63,089 nucleotides of DNA, taken from the IMG/VR virus record IMGVR_UViG_3300009703_000017, positions 1 to 63,089 of that record. One strand, given 5' to 3'. Made by a program: the position numbers and the translations under genes. The DNA comes from a virus. Shown in pieces: positions 1-63,089 of this stretch. The stretch's first letter is position 1. The number at the start of each line of letters is the position of its first letter. Under the pieces are notes generated by a model, which did not search any database, was not told where the DNA came from, and saw nothing but the letters and a program-made list of their open reading frames with translations.

Positions 1-61
1 AGTCTTCGCATGACCCGCACGGGTATTCCGCTGTCCTCTCGTCACAATTTTTACACTTCAC
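1..61 (-). CDS. Partial zinc-ribbon protein running off the left edge
   Basis: Reading leftwards, a GTG at 59-61 overlaps the TGA of the preceding gene by four bases (GTGA), the same coupling used throughout this operon. Twenty residues are visible, beginning MKCKNCDERTAEYPCGSCED. They hold two CxxC pairs, so a zinc ribbon is likely. Most of the protein lies outside the window and its function cannot be told. The call rests on the coupling geometry and the Cys spacing. Confidence 0.55.
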   Translation of the reverse strand, partial: MKCKNCDERTAEYPCGSCED

Positions 62-285
62 GCGCTCACCCCCAAACGACCTGTCATCATCCACTCACGA
101 TGGTTAGCGTCAATGTAAGGGAACGCGTCTTGGATAAGTTCTCCTTGATTGTATCTGAACAAATCCGGCCCGAACAACTCAACGCTTACCGACAAGCCTG
201 TCTCCTCGCACTCACCTTTGAAAGTGTATATGTGTACACCGTCAGGGTACGTCTCTTCGTATCTGCATTTCAGAAAGTGTGTCAT
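58..285 (-). CDS. Small early protein, 75 aa
   Basis: The ATG follows the TAA of the clamp gene without a gap, so the two are translated from one message. The protein is acidic and aromatic-rich (KCRYEETYPDGVHIYTFKGE near the start), with predicted beta character and no membrane segment or recognisable catalytic motif. I do not recognise the family. Being coupled to PCNA upstream and a zinc-ribbon gene downstream, it is probably an accessory early protein. Confidence 0.7.
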   Translation of the reverse strand: MTHFLKCRYEETYPDGVHIYTFKGECEETGLSVSVELFGPDLFRYNQGELIQDAFPYIDANHREWMMTGRLGVSA

Positions 286-1110
286 TTAATACTCCTCCCT
301 TGGAGCGAGCATGTATTGCCATCGCACGAGGTCGTCTTTACCTGTGACCATCAACGGTTTATCGTCTTCCCACTCTATCAGTAAATCAATAGCAGCATTC
401 TTGGTCGTCGGTATTGCTTTGCACAACCCTAGCAGGTACTGACCACTATACTGAGCACGAGCAGGGTCGCCTGCATATGTATCCGACAGGTTATACTCAC
501 GCGTTATGCTACCTGATTTGCATATCAATTTCACGCGTCCACCTTCAGTTGTACGGATTACGTAATCGTCACCCACGCTCTTCATGCGCTTGCATGCTTT
601 ATCAAACTGAATACTGCCAATCGTAGTGAAAGTAGTCAGGTCAAGTTCAGGTGTCTTCGGTGTAACCGGCTCTTCGTCATACGCTTTGAGAGTGGTCATA
701 CAGTTATCGTTGACCACCAACAGTTCACTGAACTCGTGTTGCGGTACGAGAGTGATGTGCTTCTCGTCTTTGTCAATACAATTTACCAAATCTTTCACGT
801 CAACGCCTACTACTCCTATGACTTCATCAGTAGTATCGGTACCGTGGAAACTTACCTCCGCCATCGCAACGAATGAATTGTCAACCGCTCTAGTGAAGAT
901 TCCTGATTCAGTGAAATACAACCACACTTCTTCGCTACATACTGCAACGAAGTCAAGGTAGCGGCGAAGAGCAGCGCTCTCCAACCGATACCAATACTCG
1001 TTCGCCCCTGTATCAAACCCAACTTCAAGCGAACCGTGGCTCACCTGAGTCTGCTGTCCTATGGTGAACCCGTAGTCTTTAGGTACAGGTATGGGAATAT
1101 CATCACTCAT
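286..1110 (-). CDS. pcn: PCNA-like DNA sliding clamp
   Basis: Archaeal/eukaryal-type sliding clamp, 274 aa (the usual length is about 245-260). The first domain shows the characteristic run LRRYLDFVAVCSEEVWLYFT followed by AVDNSFVAMAEVSF, where PCNA proteins match monomer surface to DNA. The carboxy end (MLAPREEY) resembles the PCNA tail. The clamp would tether polymerase, ligase and nucleases to viral DNA as a ring. The first ten residues add an IPIPVP stretch that is not part of the fold and recurs in other proteins here. The ATG overlaps the TGA of the next gene upstream (ATGA). No polymerase gene is visible in the window. Confidence 0.85.
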   Translation of the reverse strand: MSDDIPIPVPKDYGFTIGQQTQVSHGSLEVGFDTGANEYWYRLESAALRRYLDFVAVCSEEVWLYFTESGIFTRAVDNSFVAMAEVSFHGTDTTDEVIGVVGVDVKDLVNCIDKDEKHITLVPQHEFSELLVVNDNCMTTLKAYDEEPVTPKTPELDLTTFTTIGSIQFDKACKRMKSVGDDYVIRTTEGGRVKLICKSGSITREYNLSDTYAGDPARAQYSGQYLLGLCKAIPTTKNAAIDLLIEWEDDKPLMVTGKDDLVRWQYMLAPREEY

Positions 1111-1463
1111 TCCAACACCGTCCCATCGTCCGCTCCTCTGCGAGTCTCGTGCTTCATGTTCATAGCGAGGTCAGTAGTACTTTGCTTCACGTTGTCCCAT
1201 ACCTTTTGGCGGAACCTGTGGAAGTTCTCTTCATCCATGCCCGGCGGAACGGGCGGCTCGGCCGCCACGAACTCGCCTGTCTCAGCGTTCCATGCTCGCT
1301 CGTCAGTGTCCCAGCACGGGCAAACCTCAGTCCATATCTTACCCCTGTGCATACTGTTACCAAGGTCACTGCTCTTCCAAACCCAACCGAAAGCGGAAGG
1401 GCACTCGTCACCACCGCACGGGCAATCGCCTGTCGGTTCATTTTCTTTAATTTCTCCATTCAT
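1107..1463 (-). CDS. Small Cys-containing early protein with WNxETGEF motif
   Basis: 118 aa, coupled to the clamp by an ATGA overlap. Residues near 14-21 carry CPCGGDEC, and a second Cys pair (CPC) follows at about 48, so a zinc site is plausible. At about residue 58 it carries WNAETGEFV, a short motif seen also at the start of two neighbouring early proteins and twice in a late protein. The rest is charged and probably partly disordered. No family is recognised. Confidence 0.72.
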   Translation of the reverse strand: MNGEIKENEPTGDCPCGGDECPSAFGWVWKSSDLGNSMHRGKIWTEVCPCWDTDERAWNAETGEFVAAEPPVPPGMDEENFHRFRQKVWDNVKQSTTDLAMNMKHETRRGADDGTVLE

Positions 1464-1488
1464 TTCTTTTCACTCCCTTGTGTGAAAG

Positions 1489-1513
1489 GTGAGGGGGCCG
1501 AAGCCCCGCTCAC
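1489..1513 (-). terminator. Intercistronic UUCG-loop hairpin
   Basis: In the minus-strand transcript GTGAG-C-GGGGC, loop TTCG, GCCCC-CTCAC forms two stacked 5-bp stems with a one-base bulge. The loop is an extra-stable cUUCGg. It covers the stop codon of the DUF932 gene and sits 26 nt before the next start. No T-run follows, so attenuation, RNA processing or mRNA protection is as likely as termination. Confidence 0.6.
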
Positions 1514-3378
1514 GCAATCATCAATGACTCCTCAACGGTTGGTACGTCGCATAGTGCTGTGCTTCGGCCGCCGATAGCGACTTCAATAACGTCAGGGTTC
1601 TGCCTTACGAACTCAGCCACGAGTGGCAAATCCGCTTGGCTCAACTTCTCTTGACCTGTGTGCTCAAGGTACGCGCTGTATACACTCTCTCCTAGTCCGG
1701 TGAACATGTTGTTCACTGATGTCAACTTCTTGGTCATGCCGTCAATGGACAACGTGTTGCCCGCCATCTTGCTCTTACCGTCCGCTGAAACCCATTCAGG
1801 TTTGTGTGTAATCGCTCCGGTGAAACATTGTAGGGCGTGGTACGCTGTACCGTTCTGCTGCTTGTCAACCTTGACGAAAGGAAGGTCACGTCCGCTGCCT
1901 CCTGTGTTCGGGTTAACGTAACCGCTACCAATGACGCGCCACATGTGGGCACCCTGTAACGAGAACTTGCCTGTCTTTTCGTCCTCAACCTTCACTCGTG
2001 GAAGGGTGAGCGCGTTGATTTTGCTACCGACTACAGTTAGTTTGTTGAACAGTTGAGCGTCAATCGGTATGTATGATAACAACTCTTGGTTGACGAGCCA
2101 CTCCTGCAACTCAACGGTGGCGTTGACGATGGTCTCACCGAACGCGTCCCAATCAATGTTGTCCATGACTCCGTTCTTGTGTCGTAGGCGAACAATGGTG
2201 TCCACGCCGCCCATGACTGCAAGGTTATTGCAGTAAACCCTGAGTGCTTGTCCTTGCACGGACAATGCACCACTGCCGTCTACGCTGTTGTGGATAGCGA
2301 ACCCGTATTTGTACAGGCCGTCTAACTTGTCTAGGTTGTCACTGAAAGTGCTTGTGTCAAGCCACTTGTGCCCCTTCTCCTTCAACCGTTGTGCTGCTAA
2401 TTGGCGCGACTGAGTCGCTTGGCTCACGTCAATATCGCACCGGCCCTTCGCTCCTTGGTTGTATGAAGTCACGTGTGTCTTGAGACCTTTTTGGTCTCCG
2501 TATTTTATAATAGGGTCAAATACGTCTGTGTGTGGTAGCAAGTGATACGAGTCACTGACAGTCCCAAGATGGGCACCCGCAGGTTGATTTTCGTTAGCGA
2601 GCGTGGGGTTCATGATGTGATAAGCGGCCGGTTCACCGTTCGCTTTGTTAACCCTCATTGGTACCGGTGCAGACTCAGCGTCTGCTTGCGTCATCACGTA
2701 CGCAGGTACTTTAGTGGGCACGAAGCGCCAAGGTACAGCGTGTCTGTCCCTGTCTCCCTTGAGCAGCGCGCTACCCCATGCAGTGTTAGTGTCACCAGCA
2801 GTCTCAGGTGAAGCCTGTGCGAACTGTGGCACGCTGTCATCGTAGTCATCACTGTCAATATCAACAGTCTCCTGAACTGCGCCTGTGTTCTGCCCAACGA
2901 ATCCTGTGGCGATAGCCTCTTCGTCTATGATTAGTTCAGCGACAGGCTCATCGTCCACGTCTTCAACGAGGTTAGGTATAGGTATAGGCACGGGTAGTGC
3001 CTCCGCTACAGCCTCGCTTACGTTGCTCAGTGTCTCAGCGTTCTGTTCTTTCTGCATTTTGATAAGGTGACGCAGGTTTGCTTCTTCCACTCCCTGCTCA
3101 ACCGCGTCTACAAACTCTACATCGTTACTCTTCACAGGAGCCATAGGCGTATACTCACCCACGAACACCTGTGCAGGGTCAAACGTATTGTCATCTATCT
3201 GCGTTTCACTCAACACATATGCCGTTCGTTCTCCGTCCGCACAAATTATACGAGAGGCCACTGCTCCTTGCGGAATCCATACCCGCATCTCACCGTTCGC
3301 CGCTTCGTACGCTATGCGCACAGCCGTTTCATTACTACCTTCGGGTCTCCCGAAGATTACCATTCTGTTATTACTCAT
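1510..3378 (-). CDS. DUF932-like (phage/plasmid-like) protein
   Basis: 622 aa. The central part from about residue 265 resembles the DUF932 / phage-plasmid-like TIGR03299 group: VSDSYHLLPHTDVFDPI, and later ALSVQGQALRVYCNNLAVMG, the position where the family has an R-x-x-C-x-N pattern. These proteins are common in virus and plasmid early regions and have no settled biochemical role. Residues 1-230 are acidic and low-complexity, with an IPIPNL stretch. It is the first gene after a TATA promoter at 3426-3435, giving a leader of about 25 nt. Its end overlaps a UUCG hairpin. Confidence 0.75.
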   Translation of the reverse strand: MSNNRMVIFGRPEGSNETAVRIAYEAANGEMRVWIPQGAVASRIICADGERTAYVLSETQIDDNTFDPAQVFVGEYTPMAPVKSNDVEFVDAVEQGVEEANLRHLIKMQKEQNAETLSNVSEAVAEALPVPIPIPNLVEDVDDEPVAELIIDEEAIATGFVGQNTGAVQETVDIDSDDYDDSVPQFAQASPETAGDTNTAWGSALLKGDRDRHAVPWRFVPTKVPAYVMTQADAESAPVPMRVNKANGEPAAYHIMNPTLANENQPAGAHLGTVSDSYHLLPHTDVFDPIIKYGDQKGLKTHVTSYNQGAKGRCDIDVSQATQSRQLAAQRLKEKGHKWLDTSTFSDNLDKLDGLYKYGFAIHNSVDGSGALSVQGQALRVYCNNLAVMGGVDTIVRLRHKNGVMDNIDWDAFGETIVNATVELQEWLVNQELLSYIPIDAQLFNKLTVVGSKINALTLPRVKVEDEKTGKFSLQGAHMWRVIGSGYVNPNTGGSGRDLPFVKVDKQQNGTAYHALQCFTGAITHKPEWVSADGKSKMAGNTLSIDGMTKKLTSVNNMFTGLGESVYSAYLEHTGQEKLSQADLPLVAEFVRQNPDVIEVAIGGRSTALCDVPTVEESLMIA

Positions 3379-3418
3379 TTTTATCAGTCCCGCCGTTCCC
3401 GGCTAACCTCTGATAGTG

Positions 3419-3446
3419 ATGGTTGCTTTATAAAGAAGCCGACCGT
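3419..3446 (-). promoter_or_regulatory. Archaeal TATA promoter of the DUF932-PCNA operon
   Basis: On the minus strand CGGTCGGCTTCTTTATAAAG is followed by CAACC. The palindromic TATA box CTTTATAAAG is at 3426-3435, with a purine/GC-rich upstream part in the TFB-recognition position. The ATG is at 3378, so a start near 3402 would give a leader of about 25 nt. The same element recurs at 9301, 14535 and 16249. Confidence 0.85.
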
Positions 3447-3454
3447 TTGGTCAG

Positions 3455-3481
3455 CCCAAAATCTCAGGTTTTGAGCCAAAA
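3455..3481 (-). promoter_or_regulatory. Candidate upstream operator
   Basis: Minus-strand TTTTGGCTC and, closer to the TATA box, GAGATTTTGG lie 20-45 nt upstream of the box. Both words recur upstream of the promoter at 16249 (16313-16321 and 16273-16282) but are not evident at the other two promoters. This pattern fits an activator or repressor site shared by two operons. Confidence 0.45.
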
Positions 3482-3487
3482 TGAGAG

Positions 3488-4183
3488 TTATTCCTCTTCT
3501 GATTCAAGCCTATCAGAAATCAAACAAAAAGTGCCTTGAAGGTGGGGTGGCAATAAGTCACCATCTAAATCGCGACTACCTAATGCGGTTCCCGTGTCAC
3601 CTTCGCCAGCATCCACGAGCGCGATTAACGCTTCGCGTGATAGGGTATGATAAACATGGGTAGCCGTAGTGTATGTGTGAAACAAATCATCGCCCGCTAT
3701 CAGGGCGTAGTCAAGCGGATTCATGCGAATATCCTCAGCGCAATCCACGCATCTAAGATGCACGAGCCAGCGTTCCGCCTCCGTCTCATCGCCTGTATTA
3801 GGGTTGACCGCTAACTGCAAACCGTGTGAAACCCATCGCGCTTTCTCAAGCCCGCAATCAACAAGGCGTGTGTCGCAGTCTTCGCTTGGACAGGCCCAAT
3901 CTTGGGCCTCTCGCTGAGCGTGTAGCATCTGTTCCATCGGGTCGTCAGGTGTGATAGCCGCTCCGCTATCGTCACAAGACCAACCGAGTTCACTCAACAC
4001 TGTGAGTAATCGTGCGTGCGCTTCACCGGCACGCTCAGTTCGGGTGAGAAGAGACAACTCTTTCACTCCCGTCCGTTTGTATTGCATCTCGCCCGTTGAC
4101 CATACTTCGTCAACACCGAGAGCGTTTAATTGTTTTAGAGTCCAATCTAAATCAGACTGTTCAGGACTCCATGCTACGCTCAT
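3488..4183 (-). CDS. Zinc-ribbon early protein, 231 aa
   Basis: Begins MSVAWSPEQSDLDWTLKQLN. The middle carries CPSEDC (about residue 97), a further Cys, then CVDCAEDI (about 144), which could form a four-Cys zinc site. NPNTGDE lies between them. The start overlaps the TGA of the upstream gene (ATGA). It is the last gene before the DUF932 promoter. No family is recognised; acidic tail SDRLESEEE. Confidence 0.7.
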   Translation of the reverse strand: MSVAWSPEQSDLDWTLKQLNALGVDEVWSTGEMQYKRTGVKELSLLTRTERAGEAHARLLTVLSELGWSCDDSGAAITPDDPMEQMLHAQREAQDWACPSEDCDTRLVDCGLEKARWVSHGLQLAVNPNTGDETEAERWLVHLRCVDCAEDIRMNPLDYALIAGDDLFHTYTTATHVYHTLSREALIALVDAGEGDTGTALGSRDLDGDLLPPHLQGTFCLISDRLESEEE

Positions 4184-4497
4184 GCGTATTCCTCCGCCAT
4201 TTCATTTGATACAAGTTTACGTCTTGACCATACGAAATTGTCGCACACGCAACATGGGTAAATCTGATGCGCCACGCCTTCAAGCATCGGCGCGCTATTA
4301 GATACAGGCGCGGCGCATTCGGGACACTCGTCTATTGATTCAGCCGCTATGCTAACGAACCTAATCTCCTCTTCACGCCACTCCGTCCCATTCGGCGTGT
4401 CAAAATGCTGACCTATCAGCGATATTCTGCGACCGTTAGCGGTCGTCCATCGTCCATCATGTTCAATACTACAAGGGTAAATTGTTTCCTTCGTCAT
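4180..4497 (-). CDS. Zinc-ribbon early protein, 105 aa
   Basis: I start at the ATG giving MTKETIYPCSIEHDGRWTTA. The frame is open further upstream, but that extension is an arginine run lying inside the preceding gene. CPEC (near 60) and CCVC (near 82) make a likely zinc site. It overlaps its upstream neighbour by 29 nt and its downstream neighbour by 4 nt. Unknown function. Confidence 0.65.
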   Translation of the reverse strand: MTKETIYPCSIEHDGRWTTANGRRISLIGQHFDTPNGTEWREEEIRFVSIAAESIDECPECAAPVSNSAPMLEGVAHQIYPCCVCDNFVWSRRKLVSNEMAEEYA

Positions 4498-4903
4498 GTT
4501 CCTGCGTCTCCGGCGCAGGGTGTCTCTTCCCCGCAATCCGTAGCAAGCGAAGGGCGATGTTCATTTCAGCCTTGCGGAACCTGCGCTGTTGCGCTTCCGT
4601 CCATTGTGCGTAGCCTGAGTATGGTGGTTTGTGGAGAATATCGCCACCGATACACTCAATGGCGAGAGAGGCGAGAACCCTCGCCTCCGCTTCAGGAAGC
4701 GTGCGAGGGAACTCGGTATCGTCATACAAAATATGGTCAGGGAGCATTGAGAATATAGTGCTAAGGTTTATCTCGTCACCCCCTTTCGTGGTAACCGGAG
4801 CGCGAGGCGCACTCCCAATGGTCTTTCCAACCTCCCTTTTCATGGTGTCTTTCTTTGCCTCGTGCTCCACCTCAAACTCACCTGTGTCAGCGTTCCACTT
4901 CAC
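4469..4903 (-). CDS. Early protein with N-terminal KWNADTGEF tag
   Basis: 144 aa from a GTG at 4901-4903 that overlaps the methyltransferase stop as GTGA. The ribosome site GGTGG lies in the last codons of that gene. The protein begins MKWNADTGEFEVEHEAK, almost the same leader as the methyltransferase upstream. The remaining helical part (LPEAEARVLASLAIECIGG; RRFRKAEMNIALRLLRIAG) has no recognised domain. The shared leader suggests a common partner or a copied gene start. Confidence 0.68.
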   Translation of the reverse strand: MKWNADTGEFEVEHEAKKDTMKREVGKTIGSAPRAPVTTKGGDEINLSTIFSMLPDHILYDDTEFPRTLPEAEARVLASLAIECIGGDILHKPPYSGYAQWTEAQQRRFRKAEMNIALRLLRIAGKRHPAPETQEHDEGNNLPL

Positions 4904-5544
4904 GCTACCACCTCCAAGAATGCAGCCTTGAGTATATGTAAACCAAGTTCACCTTCAACACAGTTGCGTAGAATCTGCCGCTTGTTAGGTATTTTGAATG
5001 ACGATAGGTCGTAACCCATAGCCTCTTCCATCTCGCTTATCTTGTTGCGCTTACCGATGAGCGTAGGCTTACTTTTGATAGCGGGTATGTCAAAGTTGGA
5101 CCAAACATAGTGCCGGCCCACCTTCTGCGCGGGTATCAGCGGCTCGTAGTATGGGCGAACGTTCTCCACTACCCATTGGCCTTCGTAGTGATGCTTGAGG
5201 AAAATGATAAGCCCGTAGAGCGAAGTCATATCGGGTATTACAGGGTCAAACCCCTTACCTTTCACACCAACATAGTATCTGTATTGGCTATGCGTGGGGC
5301 ATGGTGGGCTTGCCCAAATGAAATCAAAATCCTTGTAGTGTTCAAGGACATACTCAACCGCGTCACCTATTACCATCTCATCGTTAGGGAAATGCGCTTG
5401 ATAGACTGCGGCGATGTCGGGGTCGTACTCAACGGCTGTGACTTCGTAGTCGTCACCCCAAAGACGGCGGTTACCACCGATGCCCGCGTACAGGTTCAGC
5501 ACTTTTTGTTTGACAAACTCACCTGTGTTAGGATTCCACTTCAC
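4900..5544 (-). CDS. DNA cytosine-C5 methyltransferase, short form
   Basis: 214 aa from GTG at 5542-5544. Class I SAM-dependent methyltransferase: motif I VLNLYAGIGGNRRLWG (15-30), acidic motif II EYD (39-41), motif IV WASPPCPTHS with nucleophile Cys82, motif VI ENV (127-129) as the Glu that activates cytosine. C5 enzymes usually exceed 300 aa because of a target-recognition domain. Here only about 85 residues follow ENV, so target recognition must be minimal. It may protect viral DNA from host restriction. The first ten residues (KWNPNTGEF) are an added leader also present on the next gene. Confidence 0.82.
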   Translation of the reverse strand: MKWNPNTGEFVKQKVLNLYAGIGGNRRLWGDDYEVTAVEYDPDIAAVYQAHFPNDEMVIGDAVEYVLEHYKDFDFIWASPPCPTHSQYRYYVGVKGKGFDPVIPDMTSLYGLIIFLKHHYEGQWVVENVRPYYEPLIPAQKVGRHYVWSNFDIPAIKSKPTLIGKRNKISEMEEAMGYDLSSFKIPNKRQILRNCVEGELGLHILKAAFLEVVA

Positions 5545-7502
5545 GCTACCACCCCCGTCAAGGATGCAAGGAGACTCTTCACGATGTCACCCTGCGCTCT
5601 CTCCTCAGCGTCACCGTCAAGCACCCGCTTAATCACTTCGGCTTTAGCCGCTACCACCTTGTCAAAATGCTCGTCAATACAATTAACCGCAGACAGGATG
5701 ACTTGGTGACACACGCTACTCTCCTGCGACATACGCCTGACCCTGTGGGCCGCCTGTTGCTCCCATGCGGGAACCCACTCGCGTTCAACGAACAGAGTTG
5801 TATCAGCATTCGTTAGTGTAATACCCTCCTTCGCTGCAAGCGTTGAGCACACAAGGAAGTCAAGGTCACCCGCTTGGAACAGGTCAACATATTGCTGGCG
5901 CGTTTCGGATGCAGTCTCGCCTGTAATCGTAGCAGTGCGTCCCTTGAGTCCGTCATGGATTCCGAGAATCACGTCGCGATGGTGAGCGAAAACCACGAGA
6001 GGTTTGCCCGTCTGCTCGTGATAGTTAGTAGCCCAATCAACAGCGTGTTGAACCTTCATGCGTCCGCATAGGTGGCGCAGTGCGGTCAGCATCTCAAGAG
6101 CATAACCCTGCGGGAGCGAACCGAGTGCGGACAGCCTATCGTATTCATCCATCCACCTGTCAAGTTCTGAGTCGTGGAGTTTCCTGTCCTTATCACTAAG
6201 GTCAACCATTACAATTTGCTGAACAAGGTCAGGCATCGTTTCGGCTATCCCCGCATCGTCATAAGTGCGGCGCAACATTACATCGCGTAGCAAATGATTG
6301 AGCGGTAAGGTCACGCCGTCTTCGCACTTGTCTATGTTAGTAGCACCACTCGTCACCCAACCGAAGTCGCCCTTGTATGCTCCTGAATACTTCTTCACGA
6401 AGTCAAACCAATTGGCGAACGTTCCGGGCATGAGCATACGCAACACGTTGTAGAACTCGGCAGGCCTGTTGAGGATAGGTGTGCCTGACAAACAGATGAG
6501 TCCGCTAACCGTAGGCCAATTGGCGAGGGTGAGTGCTGACTTAGTACGAGCAGTGTCCTTGTTCTTGAGATAATGACTCTCGTCAAACACAATACAATCG
6601 TAGTCGTTCGCCTGTAACTCGCTCAACTTAGTGGTCAGCAACTCGTAGTTAATGACAGTGAAAGCGGTCTGCTGAACCTCGTCCTTGCCGTTGCGAATCA
6701 CGCTACGCGTGTGCCACTGATACCACTTCTCGCATTCAGCGAGCCAAGTATATTTGACGTTCGCCGGACATACAATCAGTGTGCGCTTGAACTGCGCAGC
6801 ATCAATACACATCAGCGCCTGAAGCGTCTTGCCCAACCCCATTGTGTCAGCGATGAGTAGCCTGTGTTGCCCCCCTGCCGTGAACATGGCCGGAGCGACA
6901 AGTTGGTGCGGGAACGGTTTGCCCTGCGGAGCGACCATCGCAAGGACAGCGCTCTCGTCCTCAAGTTTCACTGCTTGCGATAGGCTCACCCGTTCACTCG
7001 CAGCGTCAACGTGCGTAGTCACCTGTTCAAGCGACCGAATAGCATCGGCGAGTTCAGCGTAGTGAGGTTCAATAGCCGTAGCGATTTGGTGTGCCGCGTG
7101 TAGCGGTATGCTCCAAACCTTAGTCTGCATATTGAACTTGGCGTTGCCGAGCGACTTGACCGCCCCGTTCACCTCTTTCCAATTCGGACGGAACGGGTAG
7201 TCAAGAATGATGGTGTCCGGTGCGCTGAACGATGCGAGAGGCGGAGCCTCAACCACAGGCAAAGCGCTGACCAACGGAGCGAAGTTGTAGAACGGAGCGA
7301 GAGCCGCCACCGCTGTCTGTAAATCGGCGGGCGTGTCACGCACACCCCAACCCTTACGCACACCATCCCACTTGCACGCGGGGAAAGGTAGCGCAGTCTT
7401 GAGGGCATTCTTCGCAGCATCGTTGTAAGGAAAGATGAATGAGACACGGCTGTATGTGTTGCCGTTCCACTCTTCGCTGTAACGCTCAACTGCTACGCTC
7501 AT
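5541..7502 (-). CDS. SNF2/SMARCAL1-like helicase with HARP-like repeats
   Basis: 653 aa. Residues 15-75 and 97-155 are two related segments (CKWDGVRKGWGV; AKFNMQTKVWSIP) like the HARP domains of annealing helicases. Then the SF2 core: Walker A TMGLGKT (220-226), DESH (307-310), SGTP about residue 340, and a C-terminal half with FAHHRD, STLAAKEGITLT and HRVRRMSQ (motif VI). Proteins of this type rewind or remodel forks; a role in viral replication or recombination is likely. Both ends overlap neighbours by 4 nt, and its last codons supply the ribosome site of the methyltransferase. Confidence 0.85.
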   Translation of the reverse strand: MSVAVERYSEEWNGNTYSRVSFIFPYNDAAKNALKTALPFPACKWDGVRKGWGVRDTPADLQTAVAALAPFYNFAPLVSALPVVEAPPLASFSAPDTIILDYPFRPNWKEVNGAVKSLGNAKFNMQTKVWSIPLHAAHQIATAIEPHYAELADAIRSLEQVTTHVDAASERVSLSQAVKLEDESAVLAMVAPQGKPFPHQLVAPAMFTAGGQHRLLIADTMGLGKTLQALMCIDAAQFKRTLIVCPANVKYTWLAECEKWYQWHTRSVIRNGKDEVQQTAFTVINYELLTTKLSELQANDYDCIVFDESHYLKNKDTARTKSALTLANWPTVSGLICLSGTPILNRPAEFYNVLRMLMPGTFANWFDFVKKYSGAYKGDFGWVTSGATNIDKCEDGVTLPLNHLLRDVMLRRTYDDAGIAETMPDLVQQIVMVDLSDKDRKLHDSELDRWMDEYDRLSALGSLPQGYALEMLTALRHLCGRMKVQHAVDWATNYHEQTGKPLVVFAHHRDVILGIHDGLKGRTATITGETASETRQQYVDLFQAGDLDFLVCSTLAAKEGITLTNADTTLFVEREWVPAWEQQAAHRVRRMSQESSVCHQVILSAVNCIDEHFDKVVAAKAEVIKRVLDGDAEERAQGDIVKSLLASLTGVVA

Positions 7503-7801
7503 TCTTCCTCGCCTCCATGTAGTCTCTCATGTATCTCATCTATCCGTTCAATAAGCATCCACTCATGTTCGTTATGAACATCAAGTGAATCAATGAAAGT
7601 ATCAAAGGTCGCTTCGCGCTTACGCAACCGTTCAACCTCCGCTTCTAACTTCTCGTTGTCTCCGTTAAGGTTGCTTAGTTCAGTGTATAGGTCACCCTCT
7701 ACCTCTTTCAACTCCTCATTCTTCTTTAGCAGTTGCTTAGCCCATACCAATCGGCGCTTTGCTATGTCTTCTATTGTTAGCATTACTTCGTGTCTACTCA
7801 T
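7499..7801 (-). CDS. Coiled-coil early protein, 100 aa
   Basis: MSRHEVMLTIEDIAKRRLVW leads into a long heptad-like stretch, roughly residues 22-75, rich in Glu, Lys and Leu (KKNEELKEVEGDLYTELSNL). No other domain. It lies between the two helicase genes with 4-8 nt overlaps at both ends, so it may be an oligomerisation partner of one of them; that is inference. Confidence 0.7.
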   Translation of the reverse strand: MSRHEVMLTIEDIAKRRLVWAKQLLKKNEELKEVEGDLYTELSNLNGDNEKLEAEVERLRKREATFDTFIDSLDVHNEHEWMLIERIDEIHERLHGGEEE

Positions 7802-9266
7802 TGTGCATCACCTCCTTCGGTATCGGTATCGGTATCGGTATCGGTATCGGTATCGGTATATCAACCGACTGAATAACCACGCTCTTCTGTCTGCCGAGCG
7901 CCGCTTCAATCGTGGGTAAGGGTGAACGAGGGAACAGGCGCAGGTGTTCAGGCGTGTCTGCTCTACCCTCTTCGGTGGGTTCAGGAGCGAGAGCAAACCA
8001 CTGAGGCTCAGGCGCACTCAGCATATTACCTCCCGTCCAATCGTAATGACTTACCAAACTCTTAGGCACACCACCACGACCGACAAGACCCGCCAAGCCT
8101 TTCACGTCAGTTGTGTTAGGCGTGTAAACAAGATAGATGACAGCGTTCTCGCCGCGTAGTGCGCGACCTAGCGTCTGAATCCGTGACCGGACACCGTTCG
8201 TGCCGCTAAGCATGATGGCTACATCGGTCTCCGGTGCGTTCATCCCTTCGTTCAGCGCTCGGCACGACAACAAAAGGTTCGTGTCGCCTCGCTTCCATCG
8301 GTCAAACTGCGCTTCGTTGTCGTCCATCTGATAATGATACATCGCAGGGTCATACTCGTCCTTGTAGTGAGAGAACAACGCGTTCAAATCACTGACGCTT
8401 TCGTGGAACAGCAACACCTTATCGTTGGCGTGCTTCGCAAGCAAAGTGTCAAGAAAATCCTTGCGCCCTCTACTGTTGTTCACTAAACGTTTGCGCTTGT
8501 TGCACAACGCTTTGAAAATCGGCACGAGGTTGCTACTGTCGTGCGGCAACGCAAAGAAGTTAGCACCCGCTCCGAACTCCGCCCCGAGTTGGTCGTGGAT
8601 GACGGCAATCTTCTTAGTCAGCGTGTAGTATTCACCCGACTCAAACCCGTTCAGCGGAACAGCGACAGCATTCAGCGTGAACGCAGGGATGATTCCCTCG
8701 CTCAACGCTTCGCGATAGTCTAACTTGAAACAAATCGGGCCGGTGAGCGTGGTCACGTCTCGGCCATCACTACGCTCAGGTGTGGCTGACAGACCAAGCA
8801 CCGCATCGTGCGCTATCACGCTGGGTATCACGGCGTTCTTCTCGCTACCGATTCGGTGACACTCGTCAACGATTAGCAGTCGTGCGCCGTTCCCGTCAGT
8901 CCATGCTCTCATGCTGTTGACGATTCCGATTACAACTCTCGCTCCTGCGACAGACGGGCGACCGTAGCCCCCGCCCCAACACACAGGCGACTCACCGTAT
9001 TCCTCAAACTCGTCACGCCATTGAAACAACAACCGCTTGCTCGGCACGACTACGACAACCTGTTCGCCGCCGTTATCCAACCAATCAAACGCCGCCATGA
9101 ATCCGAGCAAGGTCTTGCCCCCACCCGTAGTCACGCTGACCGTGCCGCCCTGCTTCCTGTTCTCAATCACGCGACCCTCGCTCATATCCCAACGACTTGA
9201 CCGAAGGTAGTCCGCTCTCTTCCAATTCTCAAACGCTTGCGCTTGCCATTTGTATATTCTAAACAT
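7794..9266 (-). CDS. SF2 DNA/RNA helicase (DECH box)
   Basis: 490 aa. Motif I TTGGGKT (46-52), Ia VVVPSKRLLFQW, motif II DECH (134-137), motif III LSATPERSDGRD (159-170), and in the second lobe LLSCRALNEGMNAPE and QTLGRALRG (motif VI). The layout resembles XPB/RadD-like type III enzymes. It is the first gene after its own TATA promoter, which lies inside the 3' end of the previous gene. The carboxy end is a run of Ile-Pro repeats encoded by a GGTATC microsatellite, then KEVMHNE. The repeat could vary in length by slippage. Confidence 0.83.
   Translation of the reverse strand: MFRIYKWQAQAFENWKRADYLRSSRWDMSEGRVIENRKQGGTVSVTTGGGKTLLGFMAAFDWLDNGGEQVVVVVPSKRLLFQWRDEFEEYGESPVCWGGGYGRPSVAGARVVIGIVNSMRAWTDGNGARLLIVDECHRIGSEKNAVIPSVIAHDAVLGLSATPERSDGRDVTTLTGPICFKLDYREALSEGIIPAFTLNAVAVPLNGFESGEYYTLTKKIAVIHDQLGAEFGAGANFFALPHDSSNLVPIFKALCNKRKRLVNNSRGRKDFLDTLLAKHANDKVLLFHESVSDLNALFSHYKDEYDPAMYHYQMDDNEAQFDRWKRGDTNLLLSCRALNEGMNAPETDVAIMLSGTNGVRSRIQTLGRALRGENAVIYLVYTPNTTDVKGLAGLVGRGGVPKSLVSHYDWTGGNMLSAPEPQWFALAPEPTEEGRADTPEHLRLFPRSPLPTIEAALGRQKSVVIQSVDIPIPIPIPIPIPIPKEVMHNE
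7819..7860. repeat. GGTATC hexanucleotide microsatellite
   Basis: Six perfect GGTATC units and a seventh ending in A. On the minus strand they encode alternating Ile and Pro at the helicase carboxy end. A pure hexamer is prone to gain or loss of units without frameshift. Confidence 0.95.
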
Positions 9267-9268
9267 AT

Positions 9269-9499
9269 TTATTCCCCCTTGAGGTTGGACTCATCTTGCT
9301 GTGGTTGCTTTATAAAGTAGCCGACCGCTTCGCTCCTTGAAACACCAACCAAGACGTATTTACCATCGCTCAACAAAATACTCGCAGCGTTCGGTCTAAT
9401 ACTACCGTCCTTTTCGCGAAAATCCTTGATGCTCAACACGTGACTGCTACCAATCGTGATAGTATCATCAGTGTTCATTAATGGTAACGTGACCATCAT
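9269..9499 (-). CDS. Small early protein carrying a promoter in its 3' end
   Basis: 76 aa, MMVTLPLMNTDDTITIGSSH at the start; the pattern of short strands suggests a small beta-barrel, but no family is recognised. The ATG overlaps the stop of the zinc-ribbon gene upstream (ATGA). Codons for AVGYFIKQPQQDE coincide with the TATA promoter of the helicase gene, so this carboxy end is shaped by a DNA signal. Confidence 0.68.
   Translation of the reverse strand: MMVTLPLMNTDDTITIGSSHVLSIKDFREKDGSIRPNAASILLSDGKYVLVGVSRSEAVGYFIKQPQQDESNLKGE
9301..9327 (-). promoter_or_regulatory. Archaeal TATA promoter of the helicase operon
   Basis: CTTTATAAAG at 9308-9317, preceded on the minus strand by CGGTCGGCTA and followed by CAACCAC. 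The helicase ATG is at 9266, implying a leader of about 18 nt. It lies wholly within the coding sequence of the 76-aa gene upstream. Confidence 0.82.
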
Positions 9500-9891
9500 T
9501 CTGTCAACCCCCTTACTCTCGCAATCATGTTCAAGTAATCACCAGCACTATGTCTTGGTGCGTTATCTGTGGTTGCCTGTCTGACTATCTCGTCTATCTG
9601 CTCAACTTGCGCTTTCACGTCACTCAACTCCGATGCTAACTGCCGGATAGTAGCGCGCAGGAAATCGGTCAAGCGCTCGCCGCTGTCCGTTTGGTCGGTA
9701 ATGTTGTAATACGATACGAGCGTATATTCATCGCTCCAATTGAAATCACAGTGCAAACACTTTCGTTCATGGAAATACATACCAGCGTCATACGAATAAT
9801 CAACCGCTTCAATCTCCTTACTCTTACAGCGTGGGCAATAGTCACCATCGTTCGCTACATAAGCGAGCGAACTGTCACAATTGTCGCTCAT
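9496..9891 (-). CDS. Zinc-ribbon early protein, 131 aa
   Basis: Residues 19-50 form a TFIIS-like zinc ribbon: CPRCKSKEIE, then about 25 residues, CLHCDFNW. A helical tail follows (LRATIRQLASELSDVKAQVE). This could be a nucleic-acid-binding or transcription-related adaptor; the ribbon alone does not decide. Coupled by 4-nt overlaps on both sides. Confidence 0.72.
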   Translation of the reverse strand: MSDNCDSSLAYVANDGDYCPRCKSKEIEAVDYSYDAGMYFHERKCLHCDFNWSDEYTLVSYYNITDQTDSGERLTDFLRATIRQLASELSDVKAQVEQIDEIVRQATTDNAPRHSAGDYLNMIARVRGLTE

Positions 9892-10295
9892 TCGTTCACC
9901 TCGTCACTGAAACAGTCTTCGCATAGTCTGTTATCACCATCGTCAAGTAACATAGCAGACTCGCCCCACTCAGGCTTCAACTCCCACTCTTGGTCACCGA
10001 TGCGCACACTTCTGCTGACCGGCACGGCTCCGTTACAGAAATCGCACCGCTCAAGTTCAATCTCCACCGTGTCCTTCAACTCTTGCCCCTCAATGATACT
10101 GTCACCACTTATGGGCGAAAATATCCAATGCGGCGGCGGCGGCCAAAAACCGAGCGACTCCGCAGCGCTCATCGCACCGCACAGGAAATCAACTTCGCTC
10201 TCCACCGCCCCGACATCGTATCGTCCTTTCAGCCCTGCTTCAACACCAGCGACCAATTCATCGCTCATGCCCCCCTTGTATTTTTTATCGCTCAC
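9888..10295 (-). CDS. Zinc-site early protein, 135 aa
   Basis: Starts at a GTG (10293-10295) overlapping the previous stop as GTGA. CDFCNGAVP (about 84) and CEDCFSDE (about 125) are typical zinc pairs separated by about 40 residues. The first half is helical. Family not recognised. Confidence 0.7.
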   Translation of the reverse strand: MSDKKYKGGMSDELVAGVEAGLKGRYDVGAVESEVDFLCGAMSAAESLGFWPPPPHWIFSPISGDSIIEGQELKDTVEIELERCDFCNGAVPVSRSVRIGDQEWELKPEWGESAMLLDDGDNRLCEDCFSDEVNE

Positions 10296-10576
10296 TGTGA
10301 ATCACGCTCCCACGAACAGTTGTGGCGTATGTTTTGGTAATACGTCATACATTCCTGCAACACTCGCCAATTCTCAGGACTTGGGTTCTTGTAAAACGCA
10401 TCGGCGGCCACCTTGTAGCGCGCCTTCTCCATCCCTAAAACACCACGATATTCTATTTCCGTGTCGTATCTACGAACATGACCACGCGCATTACACGCCG
10501 CCTTATCCGCTCTCATACTCTCCATCAGCGCTTTATGGCGCTCGTCATCCGTTCTCTTATCACTCTCTTTATTCAT
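10292..10576 (-). CDS. Small charged early protein, 94 aa
   Basis: MNKESDKRTDDERHKALMES and onwards is strongly charged and helical, with a C-terminal helix-turn (NPSPENWRVLQECMTYYQNI). First gene after a 126-nt gap, so it may have its own promoter, though no clear TATA box is seen there. Function unknown. Confidence 0.65.
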   Translation of the reverse strand: MNKESDKRTDDERHKALMESMRADKAACNARGHVRRYDTEIEYRGVLGMEKARYKVAADAFYKNPSPENWRVLQECMTYYQNIRHNCSWERDSQ

Positions 10577-10702
10577 TTCATTTCACCTTCTAATATCCTT
10601 TAAGGCCGGAAAAGGCACAGTCATCATTAGCCCCACGCCATAGGTGAAAATCACCAAGACGCGAGGCTAACGCTGTCAGGATAGAAGCCAATGACGATAC
10701 GC
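10577..10702. other. Short intergenic gap with a small palindrome
   Basis: No gene fits here. Around 10651-10663 GGTGAAAATCACC is a 5-bp inverted repeat with a 3-nt loop. The shared CTTTATAAAG promoter element is absent. It could be an operator, or a hairpin between two halves of one operon. Confidence 0.4.
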
Positions 10703-11254
10703 TTACGCGACCACCACCACTCCATCCAATCCGAACACGCTCGCAAGCGCGTCCCTCAAATCTCCGTCACCCTCGTCAAGCGTGAACGCGCAGCCGCAAC
10801 GACCGCAAGCGAACACATCAACGAGCGCTCCATCTATCATCTTCTGTCCGTGCAGTTGCACTAAGTCGTAGTCGTTGTTAGTACTCGTGCGAGTCCTGCC
10901 CGTCCCGTCCTGCGGACACTCTACGAATATGTTGATACCGTAGCCGCCACCCTTAGCGGAATTATACATCGCTATCTCCTTGTGCGGAGCGTCACGAAGC
11001 ATACCCTTCGGTAGCGTAGCCATCTGTGTCGTGAACATATTGTTAGTCACAGGCAAAGCAGGGTGCCGGAACAACGGGTTGAAATCGTCATCAGGATTCA
11101 TAGCCGATATGAGTGACCGCCAATCACGCGCGTACGCCTTACCGTCAGTCAAAAACTCCACGCATTCATCGTAGGTGTAATACCTCCAATCATCGCAAGT
11201 GCCTAACTTGACTTGCACGCCGTTCTTCAACTCAATGTATTCGCCCATGCTCAC
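10703..11254 (-). CDS. Early protein, 183 aa, single CxxCxC site
   Basis: Mixed alpha/beta protein starting MSMGEYIELKNGVQVKLGTC (the ATG for Met3 is an alternative start). A CGRCGCAF site occurs near 152 and the end is GLDGVVVVA. Family not recognised. It ends one operon segment; the next gene downstream is 126 nt away. Confidence 0.65.
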   Translation of the reverse strand: MSMGEYIELKNGVQVKLGTCDDWRYYTYDECVEFLTDGKAYARDWRSLISAMNPDDDFNPLFRHPALPVTNNMFTTQMATLPKGMLRDAPHKEIAMYNSAKGGGYGINIFVECPQDGTGRTRTSTNNDYDLVQLHGQKMIDGALVDVFACGRCGCAFTLDEGDGDLRDALASVFGLDGVVVVA

Positions 11255-11454
11255 ACACTCTCCCGCTTGTCGGCATACATGCCACCACGCTCGGCCACGT
11301 CCTCAGCGCACCACGCTTTGAAATCGTCAGCCGTGTCAAACAACTCCCAATCAATGTGATAGAAGAAACGGACGCCATCGTGTTCAACCGTATGATACTT
11401 GACAGCGACCGGCTTCACATAGAACAGATTTTCATACGCCTGTGGCCCAATCAA
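11251..11454 (-). CDS. Small early protein, 67 aa
   Basis: Starts at a TTG (11452-11454) overlapping the previous TGA (TTGA), consistent with coupled reinitiation. Sequence MIGPQAYENLFYVKPVAVKY and a later FFYHIDWELFDTADDF look folded, but I recognise no family. Confidence 0.6.
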   Translation of the reverse strand: MIGPQAYENLFYVKPVAVKYHTVEHDGVRFFYHIDWELFDTADDFKAWCAEDVAERGGMYADKRESV

Positions 11455-11663
11455 ATGCTCGCCCCCGATTCTTCATCACCTATCGTTTCATTGTATATTG
11501 CATCAAGTTGCTCATCTGTTAATTGATTATAAGGAACCCAACCATCACCTGACAAGACAGCCCACAAGAACTCTGTATCGTTAAACGTCATTGACTGTTC
11601 AATTGATTCAATATCATTACGAATCAACACATTCATTTTCTCTTCTCTACTCATAACTGTCAT
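11451..11663 (-). CDS. Small acidic early protein, 70 aa
   Basis: Acidic (ends YNETIGDEESGASI), with two predicted helices around EQLDAIYNETIG. Coupled to both neighbours by 4-nt overlaps. No recognisable domain. The ATG at residue 4 is an alternative start. Confidence 0.62.
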   Translation of the reverse strand: MTVMSREEKMNVLIRNDIESIEQSMTFNDTEFLWAVLSGDGWVPYNQLTDEQLDAIYNETIGDEESGASI

Positions 11664-11911
11664 TCGCTCGCCTCCATACGGGCAGCGTCAATGGTGTCGG
11701 CGGTCAGAAGTATCTGTTCAGCGATAGTATCAGCGTCAAGCGCTGACACTAAGTCGCACTTGTGCTCCTCAATGTAAGTAAGCCAATGCTTACTAAGCAG
11801 GTCGCTGTCAGGCACGAAGCCCTCGTTCTGAATCATCTCAGGCCCGAGATACAAGTTCGCCGCATCGCACACGCTCTCGTACGATTCGCGATGGTGAGTC
11901 ATCTTAGTCAA
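11660..11911 (-). CDS. Small helical early protein, 83 aa
   Basis: Helical, acidic protein (SALDADTIAEQILLTADTID). The start overlaps the upstream stop (ATGA); the second Met at residue 4 is also possible. No family recognised. Confidence 0.62.
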   Translation of the reverse strand: MTKMTHHRESYESVCDAANLYLGPEMIQNEGFVPDSDLLSKHWLTYIEEHKCDLVSALDADTIAEQILLTADTIDAARMEASE

Positions 11912-12273
11912 AGTTCCACCACCTTAGCAGCACCGCAGTCCGTGCATGTGAAATAAGACACGTTGTCTTTAGTCCTCTCGTGTTCCCATTCGTGACCATC
12001 ACCTTCCATCGTATGACCCAAAGTCGTCACCGCTCTCTCGCCGCTCAATACCTTACTCACGCTGGCAGCGTTCATAGTCAACGACACATACGACTGACCA
12101 TCAGCCACAGTATAAGTGCTGCAATCTTCAAACGCACTCACGTTCACTGATAGTTTCAACGCTCTACCTTCGTTAATTTTTCGCACGTAACCGACAAGTA
12201 TTGTCGCCGGCACACATTCTCCCACGCCATCAGCGCTTCGCTCAATCTCTATTGCTTTATCATTTTCACTCAT
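11908..12273 (-). CDS. Early protein with C-terminal zinc pair, 121 aa
   Basis: The first two thirds look like a beta-rich domain (ALKLSVNVSAFEDCSTYTVA). The end has HEWEHERTKDN followed by YFTCTDCGAAK; this H-x3-H plus CxxC arrangement is like that of small phage zinc ribbons. Overlaps both neighbours by 4 nt. Confidence 0.66.
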   Translation of the reverse strand: MSENDKAIEIERSADGVGECVPATILVGYVRKINEGRALKLSVNVSAFEDCSTYTVADGQSYVSLTMNAASVSKVLSGERAVTTLGHTMEGDGHEWEHERTKDNVSYFTCTDCGAAKVVEL

Positions 12274-12575
12274 TCAATATCACCTTCCCGCTCATTGGGG
12301 GAATCTGTTTCGCGTAAGCCACAGCCTAAGCAGTAGTTACCGTCTAAGTCTGTCGCATAATCCAAGTGCTCGCACTCGTAGTAACCGTCCTTGTATCGCT
12401 CCCACACATTAGCGGGAACCCAATAGGCACACGGACTGTAAGTGTCCACATCTAACTCAAGCACAGCCCGAGGGTGTTCCATTATCCGCTGGCTCTCAGG
12501 CCATTGTATCAGCACTCGCTCGTCTATGACAACAGCGCCGCAGGGTAGCGTGTAAGGAAATACTGACTCACTCAC
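12270..12575 (-). CDS. Zinc-site early protein, 101 aa
   Basis: GTG start (12573-12575) within a GTGA overlap. The last third has CEHLDYATDLDGNYCLGCGL, a probable zinc ribbon of the same general type as the neighbouring gene. An Asp/Glu-rich tail follows. Function unknown. Confidence 0.66.
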   Translation of the reverse strand: MSESVFPYTLPCGAVVIDERVLIQWPESQRIMEHPRAVLELDVDTYSPCAYWVPANVWERYKDGYYECEHLDYATDLDGNYCLGCGLRETDSPNEREGDIE

Positions 12576-12787
12576 GCGACCACCTCATCTGATAATTCTA
12601 TTATTTTATGCACACGATGAACAACATACGATACCCAACGCCCACGAACATATCGTTTAGGTTGTTGAGTTGTGTATAGGCTTCCTGTGTATTCATCTAC
12701 CCAATGAGCCGGAACCCATCGCCAAGCACACGAAACCATCATTACTTCTGCATAAGGTTTGGGTGGCCCGTCTTTCTTTGTGGTCAC
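12572..12787 (-). CDS. Small basic aromatic early protein, 71 aa
   Basis: GTG start overlapping the previous stop. Rich in Trp, Tyr and Arg (CAWRWVPAHWVDEYTG; RYVRGRWVSYVVHRVHK) and ends SDEVVA, a carboxy end shared by other genes whose last codons hold the next ribosome site. WVPAHWVDEY resembles WVPANVWERY in the next gene downstream, so the two may be paralogous. Confidence 0.6.
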   Translation of the reverse strand: MTTKKDGPPKPYAEVMMVSCAWRWVPAHWVDEYTGSLYTTQQPKRYVRGRWVSYVVHRVHKIIELSDEVVA

Positions 12788-13218
12788 ACGACCACCTCCT
12801 CTTTGAGTATGGAATCTGTGTAGTCGTCAAGCCAATAGGACGGCCCGCTCGTGATGTTTGAGAGAGAGGTGACGCTGAACGCACCACCGATGTCATCAAG
12901 CAGGGACATCAGCGCAATCACGCATTCTATAGTTGAAGCGTGCTCGCTTATACCCGTGCAAGCACTCATGCCCTTCGGCCTGTGGTAGTTGCCATCGTCA
13001 AACCAATCGTTACCGTTACCGTCAAGAACGAACACGTCTAAACGCCGAAGCGCAGCGTCCTGTTCTTCGGTCACACTATGAGTGCTACTAAGATACTCGT
13101 CACAGTAAACGAATTGCGCGCCGAGCGTCACCTTGTGTTCTACTCCATCATAATCGGTCATCACGGCTGCCCGTGTGACTAACGGTGTGTTAATGTATTC
13201 AACTGTGTAAGTAGTCAC
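12784..13218 (-). CDS. Early protein, 144 aa
   Basis: GTG start immediately after the TAA of its upstream neighbour. Begins MTTYTVEYINTPLVTRAAVM and ends KEEVVV. Acidic, mixed fold, scattered cysteines without a zinc pattern. Not recognised. Confidence 0.64.
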   Translation of the reverse strand: MTTYTVEYINTPLVTRAAVMTDYDGVEHKVTLGAQFVYCDEYLSSTHSVTEEQDAALRRLDVFVLDGNGNDWFDDGNYHRPKGMSACTGISEHASTIECVIALMSLLDDIGGAFSVTSLSNITSGPSYWLDDYTDSILKEEVVV

Positions 13219-13527
13219 TTACTCCACCTCCAAGTCATCAGCCAGCGCTTCGGTTGCCTGTTCTATAGATTCGTAAGGGCCGAGCCAATCCGTGCAGTCA
13301 AGGTAGCCCGCCTCGTCTAACCGTGCGCACCACCCAAGACTCATCTTCATCTTGCTCACCATCTCTAAGTCGCTCCCCTCTCGCCCAAAGCGTTCTCGTA
13401 AAGGAGAAAGCGACAAAGGTTTGTCATCTAACGCGAATACCGTGACCTCACCGCTCTTGTATTCAACGGTCAGCCACCATCCATGTTTCGTTTCGTATCC
13501 GTTCTCAATGTCTTGCGAGTCAGTCAT
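13219..13527 (-). CDS. Early protein, 102 aa
   Basis: MTDSQDIENGYETKHGWWLT followed by VEYKSGEVTVFALDDKPLSL suggests a small beta domain; the tail is helical and acidic. It shares base 13527 with the upstream gene (TAATG). No family recognised. Confidence 0.64.
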   Translation of the reverse strand: MTDSQDIENGYETKHGWWLTVEYKSGEVTVFALDDKPLSLSPLRERFGREGSDLEMVSKMKMSLGWCARLDEAGYLDCTDWLGPYESIEQATEALADDLEVE

Positions 13528-14030
13528 TACTTACTCACCCCCAAGTCGTCAGCGTTAATGTCACCGATAGAATCGGTGGGCTTACCTGTATTGTTAGCAA
13601 TAGATACATGGAAGAAGCGCTCAACATTAGGAATGCCAAGCGCGTCTGTCAATGTGTCAAGGTATGTCTGCATCTCCTCTTGGTTGAATACCTTAAGGAA
13701 GTATGTGCGCTTTTCATACGAACTAAGCAATTCTCCGTGCTCATCATGAGTTGCTATAACACGAGTAGCAAGGTGTGTGTTGCTACCCAACACCAACATT
13801 GGTGGGTCGGGATGGTTAGCGACAACCTCTTTGACATACGCTTTCATGTCTTTGTTGGACATGGTCTCTTGATATGTCTGCTCGTGCGTCTTCTTAACAG
13901 CCTTGAGTTGCTTCGGTAGTAGTAGCGTGCAGTGCAGGCTCTCAATACCAATGCAACCGTGTGTGTCCTGTGGTCGTGGGTTAACCTCAACAGGTATGCT
14001 GATTGAACCAGCGTAGCGTAACTGACTCAT
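13527..14030 (-). CDS. Putative 2H phosphoesterase (possible anti-CBASS nuclease)
   Basis: 167 aa from the ATG that overlaps the stop of a 20-codon ORF (ATGA); the frame is open 8 codons further upstream, but coupling favours this start. Two H-x-T/S motifs define the 2H (LigT-like) fold: H33-C-T35 in IESLHCTLLLP and H141-V-S143 in ERFFHVSIANN. Between them lie strands such as PPMLVLGSN. 2H enzymes cleave cyclic or 2',5' phosphodiesters. The size and motif order match phage proteins of the Acb1 type, which destroy cyclic oligonucleotide alarm signals. The function is inferred from two motifs only. Confidence 0.55.
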   Translation of the reverse strand: MSQLRYAGSISIPVEVNPRPQDTHGCIGIESLHCTLLLPKQLKAVKKTHEQTYQETMSNKDMKAYVKEVVANHPDPPMLVLGSNTHLATRVIATHDEHGELLSSYEKRTYFLKVFNQEEMQTYLDTLTDALGIPNVERFFHVSIANNTGKPTDSIGDINADDLGVSK

Positions 14031-14089
14031 ACGCTCCACTCCTCGTACACCCATTCGTCAGTCTCAATGCGAAGTATCAGTCTGCTCAT
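14027..14089 (-). CDS. 20-codon coupled mini-ORF
   Basis: ATG at 14087-14089 overlaps the stop of the gene upstream, and the TGA overlaps the start of the 2H-type gene downstream, both as ATGA. The peptide is MSRLILRIETDEWVYEEWSV. Filling the only gap in an otherwise unbroken coupled chain, it is probably translated. It may be a real microprotein or just a bridge that carries ribosomes to the next gene. Confidence 0.5.
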   Translation of the reverse strand: MSRLILRIETDEWVYEEWSV

Positions 14090-14481
14090 TCAACCAACTC
14101 CATGTGACCGTTGATTACTACCTCGCCGTTGCTAATGCGTACGCGACCGTTGGTGATGCGAACAACACTGTTCACCCCAATCTCAGTCTGAGCACCGTGT
14201 AGCACTAGACCGCACACGCCCGTAGCGTCACGACCGCAAGCGGCCGCCACCTTACTGCTGACTCCTTCAATCAATACGTGACGCACAGGGTATGTCCGAA
14301 GGACTAACAAGTCCAACGACTCAAACCAATCAACGCCACGCGCCCAACGCACAGACAGTTGTGATACTGTCGGGCGCTTCGCTATGAAACGGCCGCTACT
14401 GTCTCGCATCACTTTACTGAAGTGTGCGCTTTCCCCATCGCCGTCAGGCGAATCGCTCAATACATTCTCATTCTCTATCAT
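14086..14481 (-). CDS. First early gene after the origin-side promoter, 131 aa
   Basis: Starts MIENENVLSDSPDGDGESAH; the middle is basic and strand-rich, and the tail has repeated short strands (VVRITNGRVRISNGEVVING). As the promoter-proximal gene it may be regulatory, but there is no recognisable DNA-binding motif. TATA box 63 nt upstream; AGAGGTAAC lies shortly before the start. Confidence 0.65.
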   Translation of the reverse strand: MIENENVLSDSPDGDGESAHFSKVMRDSSGRFIAKRPTVSQLSVRWARGVDWFESLDLLVLRTYPVRHVLIEGVSSKVAAACGRDATGVCGLVLHGAQTEIGVNSVVRITNGRVRISNGEVVINGHMELVE

Positions 14482-14534
14482 CCTTTGTTACCTCTAAGGC
14501 CAACCTTTCATTTTGGTCAGCAATCGCAGTTTTG

Positions 14535-14563
14535 TGGTGGTTGCTTTATAAAGAAGCCGGCCG
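14535..14563 (-). promoter_or_regulatory. Archaeal TATA promoter of the origin-side early operon
   Basis: CTTTATAAAG at 14544-14553, preceded on the minus strand by CGGCCGGCTT and followed by CAACCACCAC. It reads toward the gene starting at 14481 and lies directly beside the inverted-repeat array. Confidence 0.83.
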
Positions 14564-14570
14564 CTCCTTG

Positions 14571-14757
14571 TTCCAATGTTTCCAATGTTTCCACTATTAT
14601 TCTTGTAATTGGAATGATTATTGTTTCTCGTTTTATTCCTATATATTGTATAATATATAATAAAGAGATATACAATAAACAAGAAACATAAACACAAGTG
14701 CGCGCTTTTATCTTTCCAATTCTAATAATAACGTTGGAAACATTGGAAACATTGGAA
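14571..14757. repeat. AT-rich nested inverted-repeat array, candidate replication origin
   Basis: A 23-nt arm at 14571-14593, containing TTCCAATGTTTCC words, is exactly reverse-complemented at 14735-14757. Inside it, in nested order, are TATTATT/AATAATA, AATTGGAA/TTCCAATT, GTTTCT/AGAAAC and TATTGTATA/TATACAATA around a very AT-rich centre. Iterated words flanking an unwinding-prone core are typical of origins. No coding frame of note. Initiator binding and unwinding here are inferred. Confidence 0.7.
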
Positions 14758-14995
14758 ACGTTTTCGGCGCAGTGTCACGGTCTATAGATAATGCGAGGAG
14801 CGGGACGAACGAATCGCCATGCACGCTCAACCACTACGGGGTCGTAATGATACTGTGATACACTAACGGGCGCGCGAGGTTACACCCTGCAAGGATTGAT
14901 GGAAACAAGGAGCCGAGAGAGAAGGGGGAACGTTGGCGGGTGGGTTTGTCGTCATGCGCACGTGCCACCAATTTGAAAATTACAACCAACCATAC

Positions 14996-15178
14996 GGTTA
15001 GGCTACGCTGCGAGAGTAGTGCGCTACGCTTCGTATCAAGGCGAAGCAATTGAATGATTGAATCGTGCGTCAAGCGATAGCGATAAGGACGCATGATGAT
15101 TGAATGGGATAAGGGCTTCGCCGTATAAGATACGAAGCAACAAGGCGCACGAATCGGCACGCGTAGCGTAGCCTAACC
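14996..15178. repeat. 183-nt nested stem structure (structured RNA or cruciform)
   Basis: Five helices nest in perfect order: GGTTAGGCTACGCT/AGCGTAGCCTAACC (14996/15165), GTGCGC/GCGCAC (15019/15145), GCTTCGTATC/GATACGAAGC (15028/15129), GGCGAAGC/GCTTCGCC (15040/15115), TGCGTC/GACGCA (15066/15088). Nothing in it looks protein-coding. It could be a non-coding RNA, a DNA cruciform near the origin or a packaging element. Strand of transcription unknown. Confidence 0.65.
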
Positions 15179-15272
15179 TCAAACGCTGATAATGGGACGT
15201 GCCAAAAAGAACAAGGAGGATTGAACAGCACGTCCGTTGAATAGGATAGCGTAGGCACACACGCCCACGCAA

Positions 15273-15314
15273 TAAAAAAAATGGCCCCCATGAAGCCGCC
15301 CGGAGGCGACCCCA
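15273..15314 (-). terminator. Terminator downstream of the 15,366-16,178 gene
   Basis: On the minus strand GTCGCC-TCCG-GGCGGC forms a 6-bp hairpin, and eight T (A-run at 15274-15281) follow. It lies about 50-90 nt after the stop of the gene ending at 15366. Oligo-T tracts are the usual archaeal termination signal. Confidence 0.6.
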
Positions 15315-15365
15315 TGAAGGCCGTGTTCGCATTACTTTGTGTTAGTTGCTCGTTATCAAGCGCAC

Positions 15366-16178
15366 TCAGTTTCGGTTGAATGCTGTAAACGCTGATGCGT
15401 CAAACATTTGTTTACGAGTTGAACCTGTGTTCTCAGTTGCTCCGTAAATGGCTCCAACTGTTAATACATGGTCACGGATGAAGGCGGTTACTGCTCCAAC
15501 TCCGCTCGCTGTGGTGCTGACTAAGTTCCTATGCAGTTCGGTTAAGAACGGCATATTGTCTTCGTTCATCGCTACTAAGTGTTCTTTCACGGACGCTCGC
15601 ACAGATTTTCCTTCGTCACCTTGAGGGAATCTTAGCACGTTAGTTAGAAGCGAGTTAGTCGCTCCGTTCATAGCCGCACTCCAAGTTTTGTATGCTTTGG
15701 TATCGTTTTTCATGCGAGCAAACCATTCTCCTTTATGTGTTTCAATTTCGACCGTCTCAATTGGTGTTAAATCGTTTACCCCTTGAGTCGTTGGTGCCGG
15801 TTGTGGTGTCGGTTGTGGTGCCGGTTGTGGTGTCGGCATAGGTGCCGCTCCCGCCGGTGTCGGTATTACATCAGCGAATAGGTCGCCCCAAAACGCACAA
15901 TTCCTGAAGGTGCTCGCTACCTTTTCAGCGTTAAAGCCGTTCGTCTGTGTGTCAGTTTGCCCGACCCATACTCTCAAGGCCTTGCACACGCTCGTTATGC
16001 TGTGCTCGCTCGCTCCCGTTGCTGCTTCTATGTGCGTCCATGACGCGCCCGTTTTAGCGGGCGCTACACCGTTCAAGGTAATGGTTTTACCATTCGCCTC
16101 GCTTATGCTGACGCACTGTCTGACGACCGGCTCATACGCCTGTCGTATCTGTCCTAACTGTTCTTCATTCATGCTCAT
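15366..16178 (-). CDS. Protein with Pro-rich linker, 270 aa, own promoter
   Basis: Start taken at the ATG (MSMNEEQLGQIRQAYEPVVR) 7-11 nt after AGGAG; a GTG seven codons upstream is possible. Residues 1-95 include an HTH-like stretch (ASEHSITSVCKALRVWVG). A Pro/Gln/Thr linker (PMPTPQPAPQPTPQPAP) joins a second helical domain ending FDASAFTAFNRN. A single-gene transcription unit with TATA promoter and terminator, next to the candidate origin, points to an abundant early regulator or replication protein; this is inference. No family recognised. Confidence 0.72.
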   Translation of the reverse strand: MSMNEEQLGQIRQAYEPVVRQCVSISEANGKTITLNGVAPAKTGASWTHIEAATGASEHSITSVCKALRVWVGQTDTQTNGFNAEKVASTFRNCAFWGDLFADVIPTPAGAAPMPTPQPAPQPTPQPAPTTQGVNDLTPIETVEIETHKGEWFARMKNDTKAYKTWSAAMNGATNSLLTNVLRFPQGDEGKSVRASVKEHLVAMNEDNMPFLTELHRNLVSTTASGVGAVTAFIRDHVLTVGAIYGATENTGSTRKQMFDASAFTAFNRN

Positions 16179-16248
16179 ATTATCTTTTTCTCCTTTCACC
16201 CGCTCCGGCTTTCGTTTGTTTCACCGTTGGGGCTGACTCCTGTTTGCT

Positions 16249-16285
16249 GTGGTTGCTTTATAACCAACCCGACCAAAATCTCGCT
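16249..16285 (-). promoter_or_regulatory. TATA promoter and upstream element of the 270-aa gene
   Basis: Minus strand GGTTGGTTATAAAG followed by CAACCACAGC; TATA core at 16257-16263. It shares the downstream CAACCAC with the other three promoters, but its upstream half differs slightly (GTCGGGTTGG). GAGATTTTGG at 16273-16282 matches the element near 3456. Confidence 0.75.
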
Positions 16286-16401
16286 TTTTGGACTGAATTA
16301 AATGATTACTTAGAGCCAAAAATGAACCGCTCTATTCCATTCACATCGGCGCGCGGGACAAGTAAAACGGTTGAAGAACCAACCATATGGTGAGGGAACG
16401 A

Positions 16402-16650
16402 GAGCGCTCGTTAGAGCGCTCGTAGTATACGAACCCGTGCACAAAGCGCCTGCGCAGTGCGTGCGTAGTGCGTGCGCTACACGGGTGTATGAGCGAGCAC
16501 GTTGGCCTTACCGTGAGCGTATGAGCGCGCCTGTATGCAGGGCTGAGAGCGTGCCTGAGCGTGGCCGAGCGCGCTTGCCATTTACCGCGCTCCGCCACAG
16601 GGCATTTACCACGCTCCCCCCTTAGCCGGAGGAGCGCTCTACGAGCGCTC
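16402..16650. repeat. Two pairs of GAGCGCTC palindromes bounding a GAGCG-rich tract
   Basis: GAGCGCTC occurs at 16402, 16414, 16632 and 16643: two tandem pairs with 4- and 3-nt spacers, about 210 nt apart. The tract between them is dense in GAGCG and GCGTG words and also holds a GCATTTACC direct repeat. No convincing gene. Possible binding sites for a dimeric protein, a packaging site or a second origin. Confidence 0.55.
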
Positions 16651-16702
16651 ATTTACCGTTCTTAGCATCACGCGAACGAAATCTAATTTTTCGTGCGGAG
16701 TA

Positions 16703-16732
16703 GTGTTATTTTATGTAAAAAAAATATAACAC
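16703..16732 (-). terminator. Terminator of the 908-aa gene
   Basis: GTGTTAT and ATAACAC form an inverted repeat around an A8 run (16717-16724), i.e. an oligo-T on the minus strand. It lies 12-40 nt beyond the stop of the gene ending at 16744. Confidence 0.6.
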
Positions 16733-16743
16733 ACGATTTACCT

Positions 16744-19470
16744 TCACTGTTGGTGCTTTCTGCGAGCCACGGCTATTCTGCCCGGCCATTGGCCCGAAGT
16801 AAGAGTCTGTCGCCGCAACATTGAGTCGCGCGCTCTCGCACCCATCATTTCACGATACGCCTGTTCCTTTTCTTTGAGGGTTGCCCCTGCTCTCCCCGCT
16901 CGCTGAACCACCGCATATAACGAGCGGAGGTGGTCGGGTAGTTCGGCCATCACTCGCTCTTTGGCTTCAGTATATCTATCTGTGTTCCAATCAAAGCCAC
17001 TACCCATCCCAGCGGCTTCTCTCTCTTTCTTTTGTTTTCGTCTGAATGAGTCTGTGACTTGACTCATGACTTGTTGGAGCATGTTTTTCGTAGCAAGATA
17101 GCCGGACTCGGGGAATTGTGCTGTATAGGCCGCATGTTCAGTAGCGGCGGTAGCCTTTGGGGTTGTGCTGTATTCACCGACAATACCTTTCTCCCTCAAA
17201 AAATCATTGACCTCATCAGCAGTGACTGCGTGACCGTATTCGTGAGCCGCGACTCGGCCGAACATATTACCGGGGGCCTCCGCGAATATCTTTTCTGTGT
17301 TTTCTTCGTGTTGCCTATCCGCTTCCTCTTTTTCTTCGTGAGTCATGCTGGGTTCCCACGGAATTGCTTGGAGCCTTTTACGATTGATTTGGTCTGCGTA
17401 ATTCCATATCCCCCGCTCACCGACATTGACTACATCAAAGTTCCCATCATAGAATGACCGGCTTGGTTTATGACCGTCATAGAGCCACTCGGGTTCACCT
17501 TCAACGAGGGAGTCGGTAGGATTGTCTGACTTTCTTACTCCGACCGATTTCTGCATCTTGTCGGCGGCCATCTGCATAATCGCTTGGTAGTTCTGAGCGT
17601 CTTCGGGCATATCGTACAAGTGAGGATGTAAGTAGTCGGGGTCTTGTCTTTGCAGTATCTCTTCAGCGAAGCCTTCGTGGTAGAGGGGACGGCCGTAGCC
17701 ACAAGCGGTGCAGTGTTCACGGGGGTTCCAATCCGTTGTTCCCGGTTCTGGTCCCCATTCGTTCCCCGAGCATATCCTGCATGGGCCTGTATGGGGCTGC
17801 GTTGTATTGTGGATATGGTCGCGCATTTCGCTCAAGGCTGCTTGCACGGTAGGGCTGGGATGAGTTTCAGTGGTACCCGCGAGCATGTTCACGAGGTCAT
17901 CATGAGTCTTTTTCTGCGCTTCCCGTACCTGTCTCGCCTGTTCCGCTATTCTATTTTTCTCTTCTAGCCGTGCCTGCTGTGCTGGCCCCAACGCTTCAAC
18001 CAAGGCATCAAAGACCCACAGTGGCGGTCTTTTCCAATTGATGTTAGGGTTTTTGCTCCGTATCGCATCCATAGCCGCCCGCATCTCGTCTTCGGGTACA
18101 TCGTCCAAGTCATATCGGTCTTTCTTTGGTAGGTTCTGTAGCACCTCTTGGAAGTCGGCATAGTTGTCGGAGTTCTCTGATTTTCTTACTCCGACCGATT
18201 TGAGCGTGCCGCGTCCTTTGAAGTGGCGAGCACGGTTGGCGTGAGGGTCTTCTGCTACGAGGGTGTGCTGTTTGGTGTGCGACATATCCTTGCCGCCTTT
18301 GCCATAGACGCCGCGCTTACGGCGTTCTCTGATTAACTCCTCACGGTACTTGATACGGTCCGGCTTCTTTTGGTATTCCGCTTGGTACGCTCGTTTGTGT
18401 CGTAGGGCGTTCGGTGACGTGGCGTGCTTGGATACGAGAACGCCCGCGCTGCCGTGGCCTGCTGTGAATGTATCACCGGAGAACTGCTGTCCGGCACAGG
18501 CGTCCCACTCTTGGAGTATTTTGGGCGGTATTTCATCTAAGGTTGGGGCGATATCTGTGCCCCAGTTGTTATCGTTCCATACTTCAATGGACGCCCTCAG
18601 TTCCTCGCAATTCTGGTTAGCATCTTCCATAAACCACGAATAACCGATACTCGGAACAGTGTCACTATATTGGGTCAAATACTCAATCCATGCGGTTCTC
18701 GCTTCTTCACAGCACTGGTCATTCTCTTCCATAGACACGCCTGTCCCTACATCAAGCGAATCATCTGTCTCCGGTGGCGCTTCCTCAACCTGCCGAGTCT
18801 CAAAAGATGGCTCTTGTCCATATTGTTTGACGAGAACCCACTCGTTCGCTTCATCATCATAGCGGTATTGCGGTCCTACGGGTTCGGGTTTTGATTGCAG
18901 GATGGTGTTCAATTCATTGAACTCGTCTTCGTCCAACTCTCCTCCTTCTGCTAATTCTCGCTCAATTTGTTTCAGGCGTTCGCGCGCTTGCCCCTTCTCT
19001 TCTTCGGAGTGCGGCGCTTCGCTCATCACCTGAGCGGGCGGTGCTGCTAGAGACTGAAAGACAAGCGAACGTGGGTCTATGTTTTCGCCTTGTATCGCTC
19101 GCATACCTGTCTCTTCGGTTTCTCCGGTGTCTACAGGCCCGTGTGCCATTTCTCCTTGAGGTTCGTTGCCTCTGACTCCTACGAGATAGCCACCCGGTCC
19201 GCCTTGTGTCATACCGCGCCCCCATCTTCTTGCATCGGTTTTGGCTTTTTCGTCTGCCCCGACCCCCGTCCACATTCGCCTGTCTTTGTCAGGCTTACCA
19301 CTCATTATTCGGACTACGTCAGGTTTGCTACCGGAATGCCATTGTTGCACCGGCTTGACACCTGTCCAGCCTCCTGTTTCGTCTAACGATTCATCGTGCA
19401 TAGGTAGGGTGTGCTGGCTTGGAGGATGATTGCGCTTTCTGTTGAAGATTCCCTTCGTCAGGCGTATCAT
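16744..19470 (-). CDS. Large protein with HEYGH metallopeptidase-like motif and zinc site
   Basis: 908 aa; the start could instead be Met24 (MHDESLDETG, 19401), because the first 23 residues face the divergent gene. Visible elements: acidic, probably disordered residues 100-260; SVGVRKSEN near 425 and SVGVRKSDN near 645, nearly identical words at apparent domain borders; CRICSG and CTACGYG (about 565-595), a zinc ribbon; and AAHEYGHAVTADE with HEYGH at 743-747, the HExxH signature of zinc metallopeptidases. It is the only long minus-strand gene beside the late region. A virion-borne or lysis-related protease is conceivable; the peptidase call rests on one motif. Confidence 0.68.
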   Translation of the reverse strand: MIRLTKGIFNRKRNHPPSQHTLPMHDESLDETGGWTGVKPVQQWHSGSKPDVVRIMSGKPDKDRRMWTGVGADEKAKTDARRWGRGMTQGGPGGYLVGVRGNEPQGEMAHGPVDTGETEETGMRAIQGENIDPRSLVFQSLAAPPAQVMSEAPHSEEEKGQARERLKQIERELAEGGELDEDEFNELNTILQSKPEPVGPQYRYDDEANEWVLVKQYGQEPSFETRQVEEAPPETDDSLDVGTGVSMEENDQCCEEARTAWIEYLTQYSDTVPSIGYSWFMEDANQNCEELRASIEVWNDNNWGTDIAPTLDEIPPKILQEWDACAGQQFSGDTFTAGHGSAGVLVSKHATSPNALRHKRAYQAEYQKKPDRIKYREELIRERRKRGVYGKGGKDMSHTKQHTLVAEDPHANRARHFKGRGTLKSVGVRKSENSDNYADFQEVLQNLPKKDRYDLDDVPEDEMRAAMDAIRSKNPNINWKRPPLWVFDALVEALGPAQQARLEEKNRIAEQARQVREAQKKTHDDLVNMLAGTTETHPSPTVQAALSEMRDHIHNTTQPHTGPCRICSGNEWGPEPGTTDWNPREHCTACGYGRPLYHEGFAEEILQRQDPDYLHPHLYDMPEDAQNYQAIMQMAADKMQKSVGVRKSDNPTDSLVEGEPEWLYDGHKPSRSFYDGNFDVVNVGERGIWNYADQINRKRLQAIPWEPSMTHEEKEEADRQHEENTEKIFAEAPGNMFGRVAAHEYGHAVTADEVNDFLREKGIVGEYSTTPKATAATEHAAYTAQFPESGYLATKNMLQQVMSQVTDSFRRKQKKEREAAGMGSGFDWNTDRYTEAKERVMAELPDHLRSLYAVVQRAGRAGATLKEKEQAYREMMGARARDSMLRRQTLTSGQWPGRIAVARRKHQQ

Positions 19471-19497
19471 AGTGGGCGGAGGGGGGTCGCAACCTTG

Positions 19498-20646
19498 ATG
19501 GTTACGGAGGGTGTCGGGCGGTTGATGGCCGACCCGCTGCGCTCCGCTTGGTTGACCCTTAAGGGTGTGGAAGAGGACGTGGCGCGCTCAAAATGGTTGC
19601 AGGGTTTGATTGATGAGAAGCGTGATGAAATCGTACAGGAGCGACCTGCGAGAAGGGCTGCTGAGCGGTTGCATGCTCACGATAGAGAGGAGGCCGAGCG
19701 AGAGAAAGCCAAGCGTCTAGAACAGGCGTCTGAGTGGGCTACCGAGGATTATGGAGACGAGTTAGACTATATTCGTCAGATGCGGCAGGAGTATCCTGAC
19801 GAGTACGATGATTGGGTTCACGAGCAGTACGGCCGTGACCCGCTGGCTGAGGAGGATGCTGAGGAAAACCCGTTCGCTGAGGACAAGTCGGGTAGCGATT
19901 TAGAACATTTGCGTCAAATCAAGGAACAGCACCCCGAGGACTACGAGAATTGGGTTCGTATTGAGCACGGTGGCGTAGACCCGTTGAGTGAAGAATCGTT
20001 CGGTGGTTATGCTGGTGACGACAGTGAACCGCTAAGTTTGCTTGGAGGAGGTGCAAGTTCCGGTCGTAGATTGGACCCTGTCACAGGTGAATATGTTGAC
20101 GAAGACGAAGACGAAGACGGAATCAAACCGCTAGAAGCAGGAGCGAGCGTCAGTGATGCTTTGAACCATCCTCGTACCAAACTCTCTCAAGGATTCGTTA
20201 CCGAAGAGCGGTGGAATCCTGAAACAGGTGAATACGAGGAAGTACAAGTCCCTAAAGGTACTGCTGCCTCTGGTAGGGTTGCCGCTACGCGTAGCGCTCC
20301 GAAGGCTCAAGGGAAGGGGGCGAAACGGTACAAGGCCAAGGATTGGGGCGAAGCGGCGTTGTCCGCTCAGCATGGTTTTGCTGAACTGTTGTCTATTATT
20401 GACGGTGGTCGTGAAGTAATGCCGAGCGGTAAGACTCAGCCATTCGTCGCTGGCGAGGCGGGTCAGGCTCATACAGCATTCGCTCCGCCCGCTTTCCCCG
20501 CCCCACCGGGCATGGTGAAGGTTGGGATGCCGAGCGGCCAAGTGACCAAACCTCCTTTTGTCCGAATCATACCTTCAACTACTTTTGATGAAGTTGACCC
20601 TCGTCAGTTAAATTGGCCGCCCGATGCCGAGGAGGGTGATGCCTAA
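19498..20646 (+). CDS. Acidic disordered protein opening the late region
   Basis: 382 aa from the ATG 11 nt after GGAGGGGGG; upstream in-frame GTG/ATG codons (19411, 19426) overlap the divergent gene. Near the amino end is DPLRSAWLTLKGV, a copy of the AWxxLK peptide. Two related Asp/Tyr/Trp segments follow (IRQMRQEYPDEYDDWVHEQY; LRQIKEQHPEDYENWVRIEH), then LDPVTGEYVDED and RWNPETGEYEEV. Highly acidic. Probably a virion or scaffold-associated protein. It overlaps the next gene by one base (TAATG). Confidence 0.72.
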   Translation: MVTEGVGRLMADPLRSAWLTLKGVEEDVARSKWLQGLIDEKRDEIVQERPARRAAERLHAHDREEAEREKAKRLEQASEWATEDYGDELDYIRQMRQEYPDEYDDWVHEQYGRDPLAEEDAEENPFAEDKSGSDLEHLRQIKEQHPEDYENWVRIEHGGVDPLSEESFGGYAGDDSEPLSLLGGGASSGRRLDPVTGEYVDEDEDEDGIKPLEAGASVSDALNHPRTKLSQGFVTEERWNPETGEYEEVQVPKGTAASGRVAATRSAPKAQGKGAKRYKAKDWGEAALSAQHGFAELLSIIDGGREVMPSGKTQPFVAGEAGQAHTAFAPPAFPAPPGMVKVGMPSGQVTKPPFVRIIPSTTFDEVDPRQLNWPPDAEEGDA

Positions 20647-23471
20647 TGTACGTGATTGTGAAAAACGAGGAGGAGAGTTTGGACGAACAGAAATTAGAGT
20701 CCCTAAACGATTTGGTAGGCGTAAAGGACGTCCCGATGATAACTGACCCGCTTGAGGCTCACGAGATTGCTCAGCGCGGTAGCATGCCTTTGATGCCGGA
20801 GGGGACCAAGGGTTGCCCGGAGTGCCAAAACGCTCGGGTTCGTGATTATGTCAAACACCCGCCGCATTTTACTCGGTCGCGTGTTCACGTGAACCACAAT
20901 CCTAGCAAAGAGTCTAATCCTCAACACAGGCGACTACCGGACGGCAGGATGACCAAAGACGACTTGTTTGGTGTTGACGTCCCGCACCCTGACGATGAGG
21001 AGCACAATTCTGAAGGTGGGTGGTTCCATGTAGGCTCATTCGGTAATACTTGGGGTGATGACGGTAAAACTACGCATAGCGCTCCGGGCATGACAGAAGC
21101 ACAGGTGAGGCGTTATCTTGAGTATTTGTTTGAGGACGCTCCCGGTAAAGGGGCATTCTACGATACTGATTTGAACAAAGAGTTGGGTATCGGTCACCCG
21201 AGCACCGGACTTATGGCCCATGACGGGTCTCACCCTCCGCTGACTTGGTTTCATCCGAGAGAGGACAGTTCTTGGGGCGCTAAGTGGAGTCCGCAACATC
21301 AGAACGTGACGAAGACTGTTAAAGACGTTAAAGGTAAGACAAAACGCGTGGGGGTTGTTCCTCTGCTTGACCCTGAAGGTAATCAGATTATTGACCCTGA
21401 GACGGGCAAACCTATGATGGGGAAGGGTAGGGCCGAGCGGCAAAAAGTGGGCAAAGGTGCACGAAAAGGCGGACTTGGTACTGAAACGTTCCCCGATTTA
21501 GGTCGCGCTCTTCGGTTCTATAAGAATCACGTTCTTAATCATAAGCAGGACGCGGTGCAACGCGAGCAGGACTACGCTCTATATCACCCTGAATTACATA
21601 CAGCGCTCTCTAACGGGTTGCGTGTAGGTCAAACACCTTGCACATTGTGTCTCGGTCATGGTACAACCACGGGTAATAATTTGTTGTCGTATCTTGGTGG
21701 TGATGCTAAAATGCAGCGTTATGGTTCGGTTAATTCTCATGCTGACATCGCTGATGGTCAAATGCTAGGTGCTACCGGTAGCGTGGACGAGGCTCATGAG
21801 AACCACGAAGGGGAGCGCTCTACAATCAACCACGAATTGATGGAACATTCCGGTCCGTTCGGTCAAGCGGGTTGGTCTACACCTGAAGACCCGCTGAGCG
21901 ACCTTATGGATAACCCTCATGCTGAATATCTATGTTTGCGGTGTGCAGGTACAGGCGTGTGTTCTACCTGTGGTGGCGACAAGACTATTGATACTATCAA
22001 ACCTAACCAAGACGCCGAAGAATACGCTCAGACTCAGCGTCAGGCTTCCAAGTATAAGCACGCTCATTCTCTAGCGCGACACGGTCAGCCGTTCGGAGCG
22101 GTCAGCGGTCAGCCGTGGTTGCGACCCGGCAAGGTACCGGTAATCGGTGGTGGTGGGGCGATGCAAGACACTCCGTCGTTCCTTCAAACCGAACCCGGTG
22201 AAGGGCAGTTTGGCCTGCGCGAGCAATTCGTAAAACCACCGCAGCCTCAACGACAGACAGTGGGTGTCCGTCACGGCCACCCGAAGCAGTATAAACCCGA
22301 ATTAGGCTCCGGTACAGGATTCGCTCCGGCTACTCATCCGGGTACGATGGCTGCTTCGTTGCCACTAAAACCCGAAACTCCGTACGGTCCTGCTGACAAA
22401 ATGTCGTTCGCTCAACTTATAGGGAGCGGTCTATATCCTGAAGGAGCGACCGGTGTCGGTAATGAAGATGTTACCCATCCTACCGACCCGCTCGGTACTA
22501 TGAATTGGGTAAAGGTTGTTGACCCGGAGACAGGTGAAGAGACTTCTCGGTTGGAGACGAGCGGTGGTGTGTTGAACTTACCCGGTGGGTTAGAACATTG
22601 GGCAGGCCGCGGCGCTCCTACGTTTGATACCGCGGCTACTCATGGTGTTCCGAGCGCTCAAACTCCAATCCCTCTACCTGTTCAGTCCGAGGTACCCGTG
22701 CCTAGTCAGATTCCGCCCCCTCAACCTGTTGAACAAGAACCCGAGATTGATTACTACCACCAATACGAGTCTAATGACAAGCGAGGGTTCACCCTTGATG
22801 AGAACTTCAAGACTCCTTTTGAGCAAAGTGATATGCATGCTTCTAAGTGGGAAGGTACCGATATACCAACTCATTATCAGTACCCGAAGAAGGATTTAAT
22901 CGGTTGGGATTCTGCTACCGGGTTGGACCCTGAGCAGGTGCATGCGGGCTGGGAAGAGTCTTTGGGCAGGCTTGATAGGGGCGCTGAATATCTTGGGATG
23001 GACAAAGACCAAGTCAACGAAGAGAAGACTAAGATTTGGCAGGAAATGATGAGCCATTATAGGTCGGCAGAGCGCGCTGAACAGAAGTTTGTCCGTTCGC
23101 AGATTTACAGACGCCCGAACGATGTTTGGTCTGACCCCGGTGAGAGATTTATGGATGCTGCTTTGAAAGGTCATCAAGATTTGGCCGAACTGTATGAGAA
23201 AAGTGGAAGTGAAGACATACTAACTTCCCCGATAGCCGAACGCGCTCTATATCGTACAATCAAGAGCATTCATCCTGATTGGGAACCGAGCGAAGACGTT
23301 GAAACTCTTACGCCTCGCGAAGAGTTAGTCGGTAAAGGGGAACCGATAGATGTAGCATGGTCTATACTGAAATCTTATGCGACAGACAGGCATAGGGGTA
23401 GACGGGCCGGGGGCGTACGACAAATTGCGTCCTTGTCGTCTCTCAACTACCCGCCCTCGGTCCACCTTTGA
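20646..23471 (+). CDS. Large late protein with DnaJ-like zinc motifs
   Basis: 941 aa. Residues about 57-62 hold GCPECQN; about 331 CTLCLGHG; about 433-446 CLRCAGTGVCSTCGGD. This CxxCxGxG spacing is like the DnaJ zinc finger, though no J-domain is seen. Much of the rest is Gly/Pro/His-rich and probably unstructured. Near the end is EPIDVAWSILK, another copy of the AWxxLK peptide. The last 27 residues look non-protein-like and overlie an RNA-structure-prone stretch. Likely a virion or assembly protein; family unknown. Confidence 0.72.
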   Translation: MYVIVKNEEESLDEQKLESLNDLVGVKDVPMITDPLEAHEIAQRGSMPLMPEGTKGCPECQNARVRDYVKHPPHFTRSRVHVNHNPSKESNPQHRRLPDGRMTKDDLFGVDVPHPDDEEHNSEGGWFHVGSFGNTWGDDGKTTHSAPGMTEAQVRRYLEYLFEDAPGKGAFYDTDLNKELGIGHPSTGLMAHDGSHPPLTWFHPREDSSWGAKWSPQHQNVTKTVKDVKGKTKRVGVVPLLDPEGNQIIDPETGKPMMGKGRAERQKVGKGARKGGLGTETFPDLGRALRFYKNHVLNHKQDAVQREQDYALYHPELHTALSNGLRVGQTPCTLCLGHGTTTGNNLLSYLGGDAKMQRYGSVNSHADIADGQMLGATGSVDEAHENHEGERSTINHELMEHSGPFGQAGWSTPEDPLSDLMDNPHAEYLCLRCAGTGVCSTCGGDKTIDTIKPNQDAEEYAQTQRQASKYKHAHSLARHGQPFGAVSGQPWLRPGKVPVIGGGGAMQDTPSFLQTEPGEGQFGLREQFVKPPQPQRQTVGVRHGHPKQYKPELGSGTGFAPATHPGTMAASLPLKPETPYGPADKMSFAQLIGSGLYPEGATGVGNEDVTHPTDPLGTMNWVKVVDPETGEETSRLETSGGVLNLPGGLEHWAGRGAPTFDTAATHGVPSAQTPIPLPVQSEVPVPSQIPPPQPVEQEPEIDYYHQYESNDKRGFTLDENFKTPFEQSDMHASKWEGTDIPTHYQYPKKDLIGWDSATGLDPEQVHAGWEESLGRLDRGAEYLGMDKDQVNEEKTKIWQEMMSHYRSAERAEQKFVRSQIYRRPNDVWSDPGERFMDAALKGHQDLAELYEKSGSEDILTSPIAERALYRTIKSIHPDWEPSEDVETLTPREELVGKGEPIDVAWSILKSYATDRHRGRRAGGVRQIASLSSLNYPPSVHL

Positions 23472-23492
23472 GCGGTATCCCCTAAAGGGGAT
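23396..23492 (+). terminator. Structured 3' region and terminator-like hairpin
   Basis: GGGTAG/CTACCC (23396/23447) encloses ACGACAA/TTGTCGT (23417/23433). Just past the stop, TATCCCC-TAAA-GGGGATA (23475-23492) is a perfect 7-bp hairpin. No oligo-T follows, so partial termination or mRNA end protection is as likely as full stop. Confidence 0.5.
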
Positions 23493-23533
23493 AAGAGTTC
23501 TAATGATATTGGGTTAATCGGAACGACGCTCTT

Positions 23534-24100
23534 ATGAACCAAAGCGGTAGTCGCTATTTGAGAGGCGAGATGATGCAGACGCTGGGCGCAGGGCCGAATA
23601 GAGGTAATGAAGACGAATTGAAGGTAATGGGTTTAATTGCCTTTGTGAGTATGTTGGTAGGAGCGGCGATAGCCGTGTTTGATGCGCGATTATGGCTCCG
23701 AATGGAAGATTCTGTGTACACTAACGCACTGACTTATACAATGGGAGCGTTCACTTTACAGGGTATCTCTTATTTCATTTACAAAATGTTAATGCAGGAT
23801 TCCATGGACAGCAGGGCTACGTTTGCTCGGCAACAGAAGGAGAGGGATAGGCGAGTTATGCAGATGCAGCAAATGTTCTCCGGTAGGCAATTGGAACAAG
23901 AATTACGGTTACAGGAATTACAACTTGAGGCTCAACTGAAGATGCTTGAGCATAATCCTGAAGCGGTGATGGCTAAAGTGGCTGAACCGCCGCGCGAGGA
24001 TTTCGCACCGTCCGCTCCGGCTCACGAAGCCAAGTCCGACCAACCGTTAGACCTCGGTGCGGGTAAGGTAGCAGAATCTAAAACGAAAGGTAAGAAGTGA
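23534..24100 (+). CDS. Two-pass membrane protein with coiled-coil tail
   Basis: 188 aa. Two hydrophobic segments at about 31-50 (MGLIAFVSMLVGAAIAVFD) and 66-85 (TYTMGAFTLQGISYFIYKML), then a long Gln/Glu/Leu coiled coil (about 95-145) and a charged tail ending KTKGKK. First of a cluster of membrane proteins around an Arf-like GTPase. Both ends probably face the same side. No family recognised. Confidence 0.75.
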   Translation: MNQSGSRYLRGEMMQTLGAGPNRGNEDELKVMGLIAFVSMLVGAAIAVFDARLWLRMEDSVYTNALTYTMGAFTLQGISYFIYKMLMQDSMDSRATFARQQKERDRRVMQMQQMFSGRQLEQELRLQELQLEAQLKMLEHNPEAVMAKVAEPPREDFAPSAPAHEAKSDQPLDLGAGKVAESKTKGKK

Positions 24101-24106
24101 TGGAGA

Positions 24107-24349
24107 ATGGGTTGGCTGTTCAAGACCCCGAGCGACGACGCCGTTGAGAAGACGATGAGGGCTTGGCATACTCAAAACCTTGTAGACCGTGAATATCAAC
24201 GGTTTTTCGGTTGGTTAAAGGTCTTAATCGCGGTTTTCATCACTACGTTTGTTATTTCAGCGTTTGAGTTTTATTACGGTTCAAGCATTTGGGAAGCATC
24301 AGTTACCCGTATTGGGGATTGGGCTGGCGAACAACTTTCGCGGTTGTGA
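24107..24349 (+). CDS. Small single-pass membrane protein
   Basis: 80 aa. A charged amino half (TPSDDAVEKTMRAWHTQNLV), one transmembrane segment at about 38-57 (WLKVLIAVFITTFVISAFEF), then a short tail. Six nucleotides after the preceding membrane protein, and just before the GTPase gene. A partner or anchor for the GTPase is plausible. Confidence 0.72.
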   Translation: MGWLFKTPSDDAVEKTMRAWHTQNLVDREYQRFFGWLKVLIAVFITTFVISAFEFYYGSSIWEASVTRIGDWAGEQLSRL

Positions 24350-24361
24350 TGCCCGTTGACG

Positions 24362-24925
24362 ATGAGTCTAGGTGGGTCTGCGCTAATTGGTGCGGCGGTT
24401 TGGGGTCAGCAGTTATGGAATTATTGGAAACCACGCAGAATCGGCATTTATGGACCTACGTTGGTGGGTAAAACCACTTTTGACCGCTACATGACTACAC
24501 CGGGTGAAATGGAAGAGATACCCGAGAAGATGCGTACCGCTCATCCGAAGCGGTTATTGAAAGGAGGGTATACTCTCCCTCGCCCGACCCGGAAACGAAT
24601 CCGGTGGAAGGGGGAGAGGCGTGTCATTCATAGCGCCGATATTGGTGGACAGCAACGGTTTTGGAACCTTTGGATTGAGGATATGGTGGACAGACAATGC
24701 GAAATCGTAGTATTCATGCTTGATGAGCGAGCACTGAACGGTGGCGGCGGGGCTGTAGACTGTATTGGTGGGTTTAAGTTCCTTGTTGACGCTATCATCA
24801 ATCAGCGGTGGAACTACCGCCGGATAGCGACTCGGATTAAAGGGAAACGATACAAGCCTACCTTAGTGGTAGTAGTCGCTAACAAGGCTGACAAATGGTG
24901 GGACGAACAGGCGAACATACTTTGA
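24362..24925 (+). CDS. Arf/Ras-like small GTPase, interrupted by in-frame TGA
   Basis: 187 codons from ATG 24362 to a TGA. G1 P-loop GPTLVGKT (31-38), G3 DIGGQ (93-97), the Arf-type form of this motif, G4 NKAD (174-177). The first 20 residues are hydrophobic/aromatic (LGGSALIGAAVWGQQLWNYW), a likely membrane anchor. A G domain needs a further strand, the G5 loop and a last helix after NKAD. These are missing here but follow in the same frame beyond the TGA. Small GTPases switch between GDP and GTP to recruit effectors to membranes, and the flanking genes encode membrane proteins. Unusual in a tailed virus. Confidence 0.78.
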   Translation: MSLGGSALIGAAVWGQQLWNYWKPRRIGIYGPTLVGKTTFDRYMTTPGEMEEIPEKMRTAHPKRLLKGGYTLPRPTRKRIRWKGERRVIHSADIGGQQRFWNLWIEDMVDRQCEIVVFMLDERALNGGGGAVDCIGGFKFLVDAIINQRWNYRRIATRIKGKRYKPTLVVVVANKADKWWDEQANIL

Positions 24926-25081
24926 AAGCAGCAGCGATTGCGCGAACACAGAATCTTTGATTCATTGAGACCCGGTATGGTAGAATTGCAGAAAGCGGGT
25001 GTACCTTGTAGAGTCTCAATGATGGCTACCCGCATCGGGTGGAACGTGGAAAGCACTTTAATTGAGATGCTAACGTGGTAA
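24926..25081 (+). pseudogene. In-frame continuation of the GTPase after the TGA
   Basis: The frame continues without another stop for 51 codons to TAA at 25079-25081. It encodes MMATRIGWNVESTLIEML near the end, which fits the G5 loop (A-T-x-x-G-x-N-V) and final helix of a small GTPase. Restoring one base (TGA to CGA, Arg) would give a normal protein of about 239 aa. Either a nonsense mutation, a sequencing or assembly error, or translational readthrough. Confidence 0.65.
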
Positions 25082-25101
25082 AATAGAGAGGCGAGCGAGA
25101 A

Positions 25102-26046
25102 ATGATGAATCCTTTAGCGTGGGGAGCGCAGCAGACCCCTTTGGCGATGAACACACAGACTGAATTAGTGAGGCTTGCGGCGAACACTCCGAACGTGTCG
25201 CTCGCGGAACTTCAAGGGTTAGCGCAGGCCCAAGGGGTGATGCAAGCGGCGGCAGACAATCAACCGCATATTGAAATCCCACGCGTTAACTTCTATCCTT
25301 CAAGGCACGCTAACCCACGCAAGGCGCGTCGTCAGGACATTAAACAGGCGTATCGCCTCTTAACTCCTACAAAGCGTAGTGCTTTTTCGCCACGCCGTTT
25401 GATTGGTGGTAAATACAGGTACAACAAAAACACGTCACAATGTTGCGTTGACGGTTGTGATGTTGACTATCTGCTCAAGGCCATGGGTAATGTGTTCAGT
25501 GAGATTCGCGATGAGGATACCGGCCGGACTCTTTGGGATATGTATTTCATTGACCCCGTGTCGGGCGAGAATCAGGCATTCCTCGCTCGTGAAAAAGTGA
25601 CCGGTGGTCGTACGATGCGCGCTACTTATTGTCCTGAACATCTACATCTCTATCATCTTCTGACTAAATGGGAAAGAGAAGAAGAGAACGAAATTGAGGC
25701 GAATAGTGGCACTCTCAAGGCTAAAGTGAAGAAGGGGGTTAGTATGGTAGCCGTACCGATGACAGCGGTAAAACCCAAAGATAATACTCCCACCACTCTT
25801 CAGAAATACGAACCGTTCTTCAAAATGATAAAGGCTGATAAAATCCCTATCATTCATATGCAGAATAGCGAAACAGGGGTCAACGATGTCACTATGGTCG
25901 TGTTTGATATGCGGCAGTTCGCTGAAGGTAAGAGCGGTCTCCCTGTCTTACAGCAACAGGTTCAAGGAGGAGAGGTCGCTCCCGTAGGAGCGGGGTTGCA
26001 GCAATTGTTAGCAGAAAAACAAGCGAATCTGCCCGAGGTGGAATAG
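25102..26046 (+). CDS. Late protein with Cys/His cluster, 314 aa
   Basis: Residues 1-50 are low-complexity helical (NTQTELVRLAANTPNVSLAE). A middle domain has CCVDGCDVDYLL (about 113-124) and CPEHLHLYHLL (about 178), a likely zinc site. The last third is beta-like (VTMVVFDMRQF), then a Gln/Val tail. It sits in the membrane/GTPase cluster and its stop adjoins the next start. Family not recognised. Confidence 0.7.
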   Translation: MMNPLAWGAQQTPLAMNTQTELVRLAANTPNVSLAELQGLAQAQGVMQAAADNQPHIEIPRVNFYPSRHANPRKARRQDIKQAYRLLTPTKRSAFSPRRLIGGKYRYNKNTSQCCVDGCDVDYLLKAMGNVFSEIRDEDTGRTLWDMYFIDPVSGENQAFLAREKVTGGRTMRATYCPEHLHLYHLLTKWEREEENEIEANSGTLKAKVKKGVSMVAVPMTAVKPKDNTPTTLQKYEPFFKMIKADKIPIIHMQNSETGVNDVTMVVFDMRQFAEGKSGLPVLQQQVQGGEVAPVGAGLQQLLAEKQANLPEVE

Positions 26047-26670
26047 ATGGTTTGGCCGTTTAGTAACAATAATACTCAATCTGCTCCTCAACCAACAGGC
26101 ACTCTTAATCTTGGACTCGCTAACGGAGCACAGTCTATGGGCGCTACCCCCGCTTGGGGTATGCCTCCCCAACAACAGAATCCGTTTATGGCGGGTTTAG
26201 GCGTACCGCAACAGCCGGGCGCTCCGCCTTCTGAATTAGAGATTTTTGCTATGCTTCAACAGACGAGTACTCCGATTGACGCGTGGGTAATGACTGACGG
26301 GTTCAAGCAAGTTGTAGGTGTAGTCAGTAGTGTTGTAGCGCTCAACCTTGTAGAGTTTTTCAGAAACGCTAAGTTTGTGGATGATGGGGATAAGGGGCTT
26401 AAGATTGATATTACTTCTCTCCCCGCTCAGTTCCAAACTATGAGTTCCGAAAATGTAACGAGTGAACTTGTGACACTACAGCAAGCCGCTAACATGGCTG
26501 TACAGAACAGTGGGATGCAGCAACAGCAAATACTTCAGATGACGCAACAGTCTATGATGGGTGGAGCATTGACTGCTGCTATGCAGAATGACGGATTCAT
26601 GGAACAAGCGGGTGGTGCTGTTGGCGGACTCGCTCGTGGAATGTTCGGCGCGGCTACAGGAATGAGGTGA
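26047..26670 (+). CDS. Late Gln/Met/Gly-rich protein, 207 aa
   Basis: Begins MVWPFSNNNTQSAPQPTGTL; Pro/Gln-rich until about 75. Then a hydrophobic helix (FKQVVGVVSSVVALNLVEFF), and a Gln/Met-rich region (MQQQQILQMTQQSMM) ending in Gly/Ala-rich GLARGMFGAATGMR. It might associate with membrane or form an extended virion component. Starts directly after the previous stop. Confidence 0.68.
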   Translation: MVWPFSNNNTQSAPQPTGTLNLGLANGAQSMGATPAWGMPPQQQNPFMAGLGVPQQPGAPPSELEIFAMLQQTSTPIDAWVMTDGFKQVVGVVSSVVALNLVEFFRNAKFVDDGDKGLKIDITSLPAQFQTMSSENVTSELVTLQQAANMAVQNSGMQQQQILQMTQQSMMGGALTAAMQNDGFMEQAGGAVGGLARGMFGAATGMR

Positions 26671-26674
26671 AATT

Positions 26675-26932
26675 ATGGACGTAAAACCTAACGGAATGAA
26701 CCCAATGAGTATCAGTAATATGAGTATAGCCATGAGCGATATGACGAATCTTGGTAGCAGGGTCGTGATAGACCTAATCATGGTTCAGGTTATCGCTATG
26801 GCTCTTGGGGCGTTTTTGCTTATCGTCTTTGAGGGTTACAATATGACTTCTAGCCAACTTGCGTGGACGATGGGCGGGTTGTTTACTGCTTTCAGTCTGA
26901 CCGGTGTGGTTTATCGCAGACTCAGCACTTGA
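26675..26932 (+). CDS. Small two-pass membrane protein
   Basis: 85 aa. Met-rich start (MNPMSISNMSIAMSDM), two hydrophobic segments at about 30-50 (VVIDLIMVQVIAMALGAFLL) and 60-80 (LAWTMGGLFTAFSLTGVVY). Topology resembles the two-pass protein at 23,534. Its 3' half overlaps a convergent zinc-ribbon gene on the other strand. Confidence 0.7.
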   Translation: MDVKPNGMNPMSISNMSIAMSDMTNLGSRVVIDLIMVQVIAMALGAFLLIVFEGYNMTSSQLAWTMGGLFTAFSLTGVVYRRLST

Positions 26933-27178
26933 CCACCGGTTTAACGGGCAGTCTGCCGACCGAAGTGTAACTTTTGTTTTCATGAAACAACCGCATTGCG
27001 AGCACCTGCTTCCGTTAAAATGTTCGCAGGACATACACTCCTGTAACCTCTTTTTCGACGTTTCAGTATCAACTCTATTGTTTAGTACCAAATCACGAGC
27101 GGCTTTCATCAAACTCTCAGCCGTATCGCGATTTACTGGTATTCCCGCAACTTGCGGGGCGCGCCCCAATCTCCGCAT
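26774..27178 (-). CDS. Convergent zinc-ribbon protein inside the late region
   Basis: Start taken at ATG giving MRRLGRAPQVAGIPVNRDTA; in-frame TTG/GTG codons precede it. Residues 44-78 contain CMSCEHF, CSQCGCFMKTK and CPLNRW, the pattern of a widespread small phage zinc-ribbon family (E-C-x2-C ... C-x2-C-G-C-F-x-K ... C-P-x2-x-W). After that the frame runs on about 50 basic residues until a stop inside the opposite-strand membrane gene. The conserved core is solid; whether the tail is functional is unclear. Antisense to the late transcript. Confidence 0.65.
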   Translation of the reverse strand: MRRLGRAPQVAGIPVNRDTAESLMKAARDLVLNNRVDTETSKKRLQECMSCEHFNGSRCSQCGCFMKTKVTLRSADCPLNRWSSAESAINHTGQTESSKQPAHRPRKLARSHIVTLKDDKQKRPKSHSDNLNHD

Positions 27179-27231
27179 TATGAGACCGGACAAGGCGCAA
27201 CCTCTTTGATTTAGCGGTGTGTCCGCTATAC

Positions 27232-27909
27232 ATGGCGGAGCGGATTACGCGAGCCTCATGCAAGTTGTGTCAGTGCGAAACGCGTGACGATTTGGAAGAG
27301 GAATTAAGGAACGGAATCGTGACTCCCAAGGAATTAGACAAGAGGATGGAATGGCGTGAAAACACGTCTGACCGGCATTTTCGTAACCATATGGGGGAAT
27401 ATCATCTTGCATCCAATTCAGAATGTATAGTCTGTACCTATTTCAATCGTTACCAAGTTGAAGAGGATTATTACAACGGTGATGTGTCTTCTGCTGAAAT
27501 TGCAGAAATGTGTGGTTGTTCTGAAACTACCGTGTACAACCATTTGAAGCATCATCTGAAACCGTTAGTTCAAGCGTCTGCCGCTCCGGTTATCGCTCTA
27601 AAAGCGGGGAGTGAGATGGAAGCGCTACGTGAAAACGTTGAGAAATTGAACGGCGAACTTGGTTACCTGTTTGAGAACCCTGATAGGAACGACCCTCAGT
27701 TTTACGGTAATCTTCAACGGATGCACAAAGAAGTACGAGAGACCGTCAAGGATATTCTCAAAATCCAAGAGCGTGCTATGGGAGGACAGGCTGCGGAGGC
27801 TGGCATTAACGCACAGACTGTGAACCTCATTAAAGTTGAACTGTCTAAGGAATCGCCTGATGTTTGGCGTAAGATTCGTTCAAAATTAGTGGAAGGTGAC
27901 GAAGTTTGA
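27232..27909 (+). CDS. Tandem zinc-HTH protein, candidate small terminase
   Basis: 225 aa from ATG 27232, with GGTG upstream; a GTG five codons earlier is possible. Two copies of one module: C10-x2-C13-x35-H49-x3-H53 and C65-x2-C68-x35-H104-x3-H108, a 55-residue period. The second contains a clear helix-turn-helix (SSAEIAEMCGCSETTVYNHL). A helical oligomerisation region follows (MEALRENVEKLNGELGYLF). Sequence-specific DNA binding plus location upstream of the terminase suggests packaging-site recognition, but a late transcription factor is equally possible. Confidence 0.68.
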   Translation: MAERITRASCKLCQCETRDDLEEELRNGIVTPKELDKRMEWRENTSDRHFRNHMGEYHLASNSECIVCTYFNRYQVEEDYYNGDVSSAEIAEMCGCSETTVYNHLKHHLKPLVQASAAPVIALKAGSEMEALRENVEKLNGELGYLFENPDRNDPQFYGNLQRMHKEVRETVKDILKIQERAMGGQAAEAGINAQTVNLIKVELSKESPDVWRKIRSKLVEGDEV

Positions 27910-28337
27910 AAGCAATCAGTATCTCCACGCTCACCTGTGATGATATTGGACATAGCGGCATTCTGCGTGACCGTGGGGCTATGAACGATGTGGAACTTGG
28001 GTTATTTCTTGGTCTGATACGAGATGTGATAGACCGATGGTACGAGGCGATTGGGGAGTATGGGCCACCTGTATACGCTCGGTATCATGAACACCGATTG
28101 CTATTAGACGGTATTATAGAACTATTTGATAGAATCCAAACAGTTGATGAGCCGCAAGAGGCGTTCAGGTACAGGCGTGAATTAAGACAGTCTCTCAGTC
28201 AGTTCAAAACATTGTGCGACGAACTTGCTATGCCGTTTAGTTCTCCTCACTACGTCCGTGAGTTCTATATGAATCTCCATCGTCGGCTTGTCGGGACGTA
28301 CGAGCGAATCGTGGAAGGTGATGACGAATGCCAATGA
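27906..28337 (+). CDS. Helical late protein, 143 aa
   Basis: TTG at 27906 overlaps the upstream TGA (TTTGA); the ATG at 27981 (MNDVELGLFLGLIRDVIDRW) is an alternative start. All-helical, acidic (EYGPPVYARYHEHRLLLDGI). No domain recognised. It overlaps the next gene by ten bases. Confidence 0.63.
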   Translation: MKAISISTLTCDDIGHSGILRDRGAMNDVELGLFLGLIRDVIDRWYEAIGEYGPPVYARYHEHRLLLDGIIELFDRIQTVDEPQEAFRYRRELRQSLSQFKTLCDELAMPFSSPHYVREFYMNLHRRLVGTYERIVEGDDECQ

Positions 28338-29593
28338 CTTCAGGTGGCTCGGGCGGAACGAGTGGATTGCGGTATAACCCGCGAGAGACTGCTGGTGATG
28401 AGTTAGGTTATGGTGTATCGCATACCGCTTACAATCCTCGTGATTCTGACGAAAAGCAGAACGATTTGGACGACAAGCGTGACAAAAGGGAAAAACGTGA
28501 CCGAGCGAAAGCGGGTATCCAGCACTTGAAAGTCAAAGTTAAGAACGTAAAACGCGAACTAAACGAAGCGCAGAAGGAGACAGGTGAACTGTCCGACCTT
28601 ACAGGACCGGCAGGTTCGCGCGGTGGCGACTTAGACAATGCAGTCGGTACCATGACCGGCACCGGTTCAGCGATGGGTGGTGGTGTCGGAGCGGTTCCGC
28701 CCGAACTTCCCGGTACTGGTAATTTCGGTCAAGGTGGAGCGTTCGTTAGAGCGTTTGATGTTCTTAAACGCGAAGACACTGAAACTCTTGAATCAACTCG
28801 GTCTAAACTGCGAGGCGGGAAGGCGAAACGACACAAGAAGCATGGGTTTGTAGAAAGTCATAGAAGACAGCGTGGCGGTAAACGGCTAAACGTTTCGTTC
28901 CGTGACCCGAAGAAGCGAGCCGGGTCTCATGTTAGGCATAGAGTTCACTATAACCCGCGACACGGGGCAATCAGGCCACGAGTGACCGGGCCACTGTTCA
29001 GGGGTGTAGGAGGACGGCGAGCGCATATCGCTATGCCTGACCCACGTCAGCGTGAAGCGCGACTTACTCAACGGTATATGAGTCAGGAAATGCCGCAGGC
29101 TTTACCGTACACCGCTCCAATGCGACCAATGACTCCGACAGCCACGCCTCAGCGGTACGGGCGTCCTCGTAGTAAGCGGGGCGACGACCGCCCATCTGCT
29201 TTGCTGGGTCCTAAGCAGATTAAGCAGCCTCGTACCGCTTCTACACCCATGGGTGCCGGGTTCGGGACAGGTGGTACTTCGCCTCTCGCTCTTAGTGAAG
29301 ACGTAATGGAACTTGACGGACTTCTTCTGAAGTTCTTTGCAGGAAAAGCCAAGATTCGTCAGGCCGATGTTGCTGAGTTCAAACAGTTATTACGCGATGC
29401 CAAGAGATTGCTCAGTCAGTTGAAGAAAGGGTATGACGTTGGCTGTGGTGACGACGCTGAAGGTCCGTCACCGCGCGGTCACAACAAACAGACTTCCGAC
29501 CCGAAGGGTGCAACCGAATCTGACCCGGAAGACGATGCCACTACTTGGGGGGCGCACTCATACGGAATCGTAGCAAGGAGAGGACAACCTTGA
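28328..29593 (+). CDS. Basic disordered late protein with AFDVLK peptide
   Basis: 421 aa. A highly charged coiled region (about 38-85: DEKQNDLDDKRDKREKRDRA), a Gly-rich linker, FVRAFDVLKRED at about 138-149 (a Phe variant of the AWxxLK peptide), then an Arg/Lys/His/Pro-rich stretch (GKAKRHKKHGF; RKHR-type runs) that could bind DNA, a helical part near 330-375 and an acidic tail. Possibly an internal head protein. Family unknown. Confidence 0.67.
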   Translation: MPMTSGGSGGTSGLRYNPRETAGDELGYGVSHTAYNPRDSDEKQNDLDDKRDKREKRDRAKAGIQHLKVKVKNVKRELNEAQKETGELSDLTGPAGSRGGDLDNAVGTMTGTGSAMGGGVGAVPPELPGTGNFGQGGAFVRAFDVLKREDTETLESTRSKLRGGKAKRHKKHGFVESHRRQRGGKRLNVSFRDPKKRAGSHVRHRVHYNPRHGAIRPRVTGPLFRGVGGRRAHIAMPDPRQREARLTQRYMSQEMPQALPYTAPMRPMTPTATPQRYGRPRSKRGDDRPSALLGPKQIKQPRTASTPMGAGFGTGGTSPLALSEDVMELDGLLLKFFAGKAKIRQADVAEFKQLLRDAKRLLSQLKKGYDVGCGDDAEGPSPRGHNKQTSDPKGATESDPEDDATTWGAHSYGIVARRGQP

Positions 29594-31335
29594 GAGTTTT
29601 AGTGAGAGGCACAAACGTTTCGCTCATTAAAGGGCAAGGAGTGGTCGCTCAGTTCCCCGATACAGGCCAGTCTTTCATTCTCGCTCGCGAGCATGCAGCG
29701 AAACCCGGTGCTAACTACAACCCGTTCTTCCATGACCCTCGCACGGGTGATGTTCGTACTGATATTGAACATAAGTGGCCGATGGAGGCGCTACGCGACG
29801 AAATCGCTCGTGATGTCATGGGAAAACACAACTTAAGTAGCCATGATGCATTGAAAATGGCAGAAGACGTGATAAACGGCGGACATAATCAGTTTAATGA
29901 TGAACATCACGACAAAAATCATCATCTTAACCCGGTATTTGATAAAAACGGTAACCTGCATCCTGATTACGCTCATGTTACAGTTACGCCTGAATATCAA
30001 GGGCATGATGTTGATACTCACGACCGGCGTACCAAAACTGAAGACGGACGACAAGTGAACTTCTTTGCGAGAGCGAAAGAGCACGAAGAGTTCGGGCAAC
30101 ACGCGGAAAGCGGTACAAACTTCGCTTACAGGCAAATGCAGGCGCAGGCGCAAGAGTTGTTGGGTTACGTTCCTTCAGTTCTCAAGAAACCGCATATTGA
30201 ACCCGGTACAATGACCAATAATCACGTGTATAGACATCAAAGTACAGGACCGGGGCCGGGTGAACACGTTACGCGACCGGTCCAGCGAATGCACAACCAA
30301 ACGCGAGGGTTACCAGCAGCCGACCCGTTCAATATCTTGTTTGGTGAAGGAGATTCGCCTAAACTACCGCCTGCCTTTTGGGAGAAAGCGGGTAGCGGTG
30401 TTCCTAAAAAGCAGAAAGAGAGATTGAGTGAAGAATATGGTATCCAAGACCCCGAATTATTGGACAATATGGCAGGGTCCGCTGTCGGGCAACTGCTAAT
30501 CGGGCAGGGACGAGGCAGACTAGAATCTTTGATAGGTGATTTATCTCGCAGATTAGATATTGGTGGCAAAAACGCTGAAACTTATAACACAATCCACTCA
30601 CACGTTCAGACTAATCCTGAATGGAAAGGACGCGGAGCGAAAAAGGGGCGAGAACTCGCTGCTTTACTGTTCACCGCTAACCAAATAGGAGACGACCTGT
30701 CTGATTTCGGGTCGTGGGACAATGTCAACGAGGGGGTAGTAGAGAATTGGGCTAAAATAGCACCTGTTGTCGCTGAAGAGCGTGGTGGTGGTCAACCTTT
30801 CGATTGGGGAGCGGCTATGCCTGACGAAGTTCACCATTCCGCTCAGCAACCGATAGAACCGGGTGAAGACGAGCATGCTATGGAATTGCACTCTCTTGCA
30901 GGTCTCGCTCCGCGCGAACTTGAAGCGCTTTCTCGTGAACCGCCTGCTGATAGGATACCAATACCGGTCCCTCAACAGGCTGCGCCCGAACCTGTCGCCC
31001 CACCTGCGCCTGAACAACAGTTTGCTTATACTCCCCAACCTGTACCTCAAATGATTTATCGGTCTGACGACCCTGCTTCTCGTATTCTTAAAGCGATGGA
31101 GGAGATTCAGTTGGCTGACGCACGAAAGAGTATAGAGGTAAGCAAACACTTACCCAACTACGATAGTCTCAGTGTCAATAATACCAACGACGTTTCGCTC
31201 ATGGCGAGTAAACTCGGTCTTACTAATACAGACGTTTTAGGGTTGTATTCAGCCACAGGTGACTGGCATCGCGTAGCGAAAGTGTTTCAAGTAACACCCT
31301 CTGTGGTCGGAGCGGTAAAGGTGGTGTTCTCGTGA
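29590..31335 (+). CDS. Late protein, 581 aa, His-rich middle
   Basis: Start taken at the TTG overlapping the previous TGA (TTGA), giving MRVLVRGTNVSLIKGQG; an in-frame ATG 15 codons upstream lies inside the previous gene. Residues 85-120 are His/Asn-rich (NDEHHDKNHHLNPVFD). A later stretch reads DRIPIPVPQQAAPEP, then MIYRSDDPASRILKAMEEIQ. The C-terminal 60 residues look like a small helical HTH-type domain (MASKLGLTNTDVLGLYSATG). Probably a virion protein; no family recognised. Confidence 0.67.
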   Translation: MRVLVRGTNVSLIKGQGVVAQFPDTGQSFILAREHAAKPGANYNPFFHDPRTGDVRTDIEHKWPMEALRDEIARDVMGKHNLSSHDALKMAEDVINGGHNQFNDEHHDKNHHLNPVFDKNGNLHPDYAHVTVTPEYQGHDVDTHDRRTKTEDGRQVNFFARAKEHEEFGQHAESGTNFAYRQMQAQAQELLGYVPSVLKKPHIEPGTMTNNHVYRHQSTGPGPGEHVTRPVQRMHNQTRGLPAADPFNILFGEGDSPKLPPAFWEKAGSGVPKKQKERLSEEYGIQDPELLDNMAGSAVGQLLIGQGRGRLESLIGDLSRRLDIGGKNAETYNTIHSHVQTNPEWKGRGAKKGRELAALLFTANQIGDDLSDFGSWDNVNEGVVENWAKIAPVVAEERGGGQPFDWGAAMPDEVHHSAQQPIEPGEDEHAMELHSLAGLAPRELEALSREPPADRIPIPVPQQAAPEPVAPPAPEQQFAYTPQPVPQMIYRSDDPASRILKAMEEIQLADARKSIEVSKHLPNYDSLSVNNTNDVSLMASKLGLTNTDVLGLYSATGDWHRVAKVFQVTPSVVGAVKVVFS

Positions 31336-32642
31336 ACAGTTACGAATTATTGAAGAGTGAGTTTGACGTTTTGATGATATATGAGGACGAAGCGGAAGCG
31401 GTTGCTACCGTTATGCTGAAAGCGAACTTTTCGCGCGAAGTTGAACAGTGGGTTTGGTGTGGCGACTCTCTTCTGAAGAACCAAATGGCTCAAACTCCTT
31501 CGCCAGCGCAAGCGCAAATGTATGGTAACCCACAACTCGGGCTTCAAGGCATAGACCCTCAGCAGTTGCAACAAATGCGCGTTACTTCAAAACCCGGCAG
31601 ATTTTTCGGACTTGGTAAACCTCAATACGAAATGTCAGGTGGTGCTTACGGGCACTCAATGCAAGGGACTCAACCGCAATTAGCCCGACAGATGCAAGGT
31701 ATGGCCCCCGGCTCGTCTCCTGTTCAGGCGTACGAGCAGCAGTTTGGTGCTTTACAGCAAGGCGGACCGGGTAGACTCAAGCAAGCGTTAGGAGCGATGG
31801 GCCAAGGAGCGAGAGCGATGGGCCGAGGAGCGAAAGCGGGTTGGCAAGTGGCAGGTAAGAAATTAGACGCCGGAGCCGCTCAGGTGAAAGACGCGTGGCA
31901 TGGCGACGAAGATGCAGGTCGTGTCGGCGTAAAAGATTGGGGTCGCAAGGCATGGGGAGGGGTCAAGGATGCTGCGGCATCAGCAGTAAATGCTGCTCAG
32001 CAGTTTGAAACTCCTGAACAGACCGCGGAACGCGGGTACCAAGCGACACGGAACTTGCCCGGTGAGCGGGTACCGCTTCCGACAACTCTTGAACAAGGCA
32101 TGACTCCATCCAATGTAGGGCAACCGCGGAACGTGGGTCAAGGGGATTATACTCAGGGACAATCTGACGGGAACAACCTTGGTAATGTTCAACTCAATTT
32201 ACCCGGACTAGAACCTGAAATCAATGTGAGTCCGCACCAAGGTTCCGGCTCTCAACAGACTTCTTTGTACGATAATCACCCTACGCAGGCTCAAGATACT
32301 GAGATACCTATACCAATACCTACGCCGGGCGGGGCGCAAGAGACGACTACAGGAGACGCCTCTCAGACTCATGGGTGGACACCTGAACAATGGGGTAAGT
32401 TAAGCGGTGGAGTAAAACGCGCTTGGGAAGGCTCTCATGCGAACGACCCTGAACTTGCGGATATAATCCGAGAACGAATGGTAGCAGGGGAGGCTTACGA
32501 CCCCGAGAAGGCTGGAATGAAAGGTTGGAAAGGCGGGCGATGGGTTGGTGCTCAACGCGCTTTGGGTATAGACCCGACCGCTGTTCAGACTTCTTTTGAC
32601 GCGATAGACCACGCTTGGGATTACTTGCTGAAAGGTGAGTAA
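31332..32642 (+). CDS. Late low-complexity protein ending in AWDYLLKGE
   Basis: 436 aa from GTG (overlap GTGA). A short acidic helical start (FDVLMIYEDEAEAVATVML), then Gln/Gly/Met-rich and Ala/Lys-rich repeats (QGARAMGRGAKAGWQVAGKK), EIPIPIPTPGG, and a possible folded C-terminal segment (WTPEQWGKLSGGVKRAWEGS). The last residues are IDHAWDYLLKGE, the AWxxLK-type peptide at a carboxy end. Sits immediately before the terminase. Confidence 0.68.
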   Translation: MNSYELLKSEFDVLMIYEDEAEAVATVMLKANFSREVEQWVWCGDSLLKNQMAQTPSPAQAQMYGNPQLGLQGIDPQQLQQMRVTSKPGRFFGLGKPQYEMSGGAYGHSMQGTQPQLARQMQGMAPGSSPVQAYEQQFGALQQGGPGRLKQALGAMGQGARAMGRGAKAGWQVAGKKLDAGAAQVKDAWHGDEDAGRVGVKDWGRKAWGGVKDAAASAVNAAQQFETPEQTAERGYQATRNLPGERVPLPTTLEQGMTPSNVGQPRNVGQGDYTQGQSDGNNLGNVQLNLPGLEPEINVSPHQGSGSQQTSLYDNHPTQAQDTEIPIPIPTPGGAQETTTGDASQTHGWTPEQWGKLSGGVKRAWEGSHANDPELADIIRERMVAGEAYDPEKAGMKGWKGGRWVGAQRALGIDPTAVQTSFDAIDHAWDYLLKGE

Positions 32643-32644
32643 AT

Positions 32645-34039
32645 GTGCAGTTTGACGACCCAATCCTTGAGATAGATTGGGAGATGTCAAAAAAGGATTT
32701 TACGTTCTTTTTTCAAGATATTCTCGGGTGGCAACTCGCTCGCCATCACGCTCATTGGGTTGAACAACTCAACAAAGAGGACCGGTATTGTGTGAAAGCG
32801 TCGCGTGACCATGGTAAGTCTGTACTGTTTTTGTGTTACCTACTATGGAAGGTGACCTTTGAAGAACGGACTGATGCAATTATTTTCTCTCACTCGCTGG
32901 ACCAAACTATCCGCCACATGCGATTCATAGACGAAATGATAATGATGACACCGATTCTGCGACACCTGCGCTCAAAAGACGCGTGGGCTAAAACTTATTT
33001 TGGGTTCACTAACGGGTCGCGCATTACCGCTAAGTCGGTCGGCGGAGCGGTTCGTGGTGCTCACCCTAACATCATTCTTTGTGACGATATTCTATGGGGT
33101 ACTACTGAAAGCGAACTGAAAAAGGTAGCGACTTGGTACTACGAAGTCATGATTCCCACGCTGCATCACAGCGGGAAATTGATGATAGTAGGAACACCGT
33201 TTACTCCGACTGACCTTTACACCGAACTTGAAAGCAAAGAAGGGTACATCGTGGAAACTTGGCCGGCAATCAACGAGAAAGGCGAACCGTTATGGCCTGA
33301 ACGATGGGATTTAGATGCGCTAGACGAAAGACGAAAGGATATGACAGCAGTATCGTTCGCTCGGGAATATCTGTGTGAACCGATTGATGATTCTTCAAGC
33401 CTGTTCCCTACTACTATTCTTCAACCTTGCAGAGATAACAGCCTGTGTATAATCCCGCGTAGACCGGAAGAGGATGATGAAGCGCAGTATTTCATCGGCT
33501 GGGACCCGGCGATTTCGTCTGACCGGAGCGCTGATTATACAGTGATGGTAGTTCTACGCAAACCCCCTGATTCGCCTAACCTTGAGATTGTTCATTATGT
33601 TCGGCGCAAGGCTATGGATTTCAGGACTCAGATTATGGAGATTCAGCGATTGAATGCTAAGTTCCGGCCGGAAGTGATAGAACTTGAGGCTAACCATTTT
33701 CAGCGAGTTTTCGCTACTGAACTTCGGGCGAATACCGACCTACCAATCAAGACTTTCATTTCGTCCAAAACTAAGAGGCAGTCCTTACTAATGGGCTTGG
33801 TTCTACGATTTGAGCGCGAACAGGTAAGAATGCCGTACGCTGAAGAACAGAGCCGAGAAATGACGCGAATCTTGGAAAACGAACTGATAATGTTTGGGAT
33901 GAGTAGAGGCGGAAGGTTAGAGAGCATAGGCCGACACGACGATTTCGTAATAGCGCTCGCGCTCGCTAATTGGGCCACGACTGAGTTCAGAGAACGAGTT
34001 ATAGATTTGGACGAGATTATGGCGGGGCTGATTGACTAA
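32645..34039 (+). CDS. terL: Terminase large subunit
   Basis: 464 aa from GTG 32645; GGTGA is about 8 nt upstream, at the end of the previous gene. ATPase: Walker A ASRDHGKS (52-59), Walker B IILCDDI (143-149), coupling motif VGTP (182-185). RNase H-like nuclease: GWDP with Asp287, the ADYT strand, and a late GRHDDFVIAL carrying the last metal-binding Asp. This enzyme cuts concatemeric DNA and pumps it through the portal. Length is typical. It is followed directly by a LAGLIDADG-containing gene and the portal. Confidence 0.93.
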   Translation: MQFDDPILEIDWEMSKKDFTFFFQDILGWQLARHHAHWVEQLNKEDRYCVKASRDHGKSVLFLCYLLWKVTFEERTDAIIFSHSLDQTIRHMRFIDEMIMMTPILRHLRSKDAWAKTYFGFTNGSRITAKSVGGAVRGAHPNIILCDDILWGTTESELKKVATWYYEVMIPTLHHSGKLMIVGTPFTPTDLYTELESKEGYIVETWPAINEKGEPLWPERWDLDALDERRKDMTAVSFAREYLCEPIDDSSSLFPTTILQPCRDNSLCIIPRRPEEDDEAQYFIGWDPAISSDRSADYTVMVVLRKPPDSPNLEIVHYVRRKAMDFRTQIMEIQRLNAKFRPEVIELEANHFQRVFATELRANTDLPIKTFISSKTKRQSLLMGLVLRFEREQVRMPYAEEQSREMTRILENELIMFGMSRGGRLESIGRHDDFVIALALANWATTEFRERVIDLDEIMAGLID

Positions 34040-35535
34040 TGTGGGGTAGTACATTGATTGGGGACGAGTATGACGCACCGGTGGCTGGATTAGATGAGGA
34101 CACCGCTTTGGTGGTGAAACATCTTGCTCAGCACCCGCTCTTCGCTAAAGCGGGAGAAAGAGTGACGCCCGGAGCGATAGGCGATGGGCCGAGCGCTACT
34201 TCCGAAGGAGAAGGCACTCTCGCCCCGAAAACTAACGAGGGGCTGGCTAACCCTGAAGAGGAAGAGAAGCGTAGACAGAAACTTATGCAAACTGCGGGAG
34301 CGCTTGGGATGCAAGCCGCTCAGCAAGACCAAATCCAATTATCGTTCCCTGATTCAGGCGCAGGATGGTTTGATACCTATTTTGGTAAAGGAGCAGAGAA
34401 AATCGTTAAGGATTTGAGACGAGCGCGCCGTGTCCATAAAGAGTTCAAAACTGATATTGACGACGCTATTGATGCGATTCGGCTGATGAAGCGAATGGAA
34501 GTAGAAGATACTCTCAAAGCAATACCGTGGGCGGAAGGCCACATCGGGGCGATTCGTGAACTCGGGTTATCAGACCGCAATCTCACTGCTCTAAGGAAAC
34601 ACGCCCAAGGGAGAGAGGTCGGACTACGGCGCGCTTGTGTGTCGTGGGAGAAGGCTGATGGAGTCATTAAGCGACTTAGTGACCATGAAGGGGTTTGGGG
34701 TGAAACTGAGCAACAGGAATGGGTCAAAGCGACTCAACTCAAAAAGGATGCTAAAAAACAATGGCGTAATACCTTGCACCAAATTGACACCCTGAACAAA
34801 CACGAAGTTGTGTGGTTAACTAATGCCGCTAACAGTTTGGCAGATAAGGGAGTGATGAGCACTCGGTCTATCACTGAGGATATTGTAGAGAAGGGTGACA
34901 ATTTTGGAATTACTACAGCCAAGATTGGAGCGCTACTCAAAACTTATGGTGATGAATACGGTATCGGTAAAGTCACAAGAGATAAGTGGGGAGTGGAAGA
35001 CAGTAAAGGAGTTATTATCGTTAAAGACGTTTGGGCCTATGCTGCCGGTTTCCTTGATGCTGACGGGTATATCACTATCACAAAACGCGGAGAACCTCGT
35101 GCTGGGATTATAGCAACAGGCGCGCGCGGTAAAACCCACTGTGAAAACTTGTACAAAGCGTTAGGATGCGGTGTATTACAACTTGATTTGAAGGTTCACA
35201 AGAATAGTCGTAGGTCACAACATCGTCTTCAGTTTTATTCCAAAGACGATTTGCGGAAGTTATTGACCGGAATACGCCCTCATCTTGAACTCAAAAAGCG
35301 ACAGGCAGACGCAGTGCTTGAACTTGTGGAACTTGGTCGTGAGTCAATCGCTAAAGCGAGAAAGACTGAATTACAGCGTGTCGTGAAATGGGAAAATTGG
35401 AAAGACACAAAGAGTGACGACCTACTCGCAGAATGGGGCGTAGACGTGGAGACGGTGGAAAAATGGTTGGTGCGAGACCCTGAAGTCATATCTCTTGGCG
35501 TTGAAGCCGAGCGACTTTTGGGGGTGCTTGAATGA
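34039..35535 (+). CDS. Virion/packaging protein fused to a LAGLIDADG homing-endonuclease-like domain
   Basis: 498 aa; the start shares one base with the terminase stop (TAATG). Residues 1-310 are acidic then helical (KEFKTDIDDAIDAIRLMKRM). Residues 330-430 form a LAGLIDADG-type domain: WAYAAGFLDADGYITITKRG, with the DADG core at 340-343, later QHRLQFYSKDDLRKLLTGI. Only one motif is seen, so it would act as a dimer. No intein splice residues are evident. Position between terminase and portal resembles homing genes near packaging genes. Nuclease activity is inferred from the motif. Confidence 0.75.
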   Translation: MWGSTLIGDEYDAPVAGLDEDTALVVKHLAQHPLFAKAGERVTPGAIGDGPSATSEGEGTLAPKTNEGLANPEEEEKRRQKLMQTAGALGMQAAQQDQIQLSFPDSGAGWFDTYFGKGAEKIVKDLRRARRVHKEFKTDIDDAIDAIRLMKRMEVEDTLKAIPWAEGHIGAIRELGLSDRNLTALRKHAQGREVGLRRACVSWEKADGVIKRLSDHEGVWGETEQQEWVKATQLKKDAKKQWRNTLHQIDTLNKHEVVWLTNAANSLADKGVMSTRSITEDIVEKGDNFGITTAKIGALLKTYGDEYGIGKVTRDKWGVEDSKGVIIVKDVWAYAAGFLDADGYITITKRGEPRAGIIATGARGKTHCENLYKALGCGVLQLDLKVHKNSRRSQHRLQFYSKDDLRKLLTGIRPHLELKKRQADAVLELVELGRESIAKARKTELQRVVKWENWKDTKSDDLLAEWGVDVETVEKWLVRDPEVISLGVEAERLLGVLE

Positions 35536-35714
35536 GCAAACCGAAGGGAGTGGCTGTTATGCGAATCTCAATCAAACCGAAAGGCAAGTCTGATTCACCG
35601 GTGGATGATGACCCCGGCGACGAGTATGATGGACCGCAAGGTCACGAAGAAGGGATGAAGCAAGCCATGAAACTTATTCAACAGTTAATGGGCGGAGGCG
35701 AAGAAGATGCCTGA
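35532..35714 (+). CDS. Small acidic late protein, 60 aa
   Basis: ATGA overlap upstream and 8-nt overlap with the portal gene. MSKPKGVAVMRISIKPKGKS, then an acidic linker and an amphipathic helix (GMKQAMKLIQQLMGGG). Not recognised; it may be a portal cofactor. Confidence 0.65.
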   Translation: MSKPKGVAVMRISIKPKGKSDSPVDDDPGDEYDGPQGHEEGMKQAMKLIQQLMGGGEEDA

Positions 35715-37572
35715 AGGTGCTGAGGAGAAATCACGAATCGGGCGGTTCCTCTCTGCTCTTGGAAAACCGTTCAGGCGAAGCAGTACTCCTCAGCCTATGA
35801 TGCCGCTATGGAAAAGCGGAATCCAAGAACCGGTGCTCGTTCAGGGTGTTACTATTCCCGCTCTGTACGCTACTGTGCAAGAATCTATTATCCTCCGTAC
35901 TACAATCAATACGCTCGCTCAGGAGATTTTTCGGCGCGGATATTATTGGGAGAAAGAGTTTCACCGAAAATGTACAGAATGCGAAGAAGAATATCAACAT
36001 GACGTGCTTGAATGTGAGTTATGTGGTAGTGAAACTCAAGAGCCTGACGTTGACCAACTTCTGTACCCAAAGTGGTTATTCAAACAGCGTAACGAGCAAG
36101 ACCAATCTTTCATTGACGTTATGAGAGAGGTTGAATGGGATTTGGATATTGTAGATGATGCCTTCCTCGTGCTTGAGAAAGAGTATTTTATTGACGAAAA
36201 ATCAGGTGACGTTGAGTTTTATCGGGTGAAAAGTTTAGCGCGCTCCGACCCTACCTTCATGAGACTTGTCGCTGACAAGAGAGGTTCGCGTGGCGGGCGC
36301 TGGCTCATCTGTTTGAGAGCGGGATGCCGTGACAAAACCTACCCTCATACTGAAGAATACGAGTTTTGCGAGAAATGCAATCTACCTCTCCAAGATGTTC
36401 ATTTCGTTAACAGCGCGGGCGCAGGTAAGACCCAATACTATATTGAAGGCGAGGTTATTCATATCTCTAAATACAATCCGTCCAAACTCTACGGACGCTC
36501 ACCCGTTGCTACAATGTGGCGTCAGGCGATGACCCTTACCGCTATGGATAACTACATGTATCTCGCTTACTCAAAACGCCGAATCCCGCGCGGTATTCTT
36601 GCTATTACTACTGATAATATCCAATCTACCGCATCGTTTTGGAAAGGTGCCGAAGAAAAAATGGAGCGTGACCCTCACTATATTCCTAAAGTTGGTGTTG
36701 AGTCTGCGACAGGTCGCGGTAAAGTTGAGTTCGTGCGGTTTATGGATTCTCTAGATGAGATGCAGTATGCCCAAGTCCGCGATGAAATTAGAACACGAAT
36801 CGCAGCCTTCTACGGTGTATCTAATATCTTCATGATGGATACGGGTAAAGGAGGTGGTTTGAACAACGAAGGTATGCAGATTCTTGTCACTAATCGCGCA
36901 GTAGAGTTCGGTCAGAAGATATACACGCGTGACTTGTTCCCACGTATAATGAATGAAATGGGTGTGACTGATTGGAAAGTTACGTTATACCCGAATGAGG
37001 AAGAGGACGATGTGACACGACTACGTCGTGATGAAATGGAAGTCAATGTCGCTCAGAGGATGATGCAACTCGGGTTCCAGCCTATACTCAAAGAAGATGC
37101 GGCGCGGGATATACGGTTCATATACAAGAAGCCTGAAGAACAGGCGGGAGCGGCTCCACCGGGTGCCCCTACTCCGGGTGGCGCTCCCCCAATGATGGGT
37201 GGCGGAATGCCACCGCCGATGCCTATGGGTGGAATGCCACCGGGCGGAATGCCTATGGGCGCTCGGCCACCGGGCGGAATGCCACCGGGCGGAATGCCAC
37301 CGGGTAGGGCACCTATGGGTGGCGGAATGCCACCGGGCGGAATGCCTATTAGAATGGGTCAACCTATGGCCGGACTTGGCGAAGGTCAAGGACTACGAGA
37401 TAGAGGACCCGCTCCTGTTGAAGAGAAGCAAGGACTTACAGGTCACCCCACTGGTGGTAAAACCAAACAACGGGGTAGTGAAAAGTCGGCAGTTGAGCGC
37501 GCTTTAGACGCGGTGGCCGAAGCACACGCAGGGGTGAATGGTAAGCAGAAAGAGAGCGGGTTCAAGCGATAG
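35707..37572 (+). CDS. Portal protein with two zinc-ribbon insertions and GGMPP tail
   Basis: 621 aa. The portal forms the dodecameric ring through which DNA enters. Support: position after the terminase, VQESIILRTTINTLAQEIFR in the early helices, and the central segment with QVRDEIRTRIAAFYGVSNIF. Two Cys quartets are inserted: C89, C92, C103, C106, and C202, C207, C221, C224. Such zinc inserts are not usual in bacteriophage portals. The last 140 residues are Gly/Met/Pro repeats (GGMPPGGMPMG), then a charged end. Confidence 0.85.
   Translation: MPEGAEEKSRIGRFLSALGKPFRRSSTPQPMMPLWKSGIQEPVLVQGVTIPALYATVQESIILRTTINTLAQEIFRRGYYWEKEFHRKCTECEEEYQHDVLECELCGSETQEPDVDQLLYPKWLFKQRNEQDQSFIDVMREVEWDLDIVDDAFLVLEKEYFIDEKSGDVEFYRVKSLARSDPTFMRLVADKRGSRGGRWLICLRAGCRDKTYPHTEEYEFCEKCNLPLQDVHFVNSAGAGKTQYYIEGEVIHISKYNPSKLYGRSPVATMWRQAMTLTAMDNYMYLAYSKRRIPRGILAITTDNIQSTASFWKGAEEKMERDPHYIPKVGVESATGRGKVEFVRFMDSLDEMQYAQVRDEIRTRIAAFYGVSNIFMMDTGKGGGLNNEGMQILVTNRAVEFGQKIYTRDLFPRIMNEMGVTDWKVTLYPNEEEDDVTRLRRDEMEVNVAQRMMQLGFQPILKEDAARDIRFIYKKPEEQAGAAPPGAPTPGGAPPMMGGGMPPPMPMGGMPPGGMPMGARPPGGMPPGGMPPGRAPMGGGMPPGGMPIRMGQPMAGLGEGQGLRDRGPAPVEEKQGLTGHPTGGKTKQRGSEKSAVERALDAVAEAHAGVNGKQKESGFKR
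37150..37370 (+). repeat. Coding repeat of the portal tail (GGMPP units)
   Basis: Tandem imperfect units of GGCGGAATGCCACCG encode GGMPP. They are in frame and vary by short insertions such as MPMGA. Likely a flexible tail; unit number may differ between relatives. Confidence 0.85.
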
Positions 37573-37605
37573 GTTGAATATGAAGACGTGTGTGGGGGAT
37601 AGCAG

Positions 37606-37971
37606 ATGGTGTCAGCAGAGATAGCAAAAATGGACCCAATGGTGCGAAAATTGGAATCGGATTTAGCCGGTTTCAAAAGCGCATTAGAACAAGAAGATTT
37701 GGTAGCAGCGCAACAATTATTGCGCAGTATCAATAGAACGAGTGACTATTTGTCGGAAGACGTTACGGAGATTTATAAATCCGAAGAACGCTCTAACGCT
37801 TCAGTCGGGCCGAATGATATGTTCGCCGGTGGTGTCCCTGTTCGTCAGTTTAACGAAACTGAACAGGTTATCAACGTGGCGAAACGCGACCAAGTCCTAA
37901 AAGGTACAATTCTGCCTGCGCGTGTTGGCGGAATTATGAAACCTCAATCTTCTGTTGGCAAGAGGCTTTGA
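37606..37971 (+). CDS. Late helical protein, 121 aa
   Basis: MVSAEIAKMDPMVRKLESDL and on to about residue 65 is a long amphipathic helix or coiled coil (ALEQEDLVAAQQLLRSINRT). The rest is extended. First gene after a 33-nt gap following the portal; probably a head accessory. No family recognised. Confidence 0.68.
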   Translation: MVSAEIAKMDPMVRKLESDLAGFKSALEQEDLVAAQQLLRSINRTSDYLSEDVTEIYKSEERSNASVGPNDMFAGGVPVRQFNETEQVINVAKRDQVLKGTILPARVGGIMKPQSSVGKRL

Positions 37972-37972
37972 T

Positions 37973-38299
37973 ATGAGAAGAGTGTCTGCGGGTGAAGGGT
38001 CTGCAATCCCTAATACTACTTTTACAGGTCAGCCTTTGAAAGTCAAGTCCGAGTCGTTTCAGATTCTAAAACAAGAAGAACACCCTTCTGAGGTCCAAGA
38101 CCTGCATAAGGGATTGAGTATAGCGACTACCGCCGCTGAGGAACTCGGGCTTGATGATATGGCTGCTGAAATTGTACAAATGCAATCAGAAGTTGAAGAG
38201 CAGTTTCCGGGTTCGGAAGACGCTTATTACGGAAGAGGTAGCGAATCTGAATCCCCTCCTATGCCTACTGATGACGAGGAGGTGTTGAACCTTGAGTGA
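37973..38299 (+). CDS. Small late protein, 108 aa
   Basis: ATG just past the previous stop; an upstream in-frame TTG overlaps that gene. MRRVSAGEGSAIPNTTFTGQ, then an acidic helix (TTAAEELGLDDMAAEIVQMQ) and an acidic Ser/Pro tail. Not recognised. Confidence 0.65.
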   Translation: MRRVSAGEGSAIPNTTFTGQPLKVKSESFQILKQEEHPSEVQDLHKGLSIATTAAEELGLDDMAAEIVQMQSEVEEQFPGSEDAYYGRGSESESPPMPTDDEEVLNLE

Positions 38300-38666
38300 A
38301 AGTGATACTGTAATGAAATTAATGAGTGCTCTTATTACTAAGATGGAGAGTATGGATAATCAAATGACCGAGATGCAGCATGTTATGAGGCATCCCGATT
38401 CACTACTCAAGCGTGCTGGTTTTATTCGTATGAAATCGCCGTCCGTAAGCGATGTATGGGGCGACCCACTTCGTGGTGACCGTTCAAGTGTAATTGCTAA
38501 AGCGGGGGATGGTGAAGAGGTTGATGCTACAGAAATGCCGAAATCTAATGAAGAATGGTACGAAATGGATTGGTCCGATATTCACGCGTTGGCTGAAACA
38601 GCCGGCGCTCCGGCCGATAGAGGTGATTTTGTCACTACTCGGCGCTCAGTTGAGGTGAACGAATGA
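38292..38666 (+). CDS. Late protein sharing a C-terminal motif with the scaffold
   Basis: 124 aa from a TTG eight bases before the end of the previous gene. The amino half is Met-rich and helical (MKLMSALITKMESMDNQMTE). Near 95-105 it has EMDWSDIHALAETA, closely matching EMSWDDVHRLANKA at the end of the protease-scaffold protein. A shared capsid- or portal-binding peptide is a reasonable reading. Confidence 0.66.
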   Translation: MSESDTVMKLMSALITKMESMDNQMTEMQHVMRHPDSLLKRAGFIRMKSPSVSDVWGDPLRGDRSSVIAKAGDGEEVDATEMPKSNEEWYEMDWSDIHALAETAGAPADRGDFVTTRRSVEVNE

Positions 38667-39187
38667 AACCGATTAAAGTGAATGCAGGCGAATGGAGCGA
38701 ATATGAGGACCTTCTTGCTAAGGCTAAGGAGATGGAAGAGAAATTAGAGAAGGCTAACACCGAGACTGATAATAGCGAATTACGCGATGTCCGTGGTGTA
38801 GAAGAAGTTAGACCTGCCCACTATTGGACTAATCAGCAATTACCCGACCATCCTGAAACCGTTAACCGGTGCACTCCTGAAGCGGAGAGTTACCGGTTCC
38901 GTGAAGCGAACCCTCACTCTGACGACGGGGCATGGTCGGCACATATGACTGATGGCGGCGGGGACCGACCTGCCGGTATTACTAACGAAAAAACCCTATT
39001 TGGTAAAGCGGATATGTGCGCTTGCGGCGACTGTCCCGCTAAAGACTGCACTTGCTCTTCAGGTTGTGACGAGTGTAAATGTAATAGGGTAAAGAAATCT
39101 CAATTACTTGGCGCGTGGAAAGAGGACGACCCGTTTGTCTTACAAAATATCGCTGAACAGGCTGAATCTCTCACTCGTCGTCTATGA
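38663..39187 (+). CDS. Late protein with eight-Cys metal cluster
   Basis: 174 aa, ATGA overlap. A helical start (EYEDLLAKAKEMEEKLEKAN), an extended middle, then eight Cys in 22 residues at 119-140 (CACGDC, CTC, CDECKC words), and a short helix at the end. The density resembles metallothionein-like or multi-zinc clusters. Function unknown. Confidence 0.7.
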   Translation: MKPIKVNAGEWSEYEDLLAKAKEMEEKLEKANTETDNSELRDVRGVEEVRPAHYWTNQQLPDHPETVNRCTPEAESYRFREANPHSDDGAWSAHMTDGGGDRPAGITNEKTLFGKADMCACGDCPAKDCTCSSGCDECKCNRVKKSQLLGAWKEDDPFVLQNIAEQAESLTRRL

Positions 39188-42100
39188 ACGGGGGTGAGGG
39201 CATAAAGGAAGATGCAAGAGCATTTTGGAAACGCTCTCGTTTTGAGTTTGTCAAATCCTTGTATCATGACTGTAATGAGGACGACGCTTCTGAATTACTA
39301 CTCGCAGCACTTGATGGTGATAGGCGAGGTACACCTGTAACTAAATCCGATTTAGTGCTTCTTGACCGCGCAGTAGCCATAATCAAAGAAGCAGGTGGGA
39401 GAGATAGAGCGTACCCGACAGAAGAAAGTGGGTATCAGCATCAACCCGGTGACGAGCCGAGTACTGTTCGCAGACAAGGCTGGGCACCACCAATTCCATC
39501 AGCATCACTCAAACCTCATGTAGGACGCAAGGGGTATGAAAAAGTGCTAGAGGTAGGGAGCACGAGTGACATCAATCGTGTTCTTGATTTAATGTCGTCA
39601 GGGCGACCTGAGACTCAGGCGGTTGAACATACTTCTGATAATGTCAGGCCGGATAAACACCCGGTGGAAGGACTTGGTCTGTTCGCTCAACGACACGCTG
39701 TTCTACCTTCAAGTCAAATGCAGGGAATCCTCAGACACCTGTACCGTGACGGCGGGGCGCAAGAGTTTGACGAAGGGCTTGACTCTCATGAAAATAAACA
39801 TTCTAATCATCCTCACCATAGAGACACAGTGTTCGGGCGTCATACCGGTAATATCGGACTTGGTGCGCTACATCAACGCGAATCAGAACGTCTCGCTAAT
39901 AGTTACGAGAAAGAGTTTGGAAAACCGATGGACGACCCGGAAGCGATGGTACATGCCGCGAAAACTCTTGAGTGGGAAGGGTACGATTTTAGACAGTTTC
40001 TAGATGAGGATGGTAATTTTCCTCAGTCCAACCAAGAATTATTAGATTTAGTACGGGATAAGGGATTAAAGCGTGACCCGGAGAAACAACTCGGGGTCAT
40101 GGGTTGGCTCGGGGCGACTGAAATGATGTCACCTTCAATGCGCCGTAATACTATGAAATGGATAGCGGACGGACGCCCTTCTGAAGCGAAAGAGTATTTT
40201 GGTACGGAAGCGCGCGATATGGTTCCGTTCTTAAACAGGCAGATTGCCGTTCGCCTGTCTCGCTTAGTCAACAAGGCGAGAGCGGGTCCGACTTCTCATG
40301 GTAATATCGTGAACGCTCCCGAGCATAGTGGTAAAGTAGTTCAGGATATTGATAGCGCTGATTCAGGCCAAGCAATTCTAGACGCCTTGACTAATCTTCA
40401 AGTGCATAGCGGGACAGGTGAGTTCTCGCATCACGGAGCGGAAGAGGCAGGGACTCACTCTGCGTATGAAGAGATTTTGCGCCGCTCCGCCCACGAAGGT
40501 ATGGATATTGGGTCGTTATTGATACCACATTTCGACGAAGAAGGTAATAGAGTAGATTATATCAACGAAGGGGACAAAGAGAAAGATTCGCATAGCCAGC
40601 AGAAGTATTTGTCGCCCGGTCATATCAATAATTATGTGGACAATGGGTGGCTTGATAATAGCGTTCGTCACAAAATGTTCTCAGAAGGAGTGGTTGGGCA
40701 GTACGAGAACGAAGTGAAAGGAAACCAAGCGATGCGCGATTATCTAAGTCCGCTCACTCATGGTACTGACACTTTTACCCACATGTTTGATTTGGGCGGA
40801 GGTGGTATGGGCCACCATGACGATTCGGTTAAGTATTGGTTGGATGAAATGTTCCCCGGTATCGTTACCCAGCCTCATTCTTCTTCTTACCATATCTCAA
40901 TGCCTGATATTGATACTGAGGATAAAACTCAAGAAGAGCGATTTCAAGATTTTAGCGGTATGTTTGACGATTTTATCAGTGAAGAAGGTGAAATACCGCG
41001 CTTTGAGCGCGAGTTGAGAGAAGAGTCGCCCGGACCGTGGGGGATAATGGAACCGGAAGCGGGTATGAGTCACGCTCAATCAGTATGGCCTACCGCTAAT
41101 CTTGATACCAATACTCCCGGTTTTCTCGCTCAACAGTCTGATGATAGAGCGAAACAACGATACGCTCGGGGTAGCCTGAGCGGGAACACTTATCGGTCGC
41201 GTTTCCCTAACCAAATGACGCGCGGTGCATTATTCGGGCAGTTCGCTCGCGGGCTTGATGAAGACGACGAATTACCTAACGCTTACCGAATACCTATATC
41301 GTCTCTTGCCAATAAAATAGCGAAAGATGATTTTGGCGCTGTCGGTCACGCTCCTCGTGTAGGTGCTGACAAAATGGGAGTACAGAATGACCGACAACGG
41401 GCTATTATGCTTACAGAAGCAGGGCTTAGAGGTGACGCGCCATTAGACCGGAAAGTGCCGACTCAAACACCCGCTTCGCCCACTCAAGATTATATGGGTA
41501 ACCTGAACGTATATTCCCTGAACGACCCGTTTGGGAAACAGGCGAATCTCGCTCAGTTACAGAACTTGTACGATGGGGAGGTTGAGGGCCATGAACCATG
41601 GAATCCTGATTACCCTACGTTTGACCCGAGAGCGTTCTATATCCAAGGTGATGAAGGTAGATTGACCGATACTAGCAGAGACGAAGTAGGTCAGTTCTTG
41701 AATACTCGTGCGAGCGAGAGATTCGGTAATTTCACTCAAGGTCAACTTTGGGGAGACGAAACGAACCCGAGAGGGCAAGTCAAAGTACACGGTGTAACAG
41801 GTAGTAAAGAGCCAGCAGATACTGCTAATTTAGACCCGAGTCTTTTTCATTCTATAAATCTTGATGACGGGCAAAAGGTATTCGCGTCATACGAAAATCC
41901 TGCCGACCTTGCTCGGTATTATCTTGAAACGTTACAGGAACGGTATGATGCTTTGGGTAAAAATCCTGATTTGAAAGACAAGCGGCAGGGTATAGAATCT
42001 GCTATGGAGAGGCAACAGGAAATAGTAGACGATTTAGATAAAGAGTATTATCCGTTATCGGTTCTAGAAAAGAGCAATGAACATAATCGTAGGATGGTAG

Positions 42101-45066
42101 AAGACGCCAAGCATCTGAATAATACTCACGGTGCTATCGCTCAACTTCTACCACCACTCAAAGAGTTTGTAGAAAAACGTAACCCCGATGTATTCAAACC
42201 GGAGATTGACGAAGACGGTATGGAGAATTGGAACAGGGCCAATGTCGCTTACATGAAGTTGTGTGAAATCGCAGAACGTTACATTCTCAATCATCAGACT
42301 CCTGAACAGAACGCCAAGTTCGGACTGAAAGATGGCATTATGAGCGTTGAACCGTTACCTGTCATGGGTCAACCGCGCGCTAATCATGACCAAGATTTAC
42401 ACGACCGAATCGCAGATTACGTGTCAAAGGGTAACAAAAGCATGATGAGTTTATTTCACGAGTTCCTCAACGATAGTTCACCTGTGTTTAGTCCCGGGTC
42501 TATACCGGTCCCTACACCAGAGGGTGTAGAGAAACCACCTGACCCTCGCGAGATTGCGCGCGGAGTCCTACATCACGCTGTCGGGCGACTGAAAGCGCAG
42601 AAATCTAACCCTAATCTTGCGGCAGAAGAACATGGGGTGAGAGGAGCAAAGGTTGGTGCTAAAAAGTCTCGTAGTGCTGAAAATTGGATGAAATATGTAG
42701 CAAAGGAGACCGATAGCATGAATCACCAAGATATAGCAAAAGAGATTCGTGATAATCCTAATAACATATTTGATTCTCTGTTTGATAGACACCCTATCAG
42801 GCAACCTGAACTTAAAGAAGGGCAGACTATAGTAAAAGAACCTCGTATAAATGGAGTATCGCGAGTATACAAGCATAACGCTGCTGATGAAACAGCAGCA
42901 CTGAACAGCGTATGGCGCGATTTCAATAACACCTTGCATAAGACAGGGTTTAGATTCGGTGAAACTCCTAAGAGACTGAAAACAGGACAAGGGGGTATAG
43001 GCGGTGGGGCGCAACGCGCTATGAGGCAAACTAGAAAAAAGGGTATTCTAAAAGACAAAAATAAGATTTTTAGGAAACTTTTGACACCTATTGCTGAGAG
43101 TCAAAAGCAGATAGTATCGCAACAGCAACTACCTCTACAACGCTCAAACGCCGGTACTCAAACTGTTCAGCCCGCCTATACATCACCTGCCATGACTCGG
43201 CATCATGGTCACGCAATACGCGCTCCGTTTGATATTACCTTTGACCACGCTACAGGCCAACCTCAGTTCTTAGATTTGAATGATTTGAGTCACGCTGTCA
43301 CTCAAGATGCGCTCGCTCCACCACTGTCTCTCATCCGTGATACCGTAGAGCCGAACATTGAACCGATGCATACTATCGGGCCGGCGGCTATACAGTCTAT
43401 GACCCGGTATATTGACAGCGCTGGCTCTCATGCTAAGTCATGGGCGTTACCGCATCACGCTAAACATACTGCAAAACGTGATAAGTTAAGGGATAGTGAC
43501 TTATTCCAAATGGGCGAACCGTTACAATGGCTAACCAATCTCAATCTTCTGTACAAGGAAGATGATGATAGAGAGAAGGGTGAAACTCCCGCAATTAAAG
43601 CCGCTCACAGAATCTTTGATTTAGGAGATTTGGAGAACCTGCGCGGGTTCAGTGGTAGTTGGGTTGTCAGCGTATGGCCCGAAGGAGAGCGAGTTCTTAT
43701 AGAGAAAAAGGACGGGAAAAGTAAGACCAAGAACGATGTCGCCGTGAGCGCGGAAGCGCTAGACGACCTCAAGAAGGTGAACGAAAAGGATTTCGTGATA
43801 GATTGCGTTTGGGACGGGACCGCTCTTTGGGTAATGGATTTGCTTAAAATCGCTACCGAGGACGTGGTAGAGGAACCGCTGAAACACAGAATGAGAGTAC
43901 TGCGCGGTACATTTGAGTCTACTGAGCACGTGCATACGCCTCAGCCTGTGAACACTCGTGCTACTGACGATGAAGGATTAGAAGCAGCGATTGGGGAACT
44001 TGAGGGTGATAGAATCATGCTACGAGACGCTGAGTCTACCTATATGGAAGGCGAGACACGGCATCCAAAATGGGTATTAATGGATAATGAGAAGCGCGTT
44101 AGCGTCATAGTTCTTGGGATTAAGGGTGGTGATTACCGAATTGGCATAGGTCCGATTACTGATGAGGCTGCTGATTCACTCGGTAACCGCTCAGATACTC
44201 ACAATAAGCGCAAATATATGGAAGTAGGAACGGCCACCGATGGTAGTAAGAGCGACCATAATTGGGAAGTTGGTGATTTTGTAGTAGTTACTGTCGGTAG
44301 CGCTACTAAAAACGAGCGTGACGGAGCGGAAGTATATTCACTGAACGGGGCTAAAATCATAGGTCCGGCAGAATCACAGGCGACCGACAGTTCGGAATCA
44401 GTAGAATTGCTGACAAAATCAGGTGTACCTGCCATACCGCACCGCGTGGTGGTGGAAGGTGATACAATCACCGTCAGCCTACCATGGAGTGATGACGAAG
44501 TATTGTACAAAACTACTGAACAAGGCGAGGCGTGGAGATTGGCGGCAGGACAGTCTTCACAAGATATTGCACATTCGGTCAGAATATCCAATACTCTCAA
44601 GCCGTGCTGGTCGCCTGTTGCAGTTTTAATGCTGAAAGAGAAAGTAGCAGCAGATTATGACCCGCGCCCGTACCTGCACGAGAAAAAGAAGAAGGCGGAA
44701 GTGGAGCCCGACCCACGACCTGAAGATAAGAAACCGAAGAAAGTTGACGAAAATCAACTACTGAAAGACCCTGTGGTACTCAAAGCGTTACTTATTCTAG
44801 AAGAAATGCTTACTAAAGAGAAAATGACGTGGACCGGACCGAAGGGATTAGCGATAGGGTTAGGCACAGAGGATGCCGCTCCGCGCGGGCCGACTGAATT
44901 AGAAAAACCTGAAACGCTCCCTGATTTCTCACCCGGTGAGGATGAGCGCTCCAAAGAGAAAACCCCGAAAACCGGCAATAAAAGCGCGATTACTACCGAA
45001 GAAGGGGAGAAAGCAACGCTTCGCGTGAACGATGACGAAGCAGTGTTAGAATTACGAGCGGATTAA
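39184..45066 (+). CDS. Giant virion protein with dead DNA-ligase-like domain
   Basis: 1,960 aa, the largest gene here, between portal and protease genes. Residues 1-1470 match no family I know; they are polar, with many short helical segments. From about 1480 the sequence follows ATP-dependent ligase motifs in degraded form: VWPEGERVLIE at 1497-1507 where ligases have K-x-D-G-x-R (the lysine position is Trp1498), DCVWDGTALWVMDLL (motif III/IIIa), DRIMLRDAESTY from 1609 (motif IV), KWVLMD (motif V). An OB-like segment follows (NWEVGDFVVVTVGSATKN). Without the lysine it cannot form an enzyme-AMP. Likely a structural or DNA/nucleotide-binding role in the head. Confidence 0.75.
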   Translation: MNGGEGIKEDARAFWKRSRFEFVKSLYHDCNEDDASELLLAALDGDRRGTPVTKSDLVLLDRAVAIIKEAGGRDRAYPTEESGYQHQPGDEPSTVRRQGWAPPIPSASLKPHVGRKGYEKVLEVGSTSDINRVLDLMSSGRPETQAVEHTSDNVRPDKHPVEGLGLFAQRHAVLPSSQMQGILRHLYRDGGAQEFDEGLDSHENKHSNHPHHRDTVFGRHTGNIGLGALHQRESERLANSYEKEFGKPMDDPEAMVHAAKTLEWEGYDFRQFLDEDGNFPQSNQELLDLVRDKGLKRDPEKQLGVMGWLGATEMMSPSMRRNTMKWIADGRPSEAKEYFGTEARDMVPFLNRQIAVRLSRLVNKARAGPTSHGNIVNAPEHSGKVVQDIDSADSGQAILDALTNLQVHSGTGEFSHHGAEEAGTHSAYEEILRRSAHEGMDIGSLLIPHFDEEGNRVDYINEGDKEKDSHSQQKYLSPGHINNYVDNGWLDNSVRHKMFSEGVVGQYENEVKGNQAMRDYLSPLTHGTDTFTHMFDLGGGGMGHHDDSVKYWLDEMFPGIVTQPHSSSYHISMPDIDTEDKTQEERFQDFSGMFDDFISEEGEIPRFERELREESPGPWGIMEPEAGMSHAQSVWPTANLDTNTPGFLAQQSDDRAKQRYARGSLSGNTYRSRFPNQMTRGALFGQFARGLDEDDELPNAYRIPISSLANKIAKDDFGAVGHAPRVGADKMGVQNDRQRAIMLTEAGLRGDAPLDRKVPTQTPASPTQDYMGNLNVYSLNDPFGKQANLAQLQNLYDGEVEGHEPWNPDYPTFDPRAFYIQGDEGRLTDTSRDEVGQFLNTRASERFGNFTQGQLWGDETNPRGQVKVHGVTGSKEPADTANLDPSLFHSINLDDGQKVFASYENPADLARYYLETLQERYDALGKNPDLKDKRQGIESAMERQQEIVDDLDKEYYPLSVLEKSNEHNRRMVEDAKHLNNTHGAIAQLLPPLKEFVEKRNPDVFKPEIDEDGMENWNRANVAYMKLCEIAERYILNHQTPEQNAKFGLKDGIMSVEPLPVMGQPRANHDQDLHDRIADYVSKGNKSMMSLFHEFLNDSSPVFSPGSIPVPTPEGVEKPPDPREIARGVLHHAVGRLKAQKSNPNLAAEEHGVRGAKVGAKKSRSAENWMKYVAKETDSMNHQDIAKEIRDNPNNIFDSLFDRHPIRQPELKEGQTIVKEPRINGVSRVYKHNAADETAALNSVWRDFNNTLHKTGFRFGETPKRLKTGQGGIGGGAQRAMRQTRKKGILKDKNKIFRKLLTPIAESQKQIVSQQQLPLQRSNAGTQTVQPAYTSPAMTRHHGHAIRAPFDITFDHATGQPQFLDLNDLSHAVTQDALAPPLSLIRDTVEPNIEPMHTIGPAAIQSMTRYIDSAGSHAKSWALPHHAKHTAKRDKLRDSDLFQMGEPLQWLTNLNLLYKEDDDREKGETPAIKAAHRIFDLGDLENLRGFSGSWVVSVWPEGERVLIEKKDGKSKTKNDVAVSAEALDDLKKVNEKDFVIDCVWDGTALWVMDLLKIATEDVVEEPLKHRMRVLRGTFESTEHVHTPQPVNTRATDDEGLEAAIGELEGDRIMLRDAESTYMEGETRHPKWVLMDNEKRVSVIVLGIKGGDYRIGIGPITDEAADSLGNRSDTHNKRKYMEVGTATDGSKSDHNWEVGDFVVVTVGSATKNERDGAEVYSLNGAKIIGPAESQATDSSESVELLTKSGVPAIPHRVVVEGDTITVSLPWSDDEVLYKTTEQGEAWRLAAGQSSQDIAHSVRISNTLKPCWSPVAVLMLKEKVAADYDPRPYLHEKKKKAEVEPDPRPEDKKPKKVDENQLLKDPVVLKALLILEEMLTKEKMTWTGPKGLAIGLGTEDAAPRGPTELEKPETLPDFSPGEDERSKEKTPKTGNKSAITTEEGEKATLRVNDDEAVLELRAD

Positions 45067-45093
45067 ATACTATTACAAGCGTGAGCAGAGGCA

Positions 45094-46482
45094 GTGAGCG
45101 CAAGTGCAGTCATGGCAACCACGCAATCTCCGCTCCTCCTCAAGGGGATTGGAGACGACCTTATTATCGCAGGGTACGCCAGCGTTGAACTCGTTGACAA
45201 ACAGGGCGACCTTATCACCAACGGAGCGCTCGGTAAAGCATTCAACGGGTTCATGGACAACCAAAAATGCAGGAATGTCCAACTCGCTCACTCTAATATC
45301 CAAGTCGGGGAGGTTATCCCCGAGTACACAGATTCTTCCGGTCGCTTGTGGAAGTCCGAAGTTGATGACAGCGGAATGTTTGTCGTCATCCAACTCCGGT
45401 CCGACATTGAAAAAGCGCGCGAAGTCGCAGCCGAGATACGAAAGGGTAATCTTAAGTCCTTCAGTATCGGAGGCCAAGCGTTTGAGCGAGTGAATAAAAG
45501 TGACAGGGAGAGAGGAAGTTACCGGGAAATAAGCCGAATGGAGTTACATGAAGTGACAATCTGTGAAAAAGGAATAAACCCGGAAGCCCAATTTAGAATA
45601 CTAAAACAGGAGACAGAAAATATGACAGAAACAGAAGTTGCAGCACAACTGCACGATGTATTAGAGCGTTTGTCTAAGAAGTTGGATGGTGAGGATATGA
45701 CAGCGAAAGGTGAACTACCACCCGCGCTCGCAGAAGCCTCAGAATCCAAGTCAAAAGACAAAGAGAGTAAGGATGAGAAGAAAGACGATAAAAAGTCCGA
45801 TGACGATTCCTCAGACGACGAGATGGAGAAAGGTTTTGATGACGTCATCACAACTGATTACCTAAATTGGATGGAGAATACCCTAAAATCGGCAGGAGTA
45901 GATACTTCTGCTGCACGCGCGCACTTTGACGGTGTGGCGAAAGGGTACGGCCCCGGGGAGTCAGGATTTGACCACCGTGGACAAGGTTCAATTGAAGGTG
46001 CAGGTGAAGAAGACTCAAAGAAACGTCCAAAAATGGATATGGGCAGTGGTGGAGTGAGCAACAAGTTCGCTATCCGCGCAAGCGCAGACCCAGCACCTAC
46101 CGGTAACAAATACGTTATCAAGGAAAATACCTCAGCGGCAGAACTTGAGAAGGCTTACGAAGTCTACAAGCAAGCACGCTCAGAACAAGAGTTCAAGGGT
46201 GAACTTGGTGAACAATTCAGCGCTCGCTACGAGCAAGAACTAGTTGCTAAGTCTAACGAAGAAGAGCGACAGTCCTTTGACAGTCGTGAACCACTTGAGC
46301 AGATTCAGAAAGCGGTTGCCGCTCTTAATGAGCGTATTAGCAACCTATCATCAGACTCCGGTGAAACCATCACAAAGAGCGCGACTCAAAAACTGGCTCG
46401 CGTACCATCCAGCGTTGAACTCGCTGAGATGAGTTGGGATGACGTGCACCGATTAGCAAACAAAGCAATACAAGGAGAGTGA
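45094..46482 (+). CDS. XkdF-like prohead protease fused to scaffold
   Basis: 462 aa from GTG; the ATG at 45112 is an alternative start. Residues 20-180 fit the S78/XkdF-type protease: GYASVELVDKQGDLITNG, LAHSNIQVGEVI with His66, and LKSFSIGGQAF with the Ser at 122 or 124 as nucleophile. Residues 190-462 are charged and helical (KDKESKDEKKDDKKSDDDSS; LEKAYEVYKQARSEQEFKGE), a scaffold. It ends EMSWDDVHRLANKAIQGE. It would scaffold capsid assembly and then trim head proteins. Directly upstream of the capsid gene. Confidence 0.83.
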   Translation: MSASAVMATTQSPLLLKGIGDDLIIAGYASVELVDKQGDLITNGALGKAFNGFMDNQKCRNVQLAHSNIQVGEVIPEYTDSSGRLWKSEVDDSGMFVVIQLRSDIEKAREVAAEIRKGNLKSFSIGGQAFERVNKSDRERGSYREISRMELHEVTICEKGINPEAQFRILKQETENMTETEVAAQLHDVLERLSKKLDGEDMTAKGELPPALAEASESKSKDKESKDEKKDDKKSDDDSSDDEMEKGFDDVITTDYLNWMENTLKSAGVDTSAARAHFDGVAKGYGPGESGFDHRGQGSIEGAGEEDSKKRPKMDMGSGGVSNKFAIRASADPAPTGNKYVIKENTSAAELEKAYEVYKQARSEQEFKGELGEQFSARYEQELVAKSNEEERQSFDSREPLEQIQKAVAALNERISNLSSDSGETITKSATQKLARVPSSVELAEMSWDDVHRLANKAIQGE

Positions 46483-46487
46483 AATTA

Positions 46488-47624
46488 ATGGCAAGAGATT
46501 ACGTACGAACAATACAGGATATGGAGCGCTACTACTACGGTGGTAACGCTCTGACCGGATACACATACAGTAGTGGTGATATACTCAAAGCAGATGCACC
46601 GCTATTGAGTACCACAGCAGGTACTTACCAAGCAATCTATGGCCGCAAAGTGTGGTCACAACTTAACCAAGAGTTCAATGCTTTTAGCATTCTACCTAAG
46701 AAGCCATGGGAAAAGAGCGGTTGGAGAATCATCACCGCTAAGCCTTCGTTCGCTAAGGGCGGTGGTGTTGCAGAAAATGCTGCACTTCCTGAGACTACAA
46801 AACCCGATTTCCTACACGTGGCAGCAAAGCCAAAGAGCATCGCTCATACCTTTGACTTGTCAGAAGTGGCTATGTTCTTGTCCGATAAGGACGATGGAAT
46901 GGGCGATGTGCGCCAAGTCCTCAAAGAGGAAATGGGTAAGCACCACGCAGACCACATTAACAGAATGTTAACCGGCGATGTTGATACCCCGGCAGGCAAC
47001 GACTTTGAGTCGCTTGACCGTGTTACCTCAGACCCTGACAACATGACAGCAGCAACTACTCACGTGAGCGCTAACACTGACCACGATATGTACAGCATTA
47101 CTCGTGACGGTACTGCGGATTTCCACAGTGCAGAAGTTAGCGTTGATGCAACAAGCACCAACCGCGCTCTAAGTCTAGATTTCCTTGATGCGTTGTTCCA
47201 ACAAGTTTGGACTCGTGGTGGTAATCCGAAAGTCTTGCTAACTGGCTATGATACACTGATGAATGTTCAGCAGTTACTACAAAGTCAACAGCGATTCATG
47301 GAAACCAAGAGAGTTACTCCATCATACAACGGTGTGAAAGGTGTACCGGGTATTGAGGCTGGATTTATTGTCAGCACATACAACGGTGTCCCAATCATCC
47401 CAAGCAAAGACGTAGTGACAGATGGTAGCAGTCGTATCTATTACCTTGATACTGACTACTTGTGGTTCCAAACAGCGATTCCAACCCAATACTTTGAGAG
47501 TGGAATTGAAACCGGTGACCCGTTCGCAATTAACAGACTTGGTCAAGAAGGACTTTACCGAACAATGGGTGAACTATGGTGTTCTTTCTTCGGCTCACAA
47601 GGGAGCATTCGTGACCTAAGTTGA
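46488..47624 (+). CDS. Major capsid protein (HK97 fold)
   Basis: 378 aa from the ATG (MARDYVRTIQDMERYYYGGN), 8-10 nt after GGAGAG. It follows the protease-scaffold gene as in HK97-like viruses. FNAFSILPKKPWEKSGWRII resembles the P-domain entry, and the C-terminal half (YNGVPIIPSKDV; QEGLYRTMGELWCSFFGSQG) resembles the closing strands of such capsid proteins. No large delta domain beyond a short amino arm, in keeping with a separate scaffold. Forms the icosahedral shell. Confidence 0.85.
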   Translation: MARDYVRTIQDMERYYYGGNALTGYTYSSGDILKADAPLLSTTAGTYQAIYGRKVWSQLNQEFNAFSILPKKPWEKSGWRIITAKPSFAKGGGVAENAALPETTKPDFLHVAAKPKSIAHTFDLSEVAMFLSDKDDGMGDVRQVLKEEMGKHHADHINRMLTGDVDTPAGNDFESLDRVTSDPDNMTAATTHVSANTDHDMYSITRDGTADFHSAEVSVDATSTNRALSLDFLDALFQQVWTRGGNPKVLLTGYDTLMNVQQLLQSQQRFMETKRVTPSYNGVKGVPGIEAGFIVSTYNGVPIIPSKDVVTDGSSRIYYLDTDYLWFQTAIPTQYFESGIETGDPFAINRLGQEGLYRTMGELWCSFFGSQGSIRDLS

Positions 47625-47652
47625 GGTTGGAGATATTAGGAGTTGATTAAAA

Positions 47653-48060
47653 ATGTCAGGAACAATAACAGTAACAGCAAGCAGCGGAACAGCAGCCGTC
47701 GGATTCCAGTGGGAACTAGGAATGGGCGGTGTAGCAGACGATGGGACAACATGGCTCGGCGGTGGGTCTTCCTACCCCGGTAGCCTGACCCCTTTCAGCG
47801 CTCGTCAGACTGACGGGACAAACGATTACATCGGTGGAACAAAAATGCTCACAGTACAGTGGGCAGGTGCCGCAGATGCAGACACACTAACCCTAAGCGG
47901 TGAAGTAGGCACAATTCACAGTGTAAGTCAAGGTGGATGGACCGAAGATGCAGGTGGTACAGCAATTGCTGTCAGCAACAGTGTATCAGGTCTTGTGATT
48001 ACCCTCGTAGAGGCGGCACTAGGTGTAGTATCAGGTGAGTTCACAATTATCTGCTCGTGA
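47653..48060 (+). CDS. Beta-rich capsid decoration-type protein, 135 aa
   Basis: Gly/Ser/Thr/Val-rich all-beta sequence (MSGTITVTASSGTAAVGFQW; LSGEVGTIHSVSQGGW) with almost no charge, directly after the capsid gene. Position and composition suggest a head decoration protein. The separate upstream spacer AGGAGTTGATTAAAA serves as ribosome site. Confidence 0.68.
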   Translation: MSGTITVTASSGTAAVGFQWELGMGGVADDGTTWLGGGSSYPGSLTPFSARQTDGTNDYIGGTKMLTVQWAGAADADTLTLSGEVGTIHSVSQGGWTEDAGGTAIAVSNSVSGLVITLVEAALGVVSGEFTIICS

Positions 48061-48071
48061 GGTGGGATTGA

Positions 48072-48482
48072 ATGCCTACCGTAACCTACCGTGGTCGTTG
48101 GCCGACTAAGCGTACGCCTTTTGGAGAATACCTACGCGGTATCCCCCAAGAGGTAACGCAAGATTGGCTGAACGATAACCGACAGCGTGTTGTCAAAGAT
48201 AGCAATTTTGTTATCACCGATGATACAGAGTCGCCTGTGCCTCCCGTAGAAGGAGAGGTGCCTGACGATGGGTGGACACGACAACAGATTTACGAGTGGC
48301 TAACTCTGCACGATATTCGTGCGCGCGCCGGTCTCACAAAGAAGCAATTGTTCGGACTCGTGGGAGAGACTTTAGGTCTTGAAAGCGAAGAACCGACCGA
48401 AGAGCCTATGAACGAGAGCGTTGTGCCCCAAGTAGAGTTAGACTCTAGTGAACAACCAATAGAAATAGAGGTGAATGAATAA
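48072..48482 (+). CDS. Late protein, 136 aa, head-completion region
   Basis: Basic start (MPTVTYRGRWPTKRTPFGEY) that resembles the beta-hairpin entry of small phage head proteins, then a SAP/HeH-like helical segment (WTRQQIYEWLTLHDIRARAG, LTKKQLFGLVGETL) and an acidic tail. Overlaps the next gene by one base. Likely a head-associated protein. Confidence 0.67.
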   Translation: MPTVTYRGRWPTKRTPFGEYLRGIPQEVTQDWLNDNRQRVVKDSNFVITDDTESPVPPVEGEVPDDGWTRQQIYEWLTLHDIRARAGLTKKQLFGLVGETLGLESEEPTEEPMNESVVPQVELDSSEQPIEIEVNE

Positions 48483-48736
48483 TGGCGATGACAGCAGACG
48501 AAAGAACAAGCACAATGGGTAACTTCCATGTAGTAACAGGCACTTATACAGCAGGTGGTGGCACTCTTGACCTTAGTGGTCAGTTTTCCGCTATCTTGTC
48601 GTTTATTGCGACCGCTGACGGAGCGGTCCCAAGCGCAGCGAACGCTCCCCGAGTAAGTAACAACACACTTACTGTAGGGGTTACGAGCGCAGCCGGTGGT
48701 CAAACTGGAACATGGATAGCCATTGGCAGGCGATAA
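48482..48736 (+). CDS. Small beta-rich structural protein, 84 aa
   Basis: MAMTADERTSTMGNFHVVTG, then Gly/Thr/Ala-rich strands (LTVGVTSAAGGQTGTWIAIG). Low charge; probably a head or head-tail surface component. Coupled to the previous gene by TAATG. Confidence 0.66.
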   Translation: MAMTADERTSTMGNFHVVTGTYTAGGGTLDLSGQFSAILSFIATADGAVPSAANAPRVSNNTLTVGVTSAAGGQTGTWIAIGRR

Positions 48737-48738
48737 GC

Positions 48739-48751
48739 GGGGTGAGACCCC
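48739..48751 (+). promoter_or_regulatory. Hairpin holding the ribosome site of the next small gene
   Basis: GGGGT-GAG-ACCCC forms a 5-bp stem just before a GTG start at 48752. The GGTGA ribosome site is inside the stem, so translation may depend on ribosomes arriving from the previous gene. Confidence 0.45.
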
Positions 48752-48907
48752 GTGGTTAACGCTTCCCAAGTATTTCAATTCGCTCCAAGCGATTCAGCGA
48801 GTACTATACAGACCGCGCTCGACGCGTATATGGCCGGTAAAACGGTTATCAACGTCACGCATAATAACGTCCGCGGCATGCAGGTTTATACGGTATTTAC
48901 ATCATGA
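48752..48907 (+). CDS. Small late protein, 51 aa
   Basis: GTG start 8 nt after GGTGA. The product VVNASQVFQFAPSDSASTIQ ... followed by TALDAYMAGKTVINVTHNNV and QVYTVFTS looks like a folded small domain. It fills the gap between two coupled structural genes. A competing longer frame in this stretch gives a basic, implausible product. Function unknown. Confidence 0.6.
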   Translation: MVNASQVFQFAPSDSASTIQTALDAYMAGKTVINVTHNNVRGMQVYTVFTS

Positions 48908-48915
48908 GGTGTTAA

Positions 48916-49197
48916 ATGTCGCATTACACGGTACAAGACCTTGAACGCATGGAGCAGCAAGGATGGCGAAAAGCGGAATCAGTAGGCGCGGGCAGCGTCA
49001 GTGATTCAGAAGACCCCCTGAAAGGCGTTATCCAAAAACAGCAGACCCGTACACGCAACTTACGTGATATTGTAGATATAGGGAGCGGTACACGGTGCGC
49101 TCACTGTGGTATGCTACACTTCTGTTGGCTTGAGCGCTGTGGAGCGTGCAATAAACCGATGGATTATAATTTAGGTACAGTGAGGGATGCTCAATGA
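48916..49197 (+). CDS. Zinc-ribbon late protein, 93 aa
   Basis: MSHYTVQDLERMEQQGWRKA, a helical first half. A four-Cys site near 61-80 follows: CAHCGMLHF, then CGACNKPM. ATG preceded by GAGGTG. Ends in an ATGA overlap with the next zinc protein. Function unknown. Confidence 0.7.
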   Translation: MSHYTVQDLERMEQQGWRKAESVGAGSVSDSEDPLKGVIQKQQTRTRNLRDIVDIGSGTRCAHCGMLHFCWLERCGACNKPMDYNLGTVRDAQ

Positions 49198-49577
49198 ACG
49201 AAGGGTGGGAAACCTGCACGGCACCGGGTTGTAATTCAGCATGCGCTCCTAACGAGAAGTTTTGTGCTGTGCATCGTGAAGCGTTCAATCGTTCTTATCC
49301 GTTGGAGAAAGCGTGGTTATTTCTTAAGCAAGCGTATAGGGGTAATGAAGAAGACAAGAGTAGAGCCGATGAGCAGGCTTCTATGTGGCGTAAACTGCAA
49401 CAAGAGCAAGGGCGACAAAGACAGCAGAGTCGGATGGAAGGGCCTGTATGCGATTTATGTCGTGTGAATCCTGCTATAGACGAATGGCACGGTGATAATA
49501 TCTGTGAAGAATGTCATACCGCTATGCTTAATCAGATGCGAGCGGCCCACGGATTACCGCCGGGGGAAAGCCAATGA
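49194..49577 (+). CDS. Double zinc-site protein with central AWLFLK peptide
   Basis: 127 aa. Residues 8-26 give C-T-A-P-G-C, a further Cys, then CAVH. YPLEKAWLFLKQAYRG (about 35-50) is a copy of the AWxxLK peptide. CDLCRV and CEEC near the end make a second zinc site. The combination of zinc site and peptide recurs in the 36-aa gene at 53,721. Confidence 0.7.
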   Translation: MNEGWETCTAPGCNSACAPNEKFCAVHREAFNRSYPLEKAWLFLKQAYRGNEEDKSRADEQASMWRKLQQEQGRQRQQSRMEGPVCDLCRVNPAIDEWHGDNICEECHTAMLNQMRAAHGLPPGESQ

Positions 49578-50683
49578 ACCCAATAGATATTGCATGGTAT
49601 TTCCTTAAAGCGTGGCCGGACCCACCCGAAGAGGGTGAGAAAGAGCGATTTCCTATGAGCCACCTACCTCTTACGCATTCTGCGCGTAAGCGCCATAGGA
49701 ATCAAGCAGCGCGTACCAGTGGGATAGAAGGCTTGGAAGGCACGATGCCGCCGGAGTTCAGTAGTGATATAGACGAGCAAAATAAGATAGCAGACGACCT
49801 TCATGATGCGGAACAAAAACGGCGTGATGCGAAGGCTCGCCTCGGCGGAATGCCGGAGGGTGCAGAATGGGATGAATTGCATGAGGAAACAAAGGACGCG
49901 ATGGACCCTGTCTATGAAGGTGGAGCGTCCGACCACTACGAGCGTGTGCCTACCGACAAGAGAGAGATGAGGCCGGAATTAGAACCATTTGAACGCGATG
50001 AAGCACTCGCGGGCGAAGGCGCTGAAATGCCCGACCCGCACGAATTAGAACCGGAGATGCGAGGCGATTCGGTGAAAGTTCGGCGCCGAAACAGGCGATT
50101 CGGTCGCGAGTGGGGCGCTCAACCGTTTTTGGACATGTTTTCGCGAGTGGGAGTGGACCTAAATAGGCCCGAAGTACCGCACGGGTACGAAGAAGAAGAA
50201 GAGCCGGAACCCAGCCTTGAGTCAGCATGGAGAGAAATTACCGGTAGCGGAGGCACTGTCGCAGACGAATTAGAAGAACATCTAAGACCGGCCGAAGAAA
50301 AAGAGCAGCAGGCCCAAGAGGAAGAATCACAGTTGAATGAAATGGCGAGACAAATGGGTGAAGAAGCGGGAGATTATTTCACAGAAGGCGCAGAAAGGAG
50401 TGAACCGAATACCTACGCTAATATGTCTACCGATGAACTCAGAAATGTGTATATCCCGATGGCGCAACAATATGACAGTATGTCAGACGAAGAACGGGAA
50501 GCGGACCCTGATTTTATGGAAAAACTTGAGGGGGTACGACAAGCACTGCGAAGCGCGGAATGGAATGAAGGACAAAATAAACCGCCTATTACCCAATCTA
50601 CAAGAGCGAGACCCACTCGCAGTGGCAGGCGCGGTGGTGTTAGAGTACAACCACGAAGAGGGCCACCACGAAGAGGTGAATGA
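49574..50683 (+). CDS. Acidic late protein starting MNPIDIAWYFLKAW
   Basis: 369 aa, ATGA overlap. The amino end is the AWxxLK peptide itself. The remainder is Glu/Arg-rich and largely disordered, with helices near 270-330 (STDELRNVYIPMAQQYDSMS). The end is Arg/Pro/Gly-rich (RRGGVRVQPRRGPPRRGE), which could touch DNA. Candidate internal head or connector-associated protein. Confidence 0.68.
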   Translation: MNPIDIAWYFLKAWPDPPEEGEKERFPMSHLPLTHSARKRHRNQAARTSGIEGLEGTMPPEFSSDIDEQNKIADDLHDAEQKRRDAKARLGGMPEGAEWDELHEETKDAMDPVYEGGASDHYERVPTDKREMRPELEPFERDEALAGEGAEMPDPHELEPEMRGDSVKVRRRNRRFGREWGAQPFLDMFSRVGVDLNRPEVPHGYEEEEEPEPSLESAWREITGSGGTVADELEEHLRPAEEKEQQAQEEESQLNEMARQMGEEAGDYFTEGAERSEPNTYANMSTDELRNVYIPMAQQYDSMSDEEREADPDFMEKLEGVRQALRSAEWNEGQNKPPITQSTRARPTRSGRRGGVRVQPRRGPPRRGE

Positions 50684-50686
50684 TAA

Positions 50687-52327
50687 ATGCCCGTAGTGTT
50701 TCAGCCCGGTGAGCGGCCCCCTCAGCCTATTGACCCTGACGCCACAGTGTATACTTCACCGCAAAAAGTAGCGGATTTTCTCCAAGTTCAGTTTCCTGAC
50801 CCTGATTTATTGAGCGCCGACGCCCCCGCTGCTCAAACTTACGTGGAAATTAGCCCGATTGATTTCAGGCAAACGGGTTACGAAGCGGGTGACGAGATTG
50901 AGATTCTCGGTGACGCGTCTTTAGCAGAATCGGCATTCATTGGTAGCGTGGTTCTAAGCGCTGGTAATGTTAGGTTCAATTTAGTGGATTCGGCAGTAGG
51001 CGTAGTAGGAGTAGATGACTACTCGCTTACCGGTACACACAATACAGCGGATAACGCTACTCTGCAAAACCTCCAATCGTTCACCAACGGTAAGCGGCGC
51101 GGAGTGACTAAGGCTGCTGTTCAGCACCTAATCCGGCGCGCTCAGGACAAAATTGACAACCTGTGCAACAATGCGTGGCGGCCTATGTTACAAACTGCCG
51201 AGTTCAAGAACTTTGATACTTACAAACCGTACAGGCGCAGGTACTATACCGATTATGTGGGGACTACACCGCTTTTGTACAGAAATGTTCAGCAAGTAGT
51301 TCGGCTTGAGATTTGGCAAGGGCAAGAATATAGAGAACTTGGAGCGGCGGAATGTAGGCTTCAAATTATAGACAACAGTGTTCTCGGAGCGAACGACTAC
51401 GTTTACCTGTGTCCCGGTGATGGAGGCGTAGCGTCACTCCAAGTAGGGACAAGCGCTGGACAATGGCGAGCGGATTTTGACAACGAATCAAGCATCTCCA
51501 ATCTTTCGGATTTGATTAACAAAGATGCGCGCAGGAACAAGTCAGGCGTGGCATTCTCCCCTTCATTTACTCTTGAAACTGATGCGGTGGCCGGTGGTCT
51601 GCAAACTGCTAACGTGCATCACGAGTTCCTTTCATCAGCCAATGCAGACTACGGTGGCGGGAAAATGAAATTGACGTCAATGAGGCGCGGTGATGGCGGA
51701 GAGAACGCTACAATTGCTACTACTAACGAAAATGGTATCACCGTCAGCGGACTGACTACGCTCGCTACTACCGCTACCGGAGCGGTTGCCGGCGGGTCGC
51801 TTACTCTAACTGACGCTTCTTCATTCGCTAATTTCGGTATCATGTATACAGGCACCGGTGCTGCAATCACAGCGGCTCAGTATACAGGCAAGAGTGGTAA
51901 TACCCTTACAGGCGTGACCGATTTGGTACCCGCAGGGTTCAGCGCTGCGATGGCTAACGATGTGGCTGTCGGTCAGCACAAGTTCCTCATTGATTATGTC
52001 GGGACTACTACCGGGGACGAAGCGCGATTGCGCGATTGGTGGTGCGATTACGAGTTAGGTGTCATTTATTTCAACAACTCTTACCCCTATTTCCAATGGA
52101 ATGCGATAAAGGTGTCTTACGTGTACGGCGAGCGGTACGTGGAGAAAGCGATTGAAGATATTTGTACGAAACTCGTCGCTATGGATTTACTGATTTCGGA
52201 CGACCGGAGCGTGTTGTTCCCTGAAGGAACGCAGAACATTGATTTGGGTAGCAAATATCAACTTCTTAAGCAACAGGTGGCCGAGACGCTACCGCGCTAT
52301 GTAGAAATAGTAACACCATGGGAGTGA
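50687..52327 (+). CDS. Head-tail connector-type structural protein, 546 aa
   Basis: Helical segments (TKAAVQHLIRRAQDKIDNLC; VEKAIEDICTKLVAMDLLIS) flank a long beta-rich, Thr/Gly-rich middle (TTNENGITVSGLTTLATTAT). The outer segments recall gp6-like connector proteins that dock under the portal; the middle looks like an inserted surface domain. Position, after head genes and before tail genes, supports the reading. Uncertain without a structure search. Confidence 0.62.
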   Translation: MPVVFQPGERPPQPIDPDATVYTSPQKVADFLQVQFPDPDLLSADAPAAQTYVEISPIDFRQTGYEAGDEIEILGDASLAESAFIGSVVLSAGNVRFNLVDSAVGVVGVDDYSLTGTHNTADNATLQNLQSFTNGKRRGVTKAAVQHLIRRAQDKIDNLCNNAWRPMLQTAEFKNFDTYKPYRRRYYTDYVGTTPLLYRNVQQVVRLEIWQGQEYRELGAAECRLQIIDNSVLGANDYVYLCPGDGGVASLQVGTSAGQWRADFDNESSISNLSDLINKDARRNKSGVAFSPSFTLETDAVAGGLQTANVHHEFLSSANADYGGGKMKLTSMRRGDGGENATIATTNENGITVSGLTTLATTATGAVAGGSLTLTDASSFANFGIMYTGTGAAITAAQYTGKSGNTLTGVTDLVPAGFSAAMANDVAVGQHKFLIDYVGTTTGDEARLRDWWCDYELGVIYFNNSYPYFQWNAIKVSYVYGERYVEKAIEDICTKLVAMDLLISDDRSVLFPEGTQNIDLGSKYQLLKQQVAETLPRYVEIVTPWE

Positions 52328-52584
52328 TGAATATGACTACTGATTGGAAAGAAGTTGTTCTACAAGCGCGTGAGGCCGAATTGGGTGTCACAGGCGAAGG
52401 AATCATCGTTCTCAATGCTTGCGCTACACAATTTGGCTACACTGCCAACAATCTTGGTGTCATTGACCCCGAAACTGACAAGGTCATTACTGACCCATCC
52501 ATACTCGCACCTATCTATCAGCGAGGTCGTATGCAAATGCGTGTTACAAGTCAAACAGGCAAAGAATTGTTGGAGAAGGTTTGA
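52327..52584 (+). CDS. Small late protein, 85 aa
   Basis: ATG overlapping the upstream TGA by one base (TGATG). MNMTTDWKEVVLQAREAELG, then strands and NLGVIDPETDKVITDPSILA. A small head-tail joining factor is possible. Not recognised. Confidence 0.65.
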   Translation: MNMTTDWKEVVLQAREAELGVTGEGIIVLNACATQFGYTANNLGVIDPETDKVITDPSILAPIYQRGRMQMRVTSQTGKELLEKV

Positions 52585-52585
52585 C

Positions 52586-53728
52586 ATGACTGCTATAGAA
52601 CGGGCATGGTCGGTGCTGAAAGGCGACCCGAATATGATGGAACCTGCGGCTACACTATCTGCGGAGGGCAACGAAGACACGATGAGAGACGCTATGCAAC
52701 AACCAAAGGATTATCTTTCCAGTTACGGCCAACCTGCGCAATTCAAGAATGTGATGGGTGGGGGTGACCCTGACCCCCAACAATTCCCTGAAGCGGGCAA
52801 GTTTGGGTCAATAGACCGCGACATGGTTGCTCAACGGCGACGAGACGCTATGCTAACAAAACCGGGATATTCACAGTATGACCACCGCATGAACATGAAA
52901 CCGCGTGAGAAAGTGGAACGTGAAGGTGGGTTCTTCACAGATGATAGCAAGGGCAGCGAATGGACAGCAGCCAACAGGCAACCTGCGCAAAATTATATGG
53001 GCGGGCGTTCGTCGAATGAGATTGATATTGGTGATGGTCAAACAGGTTATTTCAATATCGCGCACCCGAGTGGGCATCGCAGCACGGCTGAAGTGGGTCA
53101 TGACCAAAAAACCATTCATCCTCAAGCAGCGAGCATGGCTGCGCGAGCAGGTGCAGGTGGCCCCACTCGTTGGGTCCAAAGAATGAGTGCCGAAAACGAG
53201 TATTTACCGCCAGCCGATAAGGACATGCCTGAATCTCACACTATTTCAGATAAGGATTATGATGAATGGAGTGGGGTCTTGAACAATAAGGGGATTGATG
53301 AACGATTTCATGGATTGGCAGAAGAAGCATTACGCAATCTCCATCAAGAAGGCACTGTTTATCGTTCCGCAGAAGAGAAGCAGCAGGCTATAGACAATGC
53401 ACTTGGGCGCTTTCAGACGTGGAATACGGACTATGACAGAACGCAAAATTGGAAGGATTTGGCCGCGCAGAAGTGGGGTGGATTCAAGCAAGGGGCGCGT
53501 GATTTGTGGGACAATGTGTCAGGCACTACGCGCATTCATCGAGACGATTTCCCCCCTCAACAAGAAGTCCAAGAAGAGCGCGCGTTTGACCAGCCTTACG
53601 ATTGGGACACTAAATTGGCCGGTGAGCCAATGGACATTGCGTGGATGGTGTTGAAAGAAGATATGCAACGCAAGTTTGAAGCACTGCGCACTTTAGCGCA
53701 ACAACAAGGGGGCGCAAGAAATGAGTAA
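52586..53728 (+). CDS. Late protein with AWxxLK peptides at both ends
   Basis: 380 aa from ATG 52586 just past the previous stop; the frame is open further upstream, but that part is antiparallel to a real gene. It begins MTAIERAWSVLKGDP and near the end carries EPMDIAWMVLKEDMQRKFEA. Between them is a Gln/Gly/Asp-rich, probably disordered chain. The only protein here with the peptide twice. Confidence 0.7.
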   Translation: MTAIERAWSVLKGDPNMMEPAATLSAEGNEDTMRDAMQQPKDYLSSYGQPAQFKNVMGGGDPDPQQFPEAGKFGSIDRDMVAQRRRDAMLTKPGYSQYDHRMNMKPREKVEREGGFFTDDSKGSEWTAANRQPAQNYMGGRSSNEIDIGDGQTGYFNIAHPSGHRSTAEVGHDQKTIHPQAASMAARAGAGGPTRWVQRMSAENEYLPPADKDMPESHTISDKDYDEWSGVLNNKGIDERFHGLAEEALRNLHQEGTVYRSAEEKQQAIDNALGRFQTWNTDYDRTQNWKDLAAQKWGGFKQGARDLWDNVSGTTRIHRDDFPPQQEVQEERAFDQPYDWDTKLAGEPMDIAWMVLKEDMQRKFEALRTLAQQQGGARNE

Positions 53729-53831
53729 ACCGCTAAACTATGCTTGGGATTTGCTAAAGGCAAAAGATTGTCCTAAGTGTAAAGATGGTAAGTTAGACAA
53801 GGCTGGTATGTGCAAAATGGGCTGTGCGTGA
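53721..53831 (+). CDS. 36-aa protein: AWDLLK peptide plus zinc knuckle
   Basis: MSKPLNYAWDLLKAKDCPKC begins with the AWxxLK peptide. CPKCKDGKLDKAGMCKMGC then supplies four Cys (CxxC...CxxxC). Nothing else is present. The start overlaps the previous gene by 8 nt and the stop is 2 nt before the next ATG, so it is translated in the chain. It suggests that peptide plus zinc site is a minimal functional unit. Confidence 0.65.
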   Translation: MSKPLNYAWDLLKAKDCPKCKDGKLDKAGMCKMGCA

Positions 53832-53833
53832 TT

Positions 53834-54274
53834 ATGGCGACAGAATCCGTTGAACTAATCCGCGGTATCCTTGACGATAACTGGAACAGGGCAAACACAG
53901 ACCAAGTTAAGCCTGTCATAACCGACATCACTACCTTAGATGCAGGGCGCGGTAAAAGGTTCAACCTAAACCGCAACGATGGCGTGTTCCTGTACGAGAC
54001 CGCGCACAACGAGGAACAACCCGAAGTGTTCTACGACTTCGTGCACACGCGAATCAATGTCACGGTAGACGTGCGTACCGTGCGCGGTCGTGACAGGATG
54101 ATGAAGATGGAAGATGAAGTTCGCAGAATCGTGCATTCTAAGCGGAAAGGTGACGGAGCGAACTTCGACAGACTGTTGTATAAAACGCGTACTGATTTGT
54201 CAGATAGGAGCAAACAATTGCACAGATTCACGTTTCAAATCGAAATAGTCATATTCAGTGAACTTATCGCATAG
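53834..54274 (+). CDS. Tail terminator/completion-type protein, 146 aa
   Basis: Start ATG (MATESVELIRGILDDNWNRA). Helix, then strands VDVRTVRGRDRMMKMEDEVR and a strand-rich end FTFQIEIVIFSELIA. The helix-strand-helix plan, size and place just before the tail tube suit a tail terminator (gpU-like). Inference from context. Confidence 0.65.
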   Translation: MATESVELIRGILDDNWNRANTDQVKPVITDITTLDAGRGKRFNLNRNDGVFLYETAHNEEQPEVFYDFVHTRINVTVDVRTVRGRDRMMKMEDEVRRIVHSKRKGDGANFDRLLYKTRTDLSDRSKQLHRFTFQIEIVIFSELIA

Positions 54275-54285
54275 AGGGAGAGAGC

Positions 54286-56241
54286 ATGCCATCAACAGTA
54301 TACAAAGGTGATTTATCAGAGGTAACTTTCGGTCACGAAAGCGGAATTGTGTTAACACACGGTCATTTTACAGGCGGTCTTGGTTGGGGTCATACTACGT
54401 CAGGAAGCGTGTCTACTATCACGTTCACAGGAGCGACTGCCGGACTCTTTAGCGCCGGTCAGACTCTTGAGTATCCTGTGGGAATGCTTGTAGGTTGTAT
54501 GCTGCGCGTGCTGAGTGCTGATGGTAACAATTACGAGCCTGACGATTACACTAAAACAGGTCGCCTGTATACGATTGTAGCGAACGAAGATGCGACTATT
54601 CAGGTCACCCCTGCCCTCGCAGGTACAACAGGAAGCGCTGCTGGTGATTCTCTCGTCATTGACGCTCTCGCTTGTCCTGCCCCTGATGCTAGCGGTACTA
54701 CTTACAACTCAAATGCTGCAACAAGCGATGAAAGCGTGCTCACCGACCAATTTGTCGGTTTGGCGGCTTCTATCACGCTACCGGAGACTAAAGTTGAACT
54801 ACTCCGTAGCCATGTTGTAGGTGTAGGACGAGACGTAGTGGTACAGGTCCCTCAAAGGTTTTCCAATGAAGGAGGTTCGCTTGAGACTATGATGCACAGC
54901 GCGCGGTGGTTATACTACGCGCTTGGTAATGAGGCTACTACTGATATGACAGCATTCACCGGGGCGACGACTCTAACTGCTACCGCTAAGACTATCGCTA
55001 TGGGTGACAATTATATTGAATCCAATACTACTGTAAACAGTTTCGGAGCACTAGCGGTCGGCGATTATGTTCAAGTAGTTGATACTGACACTGCTCTAAT
55101 CCCTACCGATAGACAAGACCCAGCGGCGGGTACTACTTGGACAGGCTCAGAGACAGCATTCAGCCTCACCGAGACTAACGAAGTTCGCCGTGTTATTGCT
55201 ATTGATACGACAGTAGCGGCTGATAGCAGGATATACGTAGATGACCCGTTCAATTTTGACCATGATACAGGCAAGGTCCTGATTCATTTAGAGTTCGCTA
55301 ATGCTGCGGGTAACGGTTCGCCTGACTTTGTTACAACTGATGCTGCTTTTGGTAACATAACCAATCGCGTGTCACGCATGCTGTTCTCAGGCTGGCATAC
55401 ACCATCGTTCTCACTTGAGGCTTCTATGCGTACTCGTGATGTAGGGTCGTACAGCGGCGAGCAGACCGCGAACGTGCCCGGCGGAGCGAACGACAGTAAG
55501 CAACTGACGCGCGTTTGGAAAGGATGCAAGGTCAAGGATTGGTCGCTCACTGCTGACGCTGACGCTGAGGCAAAAATGACTATCAATTTTGATGCACTTC
55601 ACTGTTACACCGACACAGGCCGGCTGGAAACTGACGGAACTCCGGGAGACCGTTATACCGCTCATCGTATGTTTGAGAATACAGGTAGCGGGCTGAAAGA
55701 ACGCAAGGAAGCAGGTATCGCTCCTAATACTGAAAAACCGTTCATGTTCTATAACGGGTCAATTACTGCGTTCGGGCAAACTATGGCCCAAGTTACTAAC
55801 TTCAATCTAACAGGGAATAATAATACTACTACTCACTACACAGTGCGCGGTAACGATTTAGCCGAGAGCAGGGTAGCGAGTGGGCTACATGAAGGCAAAT
55901 CTAAGGAGCAAGTACCCTTTGGTGGTAGCCGTAATGCTGCCTTAATAGTTGAAGGTAAAGTAGAATACGAGTTATCAATGGGAATTATCGTGTCTGACCC
56001 GCTACTATGGCACGAGTTCCGCACTAACCGTGAACACGATTACAACGAACCTATTACACTCACTCTAACTAAAGCAGGAGCAGGCGCTAACCGTGAACAA
56101 ATAATAGTTATCATTGATGATTATATTATCACCGAAGCGCCGCTACCAATTCCCGAAGACAAAGGGGTAGTCAAGAGTGAACTGAAAATCATGCCGAAGC
56201 ACGTGAAAGTGGTAGCGCACGATACTCTATTCCATTGCTAA
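54286..56241 (+). CDS. Major tail tube protein, enlarged
   Basis: 651 aa, Thr/Gly/Ala-rich beta protein. Amino and carboxy segments look like a tail-tube fold (LHCYTDTGRLETDG; FNLTGNNNTTTHYTVRGNDL; YELSMGIIVSDPLLWHEFRT); a long insertion at about 60-330 probably projects outwards. It lies between the terminator-type gene and the tail chaperone gene, the normal place for the tube protein. Ribosome site GGGAGAGAGC before the ATG. Confidence 0.72.
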   Translation: MPSTVYKGDLSEVTFGHESGIVLTHGHFTGGLGWGHTTSGSVSTITFTGATAGLFSAGQTLEYPVGMLVGCMLRVLSADGNNYEPDDYTKTGRLYTIVANEDATIQVTPALAGTTGSAAGDSLVIDALACPAPDASGTTYNSNAATSDESVLTDQFVGLAASITLPETKVELLRSHVVGVGRDVVVQVPQRFSNEGGSLETMMHSARWLYYALGNEATTDMTAFTGATTLTATAKTIAMGDNYIESNTTVNSFGALAVGDYVQVVDTDTALIPTDRQDPAAGTTWTGSETAFSLTETNEVRRVIAIDTTVAADSRIYVDDPFNFDHDTGKVLIHLEFANAAGNGSPDFVTTDAAFGNITNRVSRMLFSGWHTPSFSLEASMRTRDVGSYSGEQTANVPGGANDSKQLTRVWKGCKVKDWSLTADADAEAKMTINFDALHCYTDTGRLETDGTPGDRYTAHRMFENTGSGLKERKEAGIAPNTEKPFMFYNGSITAFGQTMAQVTNFNLTGNNNTTTHYTVRGNDLAESRVASGLHEGKSKEQVPFGGSRNAALIVEGKVEYELSMGIIVSDPLLWHEFRTNREHDYNEPITLTLTKAGAGANREQIIVIIDDYIITEAPLPIPEDKGVVKSELKIMPKHVKVVAHDTLFHC

Positions 56242-56251
56242 GGTGAACGAA

Positions 56252-56611
56252 ATGGGCCGATTCAGATACAATCTAAGCGACCATAAGACACGCAAGGCTC
56301 ACGTAGCCGCTGTGCGCGAACAGTTCGCAGAACAAATTGCTGCAAAAAGGGCGTTAGACGAGACGTTTGACCCTGAAGCGGCTAAAATAACAGACGACCC
56401 GTTCCCTGAAGAGATAAAATCCGATTCCACCGAAGCCCCTGTTTCTGCTGATGCAGAAATGGCTGCTGAAGAGGAAACGCCGATGCCCGTGAGGAAATGC
56501 AGCGTGTGCCGAGAACCCGGTCACACGAAGCGCGATTGCCCCACGCTCGCGGCAAAATCACCCGAGGAGGGTACAGTAAGTGAGTCAAACACAGGAGACG
56601 CAGAACAGTAA
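56252..56611 (+). CDS. CCHC zinc-knuckle protein in the tail region
   Basis: 119 aa from MGRFRYNLSDHKTRKAHVAA; a GTG three codons earlier is possible. Basic helical start, acidic middle, then CSVCREPGHTKRDC, an exact C-x2-C-x4-H-x4-C zinc knuckle like those of retroviral nucleocapsids. Such knuckles bind single-stranded nucleic acid. Overlaps the chaperone gene. An RNA-binding role near a frameshift site is intriguing but unproved. Confidence 0.7.
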   Translation: MGRFRYNLSDHKTRKAHVAAVREQFAEQIAAKRALDETFDPEAAKITDDPFPEEIKSDSTEAPVSADAEMAAEEETPMPVRKCSVCREPGHTKRDCPTLAAKSPEEGTVSESNTGDAEQ

Positions 56612-56957
56612 TTATACAGTGGTCAGTGATATAAACAGCCTAATGGCGGCACGTGCGCCTAAAGAGCACGTTATACACGTTGACCCGGAGAACGAAAGTA
56701 GTATTATCAAGGTGTGGGTGAAAGACCTCACGTTCTTGAAAATGCAAGAAGCGGTCAAATCGTTCGTCAGCATATCAGCAGACGGCGGCGTAGACCTTGA
56801 CCTTGCAGGGTACTGGAAATACATGATAACCGAGTGCGTGGAGCGCACGGAACCTCAAATGAGCAAAGGGCAACTTATGGGCCTGAACGCTCATGTAGGG
56901 CAGCAACTGACAGCCCTGCTCCCTCAGCCACAGGACTTGGTGGCCGGCCCTTTGTAA
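56580..56957 (+). CDS. Tail assembly chaperone, short form
   Basis: 125 aa from GTG 56580. MSQTQETQNSNYTVVSDINS then VDPENESSIIKVWVKDLTFL and a helical part end LPQPQDLVAGPL. Placed between tube and tape-measure genes, where tailed viruses encode gpG-type chaperones that coat the tape measure. The stop follows directly on a slippery heptamer. Confidence 0.75.
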   Translation: MSQTQETQNSNYTVVSDINSLMAARAPKEHVIHVDPENESSIIKVWVKDLTFLKMQEAVKSFVSISADGGVDLDLAGYWKYMITECVERTEPQMSKGQLMGLNAHVGQQLTALLPQPQDLVAGPL

Positions 56958-57253
56958 AGTGGCCTGAAAAGGCCGAGTCCGTATACCGTTCCATGAAGAA
57001 CCCGCGAGATAATGTTAGTGCAGAGCATATCATAGATGGTATGGTCTATCTTGTAGCACGCCATTTCAAAATCAGTATGGCTGAAGCGCGCTCTATGAGC
57101 GAAGACGATTTTTCTACATCGTTCGCGTGGGCGAGTGCCGCTCAGCGCATGGAAGCGGAAGAAATGGAGAAAACGACCGGAGAGATGAAACAGAAGCAAC
57201 GTGTCGGTAAGACAGACACGGGGCAACCGTTCCCGGGTAGCACGCTGAGGTGA
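56580..57253 (+). CDS. Tail assembly chaperone, -1 frameshift fusion
   Basis: Slipping back one base at 56948-56954 joins 125 codons to the overlapping frame, continuing VKWPEKAESVYRSMKNPRDN and ending at 57253, 224 aa in all. The downstream part is helical (DDFSTSFAWASAAQRMEAEE) with a Lys/Gln tail. It has no good start of its own: the nearest ATG (56993) lacks a ribosome site. The product corresponds to gpGT of lambda-like phages. Confidence 0.75.
56948..56974 (+). promoter_or_regulatory. Programmed -1 frameshift signal
   Basis: Slippery C-CCT-TTG in frame, the zero-frame TAA next (56955), a 6-nt spacer, then GGCCT-GAAA-AGGCC, a 5-bp stem closed by a GNRA tetraloop. All three elements have the spacing expected of -1 sites. 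Confidence 0.8.
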
Positions 57254-58950
57254 AGAAAATGGCTGACAATGCAGGCGGAGCGGCAGGCCCGGGTGGTCTA
57301 ACTCAGCAGCAAGTCACTCGTATCTATGAGATGCAGCAGGGTTTTGAGACGATGGCGGCGTCTGTCGGTATTGTAGAGAGGAATATGGCTAAGATGAAGG
57401 GTGCCATACTCGGTCAACCCATCGTTAAGTTCGGCGCGCAAATCAAAGCGATGGGCGGACAAATGCTCAGGACTAACAAGGGTATATCCGAGTGGCGAAA
57501 TCTTACTAAAGAACAGAAAAAAGAAATGAAAGGTAATATGACTATCATTCAAAAATTGGTAATCCCGATGATGGCCTACACTAAAATTGGTGGGCAGATG
57601 AACAAGATAGTACAAGCGAGTAACACAGGACTCGGGCGACTCACAGCGCGCTTCTTCGGACTGTTCAGTATCTTGTTCCTCATGGTGTTCGCGTTCACTG
57701 CGATTTCTCTAGCGATTGATGGGGCTAATAGTCCGATAGCGAAAATGGCGGAAGATACACCGGTGTTATCTAACGCGATTAATGGGCTAATTTTAGTTCT
57801 GCATGGTGAAGATGGGCAGGGTGGTCTGAAAGGAGCGATGGATATTGTCATAGCGAGCGTGTTCGTGTTCGCGGCAGTATGGATAGTATTCGGTACGACT
57901 GTTGCCGCTATCACCGCCGGGGCGTTCCTCGTAATCGGTACTTTCAAGTTAGTGAAAAAGGCTACCGGTGATACCAAAATAGCGTTGCTTGCAGCGGCCG
58001 CTACTTTTACTTTAGTGGTGGGAGCGCTCATCGCATTCTTCACAAGCGCAGGTATAATGGCAGTAGCCGCTGTTACTTTACCCATCGCTCTAATTCTTGG
58101 AGCGGGTGCCATATTTTGGGCTGTCATCACAGGCAAGGCCCCGAAATGGTTAGCATGGGTGGGAATATTCATGTTGTCGTTAGCGGCTATCATTATTGGT
58201 TTCACGATTGCCGCTCCAATACTTATCGTAGCGGCGGCAATCGGTCTCGCCGTATCACTTATTGCTCTTATCATTGTGCATAGAGAAAAAATCTATAACA
58301 AAATTAAAGCGTTTGTGGCTTGGGCCAAAACGTTTTGGAAGGAGAATAAATCTAAAATTATTACAGTCGGTAAATGGTTGGTAGCGTTCCCTATAATGCT
58401 CGGTCTACTTATCGGTAAGAAAATCAAAGAGTTCCTCGTGAAAAACAAGACTCAAATCCGTACAGGATTTATGGGCATAATCGCTATGGTATTAGACAGA
58501 GCGAAATCGTTTGGCACCAAGATTGCTAAAGGTATCGCTTGGGTCACAGGTATACCCGGTAGGATGAAAGACGCTCTGCTAGCCAAAGCAGTAGAACTGT
58601 ATAATGCTCTCGCAGGTGTTCTGTCGTTCACCATACCCGCTCTAACTATCGCTGGATACGAAGTGTTCGGGGATACACCTGTAAACTTGTTACCGCAAAT
58701 CCCTGCGCTCGCTGAAGGTGGAATAGTCACAGGCCCCACTCTCGCCTTGATTGGTGAAGCAGGGCCGGAAGCGGTTATCCCGCTAAGTAAGGGTGGCGGT
58801 AACGGTATGGGTAGCACTTTCAATATCAGTATCAATGTAGGCGGAGTGACAGACAGAACAGATAAACGCGAACTCGCCATGCAGATTTCTAACGAGATTC
58901 AGAAAGAGATGCGGCGATGGGGTCGTGGTACTACAATGAGGTCGGTCTGA
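57250..58950 (+). CDS. Tail tape measure protein
   Basis: 566 aa from GTG (GTGA overlap) or ATG 57259. Three or more hydrophobic stretches between about 135 and 365 (FFGLFSILFLMVFAFTAISL; WIVFGTTVAAITAGAFLVIG). The end has ALAEGGIVTGPTLALIGEAG followed by PEAVIPL, a hallmark of tape measure carboxy ends. It sets tail length and is probably ejected into the host membrane. At 566 aa it predicts a short tail, roughly 80-90 nm at 1.5 angstrom per residue if fully helical. Confidence 0.85.
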   Translation: MKKMADNAGGAAGPGGLTQQQVTRIYEMQQGFETMAASVGIVERNMAKMKGAILGQPIVKFGAQIKAMGGQMLRTNKGISEWRNLTKEQKKEMKGNMTIIQKLVIPMMAYTKIGGQMNKIVQASNTGLGRLTARFFGLFSILFLMVFAFTAISLAIDGANSPIAKMAEDTPVLSNAINGLILVLHGEDGQGGLKGAMDIVIASVFVFAAVWIVFGTTVAAITAGAFLVIGTFKLVKKATGDTKIALLAAAATFTLVVGALIAFFTSAGIMAVAAVTLPIALILGAGAIFWAVITGKAPKWLAWVGIFMLSLAAIIIGFTIAAPILIVAAAIGLAVSLIALIIVHREKIYNKIKAFVAWAKTFWKENKSKIITVGKWLVAFPIMLGLLIGKKIKEFLVKNKTQIRTGFMGIIAMVLDRAKSFGTKIAKGIAWVTGIPGRMKDALLAKAVELYNALAGVLSFTIPALTIAGYEVFGDTPVNLLPQIPALAEGGIVTGPTLALIGEAGPEAVIPLSKGGGNGMGSTFNISINVGGVTDRTDKRELAMQISNEIQKEMRRWGRGTTMRSV

Positions 58951-58951
58951 T

Positions 58952-60202
58952 ATGGGTACTAGCACGAGTGGTGGAATACCGATACGGCTAGTCCAGCGCA
59001 ACGGGGATTTGATTAATTTACACTGTACTGACTACAATTTCTCAATTAATCGGTCGGTAGCCGCTATACCTGTACCTGCGCTCGGTGAGCGAATCGGTGT
59101 GGATATGAATACGGTGTCTGTTGATATTCGGATGAATTGTGTACTTACCGATGACGATTGCTCAGGTACAGCCAAAGCACCATCAGCGGCAGGGGCGGCT
59201 ATTGATTTCAGTGTAGCGTCCGTGTTTGAGGCTACGGGTGATGAAGATGCTACAGACGGGTTCATGCTTGATGATGGAGGACCGGTCACCATAGCCAATC
59301 TGAACGGCAAATCGTTCTCTATCCGTACGACTCATCAAGTCACTCAAAGTATTGTACCCATCACTGTTCTGTTTGATACAAGCGTGTTACCCGCAGCGAG
59401 TAGTGCTGCTACGACTATTCTCACAGTTGGCCTGTCCGGTGTGGCAGATTCCGGGGCAGCACTCGCTACCGCTGTTCATACAGCGTTCACCGCTCATCTC
59501 GGAGCGTTCGTGCCTGACTTGACAAGTGCAGCAGGTAGTACAGATTTTAGCGACGCGTTTACTGTTGGGGCACTAACTACCGGGAAGAACGAGGGATTCG
59601 GGAATTGTCTAATCACTCTTACACAGACTGAGACTGGCCTGAACGGTAACTCCGGTACGCCTTTGTTTTGGACAGATGAAGACGAAGAAAAATTGCTAGT
59701 ACCGAGTTGGGAAACGTTCAACGGTGGTTCTTCCACCCATTCCTGTAAAAGCGCCGGCGATAAAATGCAAGACCTAATCGCTAATGTCGCCAACTCAAAC
59801 ATCGGTGGAGCGCTCGGTGGGGCATTCAATGTATTCAAAGGAGAAACCGACAAAGGTGGTTTTGATGCTGACGTCAATCTCTCTCTACGCGGAGCGCAAG
59901 ACGACTATATCGTGGGGCTTCAACTGCCTTACAGTTCTCTATTACACTCAACTACAGGCACAGATTTGCTCCCGCTCGGTTACGCCGCTCGTAATTTCTT
60001 AATCGTTACAGGGATAACTTCTCCCGATAACCAAAACGCCACCGGGAACGTGAACCCCGCGTCCACTATTTTTGATTCGCGTGATATGCTGACAGGGATT
60101 AGAGGGACCATCGTTCAGTGTAATTTCAGTTATAACGGAGCGGAAACTACGTATTCTGCTGAACTGACATTCCAACCGATAGATTTGATTATGGGATTGT
60201 GA
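58952..60202 (+). CDS. Distal tail/baseplate protein, 416 aa
   Basis: Beta-rich and Thr/Ser/Ala-rich. Starts MGTSTSGGIPIRLVQRNGDL; segment VAAIPVPALGERIGVDMNTV and final YNGAETTYSAELTFQPIDLI resemble tail-tube-like folds used by distal tail proteins. It comes straight after the tape measure, where the tail tip is normally encoded. Exact role unproved. Confidence 0.65.
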   Translation: MGTSTSGGIPIRLVQRNGDLINLHCTDYNFSINRSVAAIPVPALGERIGVDMNTVSVDIRMNCVLTDDDCSGTAKAPSAAGAAIDFSVASVFEATGDEDATDGFMLDDGGPVTIANLNGKSFSIRTTHQVTQSIVPITVLFDTSVLPAASSAATTILTVGLSGVADSGAALATAVHTAFTAHLGAFVPDLTSAAGSTDFSDAFTVGALTTGKNEGFGNCLITLTQTETGLNGNSGTPLFWTDEDEEKLLVPSWETFNGGSSTHSCKSAGDKMQDLIANVANSNIGGALGGAFNVFKGETDKGGFDADVNLSLRGAQDDYIVGLQLPYSSLLHSTTGTDLLPLGYAARNFLIVTGITSPDNQNATGNVNPASTIFDSRDMLTGIRGTIVQCNFSYNGAETTYSAELTFQPIDLIMGL

Positions 60203-60207
60203 TTCAC

Positions 60208-63089
60208 ATGACTCTGATTGGAAAAACCAGCAATACCCTATTCTTTAATGGAGTCGCTGACGGTATAGTAGTCCCTCAATCAGGGTTTGAGCGAACGGGT
60301 CTCAAATTGGATAACGGCGCACGCTCGTCCGGCACGACCACCGGTCAGGTGAACGGGTTTTCCCGAACATACAAACGAGATGTGGCTCAAGTTCTTGAAT
60401 CGTTCAGTATAGAAGCATGGGTAGCGCCTGACCACGGTGGAGTGGTCGTAGTCAAGGAAGACTTGTTTGAGTTACGAATCGGGGCTATTGGTGAGCCGGG
60501 ACCGGTCTCGTTCAATGTGCATGTGTCTGATGAAGGAATCAAGAAGACGTTTGGGGCGGTGAGCGCCACGCCCGTAATAGTAGCAGGCACTCAAGTCGGT
60601 TGGGACGGAATCGTGTACCCACGGGACAATGCTTCTTTCATGCAATCGGGCAATTGCCTTAACGAAAACACGCGCGAGTTGTTGCACATAGTAGGGTCGT
60701 TTGACGGCCGACTCGTTAAGGTGTACGTGAACGGCGAACTCGTAGCGTCAACCAAACTCAATAAACGGCATGACCTTAGAATGAATGAGAACGATTTGTA
60801 TATCGGGTCGGATTTCAGAGGATATATTGAGTCGGTTCATTGGCGGAGAGGGACGGACGAGCAGGTCCGCCCGTTGCCATTAATCGCTGGAACTGACTCT
60901 ATCGGGTTATGGCGGTTTGAAGAACCGGTAGAAGTAGACCAAACGGATTTTCATATTCAGGCGAACGTGGCAGAAGGTGCTACTACTATCAATATCGGCG
61001 CAACCGCCGCTCAAACTCTATACGAAACCATCACAGGTTTGACAGATTTCAGTAGTACGTTAGACGTAGCGACAGACTACGGTCTTGGGAACTACCAAGT
61101 ATCAACCCCTACCGGTAAGCAGAACATCGCTCATACTTCTTACAATCTTCTAATCAATCCTACAATATGCGACGTTAAAACAGGACAGGCTAACCTCAGT
61201 CCGCCTGAGCGGGTGCGATTGCTGAACGTAGCGACCAACGGTGATTTAACCGTTAACAGCATTCATCTTGATTTTGATACTGCGCCTTCAGGGGCGCGCG
61301 GAGTACTGCACGCTCGTACAGCGTTTGATACCACTAACAATCTTGCTAACGATAGTCTCGTAGTGCTCGTCAAAGGAGACTTACTTGTTGATAGCGGTAC
61401 GGGTGCGCCTTACCGACCACCGGGTATCGCTACCCAAATGATTGACAGGACAGGTCAAATGGTGATAGACGAAAGTGGTAGCCTGAACCACGGTATAGTA
61501 TTCTCTCGCAAACTCTCAATAGGGCAAACGAAAAATCCGTTTGATGCGGCCGCTTGGCCGTCCGTTCTTAACGACCGATTTAAAGAAGGGCATACCGCTC
61601 GGCACAAGTATAGTCAGCGGAATGGTCACCCGTTCCTACGAGTGTTCCCTGATGCTCAAGAAGAAATCGTGACCAAAACAGTTGACGGAGCGGCTGACCA
61701 TTTCAGCGTGCACTTTGACGCGCAGTCTATCGGAATGAAAGACCAAGTGCCTATCAATTCTCAAGTATCTCTGCACCGCAGAGCATTCATCGGTAAGATT
61801 CTCGCTACGAAAACTAACAGTATGGTTACAGAAATAGTTGAAAACGGGCATACTACTGCCGCTACGAGTGCTGAACGTAATAGAGAAATTATAGCGATAG
61901 GTGGCTCTAACTTTGACGTTCGCCCGTTCCTGCTCAAAGGGCATGCTGCTGAGAGTATACTCAATACCGATAACGTATACGACCTGCATCTCGCTCCTGA
62001 AACCGAATCACGAATCGCTATCCTTGAAGTCCCCACTCTCGCCCCCGCCGCTCCTTACGTTCAAATCCACTATAACGCAGTTGACCTGACAGGGTCTAAA
62101 ATGGGAGCGGGTGGGCCTGTACTGCTAATAGAGAAAACCGTACCAAGCGGTGGTTCAGTTATCGGTGGTCAATCGGTAGCAGCGCATATTGCAGCAGCAA
62201 TTGGTAGCGGGATGACTCTTCACGCGCCGGGTGGCATGATTCGGGTTACGGAGAAAGAGGCAGGGGATTCTAACGATTCACTCAAACCTCATCGCCTTGT
62301 CGGTGATAACACAGGCGGACAGCAGTACGAGATTGAGTTAGACGAAAGTCTGCTTCCTGCTAACCATACGCCTGTACGCGCCACCGACCCGGGTAATCAG
62401 CCGCCGCAAGGGGTTGATGCTTCACATTCACTTAATCCTGCTCACCCATCAGTCTACAACAGAATAGTGATGCGGCCTGCCAATCGTGGTCTACCCGACC
62501 CGCCGGTTGACGTCGCTCCAACCTATTTCCGTCAGACTCCAAGGATAGACAATGATAACACAAGCGGAGCGTTTGACGTTGCCGCTAACAACCATTCATC
62601 TCACGTTCACGAAGTCTTTGACGTAATTGATAATTATAGAGACAGGGGCGAACATGTGTTCATTGTACAACCGAGTTCACGTTCGCGCGTAATGCAGTTG
62701 GCTAAGGCAGAAGGACTGTCGGACGCGAGTGACGATGCTAACCATATCTCGCTTGAGTTCCTACAAGTGAGAGGTAGAGTGTCAAGCGTTGATATAGCGA
62801 GTGATGCTTTAGGTCGCCGTCTGATTTTTGATTGTAGAGGGTTGATGGATGACGTCAATGTAAACGCTGATTTTACCGGAGACGGTTCGCCTGACTCTCA
62901 CCCGATTAAGGAAATCATGCCGGGCGCGCCTGTGGTCACTGTCACGCTCGGCGGACCCGGTCAAGGGGCAGTGAATACCAAACCTACCTTTGACCCTTCA
63001 CCACTCAGCAGACTCGGGTGGTCTACGCGCCGCGATTGTACAGCGAGTGCTACAACTGTCGGTGCACCCGCCGTACCGTTTTCTACTAT
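60208..63089 (+). CDS. LamG-domain tail protein, truncated by window end
   Basis: ATG 60208; the frame stays open to the last base (960 codons). Residues about 65-230 form a concanavalin-like LamG domain: LESFSIEAWVAPDHGGVVVV, LLHIVGSFDGRLVKVYVNGE, and NDLYIGSDFRGYIESVHWRR. The rest is a long beta-rich chain (FHIQANVAEGATTINIGATA and on). It probably forms a tail fibre or tip protein that binds host surface sugars or proteins. Confidence 0.8.
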   Translation, partial: MTLIGKTSNTLFFNGVADGIVVPQSGFERTGLKLDNGARSSGTTTGQVNGFSRTYKRDVAQVLESFSIEAWVAPDHGGVVVVKEDLFELRIGAIGEPGPVSFNVHVSDEGIKKTFGAVSATPVIVAGTQVGWDGIVYPRDNASFMQSGNCLNENTRELLHIVGSFDGRLVKVYVNGELVASTKLNKRHDLRMNENDLYIGSDFRGYIESVHWRRGTDEQVRPLPLIAGTDSIGLWRFEEPVEVDQTDFHIQANVAEGATTINIGATAAQTLYETITGLTDFSSTLDVATDYGLGNYQVSTPTGKQNIAHTSYNLLINPTICDVKTGQANLSPPERVRLLNVATNGDLTVNSIHLDFDTAPSGARGVLHARTAFDTTNNLANDSLVVLVKGDLLVDSGTGAPYRPPGIATQMIDRTGQMVIDESGSLNHGIVFSRKLSIGQTKNPFDAAAWPSVLNDRFKEGHTARHKYSQRNGHPFLRVFPDAQEEIVTKTVDGAADHFSVHFDAQSIGMKDQVPINSQVSLHRRAFIGKILATKTNSMVTEIVENGHTTAATSAERNREIIAIGGSNFDVRPFLLKGHAAESILNTDNVYDLHLAPETESRIAILEVPTLAPAAPYVQIHYNAVDLTGSKMGAGGPVLLIEKTVPSGGSVIGGQSVAAHIAAAIGSGMTLHAPGGMIRVTEKEAGDSNDSLKPHRLVGDNTGGQQYEIELDESLLPANHTPVRATDPGNQPPQGVDASHSLNPAHPSVYNRIVMRPANRGLPDPPVDVAPTYFRQTPRIDNDNTSGAFDVAANNHSSHVHEVFDVIDNYRDRGEHVFIVQPSSRSRVMQLAKAEGLSDASDDANHISLEFLQVRGRVSSVDIASDALGRRLIFDCRGLMDDVNVNADFTGDGSPDSHPIKEIMPGAPVVTVTLGGPGQGAVNTKPTFDPSPLSRLGWSTRRDCTASATTVGAPAVPFST

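What the first reader, a model, noticed from the sequence alone, without database searches (positions are those of the whole stretch)
19498..53831. Recurrent A-W-x-x-L-K peptide on unrelated late proteins: candidate virion-targeting tag
Copies: DPLRSAWLTLK, EPIDVAWSILK, RAFDVLK, IDHAWDYLLK, PLEKAWLFLK, NPIDIAWYFLK, TAIERAWSVLK, EPMDIAWMVLK, KPLNYAWDLLK. They sit mostly within 15-30 residues of an end, on disordered or zinc-bearing proteins, and one 36-aa protein is essentially just this peptide plus four Cys. None is in the terminase, portal, capsid or tube proteins. This is the pattern expected of a docking peptide recognised by one partner, for example the capsid interior, scaffold or portal, like capsid-targeting or cargo-loading peptides.
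Basis: partly seen in the sequence, partly recalled or inferred. Interest (0 to 1): 0.85.

Follow-up and report, generated by a model that had tools for sequence, protein, structure and literature searches.

The report
Archaeal virus cargo-targeting peptide tag
Viruses of the abundant marine archaea Poseidoniales stamp one short peptide on dozens of otherwise unrelated late proteins, several of them predicted host-modifying enzymes, most likely as an address label that loads them into the new virus head for delivery into the next cell.

Summary
The nine listed peptides lie where stated; eight are strong and RAFDVLK is a degenerate copy. The window is a magrovirus contig (tailed virus of Marine Group II / Poseidoniales). 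In 13 magrovirus genomes A-W-x-x-L-K is the most over-represented four-residue gapped pattern: 42 protein families against 1 in reversed proteins.

Consensus: [E/S/N]-P-[M/F/I/L]-[D/E]-x-A-[W/F/M]-x-[L/I/V]-L-K. It starts at residue 2-3, at the C-terminus, or between the modules of polyproteins with up to eight copies. 89 of 93 tagged genes lie in the head-morphogenesis region. The tag is absent from 84,980 prokaryote genomes (strict pattern), from sampled hosts, and from the halovirus HVTV-1, whose capsid protein is related.

Tagged cargo includes a predicted ADP-ribosyltransferase fold, HD_4 and GNAT domains, zinc and basic proteins, resembling phage 'polyvalent' injected effectors.

Best explanation: a prohead-targeting tag that works like T4's capsid-targeting sequence, possibly ending in a prohead-protease site (Lys 321/365, Arg 1/365; candidate h-h-K|A/G/S sites recur in capsid protein and protease). 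Virion residence, docking partner and cleavage are inferred, not shown.

The parts
19531..19563 (+). Tag DPLRSAWLTLK, residues 3-13 of gene 19525-20646 if the ATG at 19525 is the start
   Evidence: 16.9 bits
23340..23372 (+). Tag EPIDVAWSILK near the C-terminus (residue 899 of 941) of gene 20646-23471
   Evidence: 31.9 bits
28736..28768 (+). Degenerate copy GAFVRAFDVLK in the conserved core gene 28328-29593; orthologues carry 1-3 good tags
   Evidence: 8.0 bits, not significant alone
32598..32633 (+). Tag variant with one extra residue, DAIDHAWDYLLK, at the C-terminus of gene 31332-32642, just upstream of the terminase gene
   Evidence: 20.9 bits
49296..49328 (+). Tag YPLEKAWLFLK between two Cys clusters of the 127-aa protein 49194-49577
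   Evidence: 20.4 bits
49577..49609 (+). Tag NPIDIAWYFLK, residues 2-12 of the acidic, probably disordered protein 49574-50683
   Evidence: 29.4 bits
52589..52621 (+). Tag TAIERAWSVLK, residues 2-12 of gene 52586-53728
   Evidence: 23.2 bits
53624..53656 (+). Second tag of the same gene, EPMDIAWMVLK, near its C-terminus
   Evidence: 33.2 bits
53727..53759 (+). Tag KPLNYAWDLLK, residues 3-13 of the 36-aa four-Cys protein 53721-53831
   Evidence: 26.7 bits
46479..47624 (+). Major capsid protein of the magrovirus family; invariant (E/D)-(I/L)-L-K-(A/S)-D near its N-terminus (window 46578-46595) is a candidate maturation-cleavage site
   Evidence: phrog_24667, E 2e-61; SU10_MCP
45094..46482 (+). 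S78 prohead protease with a C-terminal scaffold-like extension; candidate site LLLK|G near its N-terminus (45130-45147)
   Evidence: Peptidase_S78
46429..46458 (+). Second shared motif MSWDDVHRLA at the C-terminus of the protease/scaffold gene
   Evidence: 12 of 13 genomes
38565..38594 (+). Same second motif, MDWSDIHALA, near the C-terminus of gene 38292-38666
   Evidence: 12 of 13 genomes
18199..18462 (-). Untagged copy, in the minus-strand gene 16744-19470, of a cargo domain (SPxALRHKxxY...NRAR) that carries the tag in several relatives
32645..37572 (+). Terminase large subunit (32645-34039), conserved gene 34039-35535, portal (35707-37572); all untagged

Best explanation
The peptide is a prohead-targeting (cargo-loading) tag of magroviruses. 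A short amphipathic helix, [E/S/N]-P-h-[D/E]-x-A-W-x-h-L-K, protrudes from the cargo and docks on one conserved component of the assembling head. Small proteins carry it at the N-terminus. Large ones carry it at the C-terminus or repeatedly between modules, so that several effector domains ride on one polypeptide. The loaded proteins (ADP-ribosyltransferase-like, HD-, GNAT- and zinc-domain and basic proteins) would be enclosed with the genome and released into the next host to modify it early. The nearly invariant Lys followed by a small residue may also be a cut site of the S78 prohead protease, which would detach or separate the cargo during maturation. Shown by sequence: the tag, its enrichment, late-region restriction, lineage restriction, modular reuse, and predicted cargo folds. 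Inferred: docking inside the head, packaging, delivery, cleavage.
For: Enrichment: AWxxLK is the top four-residue gapped pattern in 13 magrovirus gene sets, 42 protein families against 1 reversed; a profile gives 130 hits against 2 in reversed proteins above 12 bits. Constraint: in homologues aligned regardless of whether the partner has the tag, identity is 82/83/76/86/77% at P/A/W/L/K against about 45% downstream and 35-40% upstream, and 23% at the free position before Ala. Protein-level signal: Ala, Leu and Lys codons vary. Location: 89 of 93 tagged genes lie from -34 to +7 kb of the capsid gene, hypergeometric 1e-33 (genomes are related, so not a clean probability); 92 of 95 are on its strand against 600 of 1250 genes. 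Core structural proteins are untagged. Virus-specific: 0 strict hits in 84,980 prokaryote genomes, 0 in 146 and 142 genomes of the host order with strict and loose patterns. Modularity: up to eight tags per protein; one cargo domain occurs behind an N-terminal tag, behind an internal tag and untagged. Cargo: one tagged family models as an ADP-ribosyltransferase fold (Foldseek E 3e-4; the listed hits are KptA, PARP and other ARTs) with the tag a separate low-confidence helix; HD_4, GNAT, DUF5872 and DUF6321 domains. ART and GNAT domains are typical of phage proteins thought to be packaged and injected (PMC5512222, PMC9503650). Precedent: T4's ~10-residue capsid-targeting sequence packages almost any protein and is removed by the head protease (PMC7697877). 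Cleavage hint: Lys in 321 of 365 against Arg in 1, small residue next in 41% against 22%; hhK|(A/G/S) is conserved in the capsid protein, ahead of the protease domain and in most copies of gene 38292; HK97's protease cuts at K103/S104 (PMC10275583).
Against: No virion proteome was available and no partner protein was identified. HVTV-1 has a related capsid protein (35% identity) and a prohead protease but no tag, so if the partner is the capsid protein its site arose within the magrovirus line. Late-region location fits any late function. T4's sequence is N-terminal, this one is not restricted so. Residues beyond the Lys-small step show no further conserved cleavage motif. Models of tagged proteins were built from shallow alignments and the ART match has a TM-score of only about 0.4.
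Confidence: 0.62

Rival explanations
1. The tag is mainly a processing signal: a recognition and cut site of the S78 prohead protease that trims small proteins and splits polyproteins, with loading into the head achieved by something else.
For: Lys-only position with a small residue next; similar hhK|small sites in capsid protein, protease and gene 38292; regular spacing of tags in polyproteins; [IVLM].K[SAG] over-represented in late proteins, 758 against 511 expected, less so in early ones, 440 against 384.
Against: The Trp-containing helix is far more than the other candidate sites have; tags lie at extreme C-termini and at residue 2, where a cut would achieve little unless the tag itself has a job; the Lys is replaced or shifted in about 12% of copies.
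Confidence: 0.15
2. The tag docks late proteins on a DNA-packaging or head-completion hub (terminase, portal, connector) or on a scaffold during assembly, without the proteins being retained in the virion.
For: Tagged genes interleave with terminase and portal genes; several tagged proteins are zinc-bearing or highly basic; the conserved core gene between the small-terminase-like gene and the terminase gene is itself tagged in most genomes.
Against: Cargo with ADP-ribosyltransferase, HD and GNAT domains is hard to explain as assembly factors.
Confidence: 0.12
3. The tag binds a host protein in the infected cell, for example a chaperone, protease or transcription factor, and gives late proteins stability or localisation.
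For: All carriers are made in the same late phase; a Trp-Leu helix is a generic docking element.
Against: No host protein carries such a motif in 146 and 142 sampled genomes of the order, so it is not mimicry of a common host motif; early viral proteins do not use it.
Confidence: 0.07
4. The peptide is a relic of shared ancestry or of duplication of a leader sequence, kept by recombination, with no function of its own.
For: Phage genomes are mosaic, and the same cargo domain can be found with and without it.
Against: Key positions stay conserved while the positions between them vary as fast as or faster than the flanks; codons vary; it appears at N-terminal, internal and C-terminal places.
Confidence: 0.04

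Closest known systems
T4 capsid-targeting sequence (CTS) of internal proteins (PMC7697877)
   Same: About ten residues, on unrelated internal proteins of a tailed virus with a prohead protease.
   Different: Archaeal virus; also C-terminal and internal; up to eight per protein; built round a Trp-Leu-Lys helix; packaging and cleavage not shown here.
P1 DarB N-terminal packaging signal (PMC9024508)
   Same: N-terminal peptide on a large virion protein believed to be injected.
   Different: In P1 the authors found no consensus among the Dar proteins; here a clear consensus is shared by dozens of families.
Encapsulin targeting / cargo-loading peptides (PMC8346489)
   Same: Short terminal peptides that load unrelated enzymes into an HK97-fold shell.
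   Different: Different sequence; encapsulins are cellular; shell binding shown there and not here.
Polyvalent proteins of phages and conjugative elements (PMC5512222, PMC9503650)
   Same: Multi-domain effector polyproteins with ART and GNAT domains, in phages encoded beside head genes and thought to be injected.
   Different: The passages I searched in those papers describe no shared short address peptide; here the modules are separated by one. Archaeal viruses hardly figure there.

Membership tests
Magroviruses (Poseidoniales tailed viruses) | Magrovirus-type capsid, portal and terminase genes in conserved order | tested here: met
   capsid relatives include a Poseidoniales single-cell genome
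T4-type capsid-targeting sequence | Short peptide shared by otherwise unrelated proteins encoded with head genes | tested here: met
T4-type capsid-targeting sequence | N-terminal position only | tested here: not met
   241 N-terminal, 25 C-terminal, 168 internal copies in a redundant set
T4-type capsid-targeting sequence | Removed by the head maturation protease at a defined site | tested here: inconclusive
   Lys then a small residue is enriched, but no cut was observed
T4-type capsid-targeting sequence | Sufficient to bring a foreign protein into the head | not testable with these tools
   needs an assembly experiment
Encapsulin cargo-loading peptide | Encapsulin-type targeting consensus (SDGSLGIGSLKRS, PMC8346489) | tested here: not met
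   The consensus differs in sequence
Encapsulin cargo-loading peptide | Binds the inner face of an HK97-fold shell | not testable with these tools
   complex prediction not available
Polyvalent proteins | Multi-domain polypeptides of effector enzymes encoded beside portal/terminase genes | tested here: met
   only some modules could be identified
Polyvalent proteins | Delivered into the host with the genome | not testable with these tools
   largely inferred in the literature too

The most novel reading that the evidence does not exclude
Magroviruses use a universal plug-in address peptide with a built-in protease site: any domain that acquires it, alone or as one bead of a polyprotein, is loaded into the head, cut free during maturation and injected. 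As far as I know this would be the first shared capsid-targeting code described in an archaeal virus, and it would allow the injected effector repertoire of these viruses to be read from sequence alone.
Probability: 0.3. Interest if true: 0.9.

Novelty: new variant of a known kind. Interest (0 to 1): 0.77.

Why it matters
[quoted passage not shown] A single peptide that marks cargo would turn dozens of hypothetical proteins into a defined, testable set of candidate virion-borne effectors, show that capsid targeting by a shared peptide exists outside T4-like phages, and offer a simple handle for loading chosen proteins into a viral shell. A search for several spellings of the motif found no paper that reports it.

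Tried and rejected
DNA-level element: rejected, since Ala, Leu and Lys codons vary. Chance: rejected. Host motif or mimicry: rejected for the patterns tried. Property of all relatives by capsid protein: rejected, HVTV-1's late half lacks it, and the single hit in the methanogen virus vir519 looks like chance. Spread beyond magroviruses: of 50 records (49 found by the tag, plus the host contig), 37 have the capsid gene, 4 more have the terminase or a core gene, and the other 9 are covered for 55-91% of their length by untagged magrovirus homologues. A C-terminal SVGVR peptide seen in a few proteins did not stand out in the unbiased count. A chaperonin in the tagged set is a false positive of the profile, 16.6 bits inside the protein. 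Several multiple-alignment attempts failed on coordinates.
Full report
What the window is. It is a 63-kb viral record. Its capsid, portal and terminase genes match phrog_24667, phrog_18178 and phrog_38. The capsid protein has hundreds of close relatives in viral contigs, one of them 100% identical on a 107-kb contig, and one 64% relative in a single-cell genome of Candidatus Poseidoniales, AG-422-I20. It is therefore a magrovirus, a tailed virus of Marine Group II archaea. Cultured relatives by capsid protein are haloviruses such as HVTV-1 at 35% identity.

Check of the observation. A-W-x-x-L-K occurs eight times in six frames (seven in genes, one antisense), and every permutation of the letters gives 0 or 1. 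In 80 capsid-related loci it occurs 88 times; the next permutation, LAWK, has 28 and the rest 13 or fewer. I then took twelve relatives (91-100 kb of each; G050, the Poseidoniales record, is 72% masked), called genes by codon usage, and trained a profile. It gives 130 hits against 2 in reversed proteins above 12 bits. An unbiased count over four-residue gapped patterns of span 5-8 puts AWxxLK first, in 42 distinct protein families against 1 in reversed proteins. The consensus is [E/S/N]-P-[M/F/I/L]-[D/E]-x-A-[W/F/M]-x-[L/I/V]-L-K. A variant with one extra residue, A-W-[S/D]-x-L-L-K, occurs in the core gene orthologous to 28328-29593 and in the window's gene 31332-32642.

Where it sits. In a redundant set of 366 tagged proteins, 241 copies are within the first residues, 25 at the C-terminus and 168 internal. 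N-terminal copies begin mostly at residue 2 or 3. Internal copies are usually preceded by G/S-E and separate modules of roughly 100-170 residues: one 1191-residue protein has eight (G035:43-3618). Tagged genes are on the capsid gene's strand (92 of 95, against 600 of 1250 for all genes), and 89 of 93 lie between 34 kb upstream and 7 kb downstream of it. They occupy syntenic slots: upstream of gene 25102, in the 28328 orthologue, on either side of the terminase gene, and between the capsid and tube genes. Terminase, portal, capsid, protease, tube and tape-measure proteins are untagged. One orthologue of gene 38292 (in G030) scores weakly.

It is a protein signal under constraint. Codons for its Ala, Leu and Lys vary. 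In 1849 tag positions in alignments of at least 60 columns, chosen without asking whether the partner has the tag, identity is 82, 83, 76, 86 and 77% at P, A, W, L and K, about 45% in the downstream flank, and 23% at the free position before Ala. The pairs are not independent.

Lineage. A strict DNA pattern for PMDxAW(R/S)LLK finds nothing in 84,980 prokaryote genomes. A strict and a loose pattern find nothing in 146 and 142 genomes of the host order. HVTV-1's late half lacks the tag. Of 50 records (49 found by the tag, plus the host contig), 37 carry the magrovirus capsid gene, four more the terminase or gene 29545, and nine are fragments full of magrovirus homologues.

What it is attached to. 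Modules recur in different contexts: the 75-residue SPEAxRHK domain follows an N-terminal tag in 88-94-residue proteins, follows internal tags in polyproteins, and is untagged in the window's minus-strand gene. Pfam names DUF5872, DUF6321, HD_4, YAcAr and GNAT among 110 representatives, each in one to four proteins. A seven-sequence alignment of YHGT proteins gives a model with pLDDT about 81-90 over the core (residues 31-120). Its best PDB matches are KptA/Tpt1 phosphotransferases and PARPs, at E 3e-4 for the best and TM about 0.4, which is modest. The tag is predicted as a helix at residues 3-14 with low confidence. ART and GNAT domains are common in phage polyvalent proteins believed to be packaged and injected (PMC5512222, PMC9503650, PMC7824862).

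Mechanism. A peptide of about ten residues shared by unrelated late proteins, in a virus with a prohead protease, works like T4's capsid-targeting sequence, which packages almost any protein and is removed by the head protease (PMC7697877). The last position is Lys in 321 of 365 copies and Arg in one, although Arg is the commoner residue overall in these proteins, and after a Lys the next residue is Ala, Gly or Ser in 41% against 22%. In HK97 the protease cuts the capsid protein at K103/S104 (PMC10275583). In these genomes (E/D)-(I/L)-L-K-(A/S)-D is invariant near the capsid N-terminus, hhK|(G/S/A) sits ahead of the protease domain in nearly all genomes, and a similar site precedes the tail of most gene-38292 proteins. 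This suggests, without proving, that the tag carries its own cut site. No cut has been observed, and hydrophobic-x-Lys-small is a loose pattern.

A second shared motif. M-x-W-x-(D/E)-(V/I)-H-x-(L/M)-A, or a close variant of it, ends both the protease/scaffold protein and the gene-38292 product in 12 of 13 genomes; the masked G050 is the exception. It may be a common scaffold tail that binds the capsid protein, which would make these viruses users of two short-peptide codes in head assembly. This is inference.

Verdict. The interpretation as a virion-targeting tag is the best one available but rests on context, analogy and cargo content; the docking partner and virion residence are open. I count it a new variant of a known kind, capsid-targeting peptides, with an unusual spread of positions and cargo.

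Noticed in passing
window 46429-46458 and 38565-38594; orthologues in 12 of 13 genomes: A second short motif, MxWx(D/E)(V/I)Hx(L/M)A, is shared by the C-terminus of the S78 protease/scaffold and gene 38292. It may be a common capsid-binding scaffold tail.
   Followed up: partly
window 46578-46595, 45130-45147: Invariant (I/L)LK|(A/S)D near the capsid N-terminus and hhK|(G/S/A) ahead of the protease domain look like maturation cleavage sites; HVTV-1 and HCTV-1 capsid proteins keep K-A-D at the equivalent place.
   Followed up: partly
L237; G050:C2: A Poseidoniales single-cell genome (AG-422-I20) holds a contig with the magrovirus capsid gene and two tagged genes, which supports the host assignment.
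   Followed up: partly
window 39184-45066: A 1960-aa conserved protein between portal and protease with a weak, below-cutoff DNA-ligase-domain match at residues 1500-1630; its role is unknown.
   Followed up: no
window 286-1110, minus strand: A 274-aa protein that looks like an archaeal sliding clamp (PCNA) to the eye but has no Pfam match.
   Followed up: no
L200:1574-2023 and four relatives: N-terminally tagged HD_4 proteins that resemble (p)ppGpp hydrolases, unexpected as cargo of an archaeal virus.
   Followed up: partly
window 286-9266, minus strand: Runs of alternating Ile-Pro or Val-Pro (IPIPIPIPIP in gene 7794-9266, VPIPIP in 1510-3378, IPIPVP in 286-1110) recur in early proteins.
   Followed up: no

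Follow-up and report, generated by a model that had tools for sequence, protein, structure and literature searches.

Probable -1 programmed ribosomal frameshifting at a conserved C_CCU_UUR slip site in the tail assembly chaperone gene of a magrovirus-like archaeal virus

Does the gene located between the tail tube and tape measure genes of an archaeal tailed virus encode one tail assembly chaperone or two? The question is raised by a stretch of viral DNA of 63,089 nucleotides (IMG/VR record IMGVR_UViG_3300009703_000017, positions 1 to 63,089; hereafter called the window), for which -1 frameshifting at the end of the chaperone gene had been proposed. The features relevant to the argument are the following.

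54286..56241, + strand, tail tube protein (PF18906, E=5.9e-11, above its cut-off)
56580..56957, + strand, 0-frame tail assembly chaperone (G part), 125 aa
56948..56954, + strand, slippery heptamer C_CCT_TTG
56954..57253, + strand, -1 frame extension (T part), 99 codons, stop TGA at 57251-57253
56955..56957, + strand, 0-frame stop TAA adjoining the heptamer; across the five-member subclade this codon is TAA, TGA or TAG
56960..56975, + strand, GNRA-capped hairpin, likely 3' stimulator
57260..58950, + strand, tape measure protein (PHROG tape-measure families, E=2.4e-7 and 4.8e-7)

The chaperone ORF starts with GTG, comprises 125 codons and closes with GGC CCT TTG TAA; the heptamer CCCTTTG is in phase with the 0 frame (C_CCT_TTG), and the stop codon lies directly 3' of it. 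As the original prediction had stated, the heptamer precedes the 0-frame stop and the overlapping -1 frame continues for 99 residues (VKWPEKAESV...PGSTLR), reaching up to the tape measure gene. The accompanying claim that this frame has no start codon is almost correct: GTG at 56834 and ATG at 56993 are present, neither with an evident ribosome-binding site, and the GTG is not conserved, since several relatives close the -1 frame 3' of it. Readthrough of the stop codon was rejected because the 0 frame closes again 12 codons later.

Among PHROG families, the 0-frame product matches 25860, a tail assembly chaperone family (E=1.7e-6). Its AlphaFold model (29 sequences, pLDDT 83) resembles viral structures that carry the tail assembly chaperone annotation; of the named ones, a protein of Haloarcula virus HHTV-2 scored best (E=2.5e-7), whereas the chaperones of Bacillus phages and Mu FS-gp41 matched more weakly. 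Fold and sequence searches against the PDB yielded no match. Given the PHROG match and the predicted fold, we assign this product to the tail assembly chaperones. Comparison of the T part with the PHROG families gave no significant match. The gene context is also as predicted, with the chaperone gene between those of the tail tube and the tape measure; the latter probably starts at ATG 57260, with GTG 57250 being a possible alternative. The product of a single small gene (56252-56611) lying between tube and chaperone contains a zinc knuckle of the CCHC type (CSVCREPGHTKRDC; PF00098 at E=5.8e-5, above cut-off), a motif that, among the scanned relatives, recurs in locus L014 only.

The assignment of the virus to archaeal hosts, likewise part of the original prediction, is borne out by its gene content. 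When the capsid and portal proteins were compared with 50,697 phage records, all matches were to archaeal viruses: HCTV-1, HCTV-5, HVTV-1 and related viruses, together with others whose assigned hosts are Methanofastidiosa and Methanomassiliicoccales. Furthermore, a contig of 106,907 bases, identical to the window where compared, carries PolB and a chaperonin most similar to the group II chaperonins (thermosomes) of archaea. PolB and a chaperonin belong to the gene set of magroviruses, which have been assigned to marine Poseidoniales and placed by the ICTV near Druskaviridae (PMC10768690, PMC12999244). Of the features by which Magrovirales are recognized, the following were found: a tailed-virus genome of 90-110 kb, PolB, a chaperonin and structural genes related to those of Druskaviridae. 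Thus, judging by the capsid and portal matches and by the PolB and thermosome genes of the longer contig, the virus is archaeal, with a gene set as in magroviruses. Nishimura et al. distinguished four clades among such viruses and reported thermosomes in a single one, with GroEL in the others (PMC5332604); GroEL is present in the one contig with an AAAAAAC site that was tested. A genome-based host search was uninformative, as its two matches were both short virus-like contigs within bacterial MAGs. Two short contigs that encode this archaeal-virus chaperone, L143 (PAUP01000059.1) and L144 (NZMJ01000011.1), are listed under Cytophagaceae and Maricaulis MAGs; they appear to be viral DNA binned in error.

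Scans of IMG/VR recovered relatives of roughly 30-71% identity, corresponding, after removal of duplicates, to 82 distinct loci in which the -1 frame extends for some 60-100 codons. All 82 contain an in-phase X_XXY_YYZ heptamer within the overlap of the two frames, which in many of them spans just 13-16 nt; about 7.9 such loci in total would be expected by chance, given a background rate of 0.0056 in-phase XXXYYYZ per codon elsewhere in chaperone-family genes, although the loci are related by descent and the counts are not independent. The slip site is CCCTTTG or CCCTTTA in 39 loci, the clade of the window, and AAAAAAC/G/A or GGGAAAC/A/G in the others. Throughout the clade of the window, the heptamer codons are frozen: the proline codon is CCT and the leucine codon TTG or TTA in 39/39 distinct members, and the position preceding the heptamer accepts several amino acids (G/N/D/T/A), yet the third base of its codon is invariably C (39/39). 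By contrast, the proline codons 7 and 9 positions upstream are CCT in only 11/39 members each, and the upstream leucine codons drift as well. Dual coding does not explain this constraint, because the -1 reading of the heptamer would remain untranslated under the slippage model. In seven loci, a -1-frame TAA or TGA directly abuts the heptamer, so that the -1 frame can be entered only at or after it. Both frames are under purifying selection; for the T part, this is shown by dN/dS values of 0.06-0.38, well below 1, in the pairs of relatives that could be scored, and conserved T-part residues recur across the clade. No member of the clade has lost the heptamer while keeping the overlap, and none of the relatives examined splits the two frames by a separate start and ribosome site.

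Taken together, the relatives, the heptamers, the frozen codons and the selected extension agree with the proposal that -1 programmed ribosomal frameshifting operates here, and we consider it very probable that the gene yields two tail assembly chaperones in this way. Most ribosomes would terminate at the TAA codon and release a G-like protein of 125 aa. A minority would be held up by the stop codon and the hairpin beyond it and slip back by one base, with tRNA-Pro and tRNA-Leu moving together on C_CCU_UUG, and would then read 99 more codons to produce a G-T fusion of 224 aa. By analogy with lambda gpG/gpGT, G might coat the tape measure, and the T part might recruit tube subunits. Against this scenario, tRNA-Leu would sit on UUU after the shift with a mismatch at the wobble position, and the combination of a stop-abutting site with a GNRA hairpin is common to five distinct members only.

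The -1 ORF could instead be made separately, through termination followed by reinitiation at a start in the new frame, such as ATG 56993 in the window or the GTGA overlap of loci L013, L016 and L018. An ATG indeed occurs at the same place in 5/5 stop-abutting loci, in three of which a GTG overlaps the TGA stop, but the corresponding codon at the window stop is GTA, not a usual start, and ATG 56993 is not preceded by an evident ribosome-binding site. Moreover, 15 members of the clade have no ATG, GTG or TTG in the -1 frame up to +60, residues encoded 5' of ATG 56993, including an invariant Trp, are conserved, and reinitiation leaves the frozen heptamer unexplained. We therefore regard this mechanism as very unlikely. 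Still less credible is a change of frame by RNA polymerase rather than the ribosome. Transcriptional slippage is conceivable for relatives with runs of at least six A residues (AAAAAAC, AAAAAAG, AAAAAAA), but the longest runs at the window site are of three (CCC, TTT), so that polymerase slippage is no ready alternative there, and the in-phase X_XXY_YYZ arrangement is the layout needed for tandem tRNA slippage. Finally, the idea that a sequencing error interrupted one continuous ORF, or that the frame has decayed (pseudogene), is refuted by the relatives: apart from the record being a metagenome assembly, nothing favours it, whereas 82 distinct loci, drawn from many assemblies, repeat the two-frame layout, purifying selection acts on both frames, and a second contig has the identical sequence.

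Under the frameshifting model, sequences flanking the heptamer are candidate stimulators. The hairpin claimed to lie 6 nt past the heptamer is present: GGCCT (56961-56965) and AGGCC (56970-56974) enclose a GAAA loop, with an additional U56960-G56975 pair, and the 60 nt 3' of the heptamer have a predicted folding energy of -14.9 kcal/mol (z = -3.03). Its conservation, however, is confined to the five-member subclade of the window, where the stem is paired in 5/5 loci, the closing pair is U-A, U-G or C-G and the loop is GAAA or GAGA. Only one of the six pairs varies among these five distinct members; this weak covariation is compatible with the structure but suggestive only. The sister subclade has a different and longer downstream structure: in the 34 loci with the stop 18 nt further on, a longer arm begins about 7 nt past the heptamer and folds well in most, and pair 30:46 changes among G-C, A-U and U-A. 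A two-helix structure drawn from single-sequence folds of this subclade is 78% paired, above slid versions of itself; relative to a shuffle control, it is higher in the percentage of paired positions and in covariation score, but not in pairs with double changes. RNAalifold recovered from the same subclade only a short inner stem, along with a pairing that involves the heptamer and is probably spurious.

On the 5' side, a Shine-Dalgarno (SD)-like element upstream of the window heptamer (predicted duplex, -10.9 kcal/mol) is not claimed here, because the CCCTTT clade overall is just slightly above control. The loci with A-rich sites, in contrast, carry a strong SD-like element upstream, with a median predicted pairing of -10.7 kcal/mol versus -3.4 kcal/mol in control stretches; in most of these loci (L038-L091), AGGAGGATGA or GGGGGATGA lies about 8 nt 5' of A_AAA_AAN. 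Strong downstream structure is also predicted for them, and the GGGAAAN loci are similar in both respects.

The slip site varies even more widely beyond the 82 loci. Through the T part, we found 37 further marine contigs (L180-L216) with the 0/-1 layout and G-rich sites, namely, GGGGGGT, GGGTTTT or GGGGATTTT, the last of which does not fit XXXYYYZ. In five relatives (L043, L047, L048, L085 and L088; three of them distinct), the same T domain is encoded in the +1/-2 frame, with GAAAAAAAGGATGAT at the junction, which may reflect a ribosomal shift of -2 on A_AAA_AAG or of +1, or else slippage of the polymerase along the run of seven A residues; a switch to -2 or +1 between clades is probable on the basis of these frames. 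We lean towards the view that a single chaperone family has kept the fusion while repeatedly swapping its slip site (CCCUUUR, AAAAAAN, GGGAAAN, GGGGGGU/GGGUUUU) and stimulators (an upstream SD-like element and hairpins that differ downstream), and that the shift itself changed in direction or step on one occasion or more (from -1 to -2 or +1); C_CCU_UUR would then be a slip class new to archaea and their viruses.

With frameshifting at this gene, the magrovirus-like tail chaperone should be annotated as two proteins, rather than as one ORF and an orphan. The approximately 80 distinct loci for which slip site, spacer and structures were compared also offer ready constructs for slippage on archaeal ribosomes, with which one could ask how these ribosomes slip, whether XXXUUUZ heptamers function on them and whether the stop codon, the hairpin or the SD-like element stimulates the shift.

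Among known systems, the same or nearly the same heptamer has been proposed for -1 shifts in giardiavirus (CCCUUUA, a case disputed in PMC8230311) and in West Nile virus WARF4 (CCCUUUG/U; PMC3574045), but these are unrelated eukaryotic RNA viruses with predicted pseudoknots. A close parallel is the conserved tail-chaperone frameshift of tailed phages, exemplified by lambda gpG/gpGT (Xu, Hendrix and Duda, 2004, as reviewed in PMC5009743), with which the window shares the position between tube and tape measure, a 0-frame chaperone with a -1 extension and an XXXYYYZ heptamer near the 0-frame stop. Unlike lambda, which uses G_GGA_AAG, the window has C_CCU_UUG, to be read by an archaeal ribosome given its archaeal virus; moreover, its stop directly abuts the heptamer, the hairpin is of the GNRA type and the T part has no PHROG match.

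The original prediction called frameshifting in archaeal viruses poorly documented, which is half right. The one demonstrated archaeal frameshift gene is fucA1 of S. solfataricus, accompanied by a few halovirus predictions (PMC8211752), and in the magrovirus papers covered here (PMC10160649, PMC5332604) no mention of frameshifting was found. Nevertheless, G/GT frameshifts were predicted in 2013 for the haloarchaeal viruses HVTV-1, HCTV-1, HCTV-2 and HCTV-5 (PMC5009743, PMC8211752), with the heptamers GGGAAAC, AAAAAAC and GGGAAAG given in PMC5009743, and also for Hardycor1, with GGGAAAT (PMC7911831); the GenBank records of HCTV-1, HCTV-2 and HCTV-5 annotate the chaperone at this locus as joined CDSs. 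The virus of the window resembles these haloarchaeal viruses in being archaeal and tailed, in the -1 direction, in its related chaperone (HCTV-2, HHTV-2) and in its capsid and portal (HCTV-1/5, HVTV-1), but its clade has CCCTTTG or CCCTTTA throughout in place of their GGGAAAC, AAAAAAC, GGGAAAG and GGGAAAT. What the sequence comparisons add to these systems is a putative class of archaeal-virus slip sites, C_CCU_UUR, retained throughout a marine clade, and apparent swaps of slip site and stimulator between clades.
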